Shown: one piece after another, positions 1 to 57,218 of the stretch
Position numbering within the stretch: the first letter of the stretch is position 1
Layout: the number at the start of each line of letters is the position of its first letter
Source of the DNA: Steroidobacter sp.
GTDB taxonomy: Bacteria > Pseudomonadota > Gammaproteobacteria > Steroidobacterales > Steroidobacteraceae
Direction of reading: 5' to 3'
NCBI GenBank assembly: GCA_025929585.1
Contig: JAICPY010000017.1
Coordinates: 1 to 57,218, forward strand
Length of the DNA stretch: 57,218 nucleotides
The notes under the pieces: model-generated
Seen by the model: the letters and a program-made list of their open reading frames with translations, nothing else
The model's database searches: none
What the model was told of the DNA's origin: nothing
Position numbers and translations under genes: made by a program

Positions 1-619
1 GTGAAGCCATGGGATCCCCTGTCTGGCTGTGCGCACTCAAGGCTTTCGCGGCCGCATTCAATTCCTCCGGCGTGTTCACGTTATCCAGTGCGCGAGCATC
101 CGGGAGATCGATGAGTTTGCATTGCGCTTCGATCAAGAATTTGCGAGCGCATCGCTTGCCTGCTGTAAGTTGCGCCAACACGGCGTCGCACGCGGCAGGT
201 TCCCAGATCGCACACAGAGGTTCGGGAAGTGCGTCATGAGCGCTGCGGTATGCGGTAGCGAGCTGAGAAGGATCTCTTTGTGCGATCAGGGAGCGCAGGA
301 CATCTTCAGTCAAAAATGGCAAGTCACACGCGACGACCAACCACGCGGCCTTCGGATGTTCGAGTAGCGCCGCCGAGATGCCTGCGAGAGGGCCCAAACC
401 CGGTTGTCGATCAACGATCTGAGGAAACCGTGAGCGTGTCGGATTATCGCGCTGATCGGGACGCACGGATATGAACGTGGCTGCGCAGATACTCGTGAGC
501 AGATCGTATGCCCATTGCAGTTGCGTGCGGCCGTGATACTGCAGCGCCGCCTTGTCGGTTCGCATGCGAGTGCTCGCACCGCCCGCTAGAACCAAGCCGA
601 AAAGAGCCGGAGCGTTCAT
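1..619 (-). CDS. mobA: Molybdenum cofactor guanylyltransferase MobA, C-terminus cut by window edge
   Basis: Transfers GMP from GTP to molybdopterin to make the MGD cofactor in the cytoplasm. Read by translating the minus strand: the N-terminus starts MNAPALFGLVLAGGASTRM and continues DKAAL, the nucleotide-binding signature of this NTP-transferase family. QPGLGPLAGI follows and then VVACDLPFL with the metal-binding Asp. VNTPEEL near the end is a typical MobA ending. The frame is still open after about 206 codons at the window edge, so the gene is partial here and could be slightly long or fused. It is the fourth gene of moeA-moaA-moaC-mobA, separated from moaC by an inverted repeat element whose left arm starts 2 nt upstream of the mobA start codon. 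The start at 619 is the only ATG in front of the motif. Confidence 0.9.
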   Translation of the reverse strand, partial: MNAPALFGLVLAGGASTRMRTDKAALQYHGRTQLQWAYDLLTSICAATFISVRPDQRDNPTRSRFPQIVDRQPGLGPLAGISAALLEHPKAAWLVVACDLPFLTEDVLRSLIAQRDPSQLATAYRSAHDALPEPLCAIWEPAACDAVLAQLTAGKRCARKFLIEAQCKLIDLPDARALDNVNTPEELNAAAKALSAHSQTGDPMAS

Positions 620-620
620 G

Positions 621-763
621 GTGAGCGGCGGACGGCGGACGGCGGACGGTGGAAGAATCCGTAAGACGTCACAGGAACATCGAAGACATACTCGTACATA
701 ATCGCCAATACTTTACTCTGATCCGATTCCTTCACCGTCCGCCGTCCGCCGTCCGCCGCTCAC
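621..763. repeat. Inverted word-repeat element 1 (GCGGACG words)
   Basis: Left arm at about 621-661 and right arm at about 724-763 are inverted copies of one another. Each holds three tandem 7-nt words GCGGACG bounded outside by GTGAGCGG and inside by GGTG[GA]A[AG]GAATC. The arms are nearly identical over about 40 nt and enclose about 62 nt without repeats. The left arm lies right in front of mobA. The right arm lies inside the 3' end of moaC and encodes its last residues. The same word builds the element at 25336-25494. A transcript would fold into a long hairpin inside the Mo-cofactor operon. Confidence 0.9.
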
Positions 764-1225
764 CGACTTCCCTCCTGACTTGCTGAGCAGCCGGGTCTCA
801 CTGATGACGATGTCGTGCGACAAAGCCTTGCACATGTCGTAAATCGTAAGTGCCGCGATGCTCGTACCAGTCAGCGCTTCCATTTCGACCCCCGTCTTGT
901 GATGCACGCTGACCGTGCACGTCACCACAGCATCATCGCCATCCATCGCAATGTTCACATTACATTTCTCGATGCCCAATGGATGGCAGAACGGAATCAG
1001 ATCATGAGTGCGTTTCGCCGCCATGGTGCCGGCGATGATGGCCGTGTGAAACACCGGGCCCTTAGCGCTGTTGAAGCCATTGGCCCGTAAGGCTTCGGCA
1101 ACCGCGGCGGGAAAGCGGACTCGAGTCTGCGCTGTCGCGGTCCTGGAACTGACTGCCTTGTGGCCGACGTCGACCATCGCCGGCGCATTGGTTGAATCGA
1201 CGTGCGTAAACGGTGACGAGGACAT
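713..1225 (-). CDS. moaC: Cyclic pyranopterin monophosphate synthase MoaC with repeat-derived tail
   Basis: Converts the MoaA product to cyclic pyranopterin monophosphate, the second step of molybdopterin synthesis. 170 residues. Family motifs visible: FTHVD near the N-terminus, [51 protein letters not shown] with the catalytic region, and KSGGKS near the end. The family normally finishes close to KSGGK; here about 16 extra residues follow, containing [10 protein letters not shown], which is the translation of the right arm of repeat element 1. The extension is therefore probably recent and dispensable. Third gene of the moe/moa/mob operon, with 79 nt from moaA. Start ATG at 1225 fits the family N-terminus. 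Confidence 0.95.
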
Positions 1226-1304
1226 AGGCCGAGTGTAGCGGGGCGAGCCGGGTATCGAAACAGTGAACTCGTCCGAGTGGTGAGCGGTTGCGGAGCCTGA
1301 CCTG

Positions 1305-2357
1305 CTATCCGCCGATGTAGTACATCTCGATCTTCCGGATCGGATGTTCTTGCGTGTGGATCGACGCGCGCAACTCGCTATAACGATCTTCTCGCCGGGT
1401 CCAAGCGCCCGTTATCAGCTCCAGCAACTCCGTATCGGTCGCCCCGGCGCGCAGCGGCGTGCGCAAATCCAATCCCGACGTGGCAAACAGGCAGGTGTAG
1501 AACGCCCCTTCCGAAGACAAACGCCCTCGAGTGCATGCGCCGCAAAACGGATTGGTCACGGAGGAAATAAAGCCAATTTCACCTGCACCGTCGTCGAAGG
1601 CATATCGCTCTGCGACTTCGCCATGATAGTTCTCTTGCACGGCATGCAGGGGCCATCGCTCGGCGATCGTTTGCAAGAGCTCCTTGGAAGCCACGACACG
1701 ATCGAGGCTCCAATGGTTGCGATTGCCGACGTCCATATATTCAATAAAGCGCACGATAATGCCGGTGCCCCGGAAGCGTTCCACCAGATCGAGCGCGGTG
1801 TGATCGTTCAGTCCACGTTGAATCACTGCATTGATCTTGATCGGCGTTAGCCCTGCATCGAATGCTGCTTGGATGCCTTCCAGCACACGTTCGCGTTCTG
1901 CAAAACCACCGCTCATTTGCTTGAAGATGTCCGGATCGAGCGAATCCAGACTGACGGTAATTCGATGAAGGCCGTTCGCTTTGAGCTCCGCAGCGTGCTG
2001 TGCAAGCAGGACGGCATTCGTCGTCAATGCAACGTCTTCGACGTTCTCGATTGCGGTGAGCTCGCCGACGAGCTCCGCAAGATTCGGACGTAACAAGGGC
2101 TCTCCGCCTGTGAGACGCACCTTTCGCACCCCCAATTGAACGAACAAGCGTGTTAGCCGCGTGATCTCTTCGAACGACAAACGCTCGGAAGATTTGAGGA
2201 AACGATAATGCTCGTGGAACGTCTCGCGCGGCATGCAGTACGGACAGCGGAAGTTGCAACGGTCCATGACCGAGATGCGCAAGTCGTGCAAGGGCCGGCC
2301 CAAGCGGTCATGGGGTTTGACCTTCTGCGGCCATTCGACGATTCGACCAGGATTCAT
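1305..2357 (-). CDS. moaA: GTP 3',8-cyclase MoaA (radical SAM)
   Basis: Catalyses the radical-SAM rearrangement of GTP that starts molybdenum cofactor synthesis. 350 residues, usual family length. The N-terminal radical-SAM cluster CNFRCPYC places Cys at residues 34, 38 and 41. [11 protein letters not shown] is the SAM-binding GGEP motif. The second cluster typical of MoaA lies near residues 270-290 ([13 protein letters not shown] then a third Cys). The protein ends in IGG, matching the conserved C-terminal Gly-Gly that MoaA proteins need. It starts 3 nt after the moeA stop codon, so translation is probably coupled to moeA. Confidence 0.97.
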
Positions 2358-2360
2358 GAG

Positions 2361-3557
2361 CTACCAACGATACAGTGGTACGACCGTTCCCTCTGGAATC
2401 AACGTCGGACCTGGCGGGAGCTCGACAAATCCGTGCGTGCCGAGCAACGAAGTGAAATCGCCAGAACCTTGTGTCGGGCGTGCGTGTGCGAGGAGCGTAG
2501 CACCGTCGCTCGCAAGCGAGACTGGCAGGAAAAATGTGAGTGTAGGCTTAACCTCGAACCGTGAATCCAGTACGGCAGACTCTGCTTTCGGCTCCTCTAC
2601 GCCTTCTGCCACCGCAAGGCCACGGTAGACATATCGAGCGAGACACACCAGTGTAGAGACCGGATTGCCCGGAAGAGCGTACACGCACTGACCTGCGCTG
2701 CCTACGCCGAACCACATCGGTTTTCCCGGACGCTGAGAAATCTTGTGAAAGACGGGCTTCACTCCAAGCTCTTGCAGAACTTGCGGTACATAGTCGAATC
2801 GTCCCATGGAAACCCCGCCGCTCAAGATCAACGCGTCGTTGCGTTCCAAATGTGCGGCGAGACGATCGCGCAAGACAGGCAGATCGTCGGGTAAATGGTC
2901 CTGACCCACATGTTCAAAGCCTCGATTGCGCAAGGCAGCCACGACGGCGTAGGCATTCGAGCGATAGATTTGCCACTCGGCAACAGGGTAGCCGGGCTCA
3001 ACGAGCTCATCGCCGGTGGAGATGACGACAATGCGAGGCCGCGGGGTCGCTGCGGCGCTCGCCAGCCCGGCGGACGCAATCACTGCAATTTGAGTAGGTC
3101 CCAGGCGCGTATGTGGTGACAGTAGCAGTTGGCCGGCGCGACAATCTATTCCGGTACGATGAATGTTCAGACCAGGTGATGCGGCTGCATCCTCGGCAAG
3201 CTCCGCTGTTCCGTCACGAATCGAGAGCTTCTCGACGGGCACGACGCAGTCGCAGCCATGCGGAACCATTGCACCCGTCATGACTTCGATGCACGTGGTT
3301 CGATCTTCGAGCACTAATGGACTTGCTCCCGCAGCCTGAGTGCCGGCGATCTTGAAGGTCCTTCGGCCCGCTGCGTAGGCCGATTGTGCAAACGCGACGC
3401 CGTCCATGGTGACCCGATCGAACGGTGGCTGATCGCGAGTCGCTCGAATTTCTTCTCGCAACACCGAACCGCAGAGACGATCGAGGACTAAGGATTCGGC
3501 AGCGCGGACCGGAACGTTCGCGCGGATGATTGCTTCTGCTTCTGCGGGCGAGATCAT
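2361..3557 (-). CDS. moeA: Molybdopterin molybdenumtransferase MoeA
   Basis: Inserts molybdate into adenylylated molybdopterin. 398 residues from the ATG at 3557 (E. coli MoeA 411). Motifs: LREEIRATRDQPPFDRVTMDG near the N-terminus, EVMTGAMVPHGCDCVVPVE, VISTGDELVEPG, LSGGVSMGRFDYV and ALPGNPVS, all typical of MoeA. An upstream in-frame extension reaches 3728, but that part runs through the terminator of the preceding gene and has no family similarity, so 3557 is chosen (MISPAEAEAII resembles MoeA N-termini). First gene of the operon; its promoter must lie between the terminator at 3675-3711 and 3557. Confidence 0.95.
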   Translation of the reverse strand: MISPAEAEAIIRANVPVRAAESLVLDRLCGSVLREEIRATRDQPPFDRVTMDGVAFAQSAYAAGRRTFKIAGTQAAGASPLVLEDRTTCIEVMTGAMVPHGCDCVVPVEKLSIRDGTAELAEDAAASPGLNIHRTGIDCRAGQLLLSPHTRLGPTQIAVIASAGLASAAATPRPRIVVISTGDELVEPGYPVAEWQIYRSNAYAVVAALRNRGFEHVGQDHLPDDLPVLRDRLAAHLERNDALILSGGVSMGRFDYVPQVLQELGVKPVFHKISQRPGKPMWFGVGSAGQCVYALPGNPVSTLVCLARYVYRGLAVAEGVEEPKAESAVLDSRFEVKPTLTFFLPVSLASDGATLLAHARPTQGSGDFTSLLGTHGFVELPPGPTLIPEGTVVPLYRW

Positions 3558-3674
3558 GAAATACGCAGGTGATCGCTCATGGAGCGGGCCTCGATCCTTG
3601 AGCGCACCGCGATGCCACAAGAATACGGCTTTTCTCGCAGCCGTTATAGGTGCCGCTCTTTGCGGCGCGATGTC

Positions 3675-3711
3675 CCAAAAAAACAAAACGCCCAGCAAGC
3701 TCGCTGGGCGC
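3675..3711 (-). terminator. Rho-independent terminator of the small secreted-protein gene
   Basis: On the minus strand a GC-rich stem GCGCCCAGCGAGCTTGCTGGGCG (read in two halves: CGCCCAGC pairs with GCTGGGCG) is followed by TTTTGTTTTTTT. It sits 29 nt after the stop codon of the gene at 3740-4093 and in front of moeA, so it insulates the two units. Confidence 0.92.
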
Positions 3712-3739
3712 TTCAGTTTCACAAACAACGTAAGGTGTT

Positions 3740-4093
3740 TTAGCCGGCCTTCGACTTGAAGATTCGAACTTGCTCGTTGAAGGCTTTCGCCTTGGATTCA
3801 AGCTCATCGACGGCCGCGGCCAACTTCTTGGCTTGCATCGATTTGAACTGCATCGTCTGCCCACCGCTTGCAGCTTTCTCTTTCGACTCGCCATCGAGGC
3901 AAGCCTGGAACGCTTTGACCTCCTCGTTGTATGTCTTGAAGGCTTGCATTGCCGCGACCATTTCCGGTTCGCTCGCCGAGGATCCGTTCGGGATACTCGC
4001 AGGGGCTTTGGGATACGGGCAATCTGCATGAGCCGCGAATCCGGCTACGCTCATAATCACAATCGAACCGAGCTGCAGGGCTTTTCGAATCAT
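3740..4093 (-). CDS. Small secreted two-cysteine protein, paralog 1
   Basis: Family not recognised. 117 residues. A signal peptide ends near AGFAAHA, followed by DCPYPKAPASIPNG. The mature part is about 95 residues and looks mostly helical. It has exactly two Cys: one in the N-terminal C-x-[YF]-P-[KR]-A-P motif, and one in QACLDGE about 45 residues on; they could form a disulfide. The C-terminal helix has KKLAAAVDELESKAKAFNEQVRIFK. A good GGAGA ribosome site precedes ATG 4093. It is one of three tandem paralogs and is about 70-80 percent identical by eye to the next. Likely periplasmic. Confidence 0.85.
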   Translation of the reverse strand: MIRKALQLGSIVIMSVAGFAAHADCPYPKAPASIPNGSSASEPEMVAAMQAFKTYNEEVKAFQACLDGESKEKAASGGQTMQFKSMQAKKLAAAVDELESKAKAFNEQVRIFKSKAG

Positions 4094-4273
4094 TTTGGAT
4101 CGTCTCCGACTTTTACTCTAGGACCGCTCGCGTGGGCGGCGTGCCCCTCTCAAGTCGGCCGAGCGGGGCCGGCACTTGATAGTCGGAAGGCGGCTGTTAG
4201 CGGTAACTGCGACCGCTGTCGCAGTCTGCTGTCCCCAGCGGGGCGCGGCAAACTTATGTCGCTACGCTCTCAG

Positions 4274-4624
4274 CTAGGACCGAGCTTTGAATATGCGGAC
4301 CTGCTCATTGAATTGCTTTGCCTTACCCTCGAGCTCATCGACCGCAGCAGCAAGCTTTTTCGCCTGCATGGACTTGAACTGCATCGTGCTGCCGCCTGAA
4401 GCCGCCTTTTCCTTGGTCTCTTCATCCAGACATGATTGGAAGGCTTTGACCTCCTCGTTATAGGCTTTGAAGGCTTGCATCGCCGCGATCATTTCGGCTT
4501 CAGCTGCGGTTTTTCCATCGGGGATACTTGCCGGTGCCTTCGGGAAAGGGCAATCCGCGTGCGCGGATAACGCGAACCCAAAGGACATGAGCGCAATCGT
4601 GCCGAGCAATGCTTTCATTTTCAT
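4274..4624 (-). CDS. Small secreted two-cysteine protein, paralog 2
   Basis: 116 residues from ATG 4624 (MKMKALLGTIALMSFG). A TTG start two codons upstream is possible but less likely. Signal peptide cleaves near ALSAHA, leaving DCPFPKAPASIPDGKTAAE. It shares the two Cys, the segment EMIAAMQAFKAYNEEVKAF and the C-terminal DELEGKAKQFNEQVRIFK with paralog 1, showing a recent duplication. No domain of known function is recognised. The 180-nt gap to paralog 1 holds no gene. Confidence 0.85.
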   Translation of the reverse strand: MKMKALLGTIALMSFGFALSAHADCPFPKAPASIPDGKTAAEAEMIAAMQAFKAYNEEVKAFQSCLDEETKEKAASGGSTMQFKSMQAKKLAAAVDELEGKAKQFNEQVRIFKARS

Positions 4625-4852
4625 ACCCAAGTCTCAGAGCAAAAACGCCAAAGCAGGTGACCTGCGCAAATCGGCGAGGCCTTGGGTTTTTCATCGGCGC
4701 CGACAATCGAGACTTAAGGGGCGTCCGCTCATAGTTCACATAAGCGGACAAACCGTGCTCGAAAGCGTGAGCACGGTCGACAGAAACACTGCGACAGCGC
4801 GGTTGGATAAGGACGAGCGAGCGCCCCCGTGGGGCTTCCGCTGAACGCTCGA

Positions 4853-5224
4853 TCAGCCTTTGTCGTCGCGCCCCTTGAATAATTTCACCTGCTCGTTGAA
4901 CTGAGCGGCGTGCGCTTCGAGCTCTTCGACTGCTGCGTTATGGCGCTTATTGTGGATCGCCTTGATCTGCGCGATTTGGTCGGGCGAGGCGTTGGGGCCA
5001 GCCGCTTCGACACGCGCGTTCATTTCCTTCTCCAGGCACTCAAGGTACGTGCTGACACTGGCGTTGTACTCCTTTACGGCCTGCATTCCGGCGACCATTT
5101 CCTCTTGAGTGGCGGTCGATCCATCCGGTGTCTTCGTGGGAGCCCTTGGATACACGCACTCGCTGCTGGCTGCCGCACTAAGGAAAAAAAGCGCCAAGGT
5201 GGTGGCAGTTACGAGAAACTTCAT
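4853..5224 (-). CDS. Small secreted two-cysteine protein, paralog 3 (divergent)
   Basis: 123 residues, the most divergent and promoter-proximal copy. Signal peptide MKFLVTATTLALFFLSAAASS, then ECVYPRAPTKTPDG. The core EEMVAGMQAVKEYNASVSTYLECLEKE keeps the second Cys, and the tail EELEAHAAQFNEQVKLFKG matches the other two. It carries an insertion (GPNASPDQIAQ) before the last helix. AGAGG precedes ATG 5224. It is divergently placed from modB, so the 158-nt gap at 5225-5382 should hold both promoters; a TATGAT box lies at 5340-5345 for modB. Confidence 0.85.
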   Translation of the reverse strand: MKFLVTATTLALFFLSAAASSECVYPRAPTKTPDGSTATQEEMVAGMQAVKEYNASVSTYLECLEKEMNARVEAAGPNASPDQIAQIKAIHNKRHNAAVEELEAHAAQFNEQVKLFKGRDDKG

Positions 5225-5382
5225 TGCGTAAGACCTCTGGTCGGCAAAAGGCGAATCATCTTAAAACGCGACGCTGCAATTGGCTATCGATCTAGTTGGC
5301 TTCGAGACAGGGGCTGCCACTCGCCCGTGTAGGCCGGTCTATGATGCTTTAGTCTTTCGTCTCTTTGGATTGCCATCGCCTA

Positions 5383-6066
5383 ATGACCGCCGCCGAGCTT
5401 GACGCCGTTCGCTTGAGTTTGTCCGTCGCGCTGCGCAGCGTGCTCGTCAGCCTTCCCTTCGCCGTGTTGGTGGCTTGGCTTCTTACGAGGCGGAAGCTGC
5501 GCGGCAAACTCCTGCTCGATGTGCTCGTGCACTTGCCTCTCGTTCTACCGCCTGTCGTGGTCGGTTATCTGCTACTGCTCGTGTTCGGGGTGCGCGGCCC
5601 GATCGGGCAGTGGCTGGACGAGGCCTTCGGAGTGCAGTTGATTTTCACGACGGGTGGTGCTGCTTTGGCCACGGCGGTGATGTCTTTTCCGTTGGTCGTG
5701 CGTGCGATCCGCTTGTCCCTGGAGGGCATCGATCGTGGTCTTGAAGACGCTGCACGAACGCTCGGGGCCGGCGCTTGGGATCGGTTTTTTACCATCACCC
5801 TACCTCTCATGTTACCGGGAATTCTGGCCGGTTCGGTGATCGCTTTCGCGGCTGGGCTCGGAGAGTTCGGAGCCGTCATCACCTTTGCTTCCAACATTCC
5901 TGGAGAGACACGTACGCTGCCGCTGGCGCTCTACACGGCGTTGCAAACCCCCGGAGGCGAGACTTTGGCTGCGCGCCTTGCCGGCATCTCGATAGCATTG
6001 GGGCTGATGGGATTGGTGGCGGCGGAGCTCATCGCCCGTCGAATGCATACGGCATTGGGGCGTTGA
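5383..6066 (+). CDS. modB: Molybdate ABC transporter permease ModB
   Basis: Membrane channel of the molybdate importer. 227 residues from ATG 5383; a TTG six codons earlier is rejected because MTAAELDAVRLSL matches ModB N-termini. About five hydrophobic segments are visible. The cytoplasmic ABC-contact loop is EGIDRGLEDAARTLGAGAWDRFF, the EAA motif of this family. GEFGAVITFASNIPGETRTLPLALY is a signature of ModB. Its stop overlaps the modC start. No periplasmic binding protein ModA is encoded upstream, so substrate delivery must come from elsewhere in the genome. Confidence 0.95.
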   Translation: MTAAELDAVRLSLSVALRSVLVSLPFAVLVAWLLTRRKLRGKLLLDVLVHLPLVLPPVVVGYLLLLVFGVRGPIGQWLDEAFGVQLIFTTGGAALATAVMSFPLVVRAIRLSLEGIDRGLEDAARTLGAGAWDRFFTITLPLMLPGILAGSVIAFAAGLGEFGAVITFASNIPGETRTLPLALYTALQTPGGETLAARLAGISIALGLMGLVAAELIARRMHTALGR

Positions 6067-7172
6067 TGTTCAAGATTCGAACCACCGTCCGACGAGAGCA
6101 TTTCACGCTCGAAGTCTCGATTGAGATGGCCAACCCGGGTGTGCTCGCGTTATTTGGCCATTCCGGGTGCGGAAAGACTACGCTCGTCAACATCATCGCT
6201 GGATTGTTGAAGGCAGAAGAGAGCTACGTCGAGATCGATGGAGTCGTTCTCGAAAACACCGCAGCGAAGGTTTATGTGCAAGCCGAGCAGCGCCGAATCG
6301 GATACGTGTTCCAGGATGCGAGATTGTTTCCGCATTTCAGCGTCGCCGGTAATTTGAGCTACGGCTTACGACGAGCACGCGCAGACACTCCGCGCATGAG
6401 CTTCGACTCGGTGGTGTCTTTGCTGGGTTTAGAACGCGTGCTCGAGCGCCGGCCGCACCAGCTCTCAGGCGGAGAGCGGCAGCGTGTAGCCCTCGGACGA
6501 GCACTGCTGTCCCAGCCGCGAGTCTTGTTGCTCGATGAACCGTTGGCGAGTCTGGATGCCGCTCGTCGTGAGGAAGTGCTGCCCTACCTGGAACGGCTGC
6601 GCGATGAGCTCTCGATCCCCATCATCTATGTGAGCCATCAGTTCGAGGAAGTACTGCGCCTCGCGACCCACGTTGCACTGATGGCGGATGGCCGCAGTAC
6701 GGCGCAGGGGCCACTGGAGACCTTGAGCTTGCATCCGCAGTTGCGTTCAATCGTCGGTCCGGAAGGCATCGGTGCCGTTCTCGTCGGTCTCGTTGAAGCT
6801 GCGGATGAGCAGACGGGTCTGGCTGCGGTGCGCATTGGAGAGAACATCCTAAAGGTCAATCTGCGCGGTATTCGGCCGGGAGCGCGCGTTCGCATTCACC
6901 TGTTGGCTCGAGATGTGATTTTGGCAACGATGCGTCCTGAAGCTTTGAGCGTGCGCAATATCCTTCAAGGCACGATCTCGAGAATCGGCGCTGACGATTC
7001 CGACACCGACCTCGTCTACGTCGATTTGGGAGGAGCGCGTGTGCTGGCCCGAGTCACTCGCGCCGCCTCGATTGCACTCGCGCTGCGAGTCGGCATGCCG
7101 GTATGGGTGCTGGTCAAATCCGTGTCTATTCGAGGCCATGCCTACGTCAGTAATACACCGGACAGGGAATGA
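6066..7172 (+). CDS. modC: Molybdate ABC transporter ATPase ModC
   Basis: Energises molybdate import. 368 residues starting at ATG 6066, overlapping the modB stop by one base. Walker A GHSGCGKTT near residue 33, signature LSGGERQRVALGRAL, Walker B VLLLDEPLASLD, and the H-loop YVSHQFEE. The C-terminal about 65 residues (NILQGTISRIGADD onward) form a Mop/TOBE oxyanion-binding domain typical of ModC. An open frame extends further upstream, but it only shadows modB. Confidence 0.96.
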   Translation: MFKIRTTVRREHFTLEVSIEMANPGVLALFGHSGCGKTTLVNIIAGLLKAEESYVEIDGVVLENTAAKVYVQAEQRRIGYVFQDARLFPHFSVAGNLSYGLRRARADTPRMSFDSVVSLLGLERVLERRPHQLSGGERQRVALGRALLSQPRVLLLDEPLASLDAARREEVLPYLERLRDELSIPIIYVSHQFEEVLRLATHVALMADGRSTAQGPLETLSLHPQLRSIVGPEGIGAVLVGLVEAADEQTGLAAVRIGENILKVNLRGIRPGARVRIHLLARDVILATMRPEALSVRNILQGTISRIGADDSDTDLVYVDLGGARVLARVTRAASIALALRVGMPVWVLVKSVSIRGHAYVSNTPDRE

Positions 7173-7224
7173 TGGCACGCGCTGCAATGCTCCATCCTGA
7201 GCGTGCTTCCCGTATGCTTGGCGC

Positions 7225-8757
7225 ATGAATACTTCAAGGTCAGTGACGTCGCCGGATGAGGTCCGCGTCCCCGTCCTCGGTCATTACATCGACGGCAAAT
7301 CCGTCGCTGGCCGCAACGAGGTTACGGCGGATATCTTTGATCCGGCGCGAGGGATCATCACCTCTCGTGTTTCCATCGCCTCGCAGGAAGTTGTGCGAAC
7401 CGCGATATGCGCTGCGCGCGACGCTTTTCCCAACTGGGCTGCCACGCCGCCTGTACAACGAGCTCGCGTGCTGTTTCGGTTCAAGGAACTATTGGAGAAG
7501 AATACTTCCGAACTTGCCTCTGTGATAACCAGCGAGCATGGCAAGACTCTCAGCGATGCACGCGGCGAGGTGACGCGAGGGATCGAAGTCGTCGAATTCG
7601 CCTGCGGCATCCCACATCTACTCAAAGGCGAATTCTCGGAGAACGTCGGTGCCGGCATCGACAGTTGGTCGCTGCACCAACCTCTCGGCGTCTGCGTCGG
7701 CATTACGCCCTTCAATTTCCCGGTGATGGTGCCGCTTTGGATGTTTCCTATCGCGATCGCATGTGGGAACACATTTGTACTCAAACCGTCCGAGAAGGAT
7801 CCATCATGTTCGCTGCGGCTGGCTGAGCTTGCATCCGAAGCCGGCCTGCCGCCCGGCGTCTTCAACGTTGTGAACGGGGATCGCAGCACTGTCGATGCCT
7901 TGCTTACCGAAGAGCTCGTTCAAGCAGTGAGTTTCGTTGGGTCTACATCTGTCGCTCAACATGTTTATCAAGGCGCCGCCGCATGCGGTAAGCGCGTGCA
8001 AGCCTTGGGAGGAGCCAAGAATCACCTCGTCGTCATGCCCGATGCCCACTCGAGCGCTGCCGCTCAAGCCTTGCTGGGAGCGGCATTCGGTTCAGCCGGC
8101 GAGCGCTGCATGGCGATCTCGGTTGCCCTCGCCGTAGGTGACGCTGCGGATCGCTTGATCGAAGAGCTCAAAGCTTTGATCGAGGCATTGCGTATTGGAC
8201 CTGGCTCCATGCCTGACGTAGACATGGGCCCGTTAATCACTCGCGAGCATTTGGAGCGCGTCCGCGCGTATGTGGATTTGGGCGTGCATGAGGGAGCGAA
8301 GCTCATCGTCGATGGAAGAAGTTATCAGCGCGAGGATTCGAGCGGATTTTTTATGGGGCCGACTCTATTCGATGGGGTTGAGCCCAACATGCGTATTTAT
8401 CGTGAAGAAATTTTCGGGCCCGTATTAGTCGTGATGCGTGTCGCGACGCTGGAGCGGGCGCTCGAGTTGATCAATGGACACGAATATGGGAATGGAGCAT
8501 CGATCTACACAACCAGCGGCGAGGCGGCGCGACGGTTCTGCCACGGCGCACAAGCGGGCATGATTGGAGTCAATGTGCCCATTCCGGTTCCGATGGCATT
8601 TCACAGCTTTGGCGGCTGGAAACGCTCCCTATTCGGGGACCTCCATATGCATGGCGTAGAAGGCGTGCGCTTCTACAGCCGCTTGAAAACGGTAACCGCT
8701 CGATGGAGCTCCGGCGGGCGCAGCGCGCCTGAGTTCGTCATGCCTACGATGAAATAG
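7225..8757 (+). CDS. mmsA: CoA-acylating methylmalonate-semialdehyde dehydrogenase family protein
   Basis: NAD- and CoA-dependent oxidative decarboxylation of (methyl)malonate semialdehyde, as in valine or beta-alanine breakdown. 510 residues, usual length. LGHYIDGK starts the domain; PFNFPVMVPLW and KPSEKDPS are cofactor and catalytic-Asn segments; the catalytic Cys is in GSAGERCMA; EIFGPVL and NVPIPVPMAFHSFGGWK are hallmarks of the MmsA branch. It stands alone 52 nt after modC on the same strand, without the usual mmsB or acyl-CoA genes, so the in vivo substrate is not settled by context. Confidence 0.88.
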   Translation: MNTSRSVTSPDEVRVPVLGHYIDGKSVAGRNEVTADIFDPARGIITSRVSIASQEVVRTAICAARDAFPNWAATPPVQRARVLFRFKELLEKNTSELASVITSEHGKTLSDARGEVTRGIEVVEFACGIPHLLKGEFSENVGAGIDSWSLHQPLGVCVGITPFNFPVMVPLWMFPIAIACGNTFVLKPSEKDPSCSLRLAELASEAGLPPGVFNVVNGDRSTVDALLTEELVQAVSFVGSTSVAQHVYQGAAACGKRVQALGGAKNHLVVMPDAHSSAAAQALLGAAFGSAGERCMAISVALAVGDAADRLIEELKALIEALRIGPGSMPDVDMGPLITREHLERVRAYVDLGVHEGAKLIVDGRSYQREDSSGFFMGPTLFDGVEPNMRIYREEIFGPVLVVMRVATLERALELINGHEYGNGASIYTTSGEAARRFCHGAQAGMIGVNVPIPVPMAFHSFGGWKRSLFGDLHMHGVEGVRFYSRLKTVTARWSSGGRSAPEFVMPTMK

Positions 8758-8781
8758 CACCGCACAGTGTTAGCTACTCCA

Positions 8782-10983
8782 ATGACTCTTGTTGCTCGAT
8801 TCGCAGCTGCACTCATCGTTCTTGCGCTGAGCGGCACCGCTTTAGGAGCTGAGCAGGCGCGACCTAAAATTGGTGTCGTGCTGAGCGGCGGCGGCGCTCG
8901 CGGCGCCGCACATGTAGGCGTACTGAAGGTGCTCGATGAGTTGCGCGTGCCAGTCGATGCGATTGCCGGCACCAGCATGGGCGCTGTGGTCGGAGGCCTG
9001 TATGCCTCTGGGATGCCGCCAGCCGAGATCGAAGAGCTCATCCGGTCTCTGAATTGGCAAGACTCTTTTCAAGATCGGCCGCCGCGCGAAGAGCTCGGCT
9101 TTCGCAGAAAGCAGGACGATCGGAATTTCTTGGTCCGCTACGCCCTCGGCGTGACCGAAGAGGGCTTCGTTTTGCCGCGCGGGCTCATCCAAGGCCAAAA
9201 GTTGGAGCAAGTGCTTCGTAAAGCGACCTTGCCGGTTACGGAGATCCACGACTTCGATGATCTTCCCATTCCATTTCGCGCAGTAGCTACCGATCTGGAA
9301 ACGGGGGACGCCGTCATCATGGACAACGGAGATTTGGTCTCCGCGATGCGAGCGAGCATGTCGGCTCCGGGCGTCTTTGCGCCAGTGCAACGTGACGGAC
9401 GATTGCTGGCCGACGGCGGATTGGTGGAGAACCTGCCGGTCGATGTCGCGCGTGCGATGGGCGTGGATGTTCTCATCGTGGTCGACGTCAGTTTTCCTTT
9501 GTACAACCGCGAAGAGCTCACCTCACCTCTGGAGGTGACGAATCAGGCGTTTGCGATCTTGATTCGCACACGCACGCAAGAACAGCGCAAAACGCTTTCG
9601 CCCGCCGATGTGATCATCGACCCGAACCTTGGCCGATTTCCTTCCGCGGATTTCAGTCGAGTTCCTCAGGCTATTCGTGCGGGTGAGCGGGGTGCAGAAC
9701 AGAGTCGTGCCGCGTTAGAACATCTAAGTTTGAGCGAGCAGGACTATCGCGCTTATCTAGCCGGCCGCAATACGCGATCCTTGAACAGCCCGGTCATCGA
9801 TTTCGTGCGTGCAGAACAAGGCTCGGGCGAATATGCGGCGTTGATCGAGGCGACGATGAAAGACTTGGTCGGGGAAACCTTCGACAAGGAAATCGTCGGT
9901 AATCGCATGTCCGGTCTTTATGCGCTGGATCGATTCGAATCGATCGACTATTCCTTGGTCGAAGAGGACGGCAGGAATGGGCTGGAGATCGACTTGCGCC
10001 GCAAGAGTTGGGGACCGAACTACGTGCGTGTCGGTCTCAACTTGGAAGATGATTTCGAAGGTAACAGCCGCTACAACGCCGCTGCTCGTTTCATCGTCAC
10101 TGAGATTAATCGTCTGGGCGGGGAATGGCTGACGGACCTTCAAATCGGCGAGAACCCGCGATTCTTTACCGAGTTCTATCAGCCTTTGTCGCTCGCGAGC
10201 CGTTACTTCATCGCCCCGCAAGCGAGTCTAGAAGAGCGAAGCGTCTTCAGCCTGCAGGGGAGGGAGCGCATTGCGGAGTACCGAGTGCGCTCTGCGTCCG
10301 GTGGACTGGATGTCGGGCGCGAGCTTTCCAACTGGGGCGAGATCCGAGTCGGCGTGCGCCGAGGCACTGAACGATCGAGGATCCTCATCGGAGATCCTGA
10401 ATTGCCGACCGATGATTTCGATCGAGGTGGTGTGTTCGCTCGATTCTCCTACGACAAACTCGATAGCATCTTCTTTCCGCGCCACGGCCAACAGTTCGAA
10501 TTCCAATGGCGCGGTGAGCGCGACAACTTCGGAGGCGACGAAGACTTCGATACTTTCGAGACGACTTGGCTGGTCGCGCGATCGTTCGATAGGCACACGA
10601 TGATTTTCTGGGCGGATGCGGGCACTAGCGATGACCCGCCGTTGACTCCGGAGAGTTTTTTCTCTCTCGGCGGCTTTTTCAATCTTTCGGGATTGCCGCC
10701 CGGCTTCCTCTCGGGACCGCACTACGGCATCGGACGCTTGCTCTACTACCGAAGAATAGGGCGCGGGGGCGAAGGAGTGCTGGACTTTCCTGCTTACGCG
10801 GGCTTGTCGCTCGAGGCTGGAAACACTTGGCTGGAACGCAGCGACATGAGCTTGGACGACCTGCGTACTAACGGCAGCTTGTTCTTCGGAGTGGACAGCC
10901 CTCTGGGCCCGCTGTATCTCGCCGCGGGCTTCGACGAAGACGGCGACAAGGCGTTCTATCTCTTCCTAGGTAGAACGTTCTGA
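8782..10983 (+). CDS. Patatin-like phospholipase with Omp85-type barrel (PlpD-like)
   Basis: Predicted secreted or outer-membrane lipase. About 733 residues from ATG 8782 (a GTG at 8767 is an alternative). Signal peptide MTLVARFAAALIVLALSG ending near TALGA. Patatin domain to about residue 310: oxyanion loop SGGGARGAAH, nucleophile motif GTSMG, and catalytic Asp in LLADGGLVENLP. A POTRA-like linker and a C-terminal half rich in alternating beta strands end in FLGRTF, with a terminal Phe as in outer-membrane barrels. This architecture matches type Vd autotransporters such as PlpD. It follows mmsA by 24 nt but no functional link is evident. Confidence 0.9.
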   Translation: MTLVARFAAALIVLALSGTALGAEQARPKIGVVLSGGGARGAAHVGVLKVLDELRVPVDAIAGTSMGAVVGGLYASGMPPAEIEELIRSLNWQDSFQDRPPREELGFRRKQDDRNFLVRYALGVTEEGFVLPRGLIQGQKLEQVLRKATLPVTEIHDFDDLPIPFRAVATDLETGDAVIMDNGDLVSAMRASMSAPGVFAPVQRDGRLLADGGLVENLPVDVARAMGVDVLIVVDVSFPLYNREELTSPLEVTNQAFAILIRTRTQEQRKTLSPADVIIDPNLGRFPSADFSRVPQAIRAGERGAEQSRAALEHLSLSEQDYRAYLAGRNTRSLNSPVIDFVRAEQGSGEYAALIEATMKDLVGETFDKEIVGNRMSGLYALDRFESIDYSLVEEDGRNGLEIDLRRKSWGPNYVRVGLNLEDDFEGNSRYNAAARFIVTEINRLGGEWLTDLQIGENPRFFTEFYQPLSLASRYFIAPQASLEERSVFSLQGRERIAEYRVRSASGGLDVGRELSNWGEIRVGVRRGTERSRILIGDPELPTDDFDRGGVFARFSYDKLDSIFFPRHGQQFEFQWRGERDNFGGDEDFDTFETTWLVARSFDRHTMIFWADAGTSDDPPLTPESFFSLGGFFNLSGLPPGFLSGPHYGIGRLLYYRRIGRGGEGVLDFPAYAGLSLEAGNTWLERSDMSLDDLRTNGSLFFGVDSPLGPLYLAAGFDEDGDKAFYLFLGRTF

Positions 10984-11028
10984 TTTAGACGAGCTGACAG
11001 GGTCCGTGCTCGATCGGGCGTCAGAGCC

Positions 11029-11271
11029 TCATCGATCGATCTTCTCGAACTCGAGCGTAGGTTGATCGCCCGGGCGGAAGTAAACATACCTTCCGCTCAT
11101 TTCCTTCAACGCTCTATCTCGCTCCTCTCGAGTAGCGAACCAATGCTCTTTGTGCCAATCGCTGCCGACCAGATTCTTGAATGGATCGTTCGAGCGAACT
11201 TTCAAGCGGATACCGAATGGGAGCTGCTTGGGTAGGGGTCGGGCCAAATTGTGTTCGTGGCAAATGGGCAT
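11029..11271 (-). CDS. Small conserved-looking cytosolic protein, unknown
   Basis: 80 residues from ATG 11271, starting MPICHEHNLARPLPKQLPFGIR. It is basic and polar, with WHKEHWFATREERDRAL and RYVYFRPGDQPTLEF, which reads like a small folded protein. No signal peptide or membrane segment. Upstream in-frame Met codons at 11313 and 11388 exist, but the extra residues are Arg/Ser/Cys rich and look non-coding. No strong ribosome site is seen. It converges on the patatin gene, 45 nt apart. Function unknown. Confidence 0.65.
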   Translation of the reverse strand: MPICHEHNLARPLPKQLPFGIRLKVRSNDPFKNLVGSDWHKEHWFATREERDRALKEMSGRYVYFRPGDQPTLEFEKIDR

Positions 11272-11756
11272 GGGACTTAAACGTAACGGGCGATGCTCAA
11301 AGTCGCACAGCATACCGGCGCGGCGAACGATGCGCCAACGGGACGAACAGCCAATACTCGAGCGGCTGCTCCGGCACGCTGACTGCATGTGTCCGAAGTG
11401 TCCGATGCAGTTGCGTTAGCCGACATGCCGTTCGTTGGTTGAACGATATGTAGGTTTGTTCGTCTCATCCTTTGCGTATTTCTGTGACAAGCGCGTTCTA
11501 GGTGCGGCGCGACTGCAACCTTTCGCCGCAAGCCACTCTCTGATGATCGTAAATGTCTTGAGTCGATGCATACCGCGAGATATCACTTAATCAACGACGA
11601 GGTGCCGCCGCGTAACAAAATGACCGCGCGCGGTGTAACCAAATCACACCGCACGGCATCTGAGTCAGGAAGGGGCGGCGAAAAGCTGCATCGTTGAATA
11701 GGCAAGCGAATTGCCGCACAGCATCGCTGTGAGGGGATGAAGGAAGAGGTGTTCAA
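11272..11756. other. 485-nt gap between small gene and araC
   Basis: No convincing gene. It must hold the promoters of the divergent genes on both sides. A 12-nt palindrome ACCGCGCGCGGT lies at 11623-11634, followed by a hairpin GCGGTGT (11630-11636)/ACACCGC (11646-11652), about 105-130 nt before the AraC-type gene; these could be regulator sites. A plus-strand run of 29 codons at about 11330-11419 has a CxCxxC-like tail but no ribosome site. Confidence 0.5.
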
Positions 11757-12689
11757 ATGATTCTTCGCACTGCTGGCTTGGTAAGTGGCTCGCTCGGGCT
11801 TGCACCGCGCGATCAGCTTGGGAACATGGTCTACAGCACGCGTTCGCAGGCGGAAGATTACGTCCTTGCGGGTCAGCGGATGGCGCTGCTTTGCGCTTGG
11901 AACGGCAAGCAGGAAGTGAGTTTCGAAGGCCGCCGGCTGGTCGTCGATGACGATACCTGGTTGGTCGTTCCGCATGGCGCAGCAAACGTACGTGTGCGAG
12001 GCAACGAGCAGATACAGGCATTGACCATTCTGTTTCGCGCCGGGATGCCCGAGGAAGTTCTGGGCTCGCTCATTACGTCCGAAGACCGCTTACTCGAGAA
12101 TGGCGAAATCGAAGAAGATACCCTGCCGTTCTTACCGAACTTGCAGATACACGATCGCAGCGTCACCCCGGTGCTGCTTTTCATTTGCCGTCATCGAGAA
12201 GCAGGCATCGAGGATCCACTTTGGTATGAAGAGCAGTTGACGTTTCTCCTGGAGCGAATGTTGACGAGGCATCGGCACGTGATCGCCAGGTTGCACTCGA
12301 TGCCGGTGCGCCGCGCGGCCACGCGTCGGGAAATATTCCGCCGCGTTTCGCTTGCCACGGACTTCATTCATTCGAACTATGAAAAGCCTTTGATGTTGGG
12401 GGATATGGCTCGTGCAGCCTATCTATCGCGACATCATTTCCTGCGTCTCTTCAAACACGTTCACGATGTCACGCCCCACGAGTACTTACAGCGCAAGCGC
12501 ACGAGCGTCGCAGCTCGATTATTGCGGGGCAGTCAGTTGGCGGTGGAGGACGTGGTGAGGCAAGTGGGGTTCGACTCGCGTTCCACATTGTTCCGAGCCA
12601 TGCGTCGTTTCCATGGCGTGACTCCACGCGAATGCCGGCAAACAAGCCGCACGTTGATGTCGATGGGTATGGCGATGGCAGAGGCTTGA
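11757..12689 (+). CDS. AraC-family transcriptional regulator
   Basis: 310 residues. The N-terminal half (about 20-120) is cupin-like sensor sequence without a recognisable ligand signature. The C-terminal about 100 residues contain two helix-turn-helix units: LMLGDMARAAYLSRHHFLR followed by FKHVHDVTPHEYLQRKR, then VEDVVRQVGFDSRSTLFRA with FHGVTPRECR, the AraC/XylS pattern. ATG 11757 has GGAAGAGG in front. No adjacent same-strand operon, so the target is unknown. A strong terminator follows at 12728. Confidence 0.93.
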   Translation: MILRTAGLVSGSLGLAPRDQLGNMVYSTRSQAEDYVLAGQRMALLCAWNGKQEVSFEGRRLVVDDDTWLVVPHGAANVRVRGNEQIQALTILFRAGMPEEVLGSLITSEDRLLENGEIEEDTLPFLPNLQIHDRSVTPVLLFICRHREAGIEDPLWYEEQLTFLLERMLTRHRHVIARLHSMPVRRAATRREIFRRVSLATDFIHSNYEKPLMLGDMARAAYLSRHHFLRLFKHVHDVTPHEYLQRKRTSVAARLLRGSQLAVEDVVRQVGFDSRSTLFRAMRRFHGVTPRECRQTSRTLMSMGMAMAEA

Positions 12690-12727
12690 GATCAAAGATG
12701 AGCGGCGAAACTATTGCGCCTAAGTGA

Positions 12728-12755
12728 TCCGCACGTCTAAGACGTGCGGATTTTC
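12728..12755 (+). terminator. Rho-independent terminator after the AraC-type gene
   Basis: Perfect 10-bp stem TCCGCACGTC / GACGTGCGGA with a TAA loop, followed by TTTTCTCC, 39 nt after the stop codon. Confidence 0.92.
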
Positions 12756-12834
12756 TCCTGGCGAGCTGACCTCTGTGTCTGTGACGCGGATAGCGCGTCC
12801 GCTATCGACTAGAAGACGATGATCAGAGGGGCAA

Positions 12835-13668
12835 TCACAGCGGCGGTTCTTCGCCTGGGCTCGGATCTTCCATCGGATAGGTCGTCAGCCCCTCGTTGCG
12901 CTGCGTATTAGCGGCAGGCGCTGGTTGCGGCTCGGCTCTAGCCGGAGCTGAAGAACTCGCCGTCGGAGGAATCGCTTCTCCGCGTGCGGAGCTCTCGATC
13001 GCTGCGATGAAACTCTGGGCGGGCGCAGGTGCCGCTGGCGCATCGCTGCGAATGATTTCGCTCGCAAGAACGCCTGGGCGCTGATAGAAAAGTTCGTTGC
13101 TGCGATGATCGATCGTCAGCGCAGAGCCATCTAGAGCGACGCCAGCAAACAGACCGCTTGCCCTTGAATACGAATAAACTTGCGCCGTCAGTCCCACATC
13201 CGTGGCGGCAGAGCTCTGGCGGCCGACCGGGCCTGCAGCCACGGAGGCATCCGCACCCAGCGTGACTTTTCCGCCCACGATCCCCTCTATGCTGTGTCGT
13301 GATGTGAATACGAGTACGACGTCCGTCGATTGCACGCCGACCTGGAATCCGAAGCTGCCTCCGGTGAGATTCACGAATATCGGATTGCTCCACTCTCCGC
13401 TATCTCGGCGGACGACCAGTACGCCTTTGCCACGCCGCCCGCCGATCCCTAATCCAACCTTGATCACGTTCGGTACGACGGCCACAGCGTGCGCGCGCTC
13501 GAGCAACCAACTTGGGATGTTTTGCTCCGGCATCCGCAAGAGCTCGTTCAGAACTTGCGTGGATGTCAGTAGGCGCGCTTCCTGTCGCTCAGCAGCGACC
13601 GCGCTCAAGCACGTGAGCATTGAGATCAGAAGGACAGTGAATCGTGCGTAAACTTTTTGCACTCGCAT
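12835..13668 (-). CDS. Secreted SYLF (Ysc84-type) lipid-binding domain protein
   Basis: 277 residues. Signal peptide MRVQKVYARFTVLLISMLT ending near SAVAA. The SYLF domain covers about residues 40-205: SWLLERAHAVAVVPNVIKVGLGIGGRRGKGVLVVR, NLTGGSFGFQVGVQSTDVVLVF, KVTLGADASVAAGPVGR and ASGLFAGVALDGS are all typical. A low-complexity Pro/Ala/Glu tail of about 65 residues follows. The bacterial family is periplasmic or outer-membrane associated with unclear role. It sits just downstream of the kinase gene, with 82 nt between, so it could be co-transcribed with the ECF/kinase pair. Confidence 0.92.
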   Translation of the reverse strand: MRVQKVYARFTVLLISMLTCLSAVAAERQEARLLTSTQVLNELLRMPEQNIPSWLLERAHAVAVVPNVIKVGLGIGGRRGKGVLVVRRDSGEWSNPIFVNLTGGSFGFQVGVQSTDVVLVFTSRHSIEGIVGGKVTLGADASVAAGPVGRQSSAATDVGLTAQVYSYSRASGLFAGVALDGSALTIDHRSNELFYQRPGVLASEIIRSDAPAAPAPAQSFIAAIESSARGEAIPPTASSSAPARAEPQPAPAANTQRNEGLTTYPMEDPSPGEEPPL

Positions 13669-13750
13669 CGCCGCGGCCGCTCCTCATGTGTCTCCTCGGT
13701 GAGACTGTAACAGAAGCAGATGGTTCGAGTGACTCAGCTCAACTCTTCGC

Positions 13751-16498
13751 TCAGTTCTGACGTGCTTGTGCCGGTGGCGCAGTGAGGTCTTCGCTCGCGG
13801 CGAACAGCAGGTGTTCGAGTTTTTTCCGTTGCCCGCGATTGGTATAGAAGCGCGTAATTCGCTCGCGCGCTTTGATGCGTTCATCGCGGTTCACGGTCTC
13901 ATCGGTAGCCAAAGCCCGGTAGCCCTCGACCAGATACTTCTCGGCTTCCGCCGCTCTACCCAGTCGGTAGAGAGCTTCACCCAGGGCACTTGTAGATCGA
14001 GCGATTCTCCCCGGAGAGCTTCCGGTACGACGCCATCGATGCATGGCCGCAGTGAGCAGGGCTTCGGCGTCCTTGAAGCGACCCGTGTCCAGCATCAGCT
14101 CGCCCAGAATATGCTCCGAAGAAGCTACGTACTGATGATCGGGTGGAAGTGTCTTCGCATAGACCTCGAGCGATCGTCGGAGGTGTTCTTCGGCTTCTGT
14201 ATAGGAGGCGCGCTTTGCCAGCAAAGATGCGAGCGCCGTATGGAAGTAGGCGGTCATGTAATGATCTTCGCCCAGCGCGAGAGCTTGCGAATGCAGTGCC
14301 TTGCGTGACAACTCCTCTGCCTGTTCAAGGAGGCCTTGCGACCGTTTGATCTGAGAGAGCGAGTCATAGACGGCAGCGACCTGACTGCTGTCTTCTCCGT
14401 ACAATACAATCTGCGCCTGCAAGGATTGATTTAGAAGGGGTTCTGCCTCGGCTGACTTGCCTCTCGCGAGTAGCACATCGGCCAGCGTGCCTTGCGACAG
14501 AACTCGGTCTGGATGCCGCTCGGGCAAGGATTGAGAATAAATAGAGTAGGCTTCGCGAGCAGCATGTTCGGCCCTCTCTCCATCGTTTTCCCACATGTAG
14601 AGATTGCCTAGACTCTGCAGGATTTCTGCGATCGCCGGGTCGTTCGGACTCAGCAGACTTCTGTTCAGGGCCAAGCCTTGCTCGTAATACTTCCGCGCGG
14701 AGGCAAGATCGCCCATCTGGTGTTTGACTCGTCCCAGATTCGTCAACAATCGCGCGTACTCGGGCGAGATCGTCTTCTCACGGCTTTCCGAAAGCTGCAT
14801 TGCCTGCCGTAAGGTGCGATCCGCTGCTTCGAAGTCTCCAGACTGATGGAACGCGAGCGCCAGCTCCGTAAGTACCGTCGTCGTCTTCGATCCTTCGGGA
14901 TCCGGCAACTGCTTGCGCAGATGCGCGGCCTCTTGCAGGAAAGCGATAGCTTGATCGAATGCGTTTTGCCGCCGATAAGCTCGGCCCATCGCTTCCATCA
15001 AGCGGGCGCGAACCTCGGGGTGTTGCCCGAGATCACCGCGGATGCGTCCCGCTGCTTTGTCGAGCAACTCGCGGGCGGTGATCTCGGTACCTTGTGAGAC
15101 GAAGGGGTCTGAAGCGCCAAAGACGTTGAGCATGAACTCAGAAACGGTTTCGGCCCGATCTCCTTCGAGCGTCGCCCTGTCGCGCTCGGCCGCGACTCGT
15201 TGAGTTTGGATCGACATCGCAATGGAGAACGCGCTCAGAAATACTGCAAACGCCGCACCAGCAGACACGCCGAAGGCGTGGCGACGCACGAAACGCGTCG
15301 AGTAATAGACCCAGTTACCTTGGCGTGCCTGAACGGGCTCTCGAGTCAAGTATCTGCGAATGTCTGCCGCGAGCTGTTCGACCGAACCATAGCGATGCTG
15401 CGCTTCCTTGCGCAGCGCGCGCATGATGATGGCGTCGATATCACCGACCAAGCGGCGCTCGAGCTTCTCGGCCGAGACTCCCCGAGCAGCAGCCACCTCG
15501 ACGATCTGGTTCGGGCCGTCATTCTGCGCCGCATGCGCCGCTCGCCGCACCGCTGTGCTTGGGCGCAGAGGGTCGGAAATGCAAATCGAGCGCTCGAGCT
15601 CCAATTGGCTCGCCGAGGCAGGTACCGTGTACGGCCGCAATCCGGTTAGAAGCTCGTACAACACGACGCCCAGAGCGTACACATCGCTCGCGGTGGTCAC
15701 GGCGCGTCCCAGTATCTGCTCTGGGCTCGCATATTCCGGAGTCAGCAGCCGATCGTTCATGCGCGTGAGCGCAAGGACGGCCGCTGCATCGCCGACGTCC
15801 AGCAACTTTGCGATTCCAAAGTCGAGAAGTTTTGGCGCACCTTCAGCGGTGACTAGGATGTTCGCCGGTTTCAGATCTCTATGAACGATTAGGTTCTGGT
15901 GCGCGTACTGAACTGCCGCGCAGATATCCAAGAACAGCTGAAGGCGAGCAAGGATGTTGAGACGTTCACGGTCGCAGTATTGGTCGAGCGGCTCACCATG
16001 GACGTACTCCATGACCAGGTAGGGTTGCCCTTCCTCGGTTTCTCCCGCGTCAATGAGTCTCGCAATATTCGGATGATTGAGGCTCGCGAGAATCTGGCGT
16101 TCGGCGCGGAACCTCTGGCCGAGCTCACCATGGACGGTTGCCGTATCGACGATCTTTACCGCAACTTGGGCGGAATACTGCCGGTCAGCGCGCTCGGCGA
16201 GATAGACAGTCCCCGTGCCACCATGGCCAAGGACCGAGACCAATTTGTAGTTGCTTACGACCCGACCGAGAATCGCGCGCCGCCGATCACGGGTCGTCTT
16301 GTCGATTGCCGCACCCAACGCATGGGTGAGCGGGCCCGTCGACTTGCGATTATCGTGGGCAAGAAGATCGAGCAACTCCTTTTTCAGCGCCTCATCCCCG
16401 GCAGTCTCACTGACGACAAATGCGTCTCGCTGCGCCGGATCGAGGTCGACCGCCTTTAGAAAAAGCTCGTGTACGCGATCAAAGTTGGGATCCGACAT
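13751..16498 (-). CDS. Membrane Ser/Thr protein kinase with C-terminal TPR repeats
   Basis: 915 residues. Kinase domain about 84-370: G-loop LGHGGTGTVYLA, Lys115 in VAVKIV, catalytic Asp208 in HRDLKPAN, DFG with Asp226, and a regular activation segment ending in SPEQILG, so it should be active. One transmembrane segment lies near residues 405-425 (AGAAFAVFLSAFSIAM). The remaining about 480 residues are TPR-like helical repeats, each with a pattern such as ALAFHQSGDFEAADRTLRQA, and should lie in the periplasm. The upstream ECF sigma gene ends 18 nt before it. This pairing is common in several phyla, with the kinase thought to control the sigma factor; here that is inference. Confidence 0.95.
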   Translation of the reverse strand: MSDPNFDRVHELFLKAVDLDPAQRDAFVVSETAGDEALKKELLDLLAHDNRKSTGPLTHALGAAIDKTTRDRRRAILGRVVSNYKLVSVLGHGGTGTVYLAERADRQYSAQVAVKIVDTATVHGELGQRFRAERQILASLNHPNIARLIDAGETEEGQPYLVMEYVHGEPLDQYCDRERLNILARLQLFLDICAAVQYAHQNLIVHRDLKPANILVTAEGAPKLLDFGIAKLLDVGDAAAVLALTRMNDRLLTPEYASPEQILGRAVTTASDVYALGVVLYELLTGLRPYTVPASASQLELERSICISDPLRPSTAVRRAAHAAQNDGPNQIVEVAAARGVSAEKLERRLVGDIDAIIMRALRKEAQHRYGSVEQLAADIRRYLTREPVQARQGNWVYYSTRFVRRHAFGVSAGAAFAVFLSAFSIAMSIQTQRVAAERDRATLEGDRAETVSEFMLNVFGASDPFVSQGTEITARELLDKAAGRIRGDLGQHPEVRARLMEAMGRAYRRQNAFDQAIAFLQEAAHLRKQLPDPEGSKTTTVLTELALAFHQSGDFEAADRTLRQAMQLSESREKTISPEYARLLTNLGRVKHQMGDLASARKYYEQGLALNRSLLSPNDPAIAEILQSLGNLYMWENDGERAEHAAREAYSIYSQSLPERHPDRVLSQGTLADVLLARGKSAEAEPLLNQSLQAQIVLYGEDSSQVAAVYDSLSQIKRSQGLLEQAEELSRKALHSQALALGEDHYMTAYFHTALASLLAKRASYTEAEEHLRRSLEVYAKTLPPDHQYVASSEHILGELMLDTGRFKDAEALLTAAMHRWRRTGSSPGRIARSTSALGEALYRLGRAAEAEKYLVEGYRALATDETVNRDERIKARERITRFYTNRGQRKKLEHLLFAASEDLTAPPAQARQN

Positions 16499-16516
16499 CC
16501 TTGTGTCCAGCAGAAG

Positions 16517-17203
16517 TCATAAGGTGTCAGGATCTGAATCGGAAGTTCGCAATGGGCGTATCTGGCGAAGAATCCAGGCCTTGGCGAGGCGCAACTCTCG
16601 GTCCACTGTCGCCTCCGAGATTTTCAATGTTTCGGACAATTCCTGGTACGTAAGCCCACCGAAGTAGTGAAGCTCGACCAGATCAGCAAGGCGCTGATTG
16701 TTACCGGCCAGCCGTTGAAGGGCTTCGTCGATTTCGATGACATCGATGTCGCCCGCCGTCGGTGGGCCGAGATCCATGCCCTCGAGTTCTTCAACTGAAC
16801 CGGTGGTCGTCGTGCCGCCGCGTTTATCGCGGAACCGCATCTTTGCATGATCAACCAGGATGCGCCGCATTTGCCGAGCGGCCACCGCGAAGAAATGCGC
16901 GCGGTCCTGCCAAGGGATATCCATCTCCACCAGCTTGACGAATGCTTCGTGGACCACGGCGGTGGCTTGAAGCGTGTGACCTGGGCGCTCCTGCCGCATG
17001 TAGCGTCTCGCACGATTGCGCAACTCCTCATAAATAAGGGGAGTGAGCCTTTCCAGGGCGCGCGAATCTCCCGACTGCCATGCAGATAGCAGGCGTGTCA
17101 CTGCCTGGCGATCAGGCGGCGCGATGGCTGCTGCAATCGTATTGCTCAGAGTGTTCTCCGCTATTCGGCTGCTGCTGGATCGATCCAGTGTCGCACCTGC
17201 CAT
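16517..17203 (-). CDS. ECF sigma factor of the kinase-linked subgroup
   Basis: 228 residues. Sigma region 2 runs from about residue 35: VTRLLSAWQSGDSRALERLTPLIYEELRNRARRYM, then HTLQATAVVHEAFVKLV and AHFFAVAARQMRRILVDHAK. Region 4 near the C-terminus contains LADLVELHYFGGLTYQELSETLKISEATVDREL, a helix-turn-helix for the -35 element. The long form with QATAVVHEA is the subgroup repeatedly found next to TPR kinases. It is the first gene of the pair. Divergent from the repeat-protein gene at 17457; the 253-nt gap should hold both promoters. Confidence 0.95.
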   Translation of the reverse strand: MAGATLDRSSSSRIAENTLSNTIAAAIAPPDRQAVTRLLSAWQSGDSRALERLTPLIYEELRNRARRYMRQERPGHTLQATAVVHEAFVKLVEMDIPWQDRAHFFAVAARQMRRILVDHAKMRFRDKRGGTTTTGSVEELEGMDLGPPTAGDIDVIEIDEALQRLAGNNQRLADLVELHYFGGLTYQELSETLKISEATVDRELRLAKAWILRQIRPLRTSDSDPDTL

Positions 17204-17456
17204 TGTCGCAGTCCGCAGATCCCCCGTGCCAACGTCTTCGCCTGAATTCCCCTACGGCGCTCCCTGATTTCCCGCCTTGCTCAGCCGTGCAGGGGTACCC
17301 CGTTTTCGGCCCTGAGCAATGTACTGATTGTTATCGAAAACTTGGGAATGTCCAGTCCACATGTGACGGGAGTCTCACCACCACGTCGCTTATGCCCTGA
17401 ACCCAGCGCTCTGCAAGGGGCGCTTCTATCACGTTTGTCCCGGGAGGGAAGTTGTC

Positions 17457-17828
17457 ATGTCTAGCAGTTTAAAGATCGTCGCCATTTCTCTGTTGGTCGG
17501 ATGTTCTGTTCAATCAGCGTCCGCAACAGGGGTTGAAGATGCATTTATCGTAAGTACTCGATCTCTTCTCCCGAACCTCGTACAGGTGGCTGACAACATT
17601 CCGGTCCGTCCTCCGGTGCCGCGATTAGCCGACAACATTGCGGTTCGTCCACCGGTTCTGCAGTTGGCAGACAATATTCCGGTCCGTCCTCCGGTGCCCC
17701 GATTAGCGGACAACATTGTGGTTCGCCCGCCAGTTCTACAGTTAGCGGACAACATTGCAGTCCGTCCACCGGTTCTGCAACTAGCGGACAACATCCCCGT
17801 TCGTCCTCCGGTTCCGGCTGTTGCCTAA
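17457..17828 (+). CDS. Exported protein of six 13-residue VRPPV repeats
   Basis: 123 residues, family not recognised. The N-terminus MSSSLKIVAISLLVGCSVQS is a signal sequence with a possible lipobox LVGC (Cys 16, then Ser), so it may be an outer-membrane lipoprotein; ATGVEDAFIVSTRSLLPNLVQV follows as a short unique stretch. The rest is six tandem repeats of the form LADNI[PAV]VRPPV[LP][QR]. Repeats with Pro and with Ala/Val at the variable position form 26-residue higher-order units. It is extended, Pro-rich and Cys-free after the lipobox. GGGAGGGAAG precedes ATG 17457. It is followed 34 nt later by another small exported protein. Divergent from the ECF/kinase pair, which makes it a candidate target; inference only. 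Confidence 0.85.
   Translation: MSSSLKIVAISLLVGCSVQSASATGVEDAFIVSTRSLLPNLVQVADNIPVRPPVPRLADNIAVRPPVLQLADNIPVRPPVPRLADNIVVRPPVLQLADNIAVRPPVLQLADNIPVRPPVPAVA
17586..17822 (+). repeat. Six tandem 39-nt coding repeats
   Basis: Six copies of a 39-nt unit (TAGCGGACAACATT, then a CCGTCCTCCGGT-like part) encode the 13-residue repeats. Synonymous differences among units show they are not all brand new, and units 1, 3 and 6 resemble each other more than 2, 4 and 5. Confidence 0.9.
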
Positions 17829-17862
17829 TCGGCGTGGCATCCTTCTTTGACGTGAGACAGTC

Positions 17863-18084
17863 ATGAAAAACCGAATCATCCTTGGAAGCATCCTGCTACT
17901 GACGCTTGGTACCGCTGTTGCCGGGACATTTTTGTACGGTCAGGAATCTGCAGGGACTCAACTGCACTTAGAGGCAGCTAGATACGAGGCCACACGCTCA
18001 GTGGAGCCTACTGCGGACACCATCGCCCTGTGGAAGGTGAACGCAGTGGCATCGACGTTTATGCCCCCAAAAATTCCTCTCTGA
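17863..18084 (+). CDS. Small exported protein, unknown
   Basis: 73 residues. A signal peptide or N-terminal anchor MKNRIILGSILLLTLGTAVAG is followed by about 50 polar residues ending in STFMPPKIPL. No Cys, no known domain. It is 34 nt after the 13-residue-repeat gene on the same strand and most likely in the same transcript. Two hairpins follow the stop codon (ATCGAC/GTCGAT near 18089-18110 and a 14-bp stem at 18116-18147). Confidence 0.65.
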   Translation: MKNRIILGSILLLTLGTAVAGTFLYGQESAGTQLHLEAARYEATRSVEPTADTIALWKVNAVASTFMPPKIPL

Positions 18085-18115
18085 TAAATCGACCACGACG
18101 ACCCGTCGATTGCAG

Positions 18116-18147
18116 CAAGCGCTGTCTGCGTGCGCAGACAGCGCTTG
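18116..18147 (+). terminator. Perfect 14-bp hairpin without T-tract
   Basis: CAAGCGCTGTCTGC (18116-18129) pairs fully with GCAGACAGCGCTTG (18134-18147) around a 4-nt loop GTGC. There is no U-run on either strand, so it may be a 3'-end stabiliser or a partial terminator between the repeat-protein unit and the riboswitch. A protein binding site is also possible. Confidence 0.6.
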
Positions 18148-18283
18148 GAAGTGTGCGCCAGTTCACACGGAACTGCCGGATTTGGTCCGCAGGCGTCACA
18201 CTTGGTTCGTTGACATATGTTGAGGCCAATAGCACCCTTGTCGCCGTTGTCTAAAGCAACGCAACAGCAATTGTGTTGCTTTG

Positions 18284-18376
18284 GAAAGGCAAACTCACTG
18301 AAAGGTGAGGACGCAAAGCCACCGGTCTGAAAGTTTTCTAAGACAGCGGGGTTGCCAACGGGAGGTCGTTAACCTG
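18284..18376 (+). ncRNA. c-di-GMP-I (GEMM) riboswitch
   Basis: The sequence has the GEMM-I hallmarks in order: AAAGGCAAA, a hairpin CTCAC-TGAAAG-GTGAG with GAAA tetraloop, the strongly conserved GGACGCAAAGCCACCGG, a second hairpin GGTCT...AGAC, and GCGGGGTTGCC closing with the first strand (GGCAA/TTGCC). It binds cyclic di-GMP. It lies about 100 nt before the start of the TlpA-like gene and the envelope-machine genes. No T-rich terminator is visible after it, so control may be by translation or Rho; whether c-di-GMP turns expression on or off cannot be read. Confidence 0.9.
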
Positions 18377-18474
18377 CAAGGCCTTATCTCCCCGCGACCG
18401 ACCGTCCGATGTGTCTGACGTTGACTGTGGCTCATGCGGCGAATCCGCGACTTCACAGCCAACGAACCGAGTTC

Positions 18475-19014
18475 ATGGGACTACGCCTACATACTGGTTT
18501 GATTCACCAAGCGATTGGCGGGTGCGTGTCTGCCGTCGCCGCAGCACTCCTTGTCGTAAGTTTTTCGGCCTACGCGGCCCCTTCGGAGTTGGTGAGCCGG
18601 CCCGCCAGCGATTTCGCCCTACGTTCTCTGTCGGATGAAAACATTCGATTGTCCGAGCAGTTGGGCGAAGTCGTCATTCTTAATTTCTGGGCCACGTGGT
18701 GCGGACCGTGTCGCCAGGAAATGCCATTGCTGGATGAGCTTTACACGAAGTATCGCCGAGCTGGCCTAGTCCTCTTGAGCATCAATATCGATCAGGAAAC
18801 AGAACCGGCCGCGGAGATGGCGCAGACGCTGGGGGTTTCCTATCCCGTACTGCTCGATACACGCAACGAAGTAGCAAAGGCCTATCAGCTCGGAACGTTG
18901 CCGCTGACTGTGCTGATCGATCGCGAAGGCGCGGTGCGCTATGTCTCCGAAGGCTTCAAGCCTGGTTACGAGAAACGTTACACGGAAAAGTTGCGCGAGC
19001 TTCTGAATGAATGA
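18475..19014 (+). CDS. TlpA/ResA-like periplasmic thiol-disulfide oxidoreductase
   Basis: 179 residues from ATG 18475. An ATG 22 codons upstream (18409) is possible but adds unrelated residues before the signal peptide. Signal segment VSAVAAALLVVSFSAYAAP. Thioredoxin fold with VVILNFWATWCGPCRQEMP: active site CGPC, typical of TlpA-type reductases. The cis-Pro region is QLGTLPLTVLIDREG. First gene behind the c-di-GMP riboswitch; it is followed 62 nt later by the coiled-coil periplasmic protein of the machine, so it may service disulfides in that system (inference). Confidence 0.92.
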   Translation: MGLRLHTGLIHQAIGGCVSAVAAALLVVSFSAYAAPSELVSRPASDFALRSLSDENIRLSEQLGEVVILNFWATWCGPCRQEMPLLDELYTKYRRAGLVLLSINIDQETEPAAEMAQTLGVSYPVLLDTRNEVAKAYQLGTLPLTVLIDREGAVRYVSEGFKPGYEKRYTEKLRELLNE

Positions 19015-19076
19015 CTCGCCTTCAGCTGCCGGCCACTCGCACAACAACACTGCAATGACGACTTCAGGGTACTGAC

Positions 19077-19631
19077 ATGCTTCGCAAGCTGATCGCGCTT
19101 CTCGCCTGTGCACTCATGAGCATGCCTGTGCTTGCGCAGGAAACTTCCTCGGAACCTCCAGCGGGTGCGAGTGAGAGTGACGATTTCAAGAGTCTCGATC
19201 AAGAAGTACAGGCGCTGAAGAAAGAGGTGCTGGATTTAAACCGCGAGTTATTCGTGCTGGAAGAAGAGTTGCTGTTTCCTGCCAACACTCAGGTCGCTGT
19301 GTTCGTATCGATGGATGTTGGCGAGTTCTTCGCACTGGATTCAGTGACGTTGAAACTCGACAACAAAGAAGTAGCGAATTACCTGTACACAGAACGAGAG
19401 GCGCAAGCCCTTTTGAAGGGAGGTGTACATCGTGTCTACATCGGCAATTTGAAAGCGGGCGAGCATGAGCTCATCGCATTGTTCACAGGCCAGGGTCCGA
19501 ACGTGCGCGACTATCGGCGGGGCGCGACGCTGAAGCTCGAGAAGGGTGTCGGCGCAAAGTATGTCGAGTTGAAAATCAGCGATCGCGCGTCCAAGGCGCA
19601 ACCTGAGTTCGTCGTCAAGGAATGGGAGTGA
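19077..19631 (+). CDS. Periplasmic coiled-coil protein of the TPR/ExbBD cluster
   Basis: 184 residues. Signal peptide MLRKLIALLACALMSMPVLA. A charged coiled coil covers about residues 38-68 (SLDQEVQALKKEVLDLN). The rest is beta-rich: VAVFVSMDVGEFFALDSVTLKLDNKEVANYLY, then VHRVYIGNLKAGEHELIALF, which resembles an immunoglobulin-like or PEGA-like sandwich that displays an extended loop. No enzyme motif. Located between the TlpA gene and the first TPR gene, so it is probably a structural partner. Exact family not identified. Confidence 0.85.
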   Translation: MLRKLIALLACALMSMPVLAQETSSEPPAGASESDDFKSLDQEVQALKKEVLDLNRELFVLEEELLFPANTQVAVFVSMDVGEFFALDSVTLKLDNKEVANYLYTEREAQALLKGGVHRVYIGNLKAGEHELIALFTGQGPNVRDYRRGATLKLEKGVGAKYVELKISDRASKAQPEFVVKEWE

Positions 19632-19644
19632 GGTCGAACACTCC

Positions 19645-21675
19645 ATGGCGAACGTGTTGGCATCAGGGGATAGCGTGACGGATTCTTGCCTTTCTGCGGC
19701 AAGCGGCGATCCGCGTGCGCATCTCCGCGCCGGCAGATACATCAGTGCCGTGCTATCCGATTCACGAATCGCAACCAAGCTCGTCTTTGCTTTGAGCTGC
19801 GCTCTCGTTGGCATCTCGGTTTCGCATCTTGCCCAGGCCAGCGAGCGCAGCTCCGCGGCTGCTCCGCTGGTGGGTAGCCCGCAAGCCATCAAGGACCTGC
19901 ATTGGGGCGATGTGCTGTTCTATTTCTATCAAGGCGAATACCTACCCGCCTTGACGCGCCTGGGAGCGGCGCAAGAGTTCGACCGGCTGGACAATCATGC
20001 CGTAGAGGCAGAGCTGCTGAAGGGCGGATTGTATCTATCGCTGGGGCAACACGAAGAAGCAGGCCGGATCTTCAAGGCACTGCTGAATGAAAACGTGCCG
20101 CTCGACGTGCGAAATCGCGCCTGGTTCTATCTGGCCAAAGTCTGGTATCAACGCAACTATCTTGACGAAGCTGCCACTGCGCTGGACGCCATTCATGGCG
20201 CGCTTCCAGGTGATCTGGAACCCGAGCGGCATCTGCTTCAGGCGCAAGTGTTGATGTACTTGAATCGCTACGACGAAGCGATCCGGGCGTTGGAAAGATG
20301 GCAGCCCATCGGCGATGGCTCGGACGCGTGGTCCTCGTATGCTCGATTCAACATCGGGGTTGCGCTGGTACGCCAGGAGCGCATCGAGGATGCGGCGGAG
20401 CTACTGAATCGAGTTGGTCAGATCGGTGCGCCGACTGAGGAGCTCGCTGCGCTTCGGGACAAAGCGAATTTGGCTTTGGGATATGCATGGTTGAAAGCCG
20501 GGCGGGCCGCGGACGCGAAATCGGTTTTGCAGCGGGTGCGCTTGGAAGGTCCGCAATCCAACAAGGCACTGTTGGGCGTCGGCTGGGCCGATTCCGCGCA
20601 GGAGAAATTCACTAAGGCGCTGGTACCGTGGCTCGAATTACGCGGCAGAAATCTGCTCGATGCGGCCGTGCAAGAATCCTATCTTGCGGTTCCCTATGCC
20701 TATGCTCAGTTGGAGGCAGATAGGCAAGCCGCAGAGCACTACATGTTGGCAGTGACGGCATACGGCGAAGAAACCCAGCGCATCGACCAATCGATCGAAT
20801 CGATCCGCAGCGGACAGCTCTTGGATGCCATCATCGGCAATGACCAAGGCGAGCGCGGGGGGTGGTATTGGCAGCTGAAGAATCTGCCCGATGCGCCCGA
20901 GACTCGCTATCTATATCACTTACTCGCCTCTCACGAATTCCAGGAAGGACTGAAGAACTATCGCGATCTACGCATCATGCAGCGCAATCTTGCGAACTGG
21001 GAGCTGAGCGTGGAGGCGTTCGACAATATGGTCGACACGCGGCGAAAGGCTTATGAGCAAAGGCTGCCCGCTCTTCACGGCACACTGGACAGCGTGGACC
21101 TTGATGCACTGGAAGCGCGCAACAACGAGCTGGAGTCCAGACTCTCAGCCATCGAGCGTAAGAGTGATGTCGTGGGTCTTGCGACCGCGCGCGAACTGGA
21201 GCAATGGCGCAAGGTGGAGCGAGTGGAGCAAGTGCTTGTGAAGGCGGACCAGAACGATCCGCTGGTTCAAGAAATGCGCGAGAAGACTCGCCTGCTTCGC
21301 GGCACGTTGCTGTGGGATTTCAATGCGAGCTACACAGCTCGCCTATGGCGAGCCAAGAAGGAATTACGTGAGCTCGACGTCGCGCACCGAGAAGCTCGCC
21401 GCCGCTGGGTGCTCGTCGAGCGTGCACGCGAGGAGTATCCGGCGCGCACCGAGGCCTTCGCGAAAAGAGTCGAGAATCTAAGTCCTCGCATCCAAGGATT
21501 GATTGCACGACTTGCGATCACCGCGGAAGCACAGAACCGGTATCTAGCTGCAATTGCGATTCGCGAGCTCGAGTCGCAGAAACAGCGCTTGGCGGCGTAT
21601 TCCTTGCAAGCTCGCTTTGCACTCGCATCTATCTATGACCGCGCATCCACGGGCACTGGCGGAGCAACACAATGA
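19645..21675 (+). CDS. Periplasmic TPR/coiled-coil protein of the envelope machine
   Basis: 676 residues from ATG 19645. The hydrophobic export segment (KLVFALSCALVGISVSHLAQA) begins only near residue 45, so the GTG at about 19750 may be the real start. TPR-like helical repeats occupy about 80-330 (for example LLKGGLYLSLGQHEEAGRIFKALL and LQAQVLMYLNRYDEAIRAL). A long helical/coiled-coil C-terminal part covers about 440-676 with many Arg/Glu. Size and design are like the periplasmic TPR subunits of Glt-type machines. Its stop overlaps the next ATG (ATGA), indicating coupled translation. Confidence 0.88.
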   Translation: MANVLASGDSVTDSCLSAASGDPRAHLRAGRYISAVLSDSRIATKLVFALSCALVGISVSHLAQASERSSAAAPLVGSPQAIKDLHWGDVLFYFYQGEYLPALTRLGAAQEFDRLDNHAVEAELLKGGLYLSLGQHEEAGRIFKALLNENVPLDVRNRAWFYLAKVWYQRNYLDEAATALDAIHGALPGDLEPERHLLQAQVLMYLNRYDEAIRALERWQPIGDGSDAWSSYARFNIGVALVRQERIEDAAELLNRVGQIGAPTEELAALRDKANLALGYAWLKAGRAADAKSVLQRVRLEGPQSNKALLGVGWADSAQEKFTKALVPWLELRGRNLLDAAVQESYLAVPYAYAQLEADRQAAEHYMLAVTAYGEETQRIDQSIESIRSGQLLDAIIGNDQGERGGWYWQLKNLPDAPETRYLYHLLASHEFQEGLKNYRDLRIMQRNLANWELSVEAFDNMVDTRRKAYEQRLPALHGTLDSVDLDALEARNNELESRLSAIERKSDVVGLATARELEQWRKVERVEQVLVKADQNDPLVQEMREKTRLLRGTLLWDFNASYTARLWRAKKELRELDVAHREARRRWVLVERAREEYPARTEAFAKRVENLSPRIQGLIARLAITAEAQNRYLAAIAIRELESQKQRLAAYSLQARFALASIYDRASTGTGGATQ

Positions 21676-24488
21676 GCCGTCGCGCCGTTGGTGCCGCTGT
21701 CGCGATTGCGTTGGTAAGCGCGGCAGGTATTTCGATGCCGAGCTTCGCTGCAGAGAAATCGGGCAAGACTCGAACCATCAAGGATCTCGAAGACCAGGAA
21801 GTGCAGGTCACGCGAGATCCGCCGGTCGACGTGCAGCCGCAACAGGCGATCGAACAATATCGACGGTTTTTGGAGCTGCAGTCCGAGAACGAGCGTATGC
21901 GCGCGGAAGCCATGCGTCGTCTTGGAGATCTGCAGCTCGAAGTCGATGAGGGCGCTCGTGCGTCAGGGGCCGAAGACTTCGGAGGGTTAGAAGTAAAGGA
22001 GGCGATCCAGCTGTACGAAGGCTTGCTGACTTCGTACCCCGATTATGAGCGCAACGACGCGGTCATCTACCAACTGTCGCGTGCCTACGAGATGGAAGGC
22101 CAGCCCGAAAAGGCACTGCAGGTTCTAGATCGGCTCGTCAGTAAGCATCCGAACAGCACTTGGATTGTCGAATCGCAATTCCGCCGAGGCGAGATTCTGT
22201 TCAGCACGGGCCGTTATCGCGAGGCAGAGGGTGCCTATGCGGCCGTGATTGGAGCCGATCCCGGCAGTGGATTCTACGAACAGGGTTTGTACAAGCACGG
22301 CTGGTCGTTATTCAAGCAGAGCCAGGGCGAAGAGAGCGTCGCATCGTTTCTGAAGTTGCTCGATCGAGTGCTCATCGCCGATGGCAAAGTGCGTCCCCAA
22401 GAGTCCCTTTCTCGTCCCGAGCGTGAGCTCTCCGACGATGCGCTACGTGCCGTTGCAATCACGTTTTCGGATTTGGACGGGCCTGAGTCACTGGACGCAG
22501 CCCTCAAGCGACGCGGTGATCCGCTGTACGCGCATCGACTCTATGAAGCTCTAGGTAACCTATATATCGAGAAAGAGCGCTATCAAGATGCCGCTCTTGC
22601 CTATGAGGCTTTCGCCAAACGCAGGCCAGATGATCGATACGCGCCCTCGTTGCAGATGCGCACGATCGAAGCCTATCAAAAAGGTGGATTTGCATCGCTC
22701 GTCTTGGAAGGCAAGCAGGCGTTCGTCGAGCGTTACGCATTCGGCTCTGCATTCTGGCAGCAACGCACCGTCGAGGATGCGCCGGAAGTCGCCGCGCAGC
22801 TCAAAACCACGCAGAAGGATCTGGCGGAGTACTTCCACGCTCAAGCGCAAAAGGATAAGAAGCCTGAAGATTACGCGGCTGCCGCTCGCTGGTACCGAGC
22901 GATGCTCGATTCTTTCCCGCAGGATGCCGAAGCGCCACAAACGCGTTATCTGTTGGGCGAGGTCCTATTCGAGTCAGCTCGCTTCGCCGAAGCGGCTCGC
23001 GAATACGAGCAAACTGCTTACGATTATCCGCTGCACGCGAAGTCCTCAGCTGCTGGTTACGCAGCGCTAGTAGCGTACGACAAGCATGAGGCGACGATCG
23101 ACGGTGAATCCAAAGCGATGTGGCATCGGCAGAGCATCGAAAGCTCGCTGATGTTCGCGACGAGTTTTCCAGAACACGCTGAGTCCGCTCGAGTCTTGAC
23201 GAAAGCTGATGAGCAGTTGTTCGCTCTCAACGAATTCGATCGCGTGATCGAGGTGTCCAAGCAGATTCTCGAGCGCACTCCTGCGGTCGATGCGAAGTAT
23301 CAACGGACCGCGTCGACGCTGCTAGCGCACTCGCTGTTTGATCGTGGCCGATTCAACGAAGCGGAAGCCGCTTACGTGCGTGTACAAGGTTACTTACCCG
23401 CGAACGATCCTGAGCGCCCGGCAGTGGAGGAGCGCATTGCCGCTTCGATCTACAAGCAAGCCGAAGCGAAACAAGCTTCCGGCGATCCTATCGGGGCGGT
23501 GGACGACTTCTTGCGCGTCGGTGCGCTAGCACCAAATGCCAAGGTGCGCGCTAACGCGGAATACGATGCTGCGAGCATTTTGGTTCAGAACAAGCAATGG
23601 GATCGTGCAGCCCAGGTGCTCGAGAGCTTCCGTCGCAACCATCCGAATCACGAGCTTGCCCCTGAAGTAACGCGAACTCTCGCCGTGGCCTATCTCGAAA
23701 CCGGACGAGCGACAGAGTCAGCTGCCGAGTTCGAGCGCATCGCAGCTCGAGCGGAAGAACCTGCCGACGTGCGTCGCGCAGCGTTGTGGCAGGCCGCTGA
23801 GCTATACGAAAAATCAGCCTCGCCGACGAATGCGGCGCGAACCTATGCGAGCTATGTCAAACAATATCCGGCTCCGCTGGATCCGGCGATGGAAGCTCGT
23901 CAGAAGCTCGCGGACATGGCGAAGGCGCAGAACGATGTGAAGGCGCGCTCGCAGTGGATCGAAGACATCATTCGGGCCGATAAGCAAGCTGGTGCCGCGC
24001 GAACGGAACGCAGCAAGTATCTTGCGGCTCGCGCGACTCTGGAAACCGCAGATCCGCATGTTGCGATGTTCAATGCGGTGAAGTTGGTCGCGCCCTTGGA
24101 TAGGTCGCTCAAGACAAAGCGCAGCGCCATGGAGAAGGTGCTGACAATCTATGGCCAAGCATTGGACTATGCCGTTGCCGAGGTCATGACCGCGGCGACG
24201 TTCGGCATGGCCGAGCTCTATCGCAATCTCGGTGCGGATTTATTGACGTCGGAACGGCCGAAGAATCTGGATAGCGATGCGCTGGAGCAGTACGACGTGT
24301 TGCTCGAAGAACAGGCATTTCCATTCGAAGAGAAAGCGATCGAATTACATGAAACGAACGCTCAGCGCGCCAGCGAAGGCGTTTATGATGAGTGGGTGCA
24401 GCGCAGCTTCGATGCGTTGGCGAAACTCGTGCCTGCTCGTTACGCCAGGACAGAGATCGGTGAAGACTATGTGCCCACGCTGCGTTGA
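21672..24488 (+). CDS. Large periplasmic TPR protein of the envelope machine
   Basis: 938 residues with signal peptide MSRRAVGAAVAIALVSAAG ending near SFAA. About twenty TPR-like repeats run through the whole length (for example LSRAYEMEGQPEKALQVLDRL, RGEILFSTGRYREAEGAYAAV, RYLLGEVLFESARFAEAAREY, AQVLESFRRNHPNHELAPEV). No catalytic motif. It resembles AgmU/GltD-type scaffold proteins in size and repeat content; this is a family-level inference. It overlaps the preceding gene by 4 nt and is followed 10 nt later by a TPR lipoprotein. Confidence 0.9.
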   Translation: MSRRAVGAAVAIALVSAAGISMPSFAAEKSGKTRTIKDLEDQEVQVTRDPPVDVQPQQAIEQYRRFLELQSENERMRAEAMRRLGDLQLEVDEGARASGAEDFGGLEVKEAIQLYEGLLTSYPDYERNDAVIYQLSRAYEMEGQPEKALQVLDRLVSKHPNSTWIVESQFRRGEILFSTGRYREAEGAYAAVIGADPGSGFYEQGLYKHGWSLFKQSQGEESVASFLKLLDRVLIADGKVRPQESLSRPERELSDDALRAVAITFSDLDGPESLDAALKRRGDPLYAHRLYEALGNLYIEKERYQDAALAYEAFAKRRPDDRYAPSLQMRTIEAYQKGGFASLVLEGKQAFVERYAFGSAFWQQRTVEDAPEVAAQLKTTQKDLAEYFHAQAQKDKKPEDYAAAARWYRAMLDSFPQDAEAPQTRYLLGEVLFESARFAEAAREYEQTAYDYPLHAKSSAAGYAALVAYDKHEATIDGESKAMWHRQSIESSLMFATSFPEHAESARVLTKADEQLFALNEFDRVIEVSKQILERTPAVDAKYQRTASTLLAHSLFDRGRFNEAEAAYVRVQGYLPANDPERPAVEERIAASIYKQAEAKQASGDPIGAVDDFLRVGALAPNAKVRANAEYDAASILVQNKQWDRAAQVLESFRRNHPNHELAPEVTRTLAVAYLETGRATESAAEFERIAARAEEPADVRRAALWQAAELYEKSASPTNAARTYASYVKQYPAPLDPAMEARQKLADMAKAQNDVKARSQWIEDIIRADKQAGAARTERSKYLAARATLETADPHVAMFNAVKLVAPLDRSLKTKRSAMEKVLTIYGQALDYAVAEVMTAATFGMAELYRNLGADLLTSERPKNLDSDALEQYDVLLEEQAFPFEEKAIELHETNAQRASEGVYDEWVQRSFDALAKLVPARYARTEIGEDYVPTLR

Positions 24489-24498
24489 AAGTGGGCAT

Positions 24499-25248
24499 AT
24501 GGCTCGCGGTGCGCACCTTGCTCCAGACGCGACCGCGTTTACCAGTGTTATTGCGCGTTCGGCAATTCGCAGCGGATTGTTGTTAGTCACGTTAGCACTG
24601 GTTGCTTGTGGGTCCACGCCAACCTCAGCCCCTAACCAAACGGACAAGACAGTTGCCGCCCAGCCAACGTCCCCGGCTAAAGCGCAACGGGGCAAGCGAG
24701 ACGACAAGCAGGTCGAAAGCGAGGTTGCGTCCCCAGCTGAAGAGCCGCTGCCGGCCGAAGCTGTGAAGCAATTCGAGGCGGCCGTCGTACACATGAATGC
24801 GGGCGATCTCGCGGCTGCGGAGCAAGGCTTCCGTGCGATCGCAGCTGCCTATCCAGCGTATTCGGGTGCTCTCGTGAACCTAGGCATTTTACAGTCGAAG
24901 GCAGGGCGGTTAGAGGATGCAGAGAAGAGCTTCAACAGCGCGATCGAGCGTGATGCAAAGAACGCTGCGGCCTTCAATCAGCTCGGCATCGTATACCGCA
25001 AATTAGGCCGCTTCCAAGACGCCGAGCAGGCTTATCGTCGCGCAGTCGAAGCAAATCCGAACTACGCAAATGCCTACTTCAATCTCGGGGTGCTGTGCGA
25101 TCTGTATCTGCAACAGCCTGAGCGTGCTCTAGAAGCCTACGAGCGATATCTAGAAGTCTCGCCGTCACCGGACGCTCGCGTGAATGCTTGGGTCACTGAG
25201 CTGAAGAAGCGAATCGGTGCCGAGCCGCGCGCAGCGAGGAGCGAATGA
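24499..25248 (+). CDS. TPR lipoprotein of the envelope machine (AglT/GltE-like)
   Basis: 249 residues from ATG 24499; a longer upstream frame only shadows the previous gene. Lipobox LVAC is at the end of LLLVTLALVACGS, with Gly at +2, which suggests an outer-membrane lipoprotein. A low-complexity linker is followed by TPRs from about residue 90: LVNLGILQSKAGRLEDAEKSF, FNQLGIVYRKLGRFQDAEQAY and FNLGVLCDLYLQQPERALEAY. Its stop overlaps the next start (ATGATGA). Such a lipoprotein is a standard part of the Agl-Glt-like sets. Confidence 0.9.
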   Translation: MARGAHLAPDATAFTSVIARSAIRSGLLLVTLALVACGSTPTSAPNQTDKTVAAQPTSPAKAQRGKRDDKQVESEVASPAEEPLPAEAVKQFEAAVVHMNAGDLAAAEQGFRAIAAAYPAYSGALVNLGILQSKAGRLEDAEKSFNSAIERDAKNAAAFNQLGIVYRKLGRFQDAEQAYRRAVEANPNYANAYFNLGVLCDLYLQQPERALEAYERYLEVSPSPDARVNAWVTELKKRIGAEPRAARSE

Positions 25249-25754
25249 TGAAGTTGCAAAAGCTCAGCACGTGGATTATTGCGCTTACGGCTTTCGCGGG
25301 TGCGACGTTTGCTGCCGAACCGGATCAGGTAAACAGTGGACGGCGGACGGCGGACGGTGAAACAGAGACGAGTCGCTCCGCTGCGGACACTGCGGGTCCG
25401 GCAGTCGCTACGAGCCCAGCCGCATCTCCATCGACTACCGAGGCAAACATCGCCGCCCCCGTTTCACCGTCCGCCGTCCGTCGTCCGCCGCTCACGACTG
25501 CGCGAACCGGAAGCGATCGTCTCGAACTGGATACCACTGTCGTCACCGGCAACCGTGAGCTCCCCAAGGTCTTGTATATCGTCCCTTGGAAGAAGGCCGA
25601 TCTCGGTGATCTCCCGGCGCAGCCTTTCAATACGTTGTTGGATGAGGTTCTAACGCCCGTGGACCGTGACGTTTTTCGTCGAGAAGTGACCTATTACGAT
25701 GCTTTGGGTGAGCGCACAGACGCGACGCAGTCGACATCTCAGCCTGGTCCCTGA
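25245..25754 (+). CDS. Small secreted protein of the machine with repeat-element insertion
   Basis: 169 residues, family not recognised. Signal peptide MMKLQKLSTWIIALTAFAGATFA. The probable functional part is the C-terminal about 80 residues (LELDTTVVTGNRELPKVLYI, VPWKKADLGDLP, DEVLTPVDRDVFRREVTYYD). Between the two lies a linker coded by a complete inverted word-repeat element (25336-25494): the left arm reads SGRRTADGE and the right arm reads [11 protein letters not shown]. The element is 159 nt, a multiple of three, so the frame survives. Overlaps the preceding TPR lipoprotein gene and precedes exbB by 43 nt. Confidence 0.85.
   Translation: MMKLQKLSTWIIALTAFAGATFAAEPDQVNSGRRTADGETETSRSAADTAGPAVATSPAASPSTTEANIAAPVSPSAVRRPPLTTARTGSDRLELDTTVVTGNRELPKVLYIVPWKKADLGDLPAQPFNTLLDEVLTPVDRDVFRREVTYYDALGERTDATQSTSQPGP
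25336..25494. repeat. Inverted word-repeat element 2 (GCGGACG words) inside a coding region
   Basis: Left arm 25336-25366 (GTGGACGG, then GCGGACG words, then GGTGAAACAGAG); right arm 25461-25494, the inverse, with outer end GTGAGCGG. The spacer is about 94 nt and unlike that of element 1, although the arms are nearly the same sequence. Located entirely within the gene at 25245-25754 and in frame. Confidence 0.9.
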
Positions 25755-25797
25755 AGTGCATTATGTTTGTACGTATCTGAGTTGATTCGGAGGAATC

Positions 25798-26439
25798 ATG
25801 TACACGTCGATCGTGGAATTCTTCGTCAAAGGGGGCGCTTTCATGTACCCCATCGCGCTCGTCTTTGCAGCCGGTGTTGCAATTGCAATAGAGCGCTGGG
25901 TGTATCTGACGGTCGTTAGCACGCGCAATCGTCAGTTGTGGGGCCAGGTGGTTCCGTTGCTGCAGCAAGGTAACTTCCGTGCAGCAATCGCAATGTGCCA
26001 GAAATCTCAGGCTGCAATCGGCCGCATCTTGAATTACGGACTGGCGCGGATGGAATCCGCGCGGCGTCGCGATGACGTCGAGAAAGCGATGGAAGAGAGT
26101 TTGATGGAAGTCATGCCGCGCCTGGAGCGCCGCACGCACTACCTTTCGACTTTTGCCAATCTCGCTACCTTGCTGGGTTTGCTCGGGACCATCGTCGGCC
26201 TCATTCAAGCATTCACCGCCGTGTCTAATGCGAATCCAGCCGAGAAAGCAGATTTGCTGTCGGCATCGATTTCGGTCGCAATGAACACGACCGCCTTCGG
26301 TTTGATCGTTGCGATTCCGCTGCTGCTCGTGCACACGTTGATTCAGACAAAGACCACCGAACTGGTGGACAGTCTGGAGATGGCATCGGTCAAATTCTTG
26401 AACACGCTCACTGAGCGTCGCGCTGAGACTGCTGCATGA
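25798..26439 (+). CDS. exbB: ExbB/TolQ/MotA-family proton channel subunit
   Basis: 213 residues. Three membrane segments as in the family: about 12-34 (GGAFMYPIALVFAAGVAIAI), about 118-140 and about 152-178. The family core is THYLSTFANLATLLGLLGTIVGLIQAF, followed by LSASISVAMNTTAFGLIVAIPLLL, which carries the conserved Thr/Gly residues of TM2-TM3. Uses the proton motive force with the ExbD-type subunits. Strong GGAGG before ATG 25798. Its stop overlaps the first exbD start (ATGA). In this context it most resembles AglR/TtpC-linked ExbB types rather than the iron-uptake ExbB. Confidence 0.95.
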   Translation: MYTSIVEFFVKGGAFMYPIALVFAAGVAIAIERWVYLTVVSTRNRQLWGQVVPLLQQGNFRAAIAMCQKSQAAIGRILNYGLARMESARRRDDVEKAMEESLMEVMPRLERRTHYLSTFANLATLLGLLGTIVGLIQAFTAVSNANPAEKADLLSASISVAMNTTAFGLIVAIPLLLVHTLIQTKTTELVDSLEMASVKFLNTLTERRAETAA

Positions 26440-26924
26440 GCCTGACTCGCTCACGGCGCCGCAAGCCGGAAGAAGAGGAGATGCAGATTACGGCCTTCAT
26501 GAATTTGATGGTCGTGCTGGTTCCTTTTCTGCTGATCACCGCGGTCTTTTCCAGGATGTCGATACTCGAGTTGAACCTGCCCTCGGGTGGACCTCCGCCA
26601 CCCGATGTCCAGCAAGGTTTCGAGCTTGAGGTCGTCGTGCGAAAGAACGTGATCGAGGTTGCCGATCGAGGGAGCGGTGTGCTCGGACGGTATCCGCAAG
26701 GTGAAAAGGGCTACGACTACGCAGCACTGCGCGAAAAGTTGAAACAGGTGAAGGCGCAGTTTCCGGACGTGATCGCTGCGACGATACTGCTCGAGCCAGA
26801 GACACCTTACGATGTGATCGTTCAGGTCATGGATACCGTTCGCACGTTTCCCGCTCAACAAGGATCGCAATTCGTGCAAGCCGAGCTCTTTCCGGAGATA
26901 TCGGTGGGAGATGCACCCACATGA
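26436..26924 (+). CDS. exbD: ExbD/TolR-family protein with Asn replacing the channel Asp
   Basis: 162 residues. Short cytoplasmic N-terminus, a single membrane helix about 20-40, and a periplasmic domain. The helix reads ITAFMNLMVVLVPFLLITAVF; aligned to E. coli ExbD PFIDVMLVLLIIFM, the essential proton-carrying Asp25 is Asn here. The remainder (ELNLPSGG..., ending VMDTVRTFPA) fits the ExbD fold. The second ExbD downstream keeps the Asp. A mixed ExbD dimer with one inactive carrier is therefore expected if both assemble with the same ExbB (inference). Confidence 0.93.
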   Translation: MSLTRSRRRKPEEEEMQITAFMNLMVVLVPFLLITAVFSRMSILELNLPSGGPPPPDVQQGFELEVVVRKNVIEVADRGSGVLGRYPQGEKGYDYAALREKLKQVKAQFPDVIAATILLEPETPYDVIVQVMDTVRTFPAQQGSQFVQAELFPEISVGDAPT

Positions 26925-27445
26925 CCAAATCCAATCGTGCTCGACGCATGGAGCGTCATCACGCGCGCATGCGCAAGGGCTCTGGCCTGAACCTGGTGTC
27001 GCTGATGGATATCTTCACGATTCTGGTGTTCTTCCTGCTGGTCAACTCAGCGGAAGTGCAGACACTGGAAACGCCTAAAGACATCAAGCTGCCCGAGTCG
27101 ATTGCAGAGAACAAGCCGCGCGAAACCGTGGTAGTGCACATCTCCCATGACCAAGTTCTCGTGCAAGGCACGCCGGTCACGACGCTTGCGCAAGTCGAAG
27201 CTTTGGACGGCAACATCATCGCGCCGCTCAAAGCCGCCCTACAGCAGCAATCCGATCGCGTGCTGCGCGACGCTGCAAGTGCGGATGCTGCAAGTCGAGA
27301 GGTCACGATCCTGGGCGATCGCGAGCTTCCGTACCGCATTCTCAAGAAGATCATGGCGACCTGTACCGATGCGGACTACGGCAAGCTTTCGCTCGCAGTC
27401 ATCCAAAAGCAGGAAGACCTCTCGCAGGTCGCGACGACAGGCTGA
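26921..27445 (+). CDS. exbD: ExbD/TolR-family protein with intact channel Asp
   Basis: 174 residues. Membrane helix about 23-42 reads LNLVSLMDIFTILVFFLLV, with the family Asp in LMDIF. The periplasmic part is KDIKLPESIAENKPRETVVV and onward; REVTILGDRELPYRILKKIM matches the ExbD periplasmic fold. It overlaps the preceding exbD by 4 nt. This is presumably the proton-conducting partner of the pair. Confidence 0.95.
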   Translation: MTKSNRARRMERHHARMRKGSGLNLVSLMDIFTILVFFLLVNSAEVQTLETPKDIKLPESIAENKPRETVVVHISHDQVLVQGTPVTTLAQVEALDGNIIAPLKAALQQQSDRVLRDAASADAASREVTILGDRELPYRILKKIMATCTDADYGKLSLAVIQKQEDLSQVATTG

Positions 27446-27453
27446 GAACAGGC

Positions 27454-28392
27454 ATGGCAACGATGACCGCCTATTATCGTAATTACGAGCTACCTTGGAC
27501 GGCATCCGAGGAAGAGCAACAGCGCTTACGGCGCCTGCTCGTGATTTGTTTCAGCGTGACGCTGCTGCTGTGCGTGCTGCTGCCGCTGCTTCCGATTCCA
27601 GAGCAAACAAGCGATCAGGTACAGACAGTGCCGCCGCGATTCGCAAAGCTGGTGCTCGAGCGAAAGCCGACGCCACCACCTCCGCCTCCTGCTCCGCCGA
27701 AAGTAGATCCCTTGCCAAAACCGACGGAGCAAAGAGTCCCACAGCCGCAGACGCAACCGATTCCTCAAAACAGGGTAGAGCAGGCGCGCGAAAAGGCCGC
27801 CCAGTCGGGATTACTTCCATTTCAGGAGCAGCTTGCCGCGCTTCGCGAGAACTCCGTTTTGGAGAAGGCCGGTCAAACCAAAAACTTGAGCGGCAAAGCA
27901 GGTGCGACGACACGTGCAGAGCGATCGCTGATCACATCGAAAGTTGGAACCGGCAGTGGTGGCATCAACACGGCTAGTTTGAGTCGCGGCTACGGTGGAG
28001 GCGCTGGTTCGCTGAGCGGACATGAGACGACGCAGGTGACTTCCACGCTTGCGACTGGGCTTGCAGCTGGAGACAACGTTCGCAGAGGTGGCAGTGGCAA
28101 AGCTTCACGCAGCGAAGAAGAAATCGCGCTGGTATTCGATCGTAACAAAGGTGCGATCTACTCCATCTACACCCGAGCGCTGCGAGATAAACCAGAGCTG
28201 CAGGGAAAGCTGGTGCTCGAGCTCACGATTGCGCCCGACGGCTCGATCACGCGTTGTGAAGTCGTTTCTAGTGAGCTGAATGACCCGGAGCTCGAGCGAA
28301 AGCTCGTCGCTCGCGTCAAGATGTTCCGGTTTGAAGCCCGCGATGTGGGCACGATTACGGTGACTAAGCCGATCGACTTCTTTCCGGCGTGA
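27454..28392 (+). CDS. TonB-like / AgmX-type energy-transducing protein
   Basis: 312 residues. Cytoplasmic N-terminus (TAYYRNYELPWTASEEEQQR), one membrane anchor near residues 28-48, a Pro-rich rod (KPTPPPPPPAPPKV to PQTQPIPQN), a Gly/Ser-rich region around 165-210, and a C-terminal TonB-like domain about 220-312 (ALVFDRNKGAIYSIYTRAL, LVLELTIAPDGSITRCEVVSS, FRFEARDVGTITVTKPIDFFP), which matches AgmX/PglI C-terminal domains. It should connect the ExbB/ExbD motor with the periplasmic TPR scaffold. Last gene of the machine; repeat element 3 begins at its stop codon. Confidence 0.93.
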   Translation: MATMTAYYRNYELPWTASEEEQQRLRRLLVICFSVTLLLCVLLPLLPIPEQTSDQVQTVPPRFAKLVLERKPTPPPPPPAPPKVDPLPKPTEQRVPQPQTQPIPQNRVEQAREKAAQSGLLPFQEQLAALRENSVLEKAGQTKNLSGKAGATTRAERSLITSKVGTGSGGINTASLSRGYGGGAGSLSGHETTQVTSTLATGLAAGDNVRRGGSGKASRSEEEIALVFDRNKGAIYSIYTRALRDKPELQGKLVLELTIAPDGSITRCEVVSSELNDPELERKLVARVKMFRFEARDVGTITVTKPIDFFPA

Positions 28393-28506
28393 GGTAGTTA
28401 GGGGGTAATGATCAGGGGGTAGGGGATAGTAAGAAAAAGAACGCGCACGTGCGCTCTCGTTCTGACTGCCCCCTAGCCCCTGATCAATACCCCCTTCCTA
28501 CTCCCG
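28389..28506. repeat. Inverted word-repeat element 3 (AGGGGGTA words)
   Basis: Left arm about 28389-28433, right arm about 28461-28506. Over a 31-nt core (AGGGGGTA.TGATCAGGGG and so on) the arms are 27/31 identical in inverted orientation. The loop holds a smaller hairpin AGAACG/CGTTCT. Loop-proximal ends read GTAAGA and GTCAGA. It overlaps the stop codon of the TonB-like gene and could end the machine transcript. Confidence 0.88.
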
Positions 28507-28588
28507 TCCATCGCCTCGTAAGAGCCGCCCGCCGCTCGCGCTTGCTTATTCAGCGCCTATCGCCTGATGATTGGCCAGGGGAGGTTTC

Positions 28589-28918
28589 ATGAACATCGAG
28601 TCGGAGATCAAACATTTCTCGGAGATGTCGCCGCTGGACCAAGCGCGCTTCATGACGCGCTTCATGTATGAACTGACCCTCGAGGCTCGAAATTTCTACA
28701 GCCCCACAGGTGAGCAAGCGATCGATGCAAACAAGCTGCGATTCATCAACGAGATCCAGCACCGGATCACTCGTTTCATCGAACAAATTCTGATCGACGA
28801 TCCCGCCCGCACCTCCAACGAGGCAATGCTCCGATTATTGCTTGCGCCGCGGACCGAAAAATCAGTCGATGGGCTCGTCCAAGCCGCTTATGTGAGAACG
28901 ATCCAGGTCGTCGCTTAG
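28589..28918 (+). CDS. Small conserved-looking cytoplasmic protein, unknown
   Basis: 109 residues from ATG 28589, chosen because GGGGAGG lies 7 nt in front. The protein is helical and charged: MNIESEIKHFSEMSPLDQAR, FMYELTLEARNFYSP, FINEIQHRITRFIEQILIDDP. No signal peptide, no membrane segment, no motif I can name. Stands between the machine operon and ppc; separate transcription is likely because of element 3. Confidence 0.75.
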   Translation: MNIESEIKHFSEMSPLDQARFMTRFMYELTLEARNFYSPTGEQAIDANKLRFINEIQHRITRFIEQILIDDPARTSNEAMLRLLLAPRTEKSVDGLVQAAYVRTIQVVA

Positions 28919-29131
28919 GCAACTCCGGCAGTTTCTTTCTTCGAGCCGATTGTGATGTAGCGACGCCCGTTCGGCTCAAGATCGCATCGACCCTCGCATT
29001 CCGACCCCATCCTTCTAGTCGCAAGGCGCAACCCGTCTCCTATCCACTCCCGACCTGTTAGACTGCGCGCCCTCGCGGCTGACCGGATCGGTTAATCCCG
29101 TTTAGCCGCTCGACGCACTGATATCGCGACA

Positions 29132-31846
29132 ATGCCTCGCTCCGATATTTGTTTTCCGACCAAAGACGCAGAGCTGCGCGAAGACGTGCACATGCTCGGC
29201 ATTCTCGTGGGTCAAGTGATCCGCGAGCAGGGCGGAGACTCCCTGTTCGAGGCGGTAGAGAGCGATCGACAAGCCGCGATAGCGCGCCGCGATGGCGACG
29301 CAAGAGGCGCTCAGGTACTCGTTCAACGAACTCGAGATATGCCGCCCGCGGAGGCCCGCGACATCCTGCGCGCGTTCTCGATGTGGTTTGAGATGGTGAA
29401 CATGGCGGAAAAGGTGCACCGCATCCGTCGACGTCGCCAGTACCTGAACGAAGGCGCGACGCAGCCCGGCGGTCTCACGGAGGCGATCGAGCAGCTCAAA
29501 TGCAATGGATTGGAACTGCCGGACATCCGTCGTTTGATGTTAGGCATGTGGATCGAGCCGGTGTTCACCGCTCATCCTACCGAGTCCACGCGCCGTACGA
29601 TCTTGCGCAAGCAGCAGCGAATCGCCCAGCTGTTGCTCGGACGCTTGGGATTGTCGGCGAGCGCTGCGGAAACAAAAACCATCTGGGAGCGAATCCGCAG
29701 CGAGATCACCTCAGGATGGCAGACAGCCGAGAATTCTCGCGACCGCCTGACAGTAGCGGAAGAGCGCGAGCACGTCTTGTTCTTTATCGGCGAGATCCTC
29801 TACCAGATCATTCCGGTCTTCTACGAGGAAGTCGAAGCAGCGCTGGTGAGCGTGTACGGTCCCGAGGCGCGCGAGCTCGAGCCGCCGGAAATCATCCGAG
29901 TCGGATCTTGGGTCGGTGGCGACATGGACGGCAATCCCGATGTGCACGCGAAGACCATTCGCGAAACGCTGGCCCGTCATCAGCAGATCGTCGTCAACCG
30001 GTACTTCCTCGAATGTCAGTCGCTGGTCGAGACTTTGTCGCAGAGCGCCAGCAGGGCGGCTGTGTCGCAAGCGCTGCTGGATCGCATTCAAAAGTACGCA
30101 ATCTTGTTGCCTGCGGCTCAGCATGCCTCTCCCGCAAGGCACGATCGCATGCCTTATCGCGTGTTGTTGGGTCAGATCCTGGAGCGGCTGCGTGCGACTT
30201 ACGATGGGCGCGCGAATCACTATGAAACACCGCAAGAGTTTCTAGATGACCTCAATATCATCGCGAGCAGCTTGCTCGAAAACAAAGGCAAGCATGCAGG
30301 CTATTTCCAAGTGCGCCGCCTCATCCGTCGCGTGAAAACGTTTGGTTTTCATTTGGCGACTTTGGATATCCGCCAGAATGCGACGGCGCATCGCGCGGTC
30401 ATCGGTCAGGGGCTTGCGGAATCGGACTGGGGCAGGCGCAGCGTTAGCGAACGAACGCAGCGGGTAAGACAAGCTGTTGAGCGCGATGAGGGCCCATCGA
30501 ACGCCTTGGACGGAAGCGGCAAGCGCGCGCTCTGGGTATTCGAGGCCATCGCGCACTGCCGGCATCGTTACGGGCATGAGGCGATAGGCCCTTACGTCGT
30601 CAGCGCTGCACATGGCGTCGACGATGTTCTGTCCGTATTGCTGCTTGCTCGCTGGGCGGATACCGCCGACCGTCGCTCCGGCGATGTGCCGATTGACGTG
30701 GCGCCGCTCTTCGAATCCGCCGAGACGCTCGAGCGGTGCGGAGAGATCATGACCGAACTGTTTGCCGAGCCTGCATATCGGCGGCACCTGCTCGGCCGCG
30801 GTAACCATCAGTACGTCATGATGGGATACGCCGCGAGCAACAAGGAAAGCGGAATCGTGCGCTCGCGCTGGCTGATACGCAAAGCGCAAGAGCTTCTGTT
30901 TGCCGCTGCGGATCAGGCGGGCATCGATCTCACGTTGTTTCATGGTCGCGGTGGTGGGCCGGATCGTGGCGGTGGTCGCACTGAAGTGCTCGTGCGCAGT
31001 GGTCCCGAGGGGGCGCGGCGTGGCCGACTTCGCATCACCGAGCAAGGTGAGTTGATCAAAGAAAAGTATGGGTTGCGTGCGATTGCGCTGCGCGTCTTCG
31101 AGCAAGCATTCAACGCTTTGTCCCTCGCGAGCGCGGGCGCAATGCCACCCGAGAAGGGCGATCCGCGCTGGCGCGAGGCAATGGATATGCTCAGTGAGCG
31201 GAGTACTCGGGCCTATCGAAGCCTGGTATTCGAAGACCCCGAGTTTTATGCGTTCTTTGGACAGGTCACGCCGATCGATGTCATCGAACAAATGCAGCTT
31301 GGCTCGCGTCCTGCCGTGCAGTCGGAGACTCACGGAATCGGAGCGCTGCGCTCGATCCCTTGGTCCCACGCGTGGTCACAGTGCCGCTACATGATTCCAG
31401 GCTGGTTTGGTGCGGGTACTGCACTGGCGAGAGCGCGCGAGACGCTGGGCGATGACTTGGTGGACCAAATGTACTCTGAATGGTTTTTCTTCCGGAATCT
31501 GATCGATGAGGTGGAGCTGTCGCTTGCCCGCGCCGATCTCGCGGTGGCTTCAGCGTACGACCAATTGGTCGATGCGCCGCTACGTCGATTCATTCCTGTA
31601 CTGCGAGCCGAGTACGAACTTGCGAAGCAACAGGTCTTGGCGCTGAAAGACTCACAAGAGTTGTTGGATCGCGAGCCCACCGTGCAGCGATCCATTCTGC
31701 TGCGCAACCCCTATATCGATCCTATGCATCTGGTTCAGGTCGATCTGCTAAAACGCTGGCGTGCTGGCCATCGTGAGGATCGAGAACTGCTCGCCGCGCT
31801 GCTCGCGTCGGTTAGTGGAATTGGGCAGGCATTACAGGGCGCATGA
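29132..31846 (+). CDS. ppc: Phosphoenolpyruvate carboxylase, with altered allosteric/C-terminal residues
   Basis: Carboxylates PEP to oxaloacetate, replenishing the TCA cycle. 904 residues (E. coli 883). Catalytic His in VFTAHPTES near residue 147; SWVGGDMDGNP; GYAASNKESG-type motif; FHGRGGGPDRGGGRTEV carries the mobile Arg loop near residue 605. Two of the E. coli aspartate-site residues differ: the Lys773 position reads ARAD instead of AKAD, and the C-terminal MRNTG with Asn881 is replaced by QALQGA. The Arg832 position (LRNPYIDP) is kept. Feedback inhibition by aspartate may therefore be weak; catalysis should be intact apart from the unusual C-terminus. No partner gene in the vicinity. 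Confidence 0.96.
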   Translation: MPRSDICFPTKDAELREDVHMLGILVGQVIREQGGDSLFEAVESDRQAAIARRDGDARGAQVLVQRTRDMPPAEARDILRAFSMWFEMVNMAEKVHRIRRRRQYLNEGATQPGGLTEAIEQLKCNGLELPDIRRLMLGMWIEPVFTAHPTESTRRTILRKQQRIAQLLLGRLGLSASAAETKTIWERIRSEITSGWQTAENSRDRLTVAEEREHVLFFIGEILYQIIPVFYEEVEAALVSVYGPEARELEPPEIIRVGSWVGGDMDGNPDVHAKTIRETLARHQQIVVNRYFLECQSLVETLSQSASRAAVSQALLDRIQKYAILLPAAQHASPARHDRMPYRVLLGQILERLRATYDGRANHYETPQEFLDDLNIIASSLLENKGKHAGYFQVRRLIRRVKTFGFHLATLDIRQNATAHRAVIGQGLAESDWGRRSVSERTQRVRQAVERDEGPSNALDGSGKRALWVFEAIAHCRHRYGHEAIGPYVVSAAHGVDDVLSVLLLARWADTADRRSGDVPIDVAPLFESAETLERCGEIMTELFAEPAYRRHLLGRGNHQYVMMGYAASNKESGIVRSRWLIRKAQELLFAAADQAGIDLTLFHGRGGGPDRGGGRTEVLVRSGPEGARRGRLRITEQGELIKEKYGLRAIALRVFEQAFNALSLASAGAMPPEKGDPRWREAMDMLSERSTRAYRSLVFEDPEFYAFFGQVTPIDVIEQMQLGSRPAVQSETHGIGALRSIPWSHAWSQCRYMIPGWFGAGTALARARETLGDDLVDQMYSEWFFFRNLIDEVELSLARADLAVASAYDQLVDAPLRRFIPVLRAEYELAKQQVLALKDSQELLDREPTVQRSILLRNPYIDPMHLVQVDLLKRWRAGHREDRELLAALLASVSGIGQALQGA

Positions 31847-31891
31847 GGGGTGTGGAGCGTAGATTCGGAGCGAAGCGGGATTGAGGCATAC

Positions 31892-31922
31892 GGAATAAGG
31901 AATGAGGGAATGGGGAATTGAA
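31892..31922. repeat. Single-arm word repeat (GGAATRAG words)
   Basis: CGGAATAAGGAATGAGGGAATGGGGAATTG is four near-copies of a 7-8 nt word GGAATGAG in a row, of the same style as the arms of the two-armed elements. I do not find an inverted partner arm in the 50 nt that follow, so this may be a decayed or half element after ppc. Confidence 0.6.
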
Positions 31923-31969
31923 GATCGCGCGATCCTCACCGTATTGGCGCCTTAACTTGCTCGCGCCGC

Positions 31970-32176
31970 TCAGCTTGCCTCCGCCGAGCGTATATGAGGC
32001 TGCAACCACGTCACGATGGATTCGTGGTTCAAATCTTTCGTTTCGATGACCAGATCGGGGCGCTCGCGCAGAATGCGGAATGCGAAGGCCACAGCATCCG
32101 TCGCATGTCTGCGACGCGACTCCGGCAATCGAAACCACTCCTGCAGCACGTGCTCCCGTACATCAAGTTGTGCCAT
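31970..32176 (-). CDS. 68-residue protein, unknown
   Basis: Starts at ATG 32176 behind a strong GGAGGGG; a longer in-frame extension to 32338 lacks any ribosome site and is Cys/Arg rich, so it is rejected. Sequence MAQLDVREHVLQEWFRLPES, ATDAVAFAFRILRERPDLV, HESIVTWLQPHIRSAEAS: amphipathic helices, cytoplasmic. Convergent with ppc. No known family recognised. A perfect 14-nt palindrome lies 28 nt upstream of the start. Confidence 0.75.
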   Translation of the reverse strand: MAQLDVREHVLQEWFRLPESRRRHATDAVAFAFRILRERPDLVIETKDLNHESIVTWLQPHIRSAEAS

Positions 32177-32513
32177 ACCCCCTCCAGGGCGGCAGGAACA
32201 TAACAGTTTCGAAACTGCTCCTGCACTGAGTTTTTTGCGCATTCCATTGCTGCAGCGATACTGCTTTGCACAGCACGCATTGCGCGCTGCGGTGTAGTCA
32301 GTTCGAACATATACATAGCGCGCACTGTTTAAGCGCAATGCAAGCCTGCACTAAACATGATCCGTCTCACGCGAAGCGCGCACCACCCGAGCTTCTTCAC
32401 ATTTGCGCAAGGGCAATTCACGATTGACACTGCCTGTGTCCTACACAACCGTGTGCCGTTCCGGCAGAATGCGTGCGGTTGTTTAATCGGCGCTCGAGCG
32501 CCACTGGATAGTT
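32177..32513. other. Divergent 337-nt regulatory gap with 14-nt palindrome
   Basis: No gene seen. It separates the 68-residue gene (minus) from the MarR gene (plus). A perfect palindrome CAGTTTCGAAACTG is at 32204-32217, with TATGTT as possible -10 of the minus gene next to it, so it could be an operator. A TTGACA box is at about 32423, toward the MarR gene, without a clear -10. Confidence 0.55.
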
Positions 32514-33074
32514 GTGAGCACGCGAAGTAAAAAAGTCACCCGCCGGCGCGCGAAAAGCGCCTGCCCGTGGATAAATCTGTCACGTAGTGCAACGAGCTTG
32601 AATGTCGAGGACTTCCTGACGTTCAGAATTACTCGCTTGTCAAACGCGTTACGCACGGGCCTGACCAAACGCTATCTCGAGGAATTCGAGCTGAGCTTGC
32701 CGGAATGGCGATTGCTTGCACTGATCGCGCGCTTCGCGCCGCTGCGATTCTCCGAGGTGACTAGCCGCAGTAGCATGGACAAAGGCCAAGTGAGCCGTAC
32801 TCTGCGCGAGATGGCCAAGAAGGGGCTGGTCAAGATGAAATCCATTCGCACGCCTGGATCGCGGGCGGCTGAAGCGCTCGCGGCGCCGGTTATGGTTTCC
32901 ATCACTCCGAAGGGCAAGGCTCTCTACGGGGCGGTCCTGCCGGTCGCTCGGCGCAAACAGGCTGAAATGCTGACGACGTTGACCGAATCCGAGCGAGTCG
33001 CGCTTTATTCCACACTGAACAAGCTATTCACGACGATCGGGAGCGCCGCGATTGCTCAGGAAGCAGGCGAATAG
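32514..33074 (+). CDS. MarR-family transcriptional regulator
   Basis: 186 residues; GTG start at 32514, with an N-terminal basic extension of about 30 residues (STRSKKVTRRRAKSA) before the domain. The winged helix is visible: EFELSLPEWRLLALIARF, LRFSEVTSRSSMDKGQVSRTLREMAKKGLV, then VMVSITPKGKALY. Helical dimerisation ends frame the domain. Target unknown; the palindrome in the upstream gap is a candidate site, although it sits nearer to the divergent gene. Confidence 0.92.
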   Translation: MSTRSKKVTRRRAKSACPWINLSRSATSLNVEDFLTFRITRLSNALRTGLTKRYLEEFELSLPEWRLLALIARFAPLRFSEVTSRSSMDKGQVSRTLREMAKKGLVKMKSIRTPGSRAAEALAAPVMVSITPKGKALYGAVLPVARRKQAEMLTTLTESERVALYSTLNKLFTTIGSAAIAQEAGE

Positions 33075-33099
33075 CAGTCTATCTCTCTAGCCGGTCCTT

Positions 33100-33996
33100 C
33101 TAAGTGGTCGGCATCAGTCGCGGCACCGATGGCTCGCGTAGAGAGCGCACAGCAGCGTTCACCGTGTTCATCAGCAGGCATGCGATGGTCATTGGCCCGA
33201 CGCCGCCAGGAACCGGCGTGATCGCTGCGGCCCGCTGAACGGCAGATTCGAAATCCACATCTCCCACCACCTTCGTTTTGCCTTCGCCGGCGTCGATTCG
33301 ATTGATGCCGACGTCAATTACGAGGGCGCCGGGCTTTAGCCAATCTCCCGATACCGCTCGCGGCCGACCTATGGCCGCAACGACGATATCAGCCTGCCCA
33401 CAGAGCGCCGGCAAATCTCGAGTGCGTGAGTGTGCGATCGTAACGGTGCAGTCGCTTTGTAGAAGCAGATGTGCCATCGGCTTGCCGACGATGTTGGATC
33501 TGCCGATGACGAGCGCTCGCAGCCCTGCGAGCTGCGGCTGCGTCTCGCGAAGCAAGATGAGGCAGCCCAATGGCGTACACGGCACGGTCGCTTCCTCTCC
33601 GAGCACCAGGCGACCCACGTTGATTGCGTGAAATCCATCCGCATCTTTGATCGGGTCGATCTCGGCCAGAACCGATTGGGCGTCGACGTGCTTCGGCAGT
33701 GGTAGCTGCACCAAAATCCCGTGAACGTCGGGTTGCGAATTGAGTTGACGAATCAGCGACCGGAGATCGGCCGTCGTCGTAGAAGCGGGCAGGCGATGAT
33801 CGAAATGTCGGATGCCGGCTTCGGCCGCCTGCTTGGTCTTGTTCGAGACATAGATCTGGCTCGCCGGATCTTCCCCGACCAACACGACGGCAAGTCCTGG
33901 TACGACATTAAACTTGGCGAGCTCACTTACGCGTTCCGCTACACGCTTGCGTAGGCGCGCGGCGCTCGCCCGACCGTCGATGATCGATGCACTCAT
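33100..33996 (-). CDS. folD: Bifunctional methylene-THF dehydrogenase/cyclohydrolase FolD
   Basis: Interconverts 5,10-methylene-, methenyl- and 10-formyl-tetrahydrofolate. 298 residues. Active-site pattern [14 protein letters not shown] with the catalytic Lys; [30 protein letters not shown]; cofactor-binding [17 protein letters not shown]; and the terminal [16 protein letters not shown]. Convergent with the MarR gene, 26 nt apart. With purU, metK and ahcY nearby, it belongs to a one-carbon neighbourhood. Confidence 0.97.
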
Positions 33997-34088
33997 GGAA
34001 GACCTCGACTCGATCCAAAATGAATATTGTCGGGTCTAGCGCGGAATTTTGCGAGCCGCTGCGAGTCGTTCAGCGCATGAGCGCCTAT

Positions 34089-35033
34089 TCAACCGGCGCT
34101 TTCCTTGGTAGCCCGCTTTTCTTCGTACATGGCGGCGTCGGCCCGGCCGATCAGCGACTCGATCGTTTCATCGCCGGAATGATCGACGAGGGCTGTGCCG
34201 ATACTGAGCTCGACTCGATAGGGGCGCCCGGAATCGCGGTTGAATGCTTCGATGTGCTCGCGGACCCGTCGGGTAAGTGCGTGCACGTCTCCAACATGCG
34301 CCAGTGCGACGAATTCATCGCCTCCCATGCGACCGACGATGTCGGCGTCTCGGAACGTTTGTTTGATCAAGGTCGCAGCATCGCGCAGCGCTGCATCGCC
34401 GATTAGATGGCCTAAGGTATCGTTGATGACCTTAAGTCCGTTCAAGTCCATGAAGAACAAAGCCAGCATGTGCTGCTCGCGCTTCGCCACCTTCAGCGCT
34501 TGCTCCGCAAGCTCGAAAAAACCGCGTCGGTTTTTCAGCTGAGTCAGCTCATCGACGAGCGTCAGGTTTTCTAACAGCTCGGCATTGCGTCGAAGCGCTT
34601 CCTCGCGCTCGCGCATTGCGACGTCCGCGCGATGCTTATGCATCGCAACTTCGATCGCGCAGCGAAGTTCGACTTCTTGGAATGGTTTGACGATATATCC
34701 GAGAGGACCGGTGAGTACCGCGCGTTGCAGTGTCGCAGGGTCGCTATGTCCGGTGAGGAATATCACTGGAACTTGCGAACGCTCCTGAATCAGACGCGCC
34801 GCCTGGATGCCGTCAATCTCGCCACGCAGACCGACATCCATGACAACGAGCTCGGGTTGCAGATCCTGCGCCATGCGCACGGCTTGAGCGCCTTCGCTGG
34901 CGATTCCGCTGATCCGGTAACCGAGCCGAGTGAGGGTCTCCTGCAGATCGTGGGCGACGATGCCTTCATCTTCCACGAGCAAGATCGAAGCAGGCGCCGG
35001 ATTATCCTCGTCGGCGTCCTGCTCCATGCTCAT
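34089..35033 (-). CDS. Response regulator diguanylate cyclase (REC-GGDEF)
   Basis: 314 residues from ATG 35033. Receiver domain about 15-130 with acidic ILLVEDEG, phospho-acceptor Asp66 in VVMDVGLRG, and Lys116 in YIVKPF. A short helix linker leads to a GGDEF domain about 155-310. The active motif GGDEF at 237-241 is canonical, so it should make c-di-GMP from two GTP. RDAD at 228-231 is an intact RxxD inhibitory site 5 residues upstream. No histidine kinase adjacent. Divergent from the adenosine kinase gene, 252 nt apart. It is a plausible source of the ligand for the riboswitch at 18284. Confidence 0.95.
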   Translation of the reverse strand: MSMEQDADEDNPAPASILLVEDEGIVAHDLQETLTRLGYRISGIASEGAQAVRMAQDLQPELVVMDVGLRGEIDGIQAARLIQERSQVPVIFLTGHSDPATLQRAVLTGPLGYIVKPFQEVELRCAIEVAMHKHRADVAMREREEALRRNAELLENLTLVDELTQLKNRRGFFELAEQALKVAKREQHMLALFFMDLNGLKVINDTLGHLIGDAALRDAATLIKQTFRDADIVGRMGGDEFVALAHVGDVHALTRRVREHIEAFNRDSGRPYRVELSIGTALVDHSGDETIESLIGRADAAMYEEKRATKESAG

Positions 35034-35285
35034 AGCGTGACCTGAAGTTTTCAGGACCTCGATGCTGCTCAGTTGATTCACGCACACACCTACGAGGAAA
35101 CACGCCCCTTAACGCGCGAGCTGTCCTACAGGTTCAGATGGATTTCGCTAGGACCTGTCGCAACTTACCGCCACTTGCGGCCGACTCGCAGCCACGTAAC
35201 GAGCTTTTCCTGCCAAAACGCGCAAGGTTCGCCTAGAATCCGCCCCCAAACAGCTCCCCTGCCGGTCGAATATTCACAAAGGCCA

Positions 35286-36239
35286 ATGAATTCAGGCTCA
35301 AAAAACGCCCTTATTTGCGGTTCCATCGCGTTCGACACCATCATGGTGTTCCAGGATCGCTTCAAGGCGCACATCCTGCCGGACAAGATTCACATGCTGA
35401 ACGTCTCGTTCTTGGTGCCTCAACTGCGCCGAGAGTTCGGCGGCTGTGCGGGGAATATCGCCTTTAATCTCAAGTTGCTTGGGGATCGCGGCTATCCGAT
35501 GGCAACGGCAGGGCGGGACTTTGGTCCGTACGCCGACTGGATGGCGCACATCGGCGTGCCCATGGATTACATCAAGGTTCTCGATTCGGAGCACACCGCG
35601 CAGGCTTTCATCACCACCGATTTGGATGATAACCAGATCACCGCTTTTCACCCCGGTGCCATGCAGCATTCGCACTTGAACTCGGTAGCGCAAGCGCGGG
35701 ACATCGGTATTGGGATCGTGGCTCCGGACGGGCGCGACGGCATGCTTCAGCACGCCTCCGAGTTCGCTGCTGCCCAAATCCCGTTCATCTTCGATCCGGG
35801 TCAAGGCTTGCCGATGTTCGGCGGCGAAGAGCTACGAGCTTTCATCTCGCAGGCGAGTTGGGTTGCGGTGAATGAATACGAGTGGCAGCTGCTGCAGGAC
35901 CGAACGAAGCTGTCGGCCCGCGACGTCGCAGCACAGGTCAACGCCCTGATCGTCACGCGAGGCGCAGAAGGATCGACCATACACACCCTTGATGGAGACA
36001 TCCCCATACCTGCGGCGAAGCCCTCGGCAATCGTAGATCCGACCGGCTGCGGTGACGCCTATCGTGCGGGCTTGTTGTACGGGTTGCTGCATGGATTGGA
36101 TTGGGAAACGACCGGGCGCATCGCCTCTTTGATGGGTGCGATCAAGATCGAATCGCGAGGTACTCAGAACCATAACTTCTCGATCGCGCAATTCCAGTCG
36201 CGGTATCGTGAGAGTTTCGGACGAACGCTCGATATTTGA
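35286..36239 (+). CDS. PfkB-family sugar/nucleoside kinase, probable adenosine kinase
   Basis: 317 residues from ATG 35286; the longer frame upstream is in the divergent promoter region. PfkB signatures: REFGGCAGNIAFNLKLLG near residue 40, and the ATP/anion-hole motif DPTGCGDAYRAGLLYGL with catalytic Asp near residue 255. The N-terminal ALICGSIAFDTIM fits the adenosine kinase-like branch. Placed 72 nt before metK and near ahcY, it would phosphorylate the adenosine released from SAH. Substrate assignment rests on context and is not proven by the sequence. Confidence 0.88.
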   Translation: MNSGSKNALICGSIAFDTIMVFQDRFKAHILPDKIHMLNVSFLVPQLRREFGGCAGNIAFNLKLLGDRGYPMATAGRDFGPYADWMAHIGVPMDYIKVLDSEHTAQAFITTDLDDNQITAFHPGAMQHSHLNSVAQARDIGIGIVAPDGRDGMLQHASEFAAAQIPFIFDPGQGLPMFGGEELRAFISQASWVAVNEYEWQLLQDRTKLSARDVAAQVNALIVTRGAEGSTIHTLDGDIPIPAAKPSAIVDPTGCGDAYRAGLLYGLLHGLDWETTGRIASLMGAIKIESRGTQNHNFSIAQFQSRYRESFGRTLDI

Positions 36240-36311
36240 GTGTCCTCGAGGGCCCAGGATTGCAGGCTTTCATCAGGATCAGTTAGGCGATTTCATCAGA
36301 CGGAAAGACAC

Positions 36312-37496
36312 ATGAGCAGCAGTTTTTTATTCACTTCGGAATCGGTGTCGGAAGGCCATCCAGACAAAGTATCGGATCAAATTTCGGATGCGATTCTGGA
36401 TGCGATCTTGGCACAGGATAAGCACTCTCGCGTTGCCGCGGAGACGTTGTGCAACACTGGGCTAGTCGTACTCGCGGGTGAGATCACCTCCAATGCCGTC
36501 GTCGACTACCAATCGGTCGCGCGCGAAACGATCCGCCGCATAGGCTATGACAACACCGACTATGGCATCGACTACAAGGGCTGCTCGGTCCTCGTCGCTT
36601 ACGACAAGCAGTCGCCCGACATCGCGCAAGGCGTCGATGAAGGTCGGGGTCTGAACTTGGATCAGGGCGCCGGCGATCAGGGTCTCATGTTCGGCTACGC
36701 CTGCGATGAAACCCCGGAGTTGATGCCACTGCCGATTCACCTGTCGCACCGGCTCGTGGAACGGCAAGCGTTGCTGCGCAAGCAGGGCAAACTCGCCTGG
36801 CTGCGTCCAGATGCAAAGTCGCAAGTCACGGTCAAATACGTCGACGGCCGGCCGAAAGAAATCGATACGGTCGTGCTTTCGACTCAGCATCATCCCGATA
36901 TCGAGCATGCGGCGCTTACGGAGGCGGTGATCGAGGAAATCATCAAACCCGTGTTGCCGAAAGAGTTGTTGGGAGCGAAGGTCAATTTCCTGGTGAATCC
37001 GACCGGGCGTTTCGTAGTGGGCGGGCCGCAAGGGGACTGTGGGCTGACGGGACGGAAGATCATCGTGGATACCTACGGTGGTGCAGCCCCTCACGGCGGC
37101 GGCGCGTTTTCGGGTAAGGATCCATCCAAAGTGGATCGTTCGGCTGCCTACGCAGCGCGCTATGTCGCAAAGAACGTCGTTGCGGCAGGTCTTGCGAGCA
37201 AGTGTCTGGTGCAAGTGTCCTATGCGATTGGCGTTGCGCGTCCCACGAGCGTGATGGCGACGACCTACGGTACAGGCAAGGTGTCGGATGAGCGCATCGA
37301 GCAGCTCATTTCCAAGCACTTCGACCTACGCCCGAAAGGCATTATCCAAATGCTGGATCTGCTGCGCCCGATTTACCAGAAGACTGCCTCGTACGGTCAT
37401 TTCGGCCGCAATGAACCAGAATTCAGCTGGGAGAAAACTGACAAGGCCGATGCTCTGGCCGCTGATGCCGGCGTGAAGAAGGTGGCAAACGGCTAA
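36312..37496 (+). CDS. metK: S-adenosylmethionine synthetase MetK
   Basis: Makes SAM from methionine and ATP. 394 residues from ATG 36312 ([20 protein letters not shown]); an upstream 24-residue extension is not part of the family. Motifs: [15 protein letters not shown] with the active-site His and metal Asp, [38 protein letters not shown], and [19 protein letters not shown]. No riboswitch is recognised upstream. Repeat element 5 starts at its stop codon. Confidence 0.98.
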
Positions 37497-37497
37497 G

Positions 37498-37585
37498 TCC
37501 CCGGTCCCACAGTCCGCGGTCTAGCCAGAAGGTTTCAGAGGCGGTCAACGCCTCTGTCAGTCCGCAGTCCAACGACTGCGGACTG
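37498..37585. repeat. Inverted word-repeat element 5 (AGTCCGC words) with stacked hairpins
   Basis: Left part about 37498-37531 has AGTCCCC, GGTCCCAC, AGTCCGC and GGTCTAG in a row. Then a hairpin CAGAGGCG/CGCCTCTG (37536-37556) and a perfect 12-bp hairpin CAGTCCGCAGTC/GACTGCGGACTG (37558-37585, loop CAAC). Loop-proximal GCCAGA and GACAGA as in the other elements. Sits between metK and the SAH riboswitch and may separate their transcripts. Confidence 0.8.
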
Positions 37586-37621
37586 CAGACTTCCTCCTCG
37601 GCCTTGCGCTACACTAGGCGC

Positions 37622-37746
37622 CCGCTCACCGAGGGGCGCTGCAGCAGTGCTAGGGAACTCTCCCGTCACCTGTCAGGCTCGGTGTGCATCTTGCGAGGCG
37701 TTCAGCGGTATCGATCCGATCCGCGCGCCTTAGCAACGGCGCCCTC
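37622..37746 (+). ncRNA. S-adenosylhomocysteine (SAH) riboswitch
   Basis: The conserved pieces of the SAH riboswitch are present in order: ACCGAGGGGCGCTGCAGC (37628-37645), GTCAGGCTCGGTG (37672-37684) and GCAACGGCGCCC (37733-37744). ACCGAG pairs with CTCGGT, and GGGCGC can pair with GCGCCC to give the pseudoknot. It ends about 22 nt before the ahcY start and next to its GGAG, so SAH binding would favour translation of the SAH-degrading enzyme, as known for this class. Confidence 0.93.
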
Positions 37747-37768
37747 CAACTTGTAATCGGAGATGATC

Positions 37769-39202
37769 ATGAGCGCAGTTGCGAAACCGACGCATTCCGT
37801 CGATCTGTCGAAGGGCGACTTCAAAGTCGCCGATCTTTCCCTTGCCGCCTGGGGGCGCAAGGAAATTCTCATTGCCGAAACCGAAATGCCGGGCCTGATG
37901 GCCATTCGCGACGAGTTCGCTCAGTCGCAGCCGCTGAAGGGTGCGCGCATTACTGGTTCGTTGCACATGACGATCCAAACCGCAGTGTTGATCGAAACGC
38001 TGCAGGCGCTGGGCGCACAGGTGCGCTGGGCTTCATGCAATGTGTTCTCGACTCAAGATCACGCTGCGGCCGCCATCGCTGCGACCGGCACAGCGGTCTT
38101 CGCCTACAAAGGCGAATCGCTGGATGAGTACTGGGATTACACTCACCGCATTTTCGAATGGTCCGACGGCGGCTACTCGAACATGATTCTGGATGACGGC
38201 GGCGACGCCACTTTGCTGCTCCACTTGGGCGTGCGCGCCGAAAGCGATCAAAATGTCTTGGCAAAGCCGGGCAGTGAAGAAGAAACCTCCTTGTTCAATT
38301 CGATCAAGGCAAAGCTCAAGGCCGATCCGAAGTGGTATTCGGATCGTATCAAGCACATCAAGGGCGTGAGCGAAGAGACCACCACTGGCGTGAAACGTCT
38401 GTACCAGATGGCAAAGGAAGGCAAGCTGGCGTTTCCCGCAATCAACGTGAATGACTCGGTCACCAAGAGCAAGTTCGACAATCTTTACGGCTGCCGCGAA
38501 TCGCTCCTGGATGGCATCAAGCGTGCGACCGACGTGATGATCGCCGGCAAAGTCGCTGTCGTCTGCGGCTATGGCGATGTGGGCAAGGGTTCCGCGCAGG
38601 CATTGCGCTCGCTCTCGGCGCAGGTATGGATTACGGAGATCGATCCCATCTGTGCGCTGCAGGCTGCAATGGAAGGCTATCGCGTCGTCACGATGGAAGA
38701 GGCTGCCGACAAGGCAGACATCTTCGTCACGACCACTGGCAACTTGCATGTGATCACGCACGATCACATCAAGAAGATGAAGAACAATGCGATCGTCTGC
38801 AACATTGGTCATTTCGATAACGAAATCGATGTCGCATCGCTTCGGCAGTACGAGTGGGAAAACATCAAGCCGCAGGTCGATCATGTGATCTTCCCGGACG
38901 GCAAGCGGATCATCTTGCTGGCCGAAGGCCGCCTGGTGAATCTCGGCTGTGCGACCGGCCATCCTTCCTATGTGATGAGCTCGTCCTTTGCGAACCAGAC
39001 GCTGGCGCAGATCGAGTTGTACAAGAACACCGATAAGTATCCGATCGGCGTTTATGTGTTGCCGAAGCACCTCGATGAGAAAGTGGCGCGTTTGCAGCTG
39101 GCAAAGCTAGGCGCAAAGCTCACGCAGCTCAGCGAGGCGCAAGCGAGCTACATCGGTGTGCCGAAGGAAGGGCCATACAAGCCGGATCATTATCGGTATT
39201 GA
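37769..39202 (+). CDS. ahcY: Adenosylhomocysteinase AhcY (SahH)
   Basis: Hydrolyses SAH to homocysteine and adenosine. 477 residues from ATG 37769, 6 nt after GGAG (an ATG two codons earlier is possible). Typical segments: [57 protein letters not shown]-binding [19 protein letters not shown], and the C-terminal [10 protein letters not shown]. The extra helical segment near residues 150-190 is the proteobacterial long form. SAH riboswitch directly upstream. Confidence 0.98.
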
Positions 39203-39207
39203 TGTAG

Positions 39208-40134
39208 GTGTCGCAACGCGAACCTAGATCGGGCAGTCGCGCTCTTGGAGTCGAGAGCGCGGCTCGCCATTCTCCTGCACCCAGTGTGATCCTCACGACG
39301 TCCTGCCCCGACACGACAGGAATCGTGGCCGCTGTCTCCGGATTTCTTGCGGCCAACAATTGTCTCATCACCGAGGCTCAGCATTACGACGATCCATACG
39401 CGGACATGTCGTTCATGCGCACGGTATTTCACGATAATGGCAACGGAGCACCATCGCTGCGTGCGTTGCACGAATCGTTCGGCAGCACGGTTGCCGAGAA
39501 ATTTCACATGCAGTGGCGTTTTCACGAGGCGCAACGCAAGTGCAGAGCCGTCATTGCAGTTTCCAAACACGGGCACTGCCTCAACAGCATGTTGCATCGC
39601 TGGAGCACCGGTACGCTTCCAGTGGAAGTCGTGGCTGTCGTTTCGAATCATCAAGACATGCGTAGTCTGACCGAATGGCACGGAGTGCCGTATTACTATT
39701 TGCCGGTGTCAGATGCCCGCAGGGAAGAGCAAGAAGAGAGGGTTCTAGAGCTGTTCGGGAAACTGGACGCCGAGTTGCTCGTCCTCGCTCGCTACATGCA
39801 GATCTTGAGTCCCCGAGCTTGCGAGGCCTTCGCTGGTCGCGCGATCAACATTCACCATTCGTTTCTGCCGGGCTTCAAAGGCGCCAAGGCCTATCACCAA
39901 GCCCATGAGCGAGGAGTAAAGCTCATAGGCGCGACCGCGCACTACGTGACGACAGAGTTGGACGAAGGACCGATCATCGAACAGGAAGTCGCACGAGTCG
40001 ACCATACGATGTCCCCGCAAGAATTGGTCAGCATCGGCTCAGACCTCGAAAGCGTCGTGCTCAACCGCGCTGTGAAGTGGCACGCCGAACGCCGCGTATT
40101 CACGAATGGAAGCAAGACGGTGGTTTTGAAGTAA
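39208..40134 (+). CDS. purU: Formyltetrahydrofolate deformylase PurU
   Basis: Hydrolyses 10-formyl-THF to formate and THF. 308 residues, GTG start 5 nt after the ahcY stop. An N-terminal ACT domain (VILTTSCPDTTGIVAAVSGF) near residues 26-100 binds small regulators, as in PurU. The formyltransferase domain has INIHHSFLPGFKGAKAYHQA and IGATAHYVTTELDEGPIIEQ, with the catalytic Asn/His/Asp set. The N-terminal about 25 residues are extra and poorly conserved, so the start may lie slightly downstream. In E. coli methionine and glycine control this enzyme; its location after ahcY fits methionine/one-carbon balance. Confidence 0.95.
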   Translation: MSQREPRSGSRALGVESAARHSPAPSVILTTSCPDTTGIVAAVSGFLAANNCLITEAQHYDDPYADMSFMRTVFHDNGNGAPSLRALHESFGSTVAEKFHMQWRFHEAQRKCRAVIAVSKHGHCLNSMLHRWSTGTLPVEVVAVVSNHQDMRSLTEWHGVPYYYLPVSDARREEQEERVLELFGKLDAELLVLARYMQILSPRACEAFAGRAINIHHSFLPGFKGAKAYHQAHERGVKLIGATAHYVTTELDEGPIIEQEVARVDHTMSPQELVSIGSDLESVVLNRAVKWHAERRVFTNGSKTVVLK

Positions 40135-40146
40135 ACGTCACAATTG

Positions 40147-40178
40147 AGTCCGCAGTCCCTAGTCCCTAGTCCGCAGCC
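40147..40178. repeat. Single-arm word repeat (AGTCCGC / AGTCCCT words)
   Basis: AGTCCGC, AGTCCCT, AGTCCCT, AGTCCGC in direct succession, period 7, in the gap after purU. The same word builds element 5, about 2.6 kb upstream. No inverse partner arm is visible in the gap. Confidence 0.75.
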
Positions 40179-40186
40179 GGATGAAG

Positions 40187-40285
40187 GTGAACGGCGTGTA
40201 GACGTGCGGACGTGCAGAGGTCAGAGCGGTAGTGTCTGCCCATCTTTCTTACCTATGCACCTCTACACCTCTACACGTCCTTCAC
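40187..40285. repeat. Inverted word-repeat element 7 (GTGTAGAC words)
   Basis: Arms of exactly 35 nt, 40187-40221 and 40251-40285, are 28/35 identical in inverted orientation. Left arm words GTGTAGAC, GTGCGGAC, GTGCAGAG; right arm (reverse complement) GTGTAGAG, GTGTAGAG, GTGCATAG, all with period 8. Inner ends GGTCAGAG and GGTAAGAA. 29-nt loop. Lies in the gap between purU and the alpha-glucosidase. Confidence 0.9.
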
Positions 40286-40387
40286 GCGGCGGCCGCAGCC
40301 CGCCGCACAGAATACGTATGCAGGACTCATGCGCCTCACTCGTAGCGCGTTAAGCTTCGCGGATTACCTTCTCAACGAGATTTACAG

Positions 40388-42001
40388 ATGTCCCTATCGC
40401 CCTGGTGGCGTGGCGCGGTGATCTATCAAATTTATCCGCGTAGCTTTTTCGATACGAATGGCGACGGCGTGGGGGACCTCCCCGGGATCATCGAGCGGCT
40501 CGACTATGTGGCGAGCCTTGGTGTGGATGCGATTTGGATTTCGCCGTTCTTCAAATCGCCGATGCACGATTTTGGCTACGACGTTGCCGACTATCGCAGC
40601 GTCGATCCTCTATTTGGAACGATGGAGCACTTCGACGCTCTGCTTAGCAAAGCACATCGCCTTGGGCTCAAGGTGATGATCGACCAAGTGCTCAGCCACA
40701 CTTCTTCCGAGCACGATTGGTTTCGAGAAAGCCGGCAGTCGCGAGATAACGCGAAGGCGGACTGGTACGTGTGGGCCGAGCCTAAAGAAGACGGCTCCCC
40801 GCCCAACAATTGGCTCTCCATCTTCGGAGGCGTAGCTTGGACTTGGGAGCCGCGACGCAAGCAGTATTACCTGCACAACTTTCTCGCGTCCCAACCCGAC
40901 CTGAATTTCCATCACCCTGAAGTACGCAAGGCGATTCTCGAGAATGTCGAATTCTGGTTGGATAAGGGAGTCGATGGGTTTCGCCTGGATGCCATCAATT
41001 TCTGCTTCCACGACGCGCTGTTGCGGGATAACCCGCCCAAGCCAGCAGCGCTGAGGAAGGGAGGTGGATTCACCTCTGACAATCCCTACGCGTATCAGTA
41101 CCACTACTTCAACAACACTCAGCCGGAGAATCTCGGCTTCCTCCAGGAATTGCGCGCACTATTCGACCGATACCCCGATGCAGCATCCTTAGGCGAGATC
41201 TCATCGGAAGATACGGTGGCAACGATGGCGGAGTACACGAGCGGCAATCGCTTGCACATGGGCTACAGCTTCGAGCTGCTCACCGACCATTTCTCCGCAG
41301 CTCATATTCGCAAGACGGTGGAGCAGTTGGAATCCAAGATCACATCGGGCTGGCCATGCTGGTCGTTGTCGAATCACGATGTCAGCCGTGTCTTGAGTCG
41401 GTGGGGCGGAAGCTCGCCACCGCGTCATCTTGCCAATCTGCTGACCGCGCTGCTTTGTTCGCTGCGCGGCTCGGTATGTATCTATCAGGGTGAAGAGCTA
41501 GGATTGAGCGAAGCAGACATTCCATTCGACTGCTTGCAAGATCCTTATGGAATCGCGTTTTGGCCTGCCTTCAAGGGGCGAGATGGCTGTCGTACGCCAA
41601 TGCCTTGGTCGCAACTCGAGCACGCAGGCTTTACGTTAGGCAAACCTTGGCTTCCTGTACCGGATCAGCATAGAGCGATCTGCGTGCATGTTCAGGAAGA
41701 GGAGGCCGACTCCGTGTTGAAAGGCTTTCGTGCGTTCATACAATGGCGCAAAGCTCATCTGGCTCTGCAGCAAGGAGATATTCGCTTCATGAACCTCGGT
41801 GAACACGTGCTGGCCTTCACGCGTATGTCGAGCGAGGAGCATCTCTTTGCAGCGTTCAACCTGTCGTCCCAAGTTCTGAGCGCATCTATCCCAGACGGAG
41901 CGTGGTCTCGACTCGACGTGCCCGGATTGCTGAACGGCGCACTCGAAGGCGAGTGTCTTGTTCTGCCTGGATACGGTGCGTTGTTTGCCAGCAAAGCATG
42001 A
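40388..42001 (+). CDS. GH13 alpha-glucosidase
   Basis: Cleaves alpha-1,4-linked malto-oligosaccharides or similar; no signal peptide, so cytoplasmic. 537 residues. GH13 motifs: YQIYPRSFFDTNGDGVGDLPGI, the VMIDQVLSHTSSEH region, nucleophile Asp in VDGFRLDAINF, acid/base Glu in SLGEIS, and SNHDVSR. This sequence style matches GH13_23 enzymes. Its stop overlaps the start of an MFS transporter, and the LacI-type regulator follows, giving a compact uptake and cleavage unit. Exact sugar (maltose, sucrose or other alpha-glucoside) cannot be told. Confidence 0.93.
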   Translation: MSLSPWWRGAVIYQIYPRSFFDTNGDGVGDLPGIIERLDYVASLGVDAIWISPFFKSPMHDFGYDVADYRSVDPLFGTMEHFDALLSKAHRLGLKVMIDQVLSHTSSEHDWFRESRQSRDNAKADWYVWAEPKEDGSPPNNWLSIFGGVAWTWEPRRKQYYLHNFLASQPDLNFHHPEVRKAILENVEFWLDKGVDGFRLDAINFCFHDALLRDNPPKPAALRKGGGFTSDNPYAYQYHYFNNTQPENLGFLQELRALFDRYPDAASLGEISSEDTVATMAEYTSGNRLHMGYSFELLTDHFSAAHIRKTVEQLESKITSGWPCWSLSNHDVSRVLSRWGGSSPPRHLANLLTALLCSLRGSVCIYQGEELGLSEADIPFDCLQDPYGIAFWPAFKGRDGCRTPMPWSQLEHAGFTLGKPWLPVPDQHRAICVHVQEEEADSVLKGFRAFIQWRKAHLALQQGDIRFMNLGEHVLAFTRMSSEEHLFAAFNLSSQVLSASIPDGAWSRLDVPGLLNGALEGECLVLPGYGALFASKA

Positions 42002-43506
42002 GTCAAAAACCGCAGCTCTCCTTCTGGCAGATCTGGAACATTTGTTTCGGCTTTCTAGGTATTCAGTTCGGCTTCGCGCTGCAGAATGCGAACGTCAGCC
42101 GGATCTTTCAGACGCTCGGCGCGCAGGTCGATGAGATTCCAGCCTTGTGGATCGCTGCGCCGCTGACGGGCCTGCTCGTGCAGCCGATCGTGGGCTATTA
42201 CTCCGATCGGACTTGGACGCGGCTGGGGCGAAGACGCCCTTACTTTCTGGTCGGCGCGGTGATTGCCACGCTCGCTTTGTTCGCGATGCCGAATTCTCCG
42301 GCATTGTGGATTGCGGCTGGGTTGCTGTGGATTCTGGATGCATCGATCAATGTGTCGATGGAGCCCTTTCGAGCGTACGTGGGCGATCAGTTGCCGCCCA
42401 GGCAACGGCCGATGGGTTATGCGATGCAAAGCTTCTTCATCGGTGTTGGATCCGTCGTGGCGAGCCTCTTGCCTTGGCTGTTAGCCAAGCTGGGTGTCGC
42501 AAACAGCGCCGGTGTCGGCGAGATTCCCGATACGGTGAAGTACGCGTTCTACTTCGGCGGCGCGATGTTGTTCATCGCGGTGGGTTGGACGGTGTTCAGC
42601 ACGCGAGAGTATCCGCCCGACGTGTTGGTGAGTTTCGACGATGCGGAAGGTGTCCGCGAAGCGCGGCCCAAAGAGTTGCTCCGTTCCAATCGTAGCGGTT
42701 ACTTCTGGCTGGTATTCGGGATGGGCTTGCTGCTCCTCGTTTATGGGACGAATTTAGACAAGCAGCTATATCTACTCGGCGCCGGGCTCGCGATCTACGG
42801 CACCGCACTCATCTATCTGCAATTTTCCAGATCGGCGAATGCTTTCACCGAAATCATGGCGGATTTGTATGGGATGCCCGATCCCATGCGGCGATTGGCG
42901 CTCGTGCAGTTCTTTTCATGGTTTGCCCTATTCGCAATGTGGATCTATACGACGAGCGCGGTGACGTCCGTCCACTTCGGCGCTGCCGATCCTCAAGCTG
43001 CGCGCTACAACGAAGGGGCGAATTGGGTTGGTGTGCTGTTCGCGTCCTACAATGGATTCGCCGCGATCGCCGCAATAGTGATACCGCTGATGGTGCGTCG
43101 ACTGGGCCTGCGTATCAGTCACTTGATCAATGTCTGGTTGGGCTGTGCGGGGCTAATGTCCTTCTTATTCATTCGCGATCCGCAATGGCTGCTTGCATCG
43201 ATGATCGGCGTGGGATTCGCATGGGCATCCATCTTGTCGCTCCCCTACGCTTTGCTGTCGGACAGCCTGCCCGCGAAGAAGATGGGCGTGTATATGGGAA
43301 TCTTCAATTTTTTCATCGTAATTCCGCAGTTGCTCGCCGCGAGCGTACTCGGATTCTTGCTCAAGACACTGCTGGGTAACCAGCCGATCTATGCACTTGC
43401 GATTGGAGCCTTGAGCCTATTCATCGCTGGGCTGTGCGTATTGCGCGTTCGAGAACCAGCAGCGCAGGGTGCGATGGCCGCTCCAGCGTTGGCGGTGAAC
43501 AGGTGA
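41998..43506 (+). CDS. MFS sugar transporter (SLC45/GPH-like)
   Basis: 502 residues from ATG 41998, overlapping the glucosidase stop by 4 nt. Twelve hydrophobic segments; N-terminal FWQIWNICFGFLGIQFGFAL, followed by QPIVGYYSDRTWTRLGRRRPYFLVGA, which is the MFS loop 2-3 motif of the SLC45/sucrose-type group. A long central loop is at about 200-245, and the second half carries LPYALLSDSLPAKKMGVYMGIFNFFIVIPQL. Likely imports the disaccharide or maltodextrin cleaved by the neighbour; inferred from the coupling. Confidence 0.92.
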   Translation: MSQKPQLSFWQIWNICFGFLGIQFGFALQNANVSRIFQTLGAQVDEIPALWIAAPLTGLLVQPIVGYYSDRTWTRLGRRRPYFLVGAVIATLALFAMPNSPALWIAAGLLWILDASINVSMEPFRAYVGDQLPPRQRPMGYAMQSFFIGVGSVVASLLPWLLAKLGVANSAGVGEIPDTVKYAFYFGGAMLFIAVGWTVFSTREYPPDVLVSFDDAEGVREARPKELLRSNRSGYFWLVFGMGLLLLVYGTNLDKQLYLLGAGLAIYGTALIYLQFSRSANAFTEIMADLYGMPDPMRRLALVQFFSWFALFAMWIYTTSAVTSVHFGAADPQAARYNEGANWVGVLFASYNGFAAIAAIVIPLMVRRLGLRISHLINVWLGCAGLMSFLFIRDPQWLLASMIGVGFAWASILSLPYALLSDSLPAKKMGVYMGIFNFFIVIPQLLAASVLGFLLKTLLGNQPIYALAIGALSLFIAGLCVLRVREPAAQGAMAAPALAVNR

Positions 43507-43512
43507 GGGTGG

Positions 43513-44535
43513 CTAACGCTGCGTGGATTGCCTGATCACCAAGGGCGCAGCGATCGTTGTGCCTTGCACGGGGGCACCGTGAATGAGACTAAGCAAAGTT
43601 TCCACCAAGAGATTGGCAGCGGCCTTCGTATCTTGCTGCACGGTAGTGAGACTCGGATTCGTGAAGCTTGCGACGGGAATGTCGTCGAAGCCCCCGACCG
43701 CAACGTCGATTGGAATTCTGTAGCCCCGTTCCTGCAGCGCACGCATTGCGCCGATCGCGATCAAATCGCTGGCGCAGAACAGACCGTCGAAGGAGAGGTT
43801 GCGTTCGACCAATTGGGCTGCCGCTTCATAGCCGGATCGTTCAGTGGTCAGAGCGTTCACCTGCAAAGCGGGATCGGCTTCCAGGCCGGCCTCGCGCAAA
43901 GTCTGGGAGTAACCGCGATAGCGTTCCAGAAATTCGGGATAGTGATCCGAAGCGTCCCCTAGAAAGCCGACTCGACGGCACCCGCGTTCCACTAGATGTT
44001 TGGTGAGATCGATTCCACCTTGCTTGTTGTCGCAGCCGATCGAGATTCCTGGTTGCCCAGGCAGAACCGCCCCCCAGCGCACGAAGTGCGTGCCTTGCTG
44101 TACCAGCTGATCCAGCTTGGCGGAGTACTCAACGTAGTCTCCGTAACCGAGCAGGATGATTCCGTCTGCTTTTTTACTGTCTTCGTATTCGGCGTGCCAA
44201 TTACTCGATTGTTCCTGGAACGAAACGAGCAGGTCATACCCCTTTGCACCGCAGGCTCGGGTGAGCGATCCGAGCATCGAAAGAAAAAACGGATTGATCA
44301 GCGAATCATCGAGTGTCGGATCCTCGAAAAACAACAACGCCAACGTGTAGGACTGCTGGCTTCTGAGGTTGGACGCATTCTTATCGACTTTGTAGTTCAG
44401 CTCATTTGCTATTGCCAAAATGCGTTTGCGTGTTTCTTCATTGACGGTCGGGCTGCCACGCAGCGCGCGCGAAACAGTGGGTTGAGATACGCCCGCGAGG
44501 TATGCGATGTCGAGCGATGTGGCTTTGCCTTTCAT
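43513..44535 (-). CDS. LacI-family transcriptional repressor
   Basis: 340 residues. N-terminal helix-turn-helix SLDIAYLAGVSQPTVSRALRG with hinge helix region NASNLRSQQS, then a periplasmic-binding-protein-like sugar domain (DGIILLGYGDYV, RRVGFLGDASDHYPEFLERYRGY, DGLFCASDLIAIGAMRAL, VGGFDDIPVASFTNPSLTTV). Convergent with the upstream transporter and divergent from the second MFS gene, so it most likely controls both. A GACAACGCTGTC palindrome at 44743 suits a LacI operator. Confidence 0.95.
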   Translation of the reverse strand: MKGKATSLDIAYLAGVSQPTVSRALRGSPTVNEETRKRILAIANELNYKVDKNASNLRSQQSYTLALLFFEDPTLDDSLINPFFLSMLGSLTRACGAKGYDLLVSFQEQSSNWHAEYEDSKKADGIILLGYGDYVEYSAKLDQLVQQGTHFVRWGAVLPGQPGISIGCDNKQGGIDLTKHLVERGCRRVGFLGDASDHYPEFLERYRGYSQTLREAGLEADPALQVNALTTERSGYEAAAQLVERNLSFDGLFCASDLIAIGAMRALQERGYRIPIDVAVGGFDDIPVASFTNPSLTTVQQDTKAAANLLVETLLSLIHGAPVQGTTIAAPLVIRQSTQR

Positions 44536-44549
44536 TGAGAGAAATGACC

Positions 44550-44646
44550 AGTGACGGGTGACATGTGACGGGCAAGAGGGCCTAAAGCCGGACCTGGGCG
44601 CTTAGGTTGAACGTGGGTGAACCATTCTGGCCCGTCACCCGTCACT
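44550..44646. repeat. Inverted word-repeat element 8 (GTGACGG words)
   Basis: Left arm 44550-44575 (AGTGACGG, GTGACAT, GTGACGGGC, then AAGAGGGCC); right arm 44629-44646 reads inversely as AGTGACGG, GTGACGGGCCAGA. Loop about 53 nt. It fills the start of the gap between the divergent lacI and MFS genes, 15 nt from the lacI start codon. Confidence 0.85.
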
Positions 44647-44742
44647 TTATGCCTTCATAATCTAATGGGCGCGCGATTTCGCTCATCATCCGTCACAGGT
44701 CAGAGTTGCTGTTCCCATCCACAATCCCCTCTGGCATGCTAC

Positions 44743-44754
44743 GACAACGCTGTC
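44743..44754. promoter_or_regulatory. Candidate LacI-type operator
   Basis: GACAACGCTGTC is a 12-nt near-perfect palindrome with central CG, the form of LacI-family operators (and of sugar-locus sites in Xanthomonas, from memory). It lies about 115 nt before the MFS start at 44870 and in the lacI-MFS divergent region. The 334-nt gap holds otherwise only repeat element 8 and no gene. Confidence 0.55.
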
Positions 44755-44869
44755 AGCAGCACACTCTAACAACAGCGCTCCTTGACTGAGCGCTCGCTGA
44801 AAGCAGGCAGGCTCTGTGCCGAAGATCACAGGGCAACTACAACCCGAATCGAAAGCAGGGGTCGGCACG

Positions 44870-46156
44870 ATGATGAATGTGAACGCGAATTCCGCGCCAG
44901 CGTATGCCGCTAATGGCGAGCAGCCCAACTACATGCCGGCGCTGGTGGTCCTTACCACGCTGTTCTTCATGTGGGGCCTGATCACCTCCTTGAATGACAT
45001 CTTGATCCCGCACCTAAAAGCGATTTTCACGCTGAGTTACGTGCAGGCCTCGTTGATCCAATTTTGTTTTTTCGGCGCTTACGCAATCGCGTCGTTGCCC
45101 TCCGGCTATCTCGTCGAGCACGTCGGTTATCGCAAAGGCATCATCCTTGGCTTGTGCGTGGCCGCGGTCGGGTGTCTCGGCTTCTATCCGGCCGCCTCGA
45201 TGCAGTCCTATCCACTGTTCCTGGGGGCGCTGTTCGTGCTTGCCTCTGGCATCACGCTGCTGCAAGTGGCAGCGAATCCCTACGTCGCGATTTTGGGCAA
45301 GCCGGAGACGGCTGCAAGCCGCCTGACGCTGACACAAGCTTTCAATTCGTTCGGGACGACCATTGGGCCTTACTTCGGCTCGGTCTTGATTCTGTCCGTT
45401 GTGGCGGGCTCGGCGACGGGAGCTCTGGACGTTGCGGAGGAAATCAAAACGGTGCAGGGGCCGTACCTCGGTTTGGCCGGGGTGCTGTTCTTGATCGCGA
45501 TCGTATTTTCGCGTTTCAAATTGCCAGTCGTGACAGGAACCGACGCAACGACCGCGCCTGAACCCGTTCCCGGAGCACCGAAGCGTAGTCTGTGGCAGTA
45601 CTCGCATCTGGTCCTGGGCGCGGTCGCGATTTTCGTCTACGTGGGCGCGGAAGTATCGATCGGCAGTTGGTTAGTCAACTTCATGGCGCAGCCTGACGTC
45701 GGCGGCCTTGCGGAGTCGCAGGCCGGCAAGTACCTGGCGCTCTACTGGGGTGGTGCGATGGTCGGGCGCTTCATCGGTTCTGCCGTGCTGCGTTACATCA
45801 AGCCATCCACGGTGCTGGCCTTCAATGCGGCGGCAGCCATCGTTCTTTTGGTCATCGCCATGACCGTCGGCGGCAAGATTGCGATGTGGTCCGTGCTGGC
45901 GATTGGTCTGTTCAACTCCATCATGTTCCCGACCATCTTTACGCTCGCCATTGCCAAGCTCGGCAGGGATACGGGCGAGGGTTCGGGCGTACTCTGCGTC
46001 GCGATCGTCGGTGGCGCGATCGTGCCGGTGATCCAGGCCTATTTCGCCGACCACATCGGCATCCTCACGTCGTTCTTCGTCCCTGCCATCTGCTACGCCT
46101 ACATCGTGTTCTATGGCGTCAAAGGATACGAAGTGAAAAACGGCAACGGCGCCTAG
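44870..46156 (+). CDS. FucP/GluP-family MFS sugar permease
   Basis: 428 residues from ATG 44870; a GTG frame opening at 44816 gives an 18-residue extension that lacks a ribosome site. N-terminal [26 protein letters not shown] is the hallmark of the FGHS (fucose/glucose/galactose-proton) group, followed by [37 protein letters not shown] and [19 protein letters not shown]. Likely imports glucose or a related hexose by proton symport. Divergent from lacI and thus possibly repressed by it. A GC-rich hairpin follows the stop. Confidence 0.95.
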
Positions 46157-46167
46157 GCGGTTAGTCA

Positions 46168-46194
46168 GGGCGGCCCGGCGCCACCGGGCCCGCC
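46168..46194 (+). terminator. GC-rich hairpin after the MFS gene
   Basis: GGGCGGCCCGG and CCGGGCCCGCC form an 11-position stem with one or two mismatches around loop CGCCA, starting 12 nt after the stop. Only TT follows, so it is a weak intrinsic terminator at best. Confidence 0.55.
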
Positions 46195-46344
46195 TTGCAT
46201 CGAAGGCCCGCTGCTGCGTGGCCGAGTGCTTCAGTTCAGGTTCCGCCCTAGACCTTCACACGCCGTTTCGTGATGCAATGCGCTGACCGTGCCGTCGGGA
46301 GTATCGCATTCTGCGCTCACGCTCTCGGCGGAGTTTCAAGTTCA

Positions 46345-46713
46345 ATGCCTGCAGAAATCATGTCAGCAATTGCCTTCCTCACCGGCGCGCTCGTGGCCAT
46401 GGTCGCGACCGTCAAATCCGCGAGCAAAGGGGCCGATTTACAGCGCGAGATCCTCAAGCGCGGCAAGATTGCGCAAGGTCGCATTCTGCGCGTGTGGAGG
46501 CCACCGGTCGCCGGTAGCTTCACGCGGGTGTATTTCGAGTTTCAGCCTCCCGACACCGAGGCGGTCATCCAGAGCTGCCACATCGATCGCCGCTCGCTTG
46601 CGGAACCCTCGGCATCGCTTCCTCCAGTGGGCGCTGCGGTAAGCGTTAGGTACATTCCGGAAAACCCTACCCAGGCGGTAATTGCGAAGCTGGTGTCTCG
46701 CTTTACTGACTGA
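46345..46713 (+). CDS. Small DUF3592-like membrane protein
   Basis: 122 residues from ATG 46345 (ATG 46360 is also possible). One N-terminal membrane helix (AIAFLTGALVAMVATVKSA), then a beta-rich domain of about 90 residues: GKIAQGRILRVWRPPVAGSFTRVYFEFQP, SCHIDRRSLAE, VGAAVSVRYIPENPTQAVI. The sequence VSVRYIPENP is typical of DUF3592-like domains. Function unknown. No clear ribosome site. Confidence 0.75.
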   Translation: MPAEIMSAIAFLTGALVAMVATVKSASKGADLQREILKRGKIAQGRILRVWRPPVAGSFTRVYFEFQPPDTEAVIQSCHIDRRSLAEPSASLPPVGAAVSVRYIPENPTQAVIAKLVSRFTD

Positions 46714-46800
46714 TTGCAAGTCCGCGACGGAACCAACCTCCCCCGGCCGCCATTTCGTGGTCGGTAGTTCTATCGCATTGCACGACTTGAGGAGGGTTTT

Positions 46801-47067
46801 ATGGGAATTCTTATCTGGTTGATCGTTGGCGGCGTCGTGGGATGGCTAGCAAGCATCATCATGCGCACCGACGCTCAGCAAGGCATCCTGCTGAACGTGA
46901 TCGTCGGTATCGTCGGCGCTCTGCTTGCGGGATTCATCATCTCCCCAATGATTGGCGTCGGCACGATCAACGACGGCGTGACCCTGGCGTCGTTCCTGGT
47001 CTCGCTGGTTGGAGCAGTGGTGCTGCTCGCGATCGTAAATTTGTTCCGCCGAGGGAGCGTGCGATAA
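46801..47067 (+). CDS. GlsB/YeaQ/YmgE family small membrane protein
   Basis: 88 residues with GAGGAGG before ATG 46801. Family signature GILIWLIVGGVVGWLASIIMRTDAQQGILLNVIVGIVGALLAGFI; three hydrophobic segments. Called transglycosylase-associated, but no enzymatic role is shown; often stress-linked. Followed directly by a 7-bp hairpin TCACCTC/GAGGTGA (47074-47093) and repeat element 9. Confidence 0.95.
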   Translation: MGILIWLIVGGVVGWLASIIMRTDAQQGILLNVIVGIVGALLAGFIISPMIGVGTINDGVTLASFLVSLVGAVVLLAIVNLFRRGSVR

Positions 47068-47081
47068 GGCGCATCACCTCC

Positions 47082-47172
47082 GTGACGAGGTGACGTGGTG
47101 GCGGGGTGAGAGAGTCACGGTGTGCAGCAAGCTAGCTGCCCTCTGACTTCCTCACCTCCTCACTGCGTCACC
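47082..47172. repeat. Inverted word-repeat element 9 (GTGACGAG words)
   Basis: Left arm 47082-47119: GTGACGAG, GTGACGTG, GTGGCGGG, GTGAGAGA. Right arm 47142-47172 reads inversely GTGACGCA, GTGAGGAG, GTGAGGAA, then GTCAGA at the loop side. The outer end of the right arm overlaps the stop codon of the extensin-like gene. It lies between two convergent genes, so it could serve as a shared terminator. Confidence 0.85.
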
Positions 47173-47911
47173 GACACGTTTTGTACGGTCCCCTGTCCAA
47201 ATGGAAGTGATCTCGGTGGGCCGCGTTGTAATCGGGGCTGAGTACGGCGTCGAAGAATCGGCAGGCGCCGGTTCTTACTTCCTTCAGAAACTGCGCGTTG
47301 CGATCGTTCTCGTTCCAATCCGCCAGCACCCGAATTCTCTCGCCGTTCTCTAGCTGAAAGCCGGCGATATCGAAGGCTTCCGCCGTGGCGTGGCGGCTGC
47401 GTGTGGCTTGCGGGCGGCCATAGACGTTGCGGCAGGAATAGCTGCCGAAGTGCTCTATTCGGCTAACACGCGAGCCGAAATACGCCGCGGCCGTTGGCTG
47501 CAATACGTGACGCTCCCACAATGCTAGCGACACTGCCGCTCGACATGACAGCGAGAAAGGTTCAGCGACTGAGGTGCTTGTTCTGTCGATGCGAACCGCG
47601 TTGTGGAATCCGCACGCATAGCCAGTAATGCGGTCAGGCACGGGGGCATACTCGAACCCGGATGTGGCGAGCACATCGAGGCAGGCGGTACGATCCTTCG
47701 TAAGTCGCCGCAGCTTGATCCCGGTAAGGATGTTCGGCGTCGCATTCAATTCAAGCGGAGACCAAGGGTTGTAGTCATTCGGGATCTCGATTTCCCCCAA
47801 ACGCAGGGCCGCAACCGACACAGCAGCGAGCGATACCACGAGCAGGATGAAGATCTTCACGAGCTGAAGTGACCTCGACACAGCTTTTCGAGTTCGTATG
47901 CTATCGAGCAT
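47168..47911 (-). CDS. Extensin-like (peptidase-like) family protein
   Basis: 247 residues. One N-terminal membrane anchor (VKIFILLVVSLAAVSVAAL), then a periplasmic domain. Extensin-like family segments: CGFHNAVRI, LSCRAAVSLALWERHVLQPTA, FGSYSCRNVYG, RSRHATAEAFDIAGFQLENG, CRFFDAVLSPDYNAAHRDHFHLD. The His/Asp pattern (RHATAEAFDI and HRDHFHLD) resembles metal-dependent D,D-carboxypeptidase folds, so a role in the cell wall is plausible. The ATG at 47911 overlaps the alkB start region on the other strand; a GTG at about 47860 may be the true start. Confidence 0.88.
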   Translation of the reverse strand: MLDSIRTRKAVSRSLQLVKIFILLVVSLAAVSVAALRLGEIEIPNDYNPWSPLELNATPNILTGIKLRRLTKDRTACLDVLATSGFEYAPVPDRITGYACGFHNAVRIDRTSTSVAEPFSLSCRAAVSLALWERHVLQPTAAAYFGSRVSRIEHFGSYSCRNVYGRPQATRSRHATAEAFDIAGFQLENGERIRVLADWNENDRNAQFLKEVRTGACRFFDAVLSPDYNAAHRDHFHLDRGPYKTCR

Positions 47912-48503
47912 GAAACAGGCCGATCTGTTCCCTCTTGAGTTACCTTGGGGTCTGGATTATCGGAGCGACTTCCTCTGCGTATCCGAAGAAGATTCGTTGC
48001 TCGAAGCCATTCGCGCATTGCCGCTACAGGAAGCACAGTACAAGGAGTTTACCGCGCGCCGCCGAACGCTCAGTTACGGCTCGTCCTATGATTTCTCCAC
48101 GAATGAATCGCTACCTGCGGCCGCCATCCCGGATTTCCTGCGCGACCTGCGAGCTAAAATAGCTGCATGGTGTGGCATCGATCCCGAGCGCTTCGTGCAC
48201 GCACTCGTCGCGGAATATCGTCCTGGTACGCCGTTGGGATGGCATCGCGATGTCCCCGAGTTCGAGCTCATCGCCGGCATCTCGCTGTTCGGCACGTGCC
48301 GCATGCGATTCAGGCCCTATCCGTGGACGCCGACGCGCAAGAAGGAAATCTTTGCGCTCGAGCTGGCCCCACGCTCCGGTTATATCCTGAAGAATGAGGC
48401 GCGTTGGAACTGGCAGCACAGCATTCCGCCGACCAAGGAATTGCGCTACTCGATCACCCTGAGGACGCGGCGTGCCGGAACCGTGGATACGAATAGGAGT
48501 TAG
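47910..48503 (+). CDS. alkB: AlkB-like 2-oxoglutarate/Fe(II) dioxygenase
   Basis: 197 residues from ATG 47910 (ATG 47898 also possible). Iron ligands in GWHRDVP (His and Asp) and WQHSIPP (His); the 2-oxoglutarate Arg pair is in RYSITLRTRR. LSYGSSYDFST and LVAEYRPGTPLGWH are the substrate-side segments. Would remove alkyl lesions from nucleic acid bases; the ALKBH-like sequence alone does not settle substrate. The start lies within 2 nt of the divergent extensin-like start, so promoters overlap coding sequence. Confidence 0.92.
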   Translation: MKQADLFPLELPWGLDYRSDFLCVSEEDSLLEAIRALPLQEAQYKEFTARRRTLSYGSSYDFSTNESLPAAAIPDFLRDLRAKIAAWCGIDPERFVHALVAEYRPGTPLGWHRDVPEFELIAGISLFGTCRMRFRPYPWTPTRKKEIFALELAPRSGYILKNEARWNWQHSIPPTKELRYSITLRTRRAGTVDTNRS

Positions 48504-48621
48504 ACTCAGTGGCACTTAAGGTAAGGGTTGACGGTTGACAGCAAGAGGTCCGTCTTTGTCTGGCCGTCAACGGTCAACCGCAACGCGCCGCTTAACTAAG
48601 CGGCATGGAGTTAGACTCGGT
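48496..48621. repeat. 15-nt direct repeats flanking element 10
   Basis: GGAGTTAGACTCAGT (48496-48510, containing the alkB stop codon TAG) and GGAGTTAGACTCGGT (48607-48621) are 14/15 identical direct repeats. They bracket about 96 nt that hold the GGTTGAC element. This looks like a footprint of insertion or tandem duplication. Confidence 0.8.
48526..48580. repeat. Inverted word-repeat element 10 (GGTTGAC words)
   Basis: Left arm 48526-48542: GGGTTGAC, GGTTGAC, AG followed by CAAGAGGTCC; right arm 48562-48580 reads inversely GCGGTTGACCGTTGACGG then CCAGA. Arms are short, about 17-19 nt. The inner GCAAGAGGTCC closely matches GCAAGAGGGCC of element 8. Confidence 0.82.
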
Positions 48622-48712
48622 ATGTGATGAAAGCGACAAGAATGTACGGTCTGGATGATCCGGCCACTTTCTAGCGTTCATCACTTCATCACATTCATCA
48701 CATTCATCACTG
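48620..48712. repeat. Inverted word-repeat element 11 (GTGATGAA words)
   Basis: Right arm 48674-48712 reads inversely as GTGATGAAT, GTGATGAAT, GTGATGAA, GTGATGAA, CGCTAGA. The left arm near 48620-48645 has only one clear word (TGTGATGAA) followed by AGCGACAAGA, so this element is lopsided. The right arm ends 7 nt before ATG 48720. Confidence 0.7.
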
Positions 48713-48719
48713 CACAACT

Positions 48720-48959
48720 ATGAACCCGCAATTCAGAGAACTGTACGCCATGCGCGGTCGTGCCCTGACGGTCATGGGGTATTCAGTCGAGAACATGCAG
48801 CAAGAAGATCTCTACGCGGTGATCGGTTACTTGCTCGAGCTTTCCGCGGATCGTTCACCCGAGGTGCGTCTGGCCCAAGAGGCGCCTTTGGGTTCCCCAC
48901 CTGGCAAGAGCGTGCCCGGTATGGATCCGCCTAAGAATGATGGACTAGTCGAGGGATAA
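48720..48959 (+). CDS. Small hypothetical protein
   Basis: 79 residues: MNPQFRELYAMRGRALTVMG, YSVENMQQEDLYAVIGYLLEL, then a Pro/Gly-rich tail. The first half is helical and reads like a real small protein; no known domain. It has no Shine-Dalgarno because element 11 runs up to 7 nt before the ATG. A perfect hairpin GCGACGCAC/GTGCGTCGC (48961-48982) follows the stop at once. Coding status is likely but unproven. Confidence 0.55.
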   Translation: MNPQFRELYAMRGRALTVMGYSVENMQQEDLYAVIGYLLELSADRSPEVRLAQEAPLGSPPGKSVPGMDPPKNDGLVEG

Positions 48960-48960
48960 C

Positions 48961-48982
48961 GCGACGCACCGATGTGCGTCGC
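48961..48982 (+). terminator. 9-bp perfect hairpin after the small gene
   Basis: GCGACGCAC and GTGCGTCGC pair perfectly around loop CGAT, starting 1 nt after the stop codon. No T-tract; continues directly into element 12. Confidence 0.55.
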
Positions 48983-48983
48983 T

Positions 48984-49203
48984 GTGACGAAGTGACGAAG
49001 AGGTGACGGAGTGACAGGGTGACGACGTCAGAGGTGTGCGCCATGCGGAGTGAGGCTTGCGGACTTCTCGGCGAGAACGCGAGCACGTCTCTTCTGATCG
49101 CTGACCGATGATAAAGGCCCTGACTTCATTCCTCCGTTGTTTATCGCAGGCCACACGTCTCTCCATCTGACGTCGTCACCCCGTCACTCCGTCACCTCGT
49201 CAC
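48984..49203. repeat. Inverted word-repeat element 12 (GTGACGRR words)
   Basis: Left arm 48984-49031: GTGACGAA twice, GTGACGGA, GTGACAGG, GTGACGAC, GTCAGAGG. Right arm 49167-49203 reads inversely GTGACGAG, GTGACGGA, GTGACGGG, GTGACGAC, GTCAGATGG. Period 8. The loop is unusually long (about 135 nt) and has no gene. The right arm ends 12 nt before the ATG of the nuclease gene. Confidence 0.92.
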
Positions 49204-49215
49204 ATTGAGAACCTG

Positions 49216-49863
49216 ATGCCTCGTTTGCTGATCGTTTTACTGCTATTGCAGCTTCTGCCTATCTGCGTTTGCGCACATGCCGGGGCAGTCGATGCAAACG
49301 GATGTCATCGGACTGGCAGCGGTCCTCGGCACTGCCATGGCGAACGCGCAACTGCGCAATCAACGCATGCTCAGTCGTCGGCCGTCCCCAAGGCAGGTGA
49401 GGAGGGTGTTCTAGACGGCGTGCTCCAGTGGGTGACCGATGGCGATAGCTTGAGAGTGCTCGTCAAAGGCAAAGACATGGACCTTCGCTTGGCGGATGTG
49501 GATGCGCCGGAGCGCGATCAGGTTTATGGCTGGAACGCCAAACTCACATTGATCGATCTCGTGCGAGGCAAACACATCGTCTTCGTGCCCCGCGACGTCG
49601 ATCATTACGGTCGCGTAGTAGCCCGCGTGTGGGCAGGCGAGACAGACGTGAATCGCGAGCTCGTTCGCCGCGGTTCAGCTTGGTTCTATCCTGAGTACGC
49701 CGAAGATGACTCGTTGTACCAGGAAGAGCAGCGAGCACGTGCCGCGAAGGTGGGTCTTTGGGCAATGCCTGGTCCTCGGCTCGAGCCATGGGAATGGCGC
49801 CGCCGCGAGCGCCAGCCGACGGTGCGAGACAAGCTCAAGGGTCAAAGAACGCCTGGTGAATAG
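49216..49863 (+). CDS. Secreted thermonuclease-like (SNase) protein with N-terminal His/Cys motif
   Basis: 215 residues. Signal peptide MPRLLIVLLLLQLLPICVC. Then DANGCHRTGSGPRHCHGER, a YHYH-like Cys/His segment often found before nucleases of this kind. The SNase domain covers about 65-190: VTDGDSLRVLV, LRLADVDAPERDQ with the catalytic Arg and Asp, GKHIVFVPRDVDHYGRVVARV with the second Arg, and VNRELVRRGSAWFY. Should cut DNA or RNA in the periplasm or outside. Element 12 occupies its upstream region. Confidence 0.92.
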   Translation: MPRLLIVLLLLQLLPICVCAHAGAVDANGCHRTGSGPRHCHGERATAQSTHAQSSAVPKAGEEGVLDGVLQWVTDGDSLRVLVKGKDMDLRLADVDAPERDQVYGWNAKLTLIDLVRGKHIVFVPRDVDHYGRVVARVWAGETDVNRELVRRGSAWFYPEYAEDDSLYQEEQRARAAKVGLWAMPGPRLEPWEWRRRERQPTVRDKLKGQRTPGE

Positions 49864-49875
49864 GAGTCCGACGAG

Positions 49876-52800
49876 CTAGCTCGAGACAGAGCCGGAAGTG
49901 ATCGTGCTTACGGTTGCAAGCTCAGAGGGCGAGGAATAACTTTTCAGCGTCTCATCCAACTCCTTCGGATTGATCGGCTTCGTCAGGTAGCCGTCCATAC
50001 CCGCTGCGAGGCAGCGTTCGCGGTCTCCCGTCATTGCGTGCGCAGTCAACGCGACGATGTTCAAGCGTTCGCCACGGCCTGCTTCACGCTTTCGAATCTC
50101 GATCGTCGTCTCGAAGCCATCGAGCTGCGGCATCTGCACGTCCATGAAAACCAGGTCGAAAGTGTCGCGCTCGAGCGCTTCCAATACCGCTGTGCCGGTG
50201 TCTGCAATCGTGACGCGGTGTCCACGCTTTTGCAGCAGGCGCTGCATCAAGAGCTGGTTCACCACGTTGTCTTCCGCAAGCAGGATATTCAAACCGGAAG
50301 AGCTCGAATGCACCTCTTTGGAACGTCGAGGCACGGCCGCACTCGGTGCGGCGCGAGAGCCCAAAGCGCGAAGCATGGCATCGCGTAGCTCTTTGAGCCG
50401 CACGGGTTTGACCAGATAAGTTTCGATCCCGAGCTCACGGCAGCGTGCAGCATCTTGGCGCTGACCTGAGGAGGTCAGCATCATGATCACGGTTGCCGAG
50501 AGGTCCGGCCTTGCGCGAACGCGTTCGATGAGCGAAAGGCCATCGGCCACCGGCATGTTGAAATCCGTGACCATCAGGCGGCAAGGATCGCCCGCGCGTG
50601 CAGCCTCGTCGAGCTTGACCAATGCCTCCGCGGCATCGGCGGCGATGAGGGGACGCATTTTCCATCGCATCGTTGCGTCGTGAAGAATTCGGCGATTGGT
50701 TTCGTTGTCATCGACGATGAGCACGCGCACGGATTCCAGTGCGCGCGGCGCGCTCGTAGCTAGTCGCGGCAGAGCATCCTCCACCACGCCGAAGCGCACT
50801 GTGAAATGGAATCGGCTGCCTTTGTCGATTTCGCTTTCGAGCCACATGCGGCCTTCCATCATGGTCGCAAGCCGATTGGAAATCGTGAGACCTAAACCGG
50901 TGCCGCCGTACCTACGCGTCGTCGAGCTGTCCGCCTGTACGAACGGATTGAATATCTGCTCGTGCCGGTCGGCAGGAATGCCGATGCCCGTATCGCTCAC
51001 CGTAAAGTGCAGCACACAATGCGCGCCATCGGTGACCTGCAAGCGCACACGCAAACCAACTTCACCTTTCTCGGTGAACTTGATCGCATTGGCGACCAAG
51101 TTGACGACGACTTGCCGGAGTCGATTCGCATCGCCCTTCACGAATTCGGGTACGTCCAGTCCGACATCGCAGGTAAGCTCGAGTTCTTTCTGATGTGCGC
51201 GCAGCGCCATCGTTTTCATCGCCGCCTCGAGTGTGTCTCGAACGTCGAACTCGGAAGGGTCGAGCTCGAGCTTGCCGGCTTCGATCTTCGAGAAGTCCAG
51301 GATGTCGTTGATCACTGCGAGCAAGGAATCGGCGGAGAGCTTTACGGTTTCCAAATACTCACGTTGCTCAGGCGATAGATCCGTATCCAAGCACAACTCG
51401 CTCATACCGATGATGCCGTTCAATGGCGTGCGAATTTCGTGGCTCATGTTCGCAAGAAATTCGCTCTTGGCGCGATTGGCCGCTTCTGCTGCTTCGCGAG
51501 CCTTGAGCAACGTCGCTTCGGCTTGCTTGTGCAGGGTGATGTCGTTCGAGATCCCTAGCACATGCGTTGCGAGACCCTCCGGTCCAATCAGCGGTCGGCG
51601 CACCGTATGCATCCACAACTTGCGCCCGGCAAGGTCGGTACGCGCCTCTTGTGGAACTATTTTCTCCTGTTGCGTATCCAGGACCTGCATGTCTTCCAGG
51701 AAGTATTCATGTGCTTCCTTGTCGATCACGCCGATCTGCGAGTCCGTTTTTCCGAGCATCTCCTCGGGGCGGCGTTCATAGGCATCGGCCAGTGCTCGAT
51801 TCGCAAGCGTAAAGCGTCCGGCTCGATCCTTCACGAAGATGAAGTTCGGGCACATGTCGATGATCTGACGCAGAAAGGTTCGCTGACTATCCAGCTCGTG
51901 CGTCTGCGCTCGCACTCGCTTGCGCAGGACGAATACCCAAAGCATCGCAAGACAGATCGAAAGCGTCAGTATTGCAAGGGCAGGCCACGCGTGACGCAAG
52001 TTCCACCAGGGCGCTGCGTCGATCATGTGGACGTCGTTGGCCGATCGCAGCAAGATCCTGAAAGCGGCCGGTACCGAACGCGCATCTCGATAGAACATTT
52101 GCTGGCGATGTACGACGCAAATGCCGGTGACCTTCACTAAGCTGCCTTCGCGCATGCGCGGCATCGGCGTGCCGTCACGCAGGTCGGCGTTGAAAGTGAC
52201 GTACCCGGAGCGCAGCACTAATGTTTGTTGAGTGGCACCATCGACATGGCTCAGCACGCGTGCTTCGATCTCGATAAGCCGGCTATCCAAGTTGCCGTGC
52301 AGGATCTCTTCCGGCGTTGCTTGAAGCGGAGCGATGGGCGAGTGTTCTTGAGTCACTTGCACAACCGCGTCGGCTAGCAGGGGGCCGTGCTCGCTAGGCG
52401 TCGGATAACCGAGTGCATCGACCACATCACCTGCCCTGGCATCGCTCCTTGAGGCCTGCACTTGCACTGCGCCGCTTTCGTCCTGCACATACAATGAGGC
52501 ACCGTCATTCAAGGTCACGACGCCACGCACGTGCGCGCGCCGCCCACGGACGGAGCCACCCGAGAACTTCAGCAAGTTCTTCACTGGCTTGGGCTCGGTA
52601 GCTACGCTGTTCGCAGGCGCGGGTTTGATGATCCGAATCGCGTCCTCGGAATCAACGAATAGGCGATAGCCGGTCAACACGCCTTCGCTCGTGAACGACG
52701 TGCTGAAGACGCCGCGAGCGCGCACTCGCGCGTCCACGAACTCTTCCAGCTTGGACACGTCGGCGGGATGAAGAATGCTCGTGCGAACGGTGCCCACAGC

Positions 52801-54273
52801 AGTGATTAGGCTGAACGTGAGGTAGCCTCCTGCGGTCTGAATCGGACGCACTAATCCTTCGAGCTCTGTCCACGCAGCGTCGTAAACGCCGGAGGGAGCC
52901 AGTTCGGGATCGACCTCCTGAGGTTCGGGAAGCGAGGCAGGGCCGAGGGTGCGCAAATGCGGATGAATGATGACGGGCGCAAATCCGCCTGCCGAAGTCA
53001 GACCGGTGACGACTACTTGTTGCCCAGCTCGTAAGTAGTCCAGATTTTGATCCGAGGCATCCACATAGATGCCCTCGTTTCCCATTTGCAGAAAGTAGCA
53101 ATCGCGCAGCCGGTGGACCGACGTCAACACCGCCGTTAGGCGTACGGGGTATGCACGTTGCGCTTCTTCCGCGGGCAATGCGCGAATCGCCGCGATGTCG
53201 GTAATCAGCGGTAGCTTCGGCTGCACGAGCGACGGGCGCGCCGGCGCAGCATGCTCGACTCGAGTTACTTGGGCGCGTTGCAAAGTGATCGTGAAACGTC
53301 GCCGTGTCGGCCAGCCTTGTGCCTCGATTACGTCCCCTGGCTTGAAGGATGCAGCGTTCGCCGTTTCGATCGGCATCACGACACCGCCGTTCTCGACCAG
53401 CAGAATGTTTTCCGAATCGGCGGCGACAACGTTTGCTTTGAGACGAATGCGATGCCCGCGTGCGACCCACTCGGGATTCGCGACCAGCGAATAAATCGAA
53501 TCTACATCTTGAACCTCCTTTGCCGGGGGCTGGATGAGGGAAAGATCATCCAAAGACGTGACGAACATTCGCGGCGGAAAATCTTCGATTCGACTAGTCC
53601 CAAGCTGCGTCTCATCGTAATCACGCCGCACGATGCCGCGCACGGATACCCGCGAATCGATCAGCGTCTCGGGCGCAGCCTGTGCTCCAATGATGGTCAC
53701 CGGCATGCGGTAACCATCCTGGCTGAGCTCCAGAACGAGCCGATCTTTCTCGTTGTTTACGGAGCGCACGACGCCTTCGGTTTCCACGCGCACGTATTCG
53801 CCCAATGCAGCATCGAAGAACAGCGAGCCGATCGTGCGTTTCTCTGCACCCGGAATCGAGCTTCTGCCCGTTGTCTTCACCCGTATGTCGGCTAGCTCCA
53901 AACTTTTCATTCCCAGGGAAGGAACGAATTCGCCACGCAGTTTTCCGGTCACCAGGATGACATCGCCCGGGGTCGGCACGTCTGTCCCGCTCGGGCTTTG
54001 AATCCGCATCGCACCGGTCGGATCTTGGAAGTAGAAGCGTTGGTTAGCCGAGTCCGAGAATGTGACCACACCTTTTAGGGTCACCTGATTCCCCGCTCGC
54101 AAGCTTTTCAAGTCTTGGACGCTCAGCTCGCTGCTGAACGAGGCGAACGTACCCGTGGGCACGAAAGTACGAACTAGAAAAAATACGGAGAGGCCCGCTA
54201 GGAGAAGCAGGGTTACGAGTAAGTAAGGCGCGGCGCGGTGACGCCGCTTAGTGGTTTGCGTCGAGGTTCTCAC
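49876..54273 (-). CDS. Giant hybrid sensor histidine kinase with tandem OB-fold-like sensor
   Basis: 1465 residues. TM1 about 17-38 and TM2 about 776-798 enclose a periplasmic region of about 735 residues made of about seven repeats of the form [VI]xxxGVVT..., [YF][YF]QD.[TS]GA...V, ...PGD.V...G, for example [40 protein letters not shown] and [20 protein letters not shown], which look like OB folds. Cytoplasm: PAS about 810-930, HisKA with His945 in [15 protein letters not shown], HATPase with [16 protein letters not shown] and GTGLGL, then two receivers, Asp1237 (VTDFNMP) and Asp1378 (VFMDVQMP). Active by motif. The ligand is unknown. No partner regulator adjacent; convergent with the nuclease gene, 12 nt apart. 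Confidence 0.95.
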
Positions 54274-54580
54274 ACAGACTCATCCGATAACGACACCAAG
54301 CTCGCTTTGCGGCCCGCTATGAAGCGCCTGGGTGCTGATCCTGTCCTCATTCTCTGGGTAGGTGCGGTGACACAGTTCCGTCCTTGGGATTCCATCGGCT
54401 GAATCCGGGAAAACCTTAAATAGGTAGGTGGCTGTGACAATTGGCAATCTTCAAAATTGGGCTCGAAGGCTCAGAATTGCTCGTGGCTCGCGGCCCGAGA
54501 CGGCTCAGCCCGCGAGCCTGGCTTTTACTGCCGGGCCGCACCACACTTTCGCATTCCGCCATTCTTGACGAGACAAGCTG
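54274..54580. other. 307-nt leader between the histidine kinase and metY
   Basis: No gene. It contains the promoters of the divergent genes. On the plus strand GGCTCGCGG (54485-54493) pairs with CCGCGAGCC (54510-54518), followed by TGGCTTTTAC, a terminator-like hairpin 63 nt before metY. Another GGCTCG copy at about 54460 could pair with the same 3' arm, so an alternative structure is possible. It does not match SAM-I, SAM-II or SAH riboswitch consensus as I know them. Confidence 0.45.
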
Positions 54581-55846
54581 ATGAAAGACCAAACCATTGC
54601 GGTTCATGGGGGTTATGAAACCGATCCGACGACTCGGTCGGTTGCGGCACCGATCTATCAAACGGTGGCGTTCGAGTTCGACAGCGCACAGCACGGCGCT
54701 GATCTGTTCAACCTCGCGGTACCGGGGAATATCTACACTCGAATTATGAATCCAACTTGCGATGTGCTCGAGAAGCGGGTCGCGATGTTGGAGGGTGGAG
54801 TGGCTAGCCTGGCTCTCTCGGCCGGCAGCGCCGCGATCAATTATTCCATCCTGAATCTCGCGCAGGCGGGCGACAATATCGTTACGACGCCTCAACTGTA
54901 CGGCGGAACGTACACGCTATTCGCTCACATGCTGCCGAAACTAGGCATCGACGTGCGATTCGCGGCGGGGGATTCGGCCGCAGACCTCGAGAAGCTGATC
55001 GATCGCAAGACCAAGGCAGTGTTCTTCGAAACGATCGGTAATCCGGCAGGCAACATCGTGGACATCGAGGCCGTCACAAAGATGGCTCGCAGTCATGGCA
55101 TTGCCACGATCGTCGACAATACCGTGGCGACACCTGCGCTGCTGAAACCCTTCCAATATGGAGCTGACATCGTCGTTCACTCGGCCACCAAATATATGGG
55201 CGGTCACGGCACGACGCTGGGAGGCGTTCTCGTGGACTCAGGCGCATTCCCTTGGGCCGAGTACAAGGAGCGCTATCCGATGTTCAACGAACCGGAAGCT
55301 TCCTATCACGGCGTCGTGTACGTGGACGCCCTCGGACCTGCCGCTTACATCGGACGTGCGCGAACCGTACCTTTGCGGAACACTGGCTCGGCGCTCTCAC
55401 CATTCAATGCGTTTCAACTCTTGCAAGGCATCGAAACGTTGCCGTTACGAATGGAGCGCCATTGCACGAACACTCAGCGCGTCGCGGAATACTTGAGCGA
55501 GCACAAATCCGTGCAGTGGGTCAGCTATGCAGGATTGAACAACCATCCTCACTATGCGCTTGCGCAGAAATATATGGCGGGCCGAGCTTCGGGCATTCTT
55601 ACCTTCGGAGTGAAGGGCGGTTTCGATGCGGGCGTGAAGTTCTACGACGCGCTGAAACTGTTCAAGCGCCTGGTGAACATCGGCGATGCCAAATCGCTCG
55701 CCTGTCATCCTGCATCGACTACGCACCGCCAACTCACCGAGGAGGAACAGCGCAGAGTCGGCGTGGCGCCCGAGGCGATCCGACTATCGGTCGGAATCGA
55801 AGACATCGAGGACATTCTGGAGGATTTGGATCAGGCGCTGAGGTGA
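54581..55846 (+). CDS. metY: O-acetylhomoserine (thiol)-lyase MetY
   Basis: Makes homocysteine from O-acetylhomoserine and sulfide, using PLP. 421 residues. Motifs: TIAVHGGYETDPTTRSVAAPIYQTVAF, YTRIMNPTCDVLEKRVAMLEGG, ALSAGSAAINYS, PQLYGGTYTLF, IVDNTVATP, and the PLP-Lys in HSATKYMGGHG near residue 205. The long insertion with RYPMFNEPEASYHGVVYVDALG and the SLACHPASTTHRQL ending separate MetY from MetB/MetC. Fits the methionine context of metK and ahcY, although 15 kb away. Preceded by a hairpin leader. Confidence 0.96.
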   Translation: MKDQTIAVHGGYETDPTTRSVAAPIYQTVAFEFDSAQHGADLFNLAVPGNIYTRIMNPTCDVLEKRVAMLEGGVASLALSAGSAAINYSILNLAQAGDNIVTTPQLYGGTYTLFAHMLPKLGIDVRFAAGDSAADLEKLIDRKTKAVFFETIGNPAGNIVDIEAVTKMARSHGIATIVDNTVATPALLKPFQYGADIVVHSATKYMGGHGTTLGGVLVDSGAFPWAEYKERYPMFNEPEASYHGVVYVDALGPAAYIGRARTVPLRNTGSALSPFNAFQLLQGIETLPLRMERHCTNTQRVAEYLSEHKSVQWVSYAGLNNHPHYALAQKYMAGRASGILTFGVKGGFDAGVKFYDALKLFKRLVNIGDAKSLACHPASTTHRQLTEEEQRRVGVAPEAIRLSVGIEDIEDILEDLDQALR

Positions 55847-55847
55847 T

Positions 55848-55986
55848 GTGAGGTGACGGGGTGACGAGGTGACGGAGAGACGACGTCAGAAACGCGCTGA
55901 TGATTCGCTGCTGCCCGGTCCAATGTCGTGGGAGCCAACAGCCTTCCTGATTCGTTCTGACTTCGTCACCCCGTCACCCCGTCACT
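55848..55986. repeat. Inverted word-repeat element 13 (GTGACGRG words)
   Basis: Left arm 55848-55889: GTGAG, GTGACGGG, GTGACGAG, GTGACGGA, GAGACGAC, GTCAGAAA. Right arm 55955-55986 reads inversely GTGACGGG, GTGACGGG, GTGACGAA, GTCAGAACGA. Loop about 65 nt. It begins 2 nt after the metY stop and ends 11 nt before the next ATG, so it fills the whole gap. GTCAGAACGA also occurs in element 3. Confidence 0.92.
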
Positions 55987-55997
55987 TCTCTTCAGAA

Positions 55998-57014
55998 ATG
56001 CGTCCCATCTTCAGCGCACAGCTCGTCAATCGCGCTTTCGGCGATCCTGGTCTGTACCTGGATTTGAAGTTCGAGCGTCGTGCTCTGCTGTTCGACATCG
56101 GTGATATCACGGCACTTTCGACACGCAAGCTCCTTCGAGTAAGCGACGTGTTCGTGTCTCATACACACATGGATCACTTTGCGGGTTTCGATCACCTGCT
56201 ACGTGTGTGCTTAGGCCGTGACACGGGGGTGAGGCTTTACGGTCCGCCGCATTTTATCGAGCAAGTCGGCCACAAGCTCGCTGCGTACACCTGGAATCTA
56301 GTGGAAAACTATCGAACGGAGTTCCTCGTCCAGGCTCATGAGCTGCACGAGAATGGACGCATTCGTCGCGCGAGATTTAGCAGTAAGCGTCGCTTCGAGC
56401 GCGAGCAAATGGAGGATCTCACGTCGAAGGAAGGTTTGCTGTTGCAGGAGCCGCATTTCACCGTGCGCGCCGCCATGCTCGATCATCATGGGCTCCCTTC
56501 GCTTGCCTTCCGCTTCGAAGAAGCGACGCACATCAACGTCTGGAAGAATCGGCTCGAAGAATTGGGCTTGCCCACGGGCAATTGGTTGACCGAACTGAAG
56601 CGACTTACACGCGAAGCGGCGCCGGAGCACACTCCCGTACGCGTGCATTGGCGAACTCGTGAAGGCAGCCACGAGGAAATCTTCGAGCTCGGCCTGCTGA
56701 AGCAGCGTGTCCTGGAGTTCGTGCCGGGTGAGCGCGTGGCCTATGTAACGGACGTTGCGGGTCACGAGGAGAATACTCAACGGCTGATCGATTTCGTCAG
56801 AGGGGTCGAAGTGCTTTTCATCGAAAGCGTGTTCTTGGAGCAAGACATCGAGCATGCGATTCGTAAAGCGCATTTGACTGCGGCTCAAGCCGGCAAAATT
56901 GCAAAGGATGCCGGCGTAAAAACCGCGATTCCGTTTCATTTCTCTACGCGATACATGGAGCAGGCAGAGCAGCTGCGCAGCGAATTCGAAAACGCGTGGA
57001 GAAATATCGCCTGA
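55998..57014 (+). CDS. RNase Z-like metallo-beta-lactamase-fold hydrolase
   Basis: 338 residues from ATG 55998; an upstream frame extension runs through repeat element 13 and is rejected. LLFDIGDITALSTRKLLRVSDVFVSHTHMDHFAGFDHLL gives the HxHxDH metal motif near residue 52-57. Further ligands are likely in MLDHHGLPSLAFRF, AYVTDVAGHEEN (Asp) and AIPFHFSTRY (His), the pattern of RNase Z/ElaC-type or related phosphodiesterases. Could process tRNA 3' ends or act on cyclic nucleotides; the sequence does not decide. No Shine-Dalgarno. Confidence 0.88.
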   Translation: MRPIFSAQLVNRAFGDPGLYLDLKFERRALLFDIGDITALSTRKLLRVSDVFVSHTHMDHFAGFDHLLRVCLGRDTGVRLYGPPHFIEQVGHKLAAYTWNLVENYRTEFLVQAHELHENGRIRRARFSSKRRFEREQMEDLTSKEGLLLQEPHFTVRAAMLDHHGLPSLAFRFEEATHINVWKNRLEELGLPTGNWLTELKRLTREAAPEHTPVRVHWRTREGSHEEIFELGLLKQRVLEFVPGERVAYVTDVAGHEENTQRLIDFVRGVEVLFIESVFLEQDIEHAIRKAHLTAAQAGKIAKDAGVKTAIPFHFSTRYMEQAEQLRSEFENAWRNIA

Positions 57015-57136
57015 CGCACCATAAATCTCCGGCCCCTCGCGAGAGTAGCGAAGAGCAGTCAGACAACTAGGCCTGTCAACCGTCAATAGTCTACCGGCCA
57101 CCGGACTAAGCCGCATTCACGCCGAGGCATTCACAT

Positions 57137-57218
57137 CTAGTATTCGACTTTGTCGGATTTCGCTTGCCAATCTTCGAACACGCGTAGCGCTTCGCCTCGC
57201 AATAGTTGTTTCATGGGA
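57137..57218 (-). CDS. C-terminal end of an unidentified gene entering from the right
   Basis: 27 codons in minus frame end with PMKQLLRGEALRVFEDWQAK then SDKVEY and stop TAG (57137-57139). Amino-acid makeup looks real and the frame is open to the edge. Family not identifiable. Between 57015 and 57136 lies a short GTCAACCGTCAAT word pair (57074-57088) but no gene. Confidence 0.55.
   Translation of the reverse strand, partial: PMKQLLRGEALRVFEDWQAKSDKVEY

What the first reader, a model, noticed from the sequence alone, without database searches (positions are those of the whole stretch)
621..55986. A dispersed family of inverted word-repeat elements with locus-specific words and a shared loop-side motif
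At least eleven two-armed elements (621-763, 25336-25494, 28389-28506, 37498-37585, 40187-40285, 44550-44646, 47082-47172, 48526-48580, 48620-48712, 48984-49203, 55848-55986) share a plan: an arm of tandem 7-9 nt words, a loop of about 20-135 nt, and the inverse arm. Words differ between loci: GCGGACG, AGGGGGTA, AGTCCGC, GTGTAGAC, GTGACGG, GTGACGRR, GGTTGAC, GTGATGAA. The arm ends facing the loop are alike: 20 of the 22 arms I read have [ACT]AGA, often GTCAGA (28461, 47142, 49026, 49167, 55885, 55955 and others). GTCAGAACGA is shared by elements 3 and 13, and GCAAGAGG[GT]CC by 8 and 10. Such a family is neither CRISPR, REP nor an ordinary terminator. I recall heptamer-like intergenic runs in Xanthomonadaceae but not this two-armed grammar with a fixed loop-side motif.
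Basis: seen in the sequence. Interest (0 to 1): 0.87.

Follow-up and report, generated by a model that had tools for sequence, protein, structure and literature searches.

The report
Two-armed word hairpins at gene ends
This bacterium carries, at the ends of many of its genes, long hairpins built from strings of 7-9-letter DNA words in about a dozen 'dialects', mostly closed by one shared cap word; the pattern is real, simple DNA stuttering does not explain most of it, and its maker and function are unknown.

Summary
All 11 window elements are real; 20 of 22 arms carry [ACT]AGA at the loop end, against 3.3 expected. In 845,794 nt of the same genome I found 122 two-armed elements, against 0, 1 and 2 in three shuffles.

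Correction: the words are not locus-specific. They form about 12 genome-wide dialects with 7-9-nt periods. The loop-side motif is a shared cap, GYMAGAR, directly after the last word. Arms converge on the loop with the G-rich strand (113 of 118); convergent neighbours share a dialect in 105 of 117 cases. Loops are unrelated to each other.

Elements sit at gene 3' ends (median 7.5 nt) and are scarce in divergent spacers (7 of 100). In 7 of 8 dialect sets neighbouring words are not significantly more alike than random words of the set, which argues against slippage. No target-site duplication, linked RAYT or RNA-strand pairing signature was found. The same grammar, with other words, occurs in a Chloroflexota MAG.

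Closest known: Xanthomonas GGGAATC inverted pairs and REP dimers. I read it as a REP-like dispersed 3'-end element, a new variant of a known kind; how it spreads is unknown.

The parts
620..764 (.). Element 1: CGGACGG dialect; left arm 620-666, right arm 717-764. The moaC ORF (713-1225, -) runs through the right arm and stops just inside the loop
25329..25495 (.). Element 2: CGGACGG dialect; arms 25329-25370 and 25454-25495; lies inside ORF 25245-25754 (+). The loop encodes GPAV.TS, also present in 4 of 5 relatives aligned
28388..28506 (.). Element 3: GGGGGTA(ATGATYA) dialect; caps GTAAGA and GTCAGA; starts at the stop codon of gene 27454-28392 (+)
37497..37592 (.). Element 4: AGTCYGY dialect; between the metK stop (37496) and the SAH riboswitch of ahcY (37625-37751)
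40187..40285 (.). Element 5: GTGTAGAG dialect; caps GGTCAGA and GGTAAGA; an AGTCCGC/AGTCCCT array without a partner lies at 40147-40176
44550..44646 (.). Element 6: GTGACGG (7-nt) dialect; caps GGCAAGA and GGCCAGA
47081..47178 (.). Element 7: GTGACGRR (8-nt) dialect; 13 nt after the stop of gene 46801-47067 (+)
48526..48580 (.). Element 8: GGTTGAC dialect; caps AGCAAGA and GGCCAGA; after gene 47910-48503 (+)
48620..48712 (.). Element 9: GTGATGAAN (9-nt) dialect, left arm degenerate; before gene 48720-48959 (+)
48984..49203 (.). Element 10: GTGACGRR dialect; caps CGTCAGA on both arms; after gene 48720-48959 (+)
55847..55986 (.). Element 11: GTGACGRR dialect; fills the spacer between gene 54581-55846 (O-acetylhomoserine sulfhydrylase-like) and gene 55998-57014

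Best explanation
A dispersed, REP-like, non-coding element of gene 3' ends. Each element has two convergent arms, written [dialect word]n-[cap GYMAGAR], on either side of a short spacer that is unrelated between loci and, in the one case that could be tested, looks like older host sequence. Shown: family structure, orientation, cap, dialect sharing between arms, 3'-end niche, presence here at sites where the nearest sampled relative has none (gain or loss not polarised), and failure of the slippage model for most dialects. Inferred: arms are copied from a genome-wide pool of the same dialect (by ectopic recombination or an unidentified transposition-like process), because both arms share a dialect but are barely closer to each other than to arms at other loci. 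Inferred, and weaker: the long imperfect palindrome works as a bidirectional transcript-end hairpin or insulator, since at one well-compared site relatives carry ordinary hairpins. Gene 3' ends may also simply be where insertion is tolerated.
For: 122 elements against 0, 1, 2 in shuffles. G-rich strand toward the loop in 113 of 118 paired arrays (2 opposite, 3 ties). Of 137 neighbouring array pairs within 260 nt, 117 are convergent, 16 tandem and 4 divergent; 105 of the 117 share a dialect. Cap directly after the last word, without selecting for it: consensus GTCAGA in A8, GCAAGA in B7, GTMAGA in C9, GCMAGA in G7. A dialect-free cap-loop-cap pattern exceeds its reversed control in G000 (177 against 48), G007 (112/28), G002 (79/52), G004 (77/44) and G008 (120/74). 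122 gene 3' ends face an arm, median 7.5 nt, 96 within -10..+50; 81 gene 5' ends do so at a median of 51 nt. Spacers of 60 nt or more with an element: convergent 25 of 75, co-directional 81 of 312, divergent 7 of 100. metK-ahcY gap in 11 genus-mates: one (G008) has a GTGACG-dialect element there; by eye seven others have an ordinary hairpin and three (G004, G005, G010) none. In the 5 own gaps with an element that aligned on both sides to G007, no word element was detected in G007. Loops share no sequence apart from words.
Against: No target-site duplication. No enzyme linked: one RAYT in the genome, no element in the about 1.5 kb on either side of it. Mismatches in co-directional elements show no bias to G.U over A.C (177 against 191; core only 103 against 105), so there is no sign of fine selection for pairing in the sense RNA. 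Elements do not replace T-tract terminators: these occur at 4 of 113 gene ends with an element and 12 of 356 without, and are as rare in genus-mates (6 of 120 ends in ten genomes). Of the 5 gaps compared with G007 only one looks like a clean insertion (163 against 48 nt for a 128-nt element); the others are 176/101, 299/279, 159/211 and 1651/373 nt, the last also lacking a gene. In the in-gene case only the left arm is a net insertion. The cap is missing or weak in many arms: [CT][CA]AGA in neither arm of 39 of 117 elements. Function is inferred from position only.
Confidence: 0.42

Rival explanations
1. Selected RNA 3'-end hairpins (terminator, Rho stop or exonuclease block); words are only stem material.
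For: 3'-end niche; median predicted RNA energy -67 kcal/mol for the 114 of 117 elements of at most 300 nt; ordinary hairpins at the same site in seven of 11 genus-mates (by eye).
Against: No G.U over A.C bias (the non-word-hairpin control had only 14 informative mismatches, so it was underpowered). T-tract terminators at 4 of 113 gene ends with an element and 12 of 356 without: no sign of substitution. Does not explain dialects or the cap.
Confidence: 0.23
2. Ordinary tandem repeats grown by polymerase slippage, with hairpin-mediated correction of the two arms.
For: 7-9-nt periodicity. Adjacent GGSGATAG words are more alike than pool words (0.40 against 0.23, p=0.0005); GTGACGn and GTTGACn lean the same way (p=0.06 and 0.18).
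Against: In 7 of 8 dialect sets adjacent words are not significantly more alike than random words of the set (e.g. GTGACGnn 0.12 against 0.20; AGTCnnn 0.14 against 0.19). The own partner is the strict best match for only 18 of 101 arms, about 10 expected. Slippage cannot spread one dialect over many loci.
Confidence: 0.07
3. REPINs moved by a RAYT transposase.
For: Inverted doublets with variable spacers and the same 3'-end niche as REP dimers (PMC3733652 passages); one RAYT in the genome.
Against: No GTAG/CGTC tag common to all dialects. Arms fold on their own only slightly better than shuffles (mean z -0.5; 39 of 223 below -1.5). No element beside the RAYT. G004 and the incomplete G007 have no RAYT match but show cap enrichment; G010 has two RAYTs and shows none.
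Confidence: 0.1
4. DNA-level binding sites (nucleoid, cruciform or replication-fork signal) whose words are protein sites.
For: Core letters fixed while wobble letters vary as if drawn from a pool; no RNA-strand signature; constant G-rich strand direction.
Against: Periods of 7, 8 and 9 nt and about 12 different cores would need many proteins. G-quadruplexes are not the common factor: 7 of 234 arms hold four or more GGG tracts and 105 hold none.
Confidence: 0.15

Closest known systems
GGGAATC heptamer arrays of Xanthomonas, inverted pairs (Rehm et al. 2015, PMC4692102; sections 10, 14 and 16 read, plus search passages)
   Same: Tandem heptamers, intergenic, close to the 3' end of the upstream gene, 70 and 75 convergent pairs in two genomes, under-represented between divergent genes. 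GGGAATC also occurs here as a minor word: 16 overlapping pattern hits, all on one strand, and one two-armed element so labelled.
   Different: One word there, about 12 here. No loop-side cap is reported in the sections read. The paper's G-quadruplex idea does not fit here: four or more GGG tracts in 7 of 234 arms. In G448 (another family, two GGGAATC pairs in 390 kb), 0 of their 4 arms had the cap.
REP/REPIN dimers (PMC3116915 and PMC3733652; search listing and passages)
   Same: Inverted doublets at gene 3' ends; as a rule of thumb REP dimers with the tag facing inward have variable spacers.
   Different: Arms are word strings, not single palindromes; no GTAG/CGTC tag common to all; no element beside the RAYT.
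TAACTGA heptamer repeats of Beggiatoaceae (PMC4679880; abstract and outline)
   Same: Short tandem heptamers in intergenic DNA, 169 sets in one draft genome.
   Different: Direct arrays, mostly just upstream of start codons; only one indirect repeat reported.
Intrinsic terminators
   Same: GC-rich hairpin after the stop codon.
   Different: T-tract at 4 of 113 gene ends with an element, much longer arms, loops with a median of 41 nt.

Membership tests
Xanthomonas-type GGGAATC inverted pairs | tandem GGGAATC-like word | tested here: not met
   1 of 117 elements labelled GGGAATC
Xanthomonas-type GGGAATC inverted pairs | convergent pair of arrays | tested here: met
   117 of 137 neighbouring array pairs convergent
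Xanthomonas-type GGGAATC inverted pairs | close to the 3' end of the upstream gene | tested here: met
Xanthomonas-type GGGAATC inverted pairs | four GGG tracts able to form a G-quadruplex | tested here: not met
   7 of 234 arms have four or more GGG tracts, 105 have none
REP/REPIN | GTAG or CGTC tag at the end of the unit | tested here: not met
   Shared tag is GYMAGAR
REP/REPIN | each unit is itself a short palindrome | tested here: not met
   Arms folded alone: mean z -0.5, 39 of 223 below -1.5
REP/REPIN | RAYT gene flanked by the repeat | tested here: not met
   One RAYT, G000:C175; no element detected in the 3,333 nt around it
Intrinsic terminator | U-tract after the hairpin | tested here: not met
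   T-tract terminator at 4 of 113 gene ends with an element
MITE | target-site duplication | tested here: not met
   Outer-flank common substring 3.20 against 3.19 permuted; edges are fuzzy, so weak
MITE | shared internal sequence | tested here: not met
   Loops share only word matches
Slippage-born SSR | neighbouring units more alike than distant ones | tested here: not met
   Not significant in 7 of 8 dialect sets; met in GGSGATAG

The most novel reading that the evidence does not exclude
An unrecognised class of dispersed DNA in at least two phyla in which arms of short degenerate words are written around existing host sequence at gene ends by an unknown sequence-templated or pool-copying process. 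Dialects would be exchangeable and a lineage-specific cap would mark the writing end. It would be neither slippage nor transposition of a fixed unit.
Probability: 0.22. Interest if true: 0.87.

Novelty: new variant of a known kind. Interest (0 to 1): 0.62.

Why it matters
Short-word intergenic repeats in bacteria are usually set aside as simple sequence repeats. Here they form a grammar: a few dialects, a common cap, a fixed strand direction, a fixed genomic niche, and arms that look like draws from a pool. If that holds, such hairpins sit at the ends of a sizeable share of transcripts in some bacteria and spread by a process for which I found no description. The wobble-letter test and the cap-loop-cap pattern make both questions testable in other genomes.

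Tried and rejected
RAYT link: PF01797 in 19 genomes (10 of 19 positive) follows cap enrichment only weakly. Loop homology and loop folding: none (92 loops of 20-150 nt, mean z 0.05 against 0.04 in flanks; z<-1.5 in 9.8% against 5.4%). Target-site duplications: none. An apparent direct repeat between the loop's two ends was an artefact of loops shorter than the two windows; it vanished for the 82 loops of 26 nt or more. RNA-strand test: no bias; its non-word-hairpin control was underpowered. Stop codons inside words: 10 of 13 own dialects against 5.5 in shuffles (p=0.005), but 5 of 13 against 5.7 in Litorilinea; the word list was made after looking, so I make no claim. Single arrays: 41 of 308; 20 lie just after a sense 3' end and 10 beside an antisense one, not decisive. 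The pattern used for the GGSGATAG dialect has a high reversed control (319 against 197 in G000), so only its presence or absence is used. In one search the detector gave 27 raw hits in 20 relative stretches (2 in shuffles); I count 9 as word elements by eye (G002 2, G004 1, G008 2, G044 4) and dropped 18 as GC-rich, weakly periodic matches. In the five genus-mate elements 6 of 10 arms have [CT][CA]AGA. In one search (G448) 2 of 8 raw hits were word elements. Rfam: two riboswitches in the window, no match at any element. Papers on intrastrand triplex repeats (PMC4666352) and DNA-structure patterns (PMC4060949): passages seen, no match to this grammar in them.
Full report
What was checked. The window is contig C178 of a 5.13-Mb, 297-contig genome. 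For one protein its best matches among the loci returned are Gammaproteobacteria MAG ZC4RG14 (88%) and Peristeroidobacter soli (87%). All eleven elements are there. I re-drew the 22 arms: 20 of 22 carry [ACT]AGA in the innermost 22 nt (3.3 expected) and 17 of 22 carry [CT][CA]AGA (1.1 expected). By eye seven of the eleven fold as one long hairpin, with predicted RNA energies from -53 to -116 kcal/mol; the other four (37498, 44550, 48526, 48620) reach -25 to -54.

Genome scale. I took 40 stretches of the same genome and joined neighbours (845,794 nt with the window). A detector that needs an inverted pair within 250 nt and arm periodicity of 6-10 nt gave 122 elements, against 0, 1 and 2 in three order-3 Markov shuffles. 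The sample was not random: all 13 contigs had shown a GTGACG hit. The 8-nt GTGACG pattern alone has 157 hits genome-wide, overlapping ones counted, against 1 for its reversed control.

Grammar. Words fall into about 12 dialects, named by me after looking (117 elements with score >=16): GGSGATAG 16, AGTCYGY 14, GTGACGR 13, GTGACGRR 12, GTGATGNAN 12, GGTTGAC 11, CGGTTAG 7, GTGACTC/GCGGGTC 7, GGGGGTA 5, CGGACGG 4, GTGTAGAG 3, GGGAATC 1, unlabelled 12. The unlabelled rows include some probable non-members, such as GCGGCGCAGCGG repeats. The G-rich strand reads toward the loop in 113 paired arrays, away in 2, tie in 3. Of 137 neighbouring arrays within 260 nt, 117 are convergent; 105 of these share a dialect, 4 are kin and 8 differ. 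After the last word, without selecting for the motif, the consensus is GTCAGA, GCAAGA, GTMAGA or GCMAGA according to dialect; together GYMAGAR, a cap word shared by dialects. It is less clear for GGTTGAC and CGGTTAG, whose register slipped in that test. The core [CT][CA]AGA is found in 109 of 244 inner arm ends against 14 of 244 outer ends; 39 of 117 elements show it in neither arm.

Not slippage, not one moving unit. Loops have a median of 41 nt and share nothing but word matches. For the variable letters of the words, adjacent words are not significantly more alike than two random words of the same set in 7 of 8 sets; GGSGATAG is the exception, and two sets lean that way (p=0.06 and 0.18). 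The two arms of an element are each other's strict best match in 18 of 101 cases, about 10 expected, and that is inflated because detection demands similarity. So arms share a dialect but behave nearly like draws from a genome-wide pool.

Niche. 122 gene 3' ends face an arm at a median of 7.5 nt; 81 gene 5' ends do so at a median of 51 nt. Spacers of at least 60 nt hold an element in 25 of 75 convergent, 81 of 312 co-directional and 7 of 100 divergent cases. My gene caller is home-made. Among 469 gene 3' ends followed by at least 60 nt, 113 have an element; by a strict scan T-tract terminators occur at 4 of these 113 and at 12 of the other 356, and at 6 of 120 such ends in ten genus-mates. So elements outnumber T-tract terminators but do not visibly replace them. 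The conserved MoaC domain ends near residue 155, which is about position 761, where the right arm of element 1 begins; the ORF then runs on through that arm and stops just inside the loop.

Comparison with relatives. In the metK-ahcY gap, just before the SAH riboswitch, this genome has an AGTCYGY element. Among 11 genus-mates, G008 has a GTGACG-dialect element at the same place. Read by eye, G001, G002, G003, G009, G011, G012 and G013 have ordinary hairpins and G004, G005, G010 have none. G007, the nearest of 39 relatives by one protein (91%), had no detected word element in the 5 own gaps with an element that aligned on both sides; in one of them an ordinary hairpin follows the stop codon. 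The gaps are, here and in G007, 163/48, 299/279, 176/101, 159/211 and 1651/373 nt; only the first looks like a clean insertion (128-nt element), and the direction of change is unknown. G007 does carry a CGGACGG element elsewhere. In the in-gene element the loop encodes GPAV.TS, seen in 4 of the 5 relatives aligned, so the loop looks ancestral; the left arm is a net insertion, the right arm is not. That linker varies in all species, so this is suggestive only.

Distribution. The GTGACG pattern hit 3 of 60 family genomes, this one included, the other two with 3 hits and 1 hit; the GGSGATAG pattern hit 5 of 60, this one included. The cap-loop-cap pattern, free of dialect, exceeds its reversed control in G000, G007, G002, G004 and G008 and not in the other nine genus genomes. 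Forward and reverse hits are often the same site, and the reversed control is only a rough baseline. Among the five family members outside the genus, G063 exceeds it (30/14), G044 equals it (19/19) and G046, G065, G080 lie below it. G044 has word elements all the same. In a Litorilinea MAG (Chloroflexota), 165,100 nt in 14 stretches, chosen around pattern hits, hold 32 detected elements (2 inside genes) against 0 in a shuffle, in about a dozen dialects by eye (GTGAAAC, GGGGATT, CACAAAGA, AGTTATC and others); 25 of 28 flanking gene 3' ends lie within 25 nt of the element's edge. Their loop ends do not show GYMAGAR by eye. So the grammar is wider than this family, and the cap looks lineage-specific.

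Function. Co-directional elements give 177 G.U-type and 191 A.C-type mismatches (core only 103 and 105), so there is no trace of selection on pairing in the sense RNA. The 3'-end role therefore rests on position and on the hairpins at one compared site in relatives. My best reading is a REP-like dispersed element with a possible transcript-end role, spread by an unidentified process. Literature: the listings of the eight searches showed no description of a multi-dialect, capped, two-armed family; the nearest is PMC4692102. Only open-access papers are held, so absence in print is not proven.

Noticed in passing
window 17581-17816: A 78/39-nt tandem repeat inside ORF 17457-17828 (+), shortly upstream of a c-di-GMP-I-GGC riboswitch at 18279-18360.
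   Followed up: no
L133 about 2900-3020, and L051 about 11330-11460: Another word-like repeat landscape (GGGACACGC, GGAAATAGGGACACG words) beside the OAH gene of genus-mate G013 / ZC4RG14, which lacks cap enrichment.
   Followed up: no
L236 (G000:C175): The genome's single RAYT-like gene lies, by eye, between two copies of a direct duplication of some hundreds of bp, not between word elements.
   Followed up: partly
L038 about 12857-12933 (G000:C41 152857-152933): A GGTTGAC element whose loop holds what looks like a complete canonical terminator (AAGCCCGCC-TTTA-GGCGGGCTTTTTT): arms perhaps built around an older terminator.
   Followed up: no
L202 (metK gap of G002) and L320 about 5342-5520: The hairpin TGTGGGGCCGGCTTCAGCCGGCC recurs at two or more places in G002, which has five RAYT matches: possibly a true REP.
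   Followed up: no
L083, L084, L109, L120: Chloroflexota and Pirellulaceae contigs that show two-armed word hairpins with other words; the Litorilinea genome of L109 was followed.
   Followed up: partly
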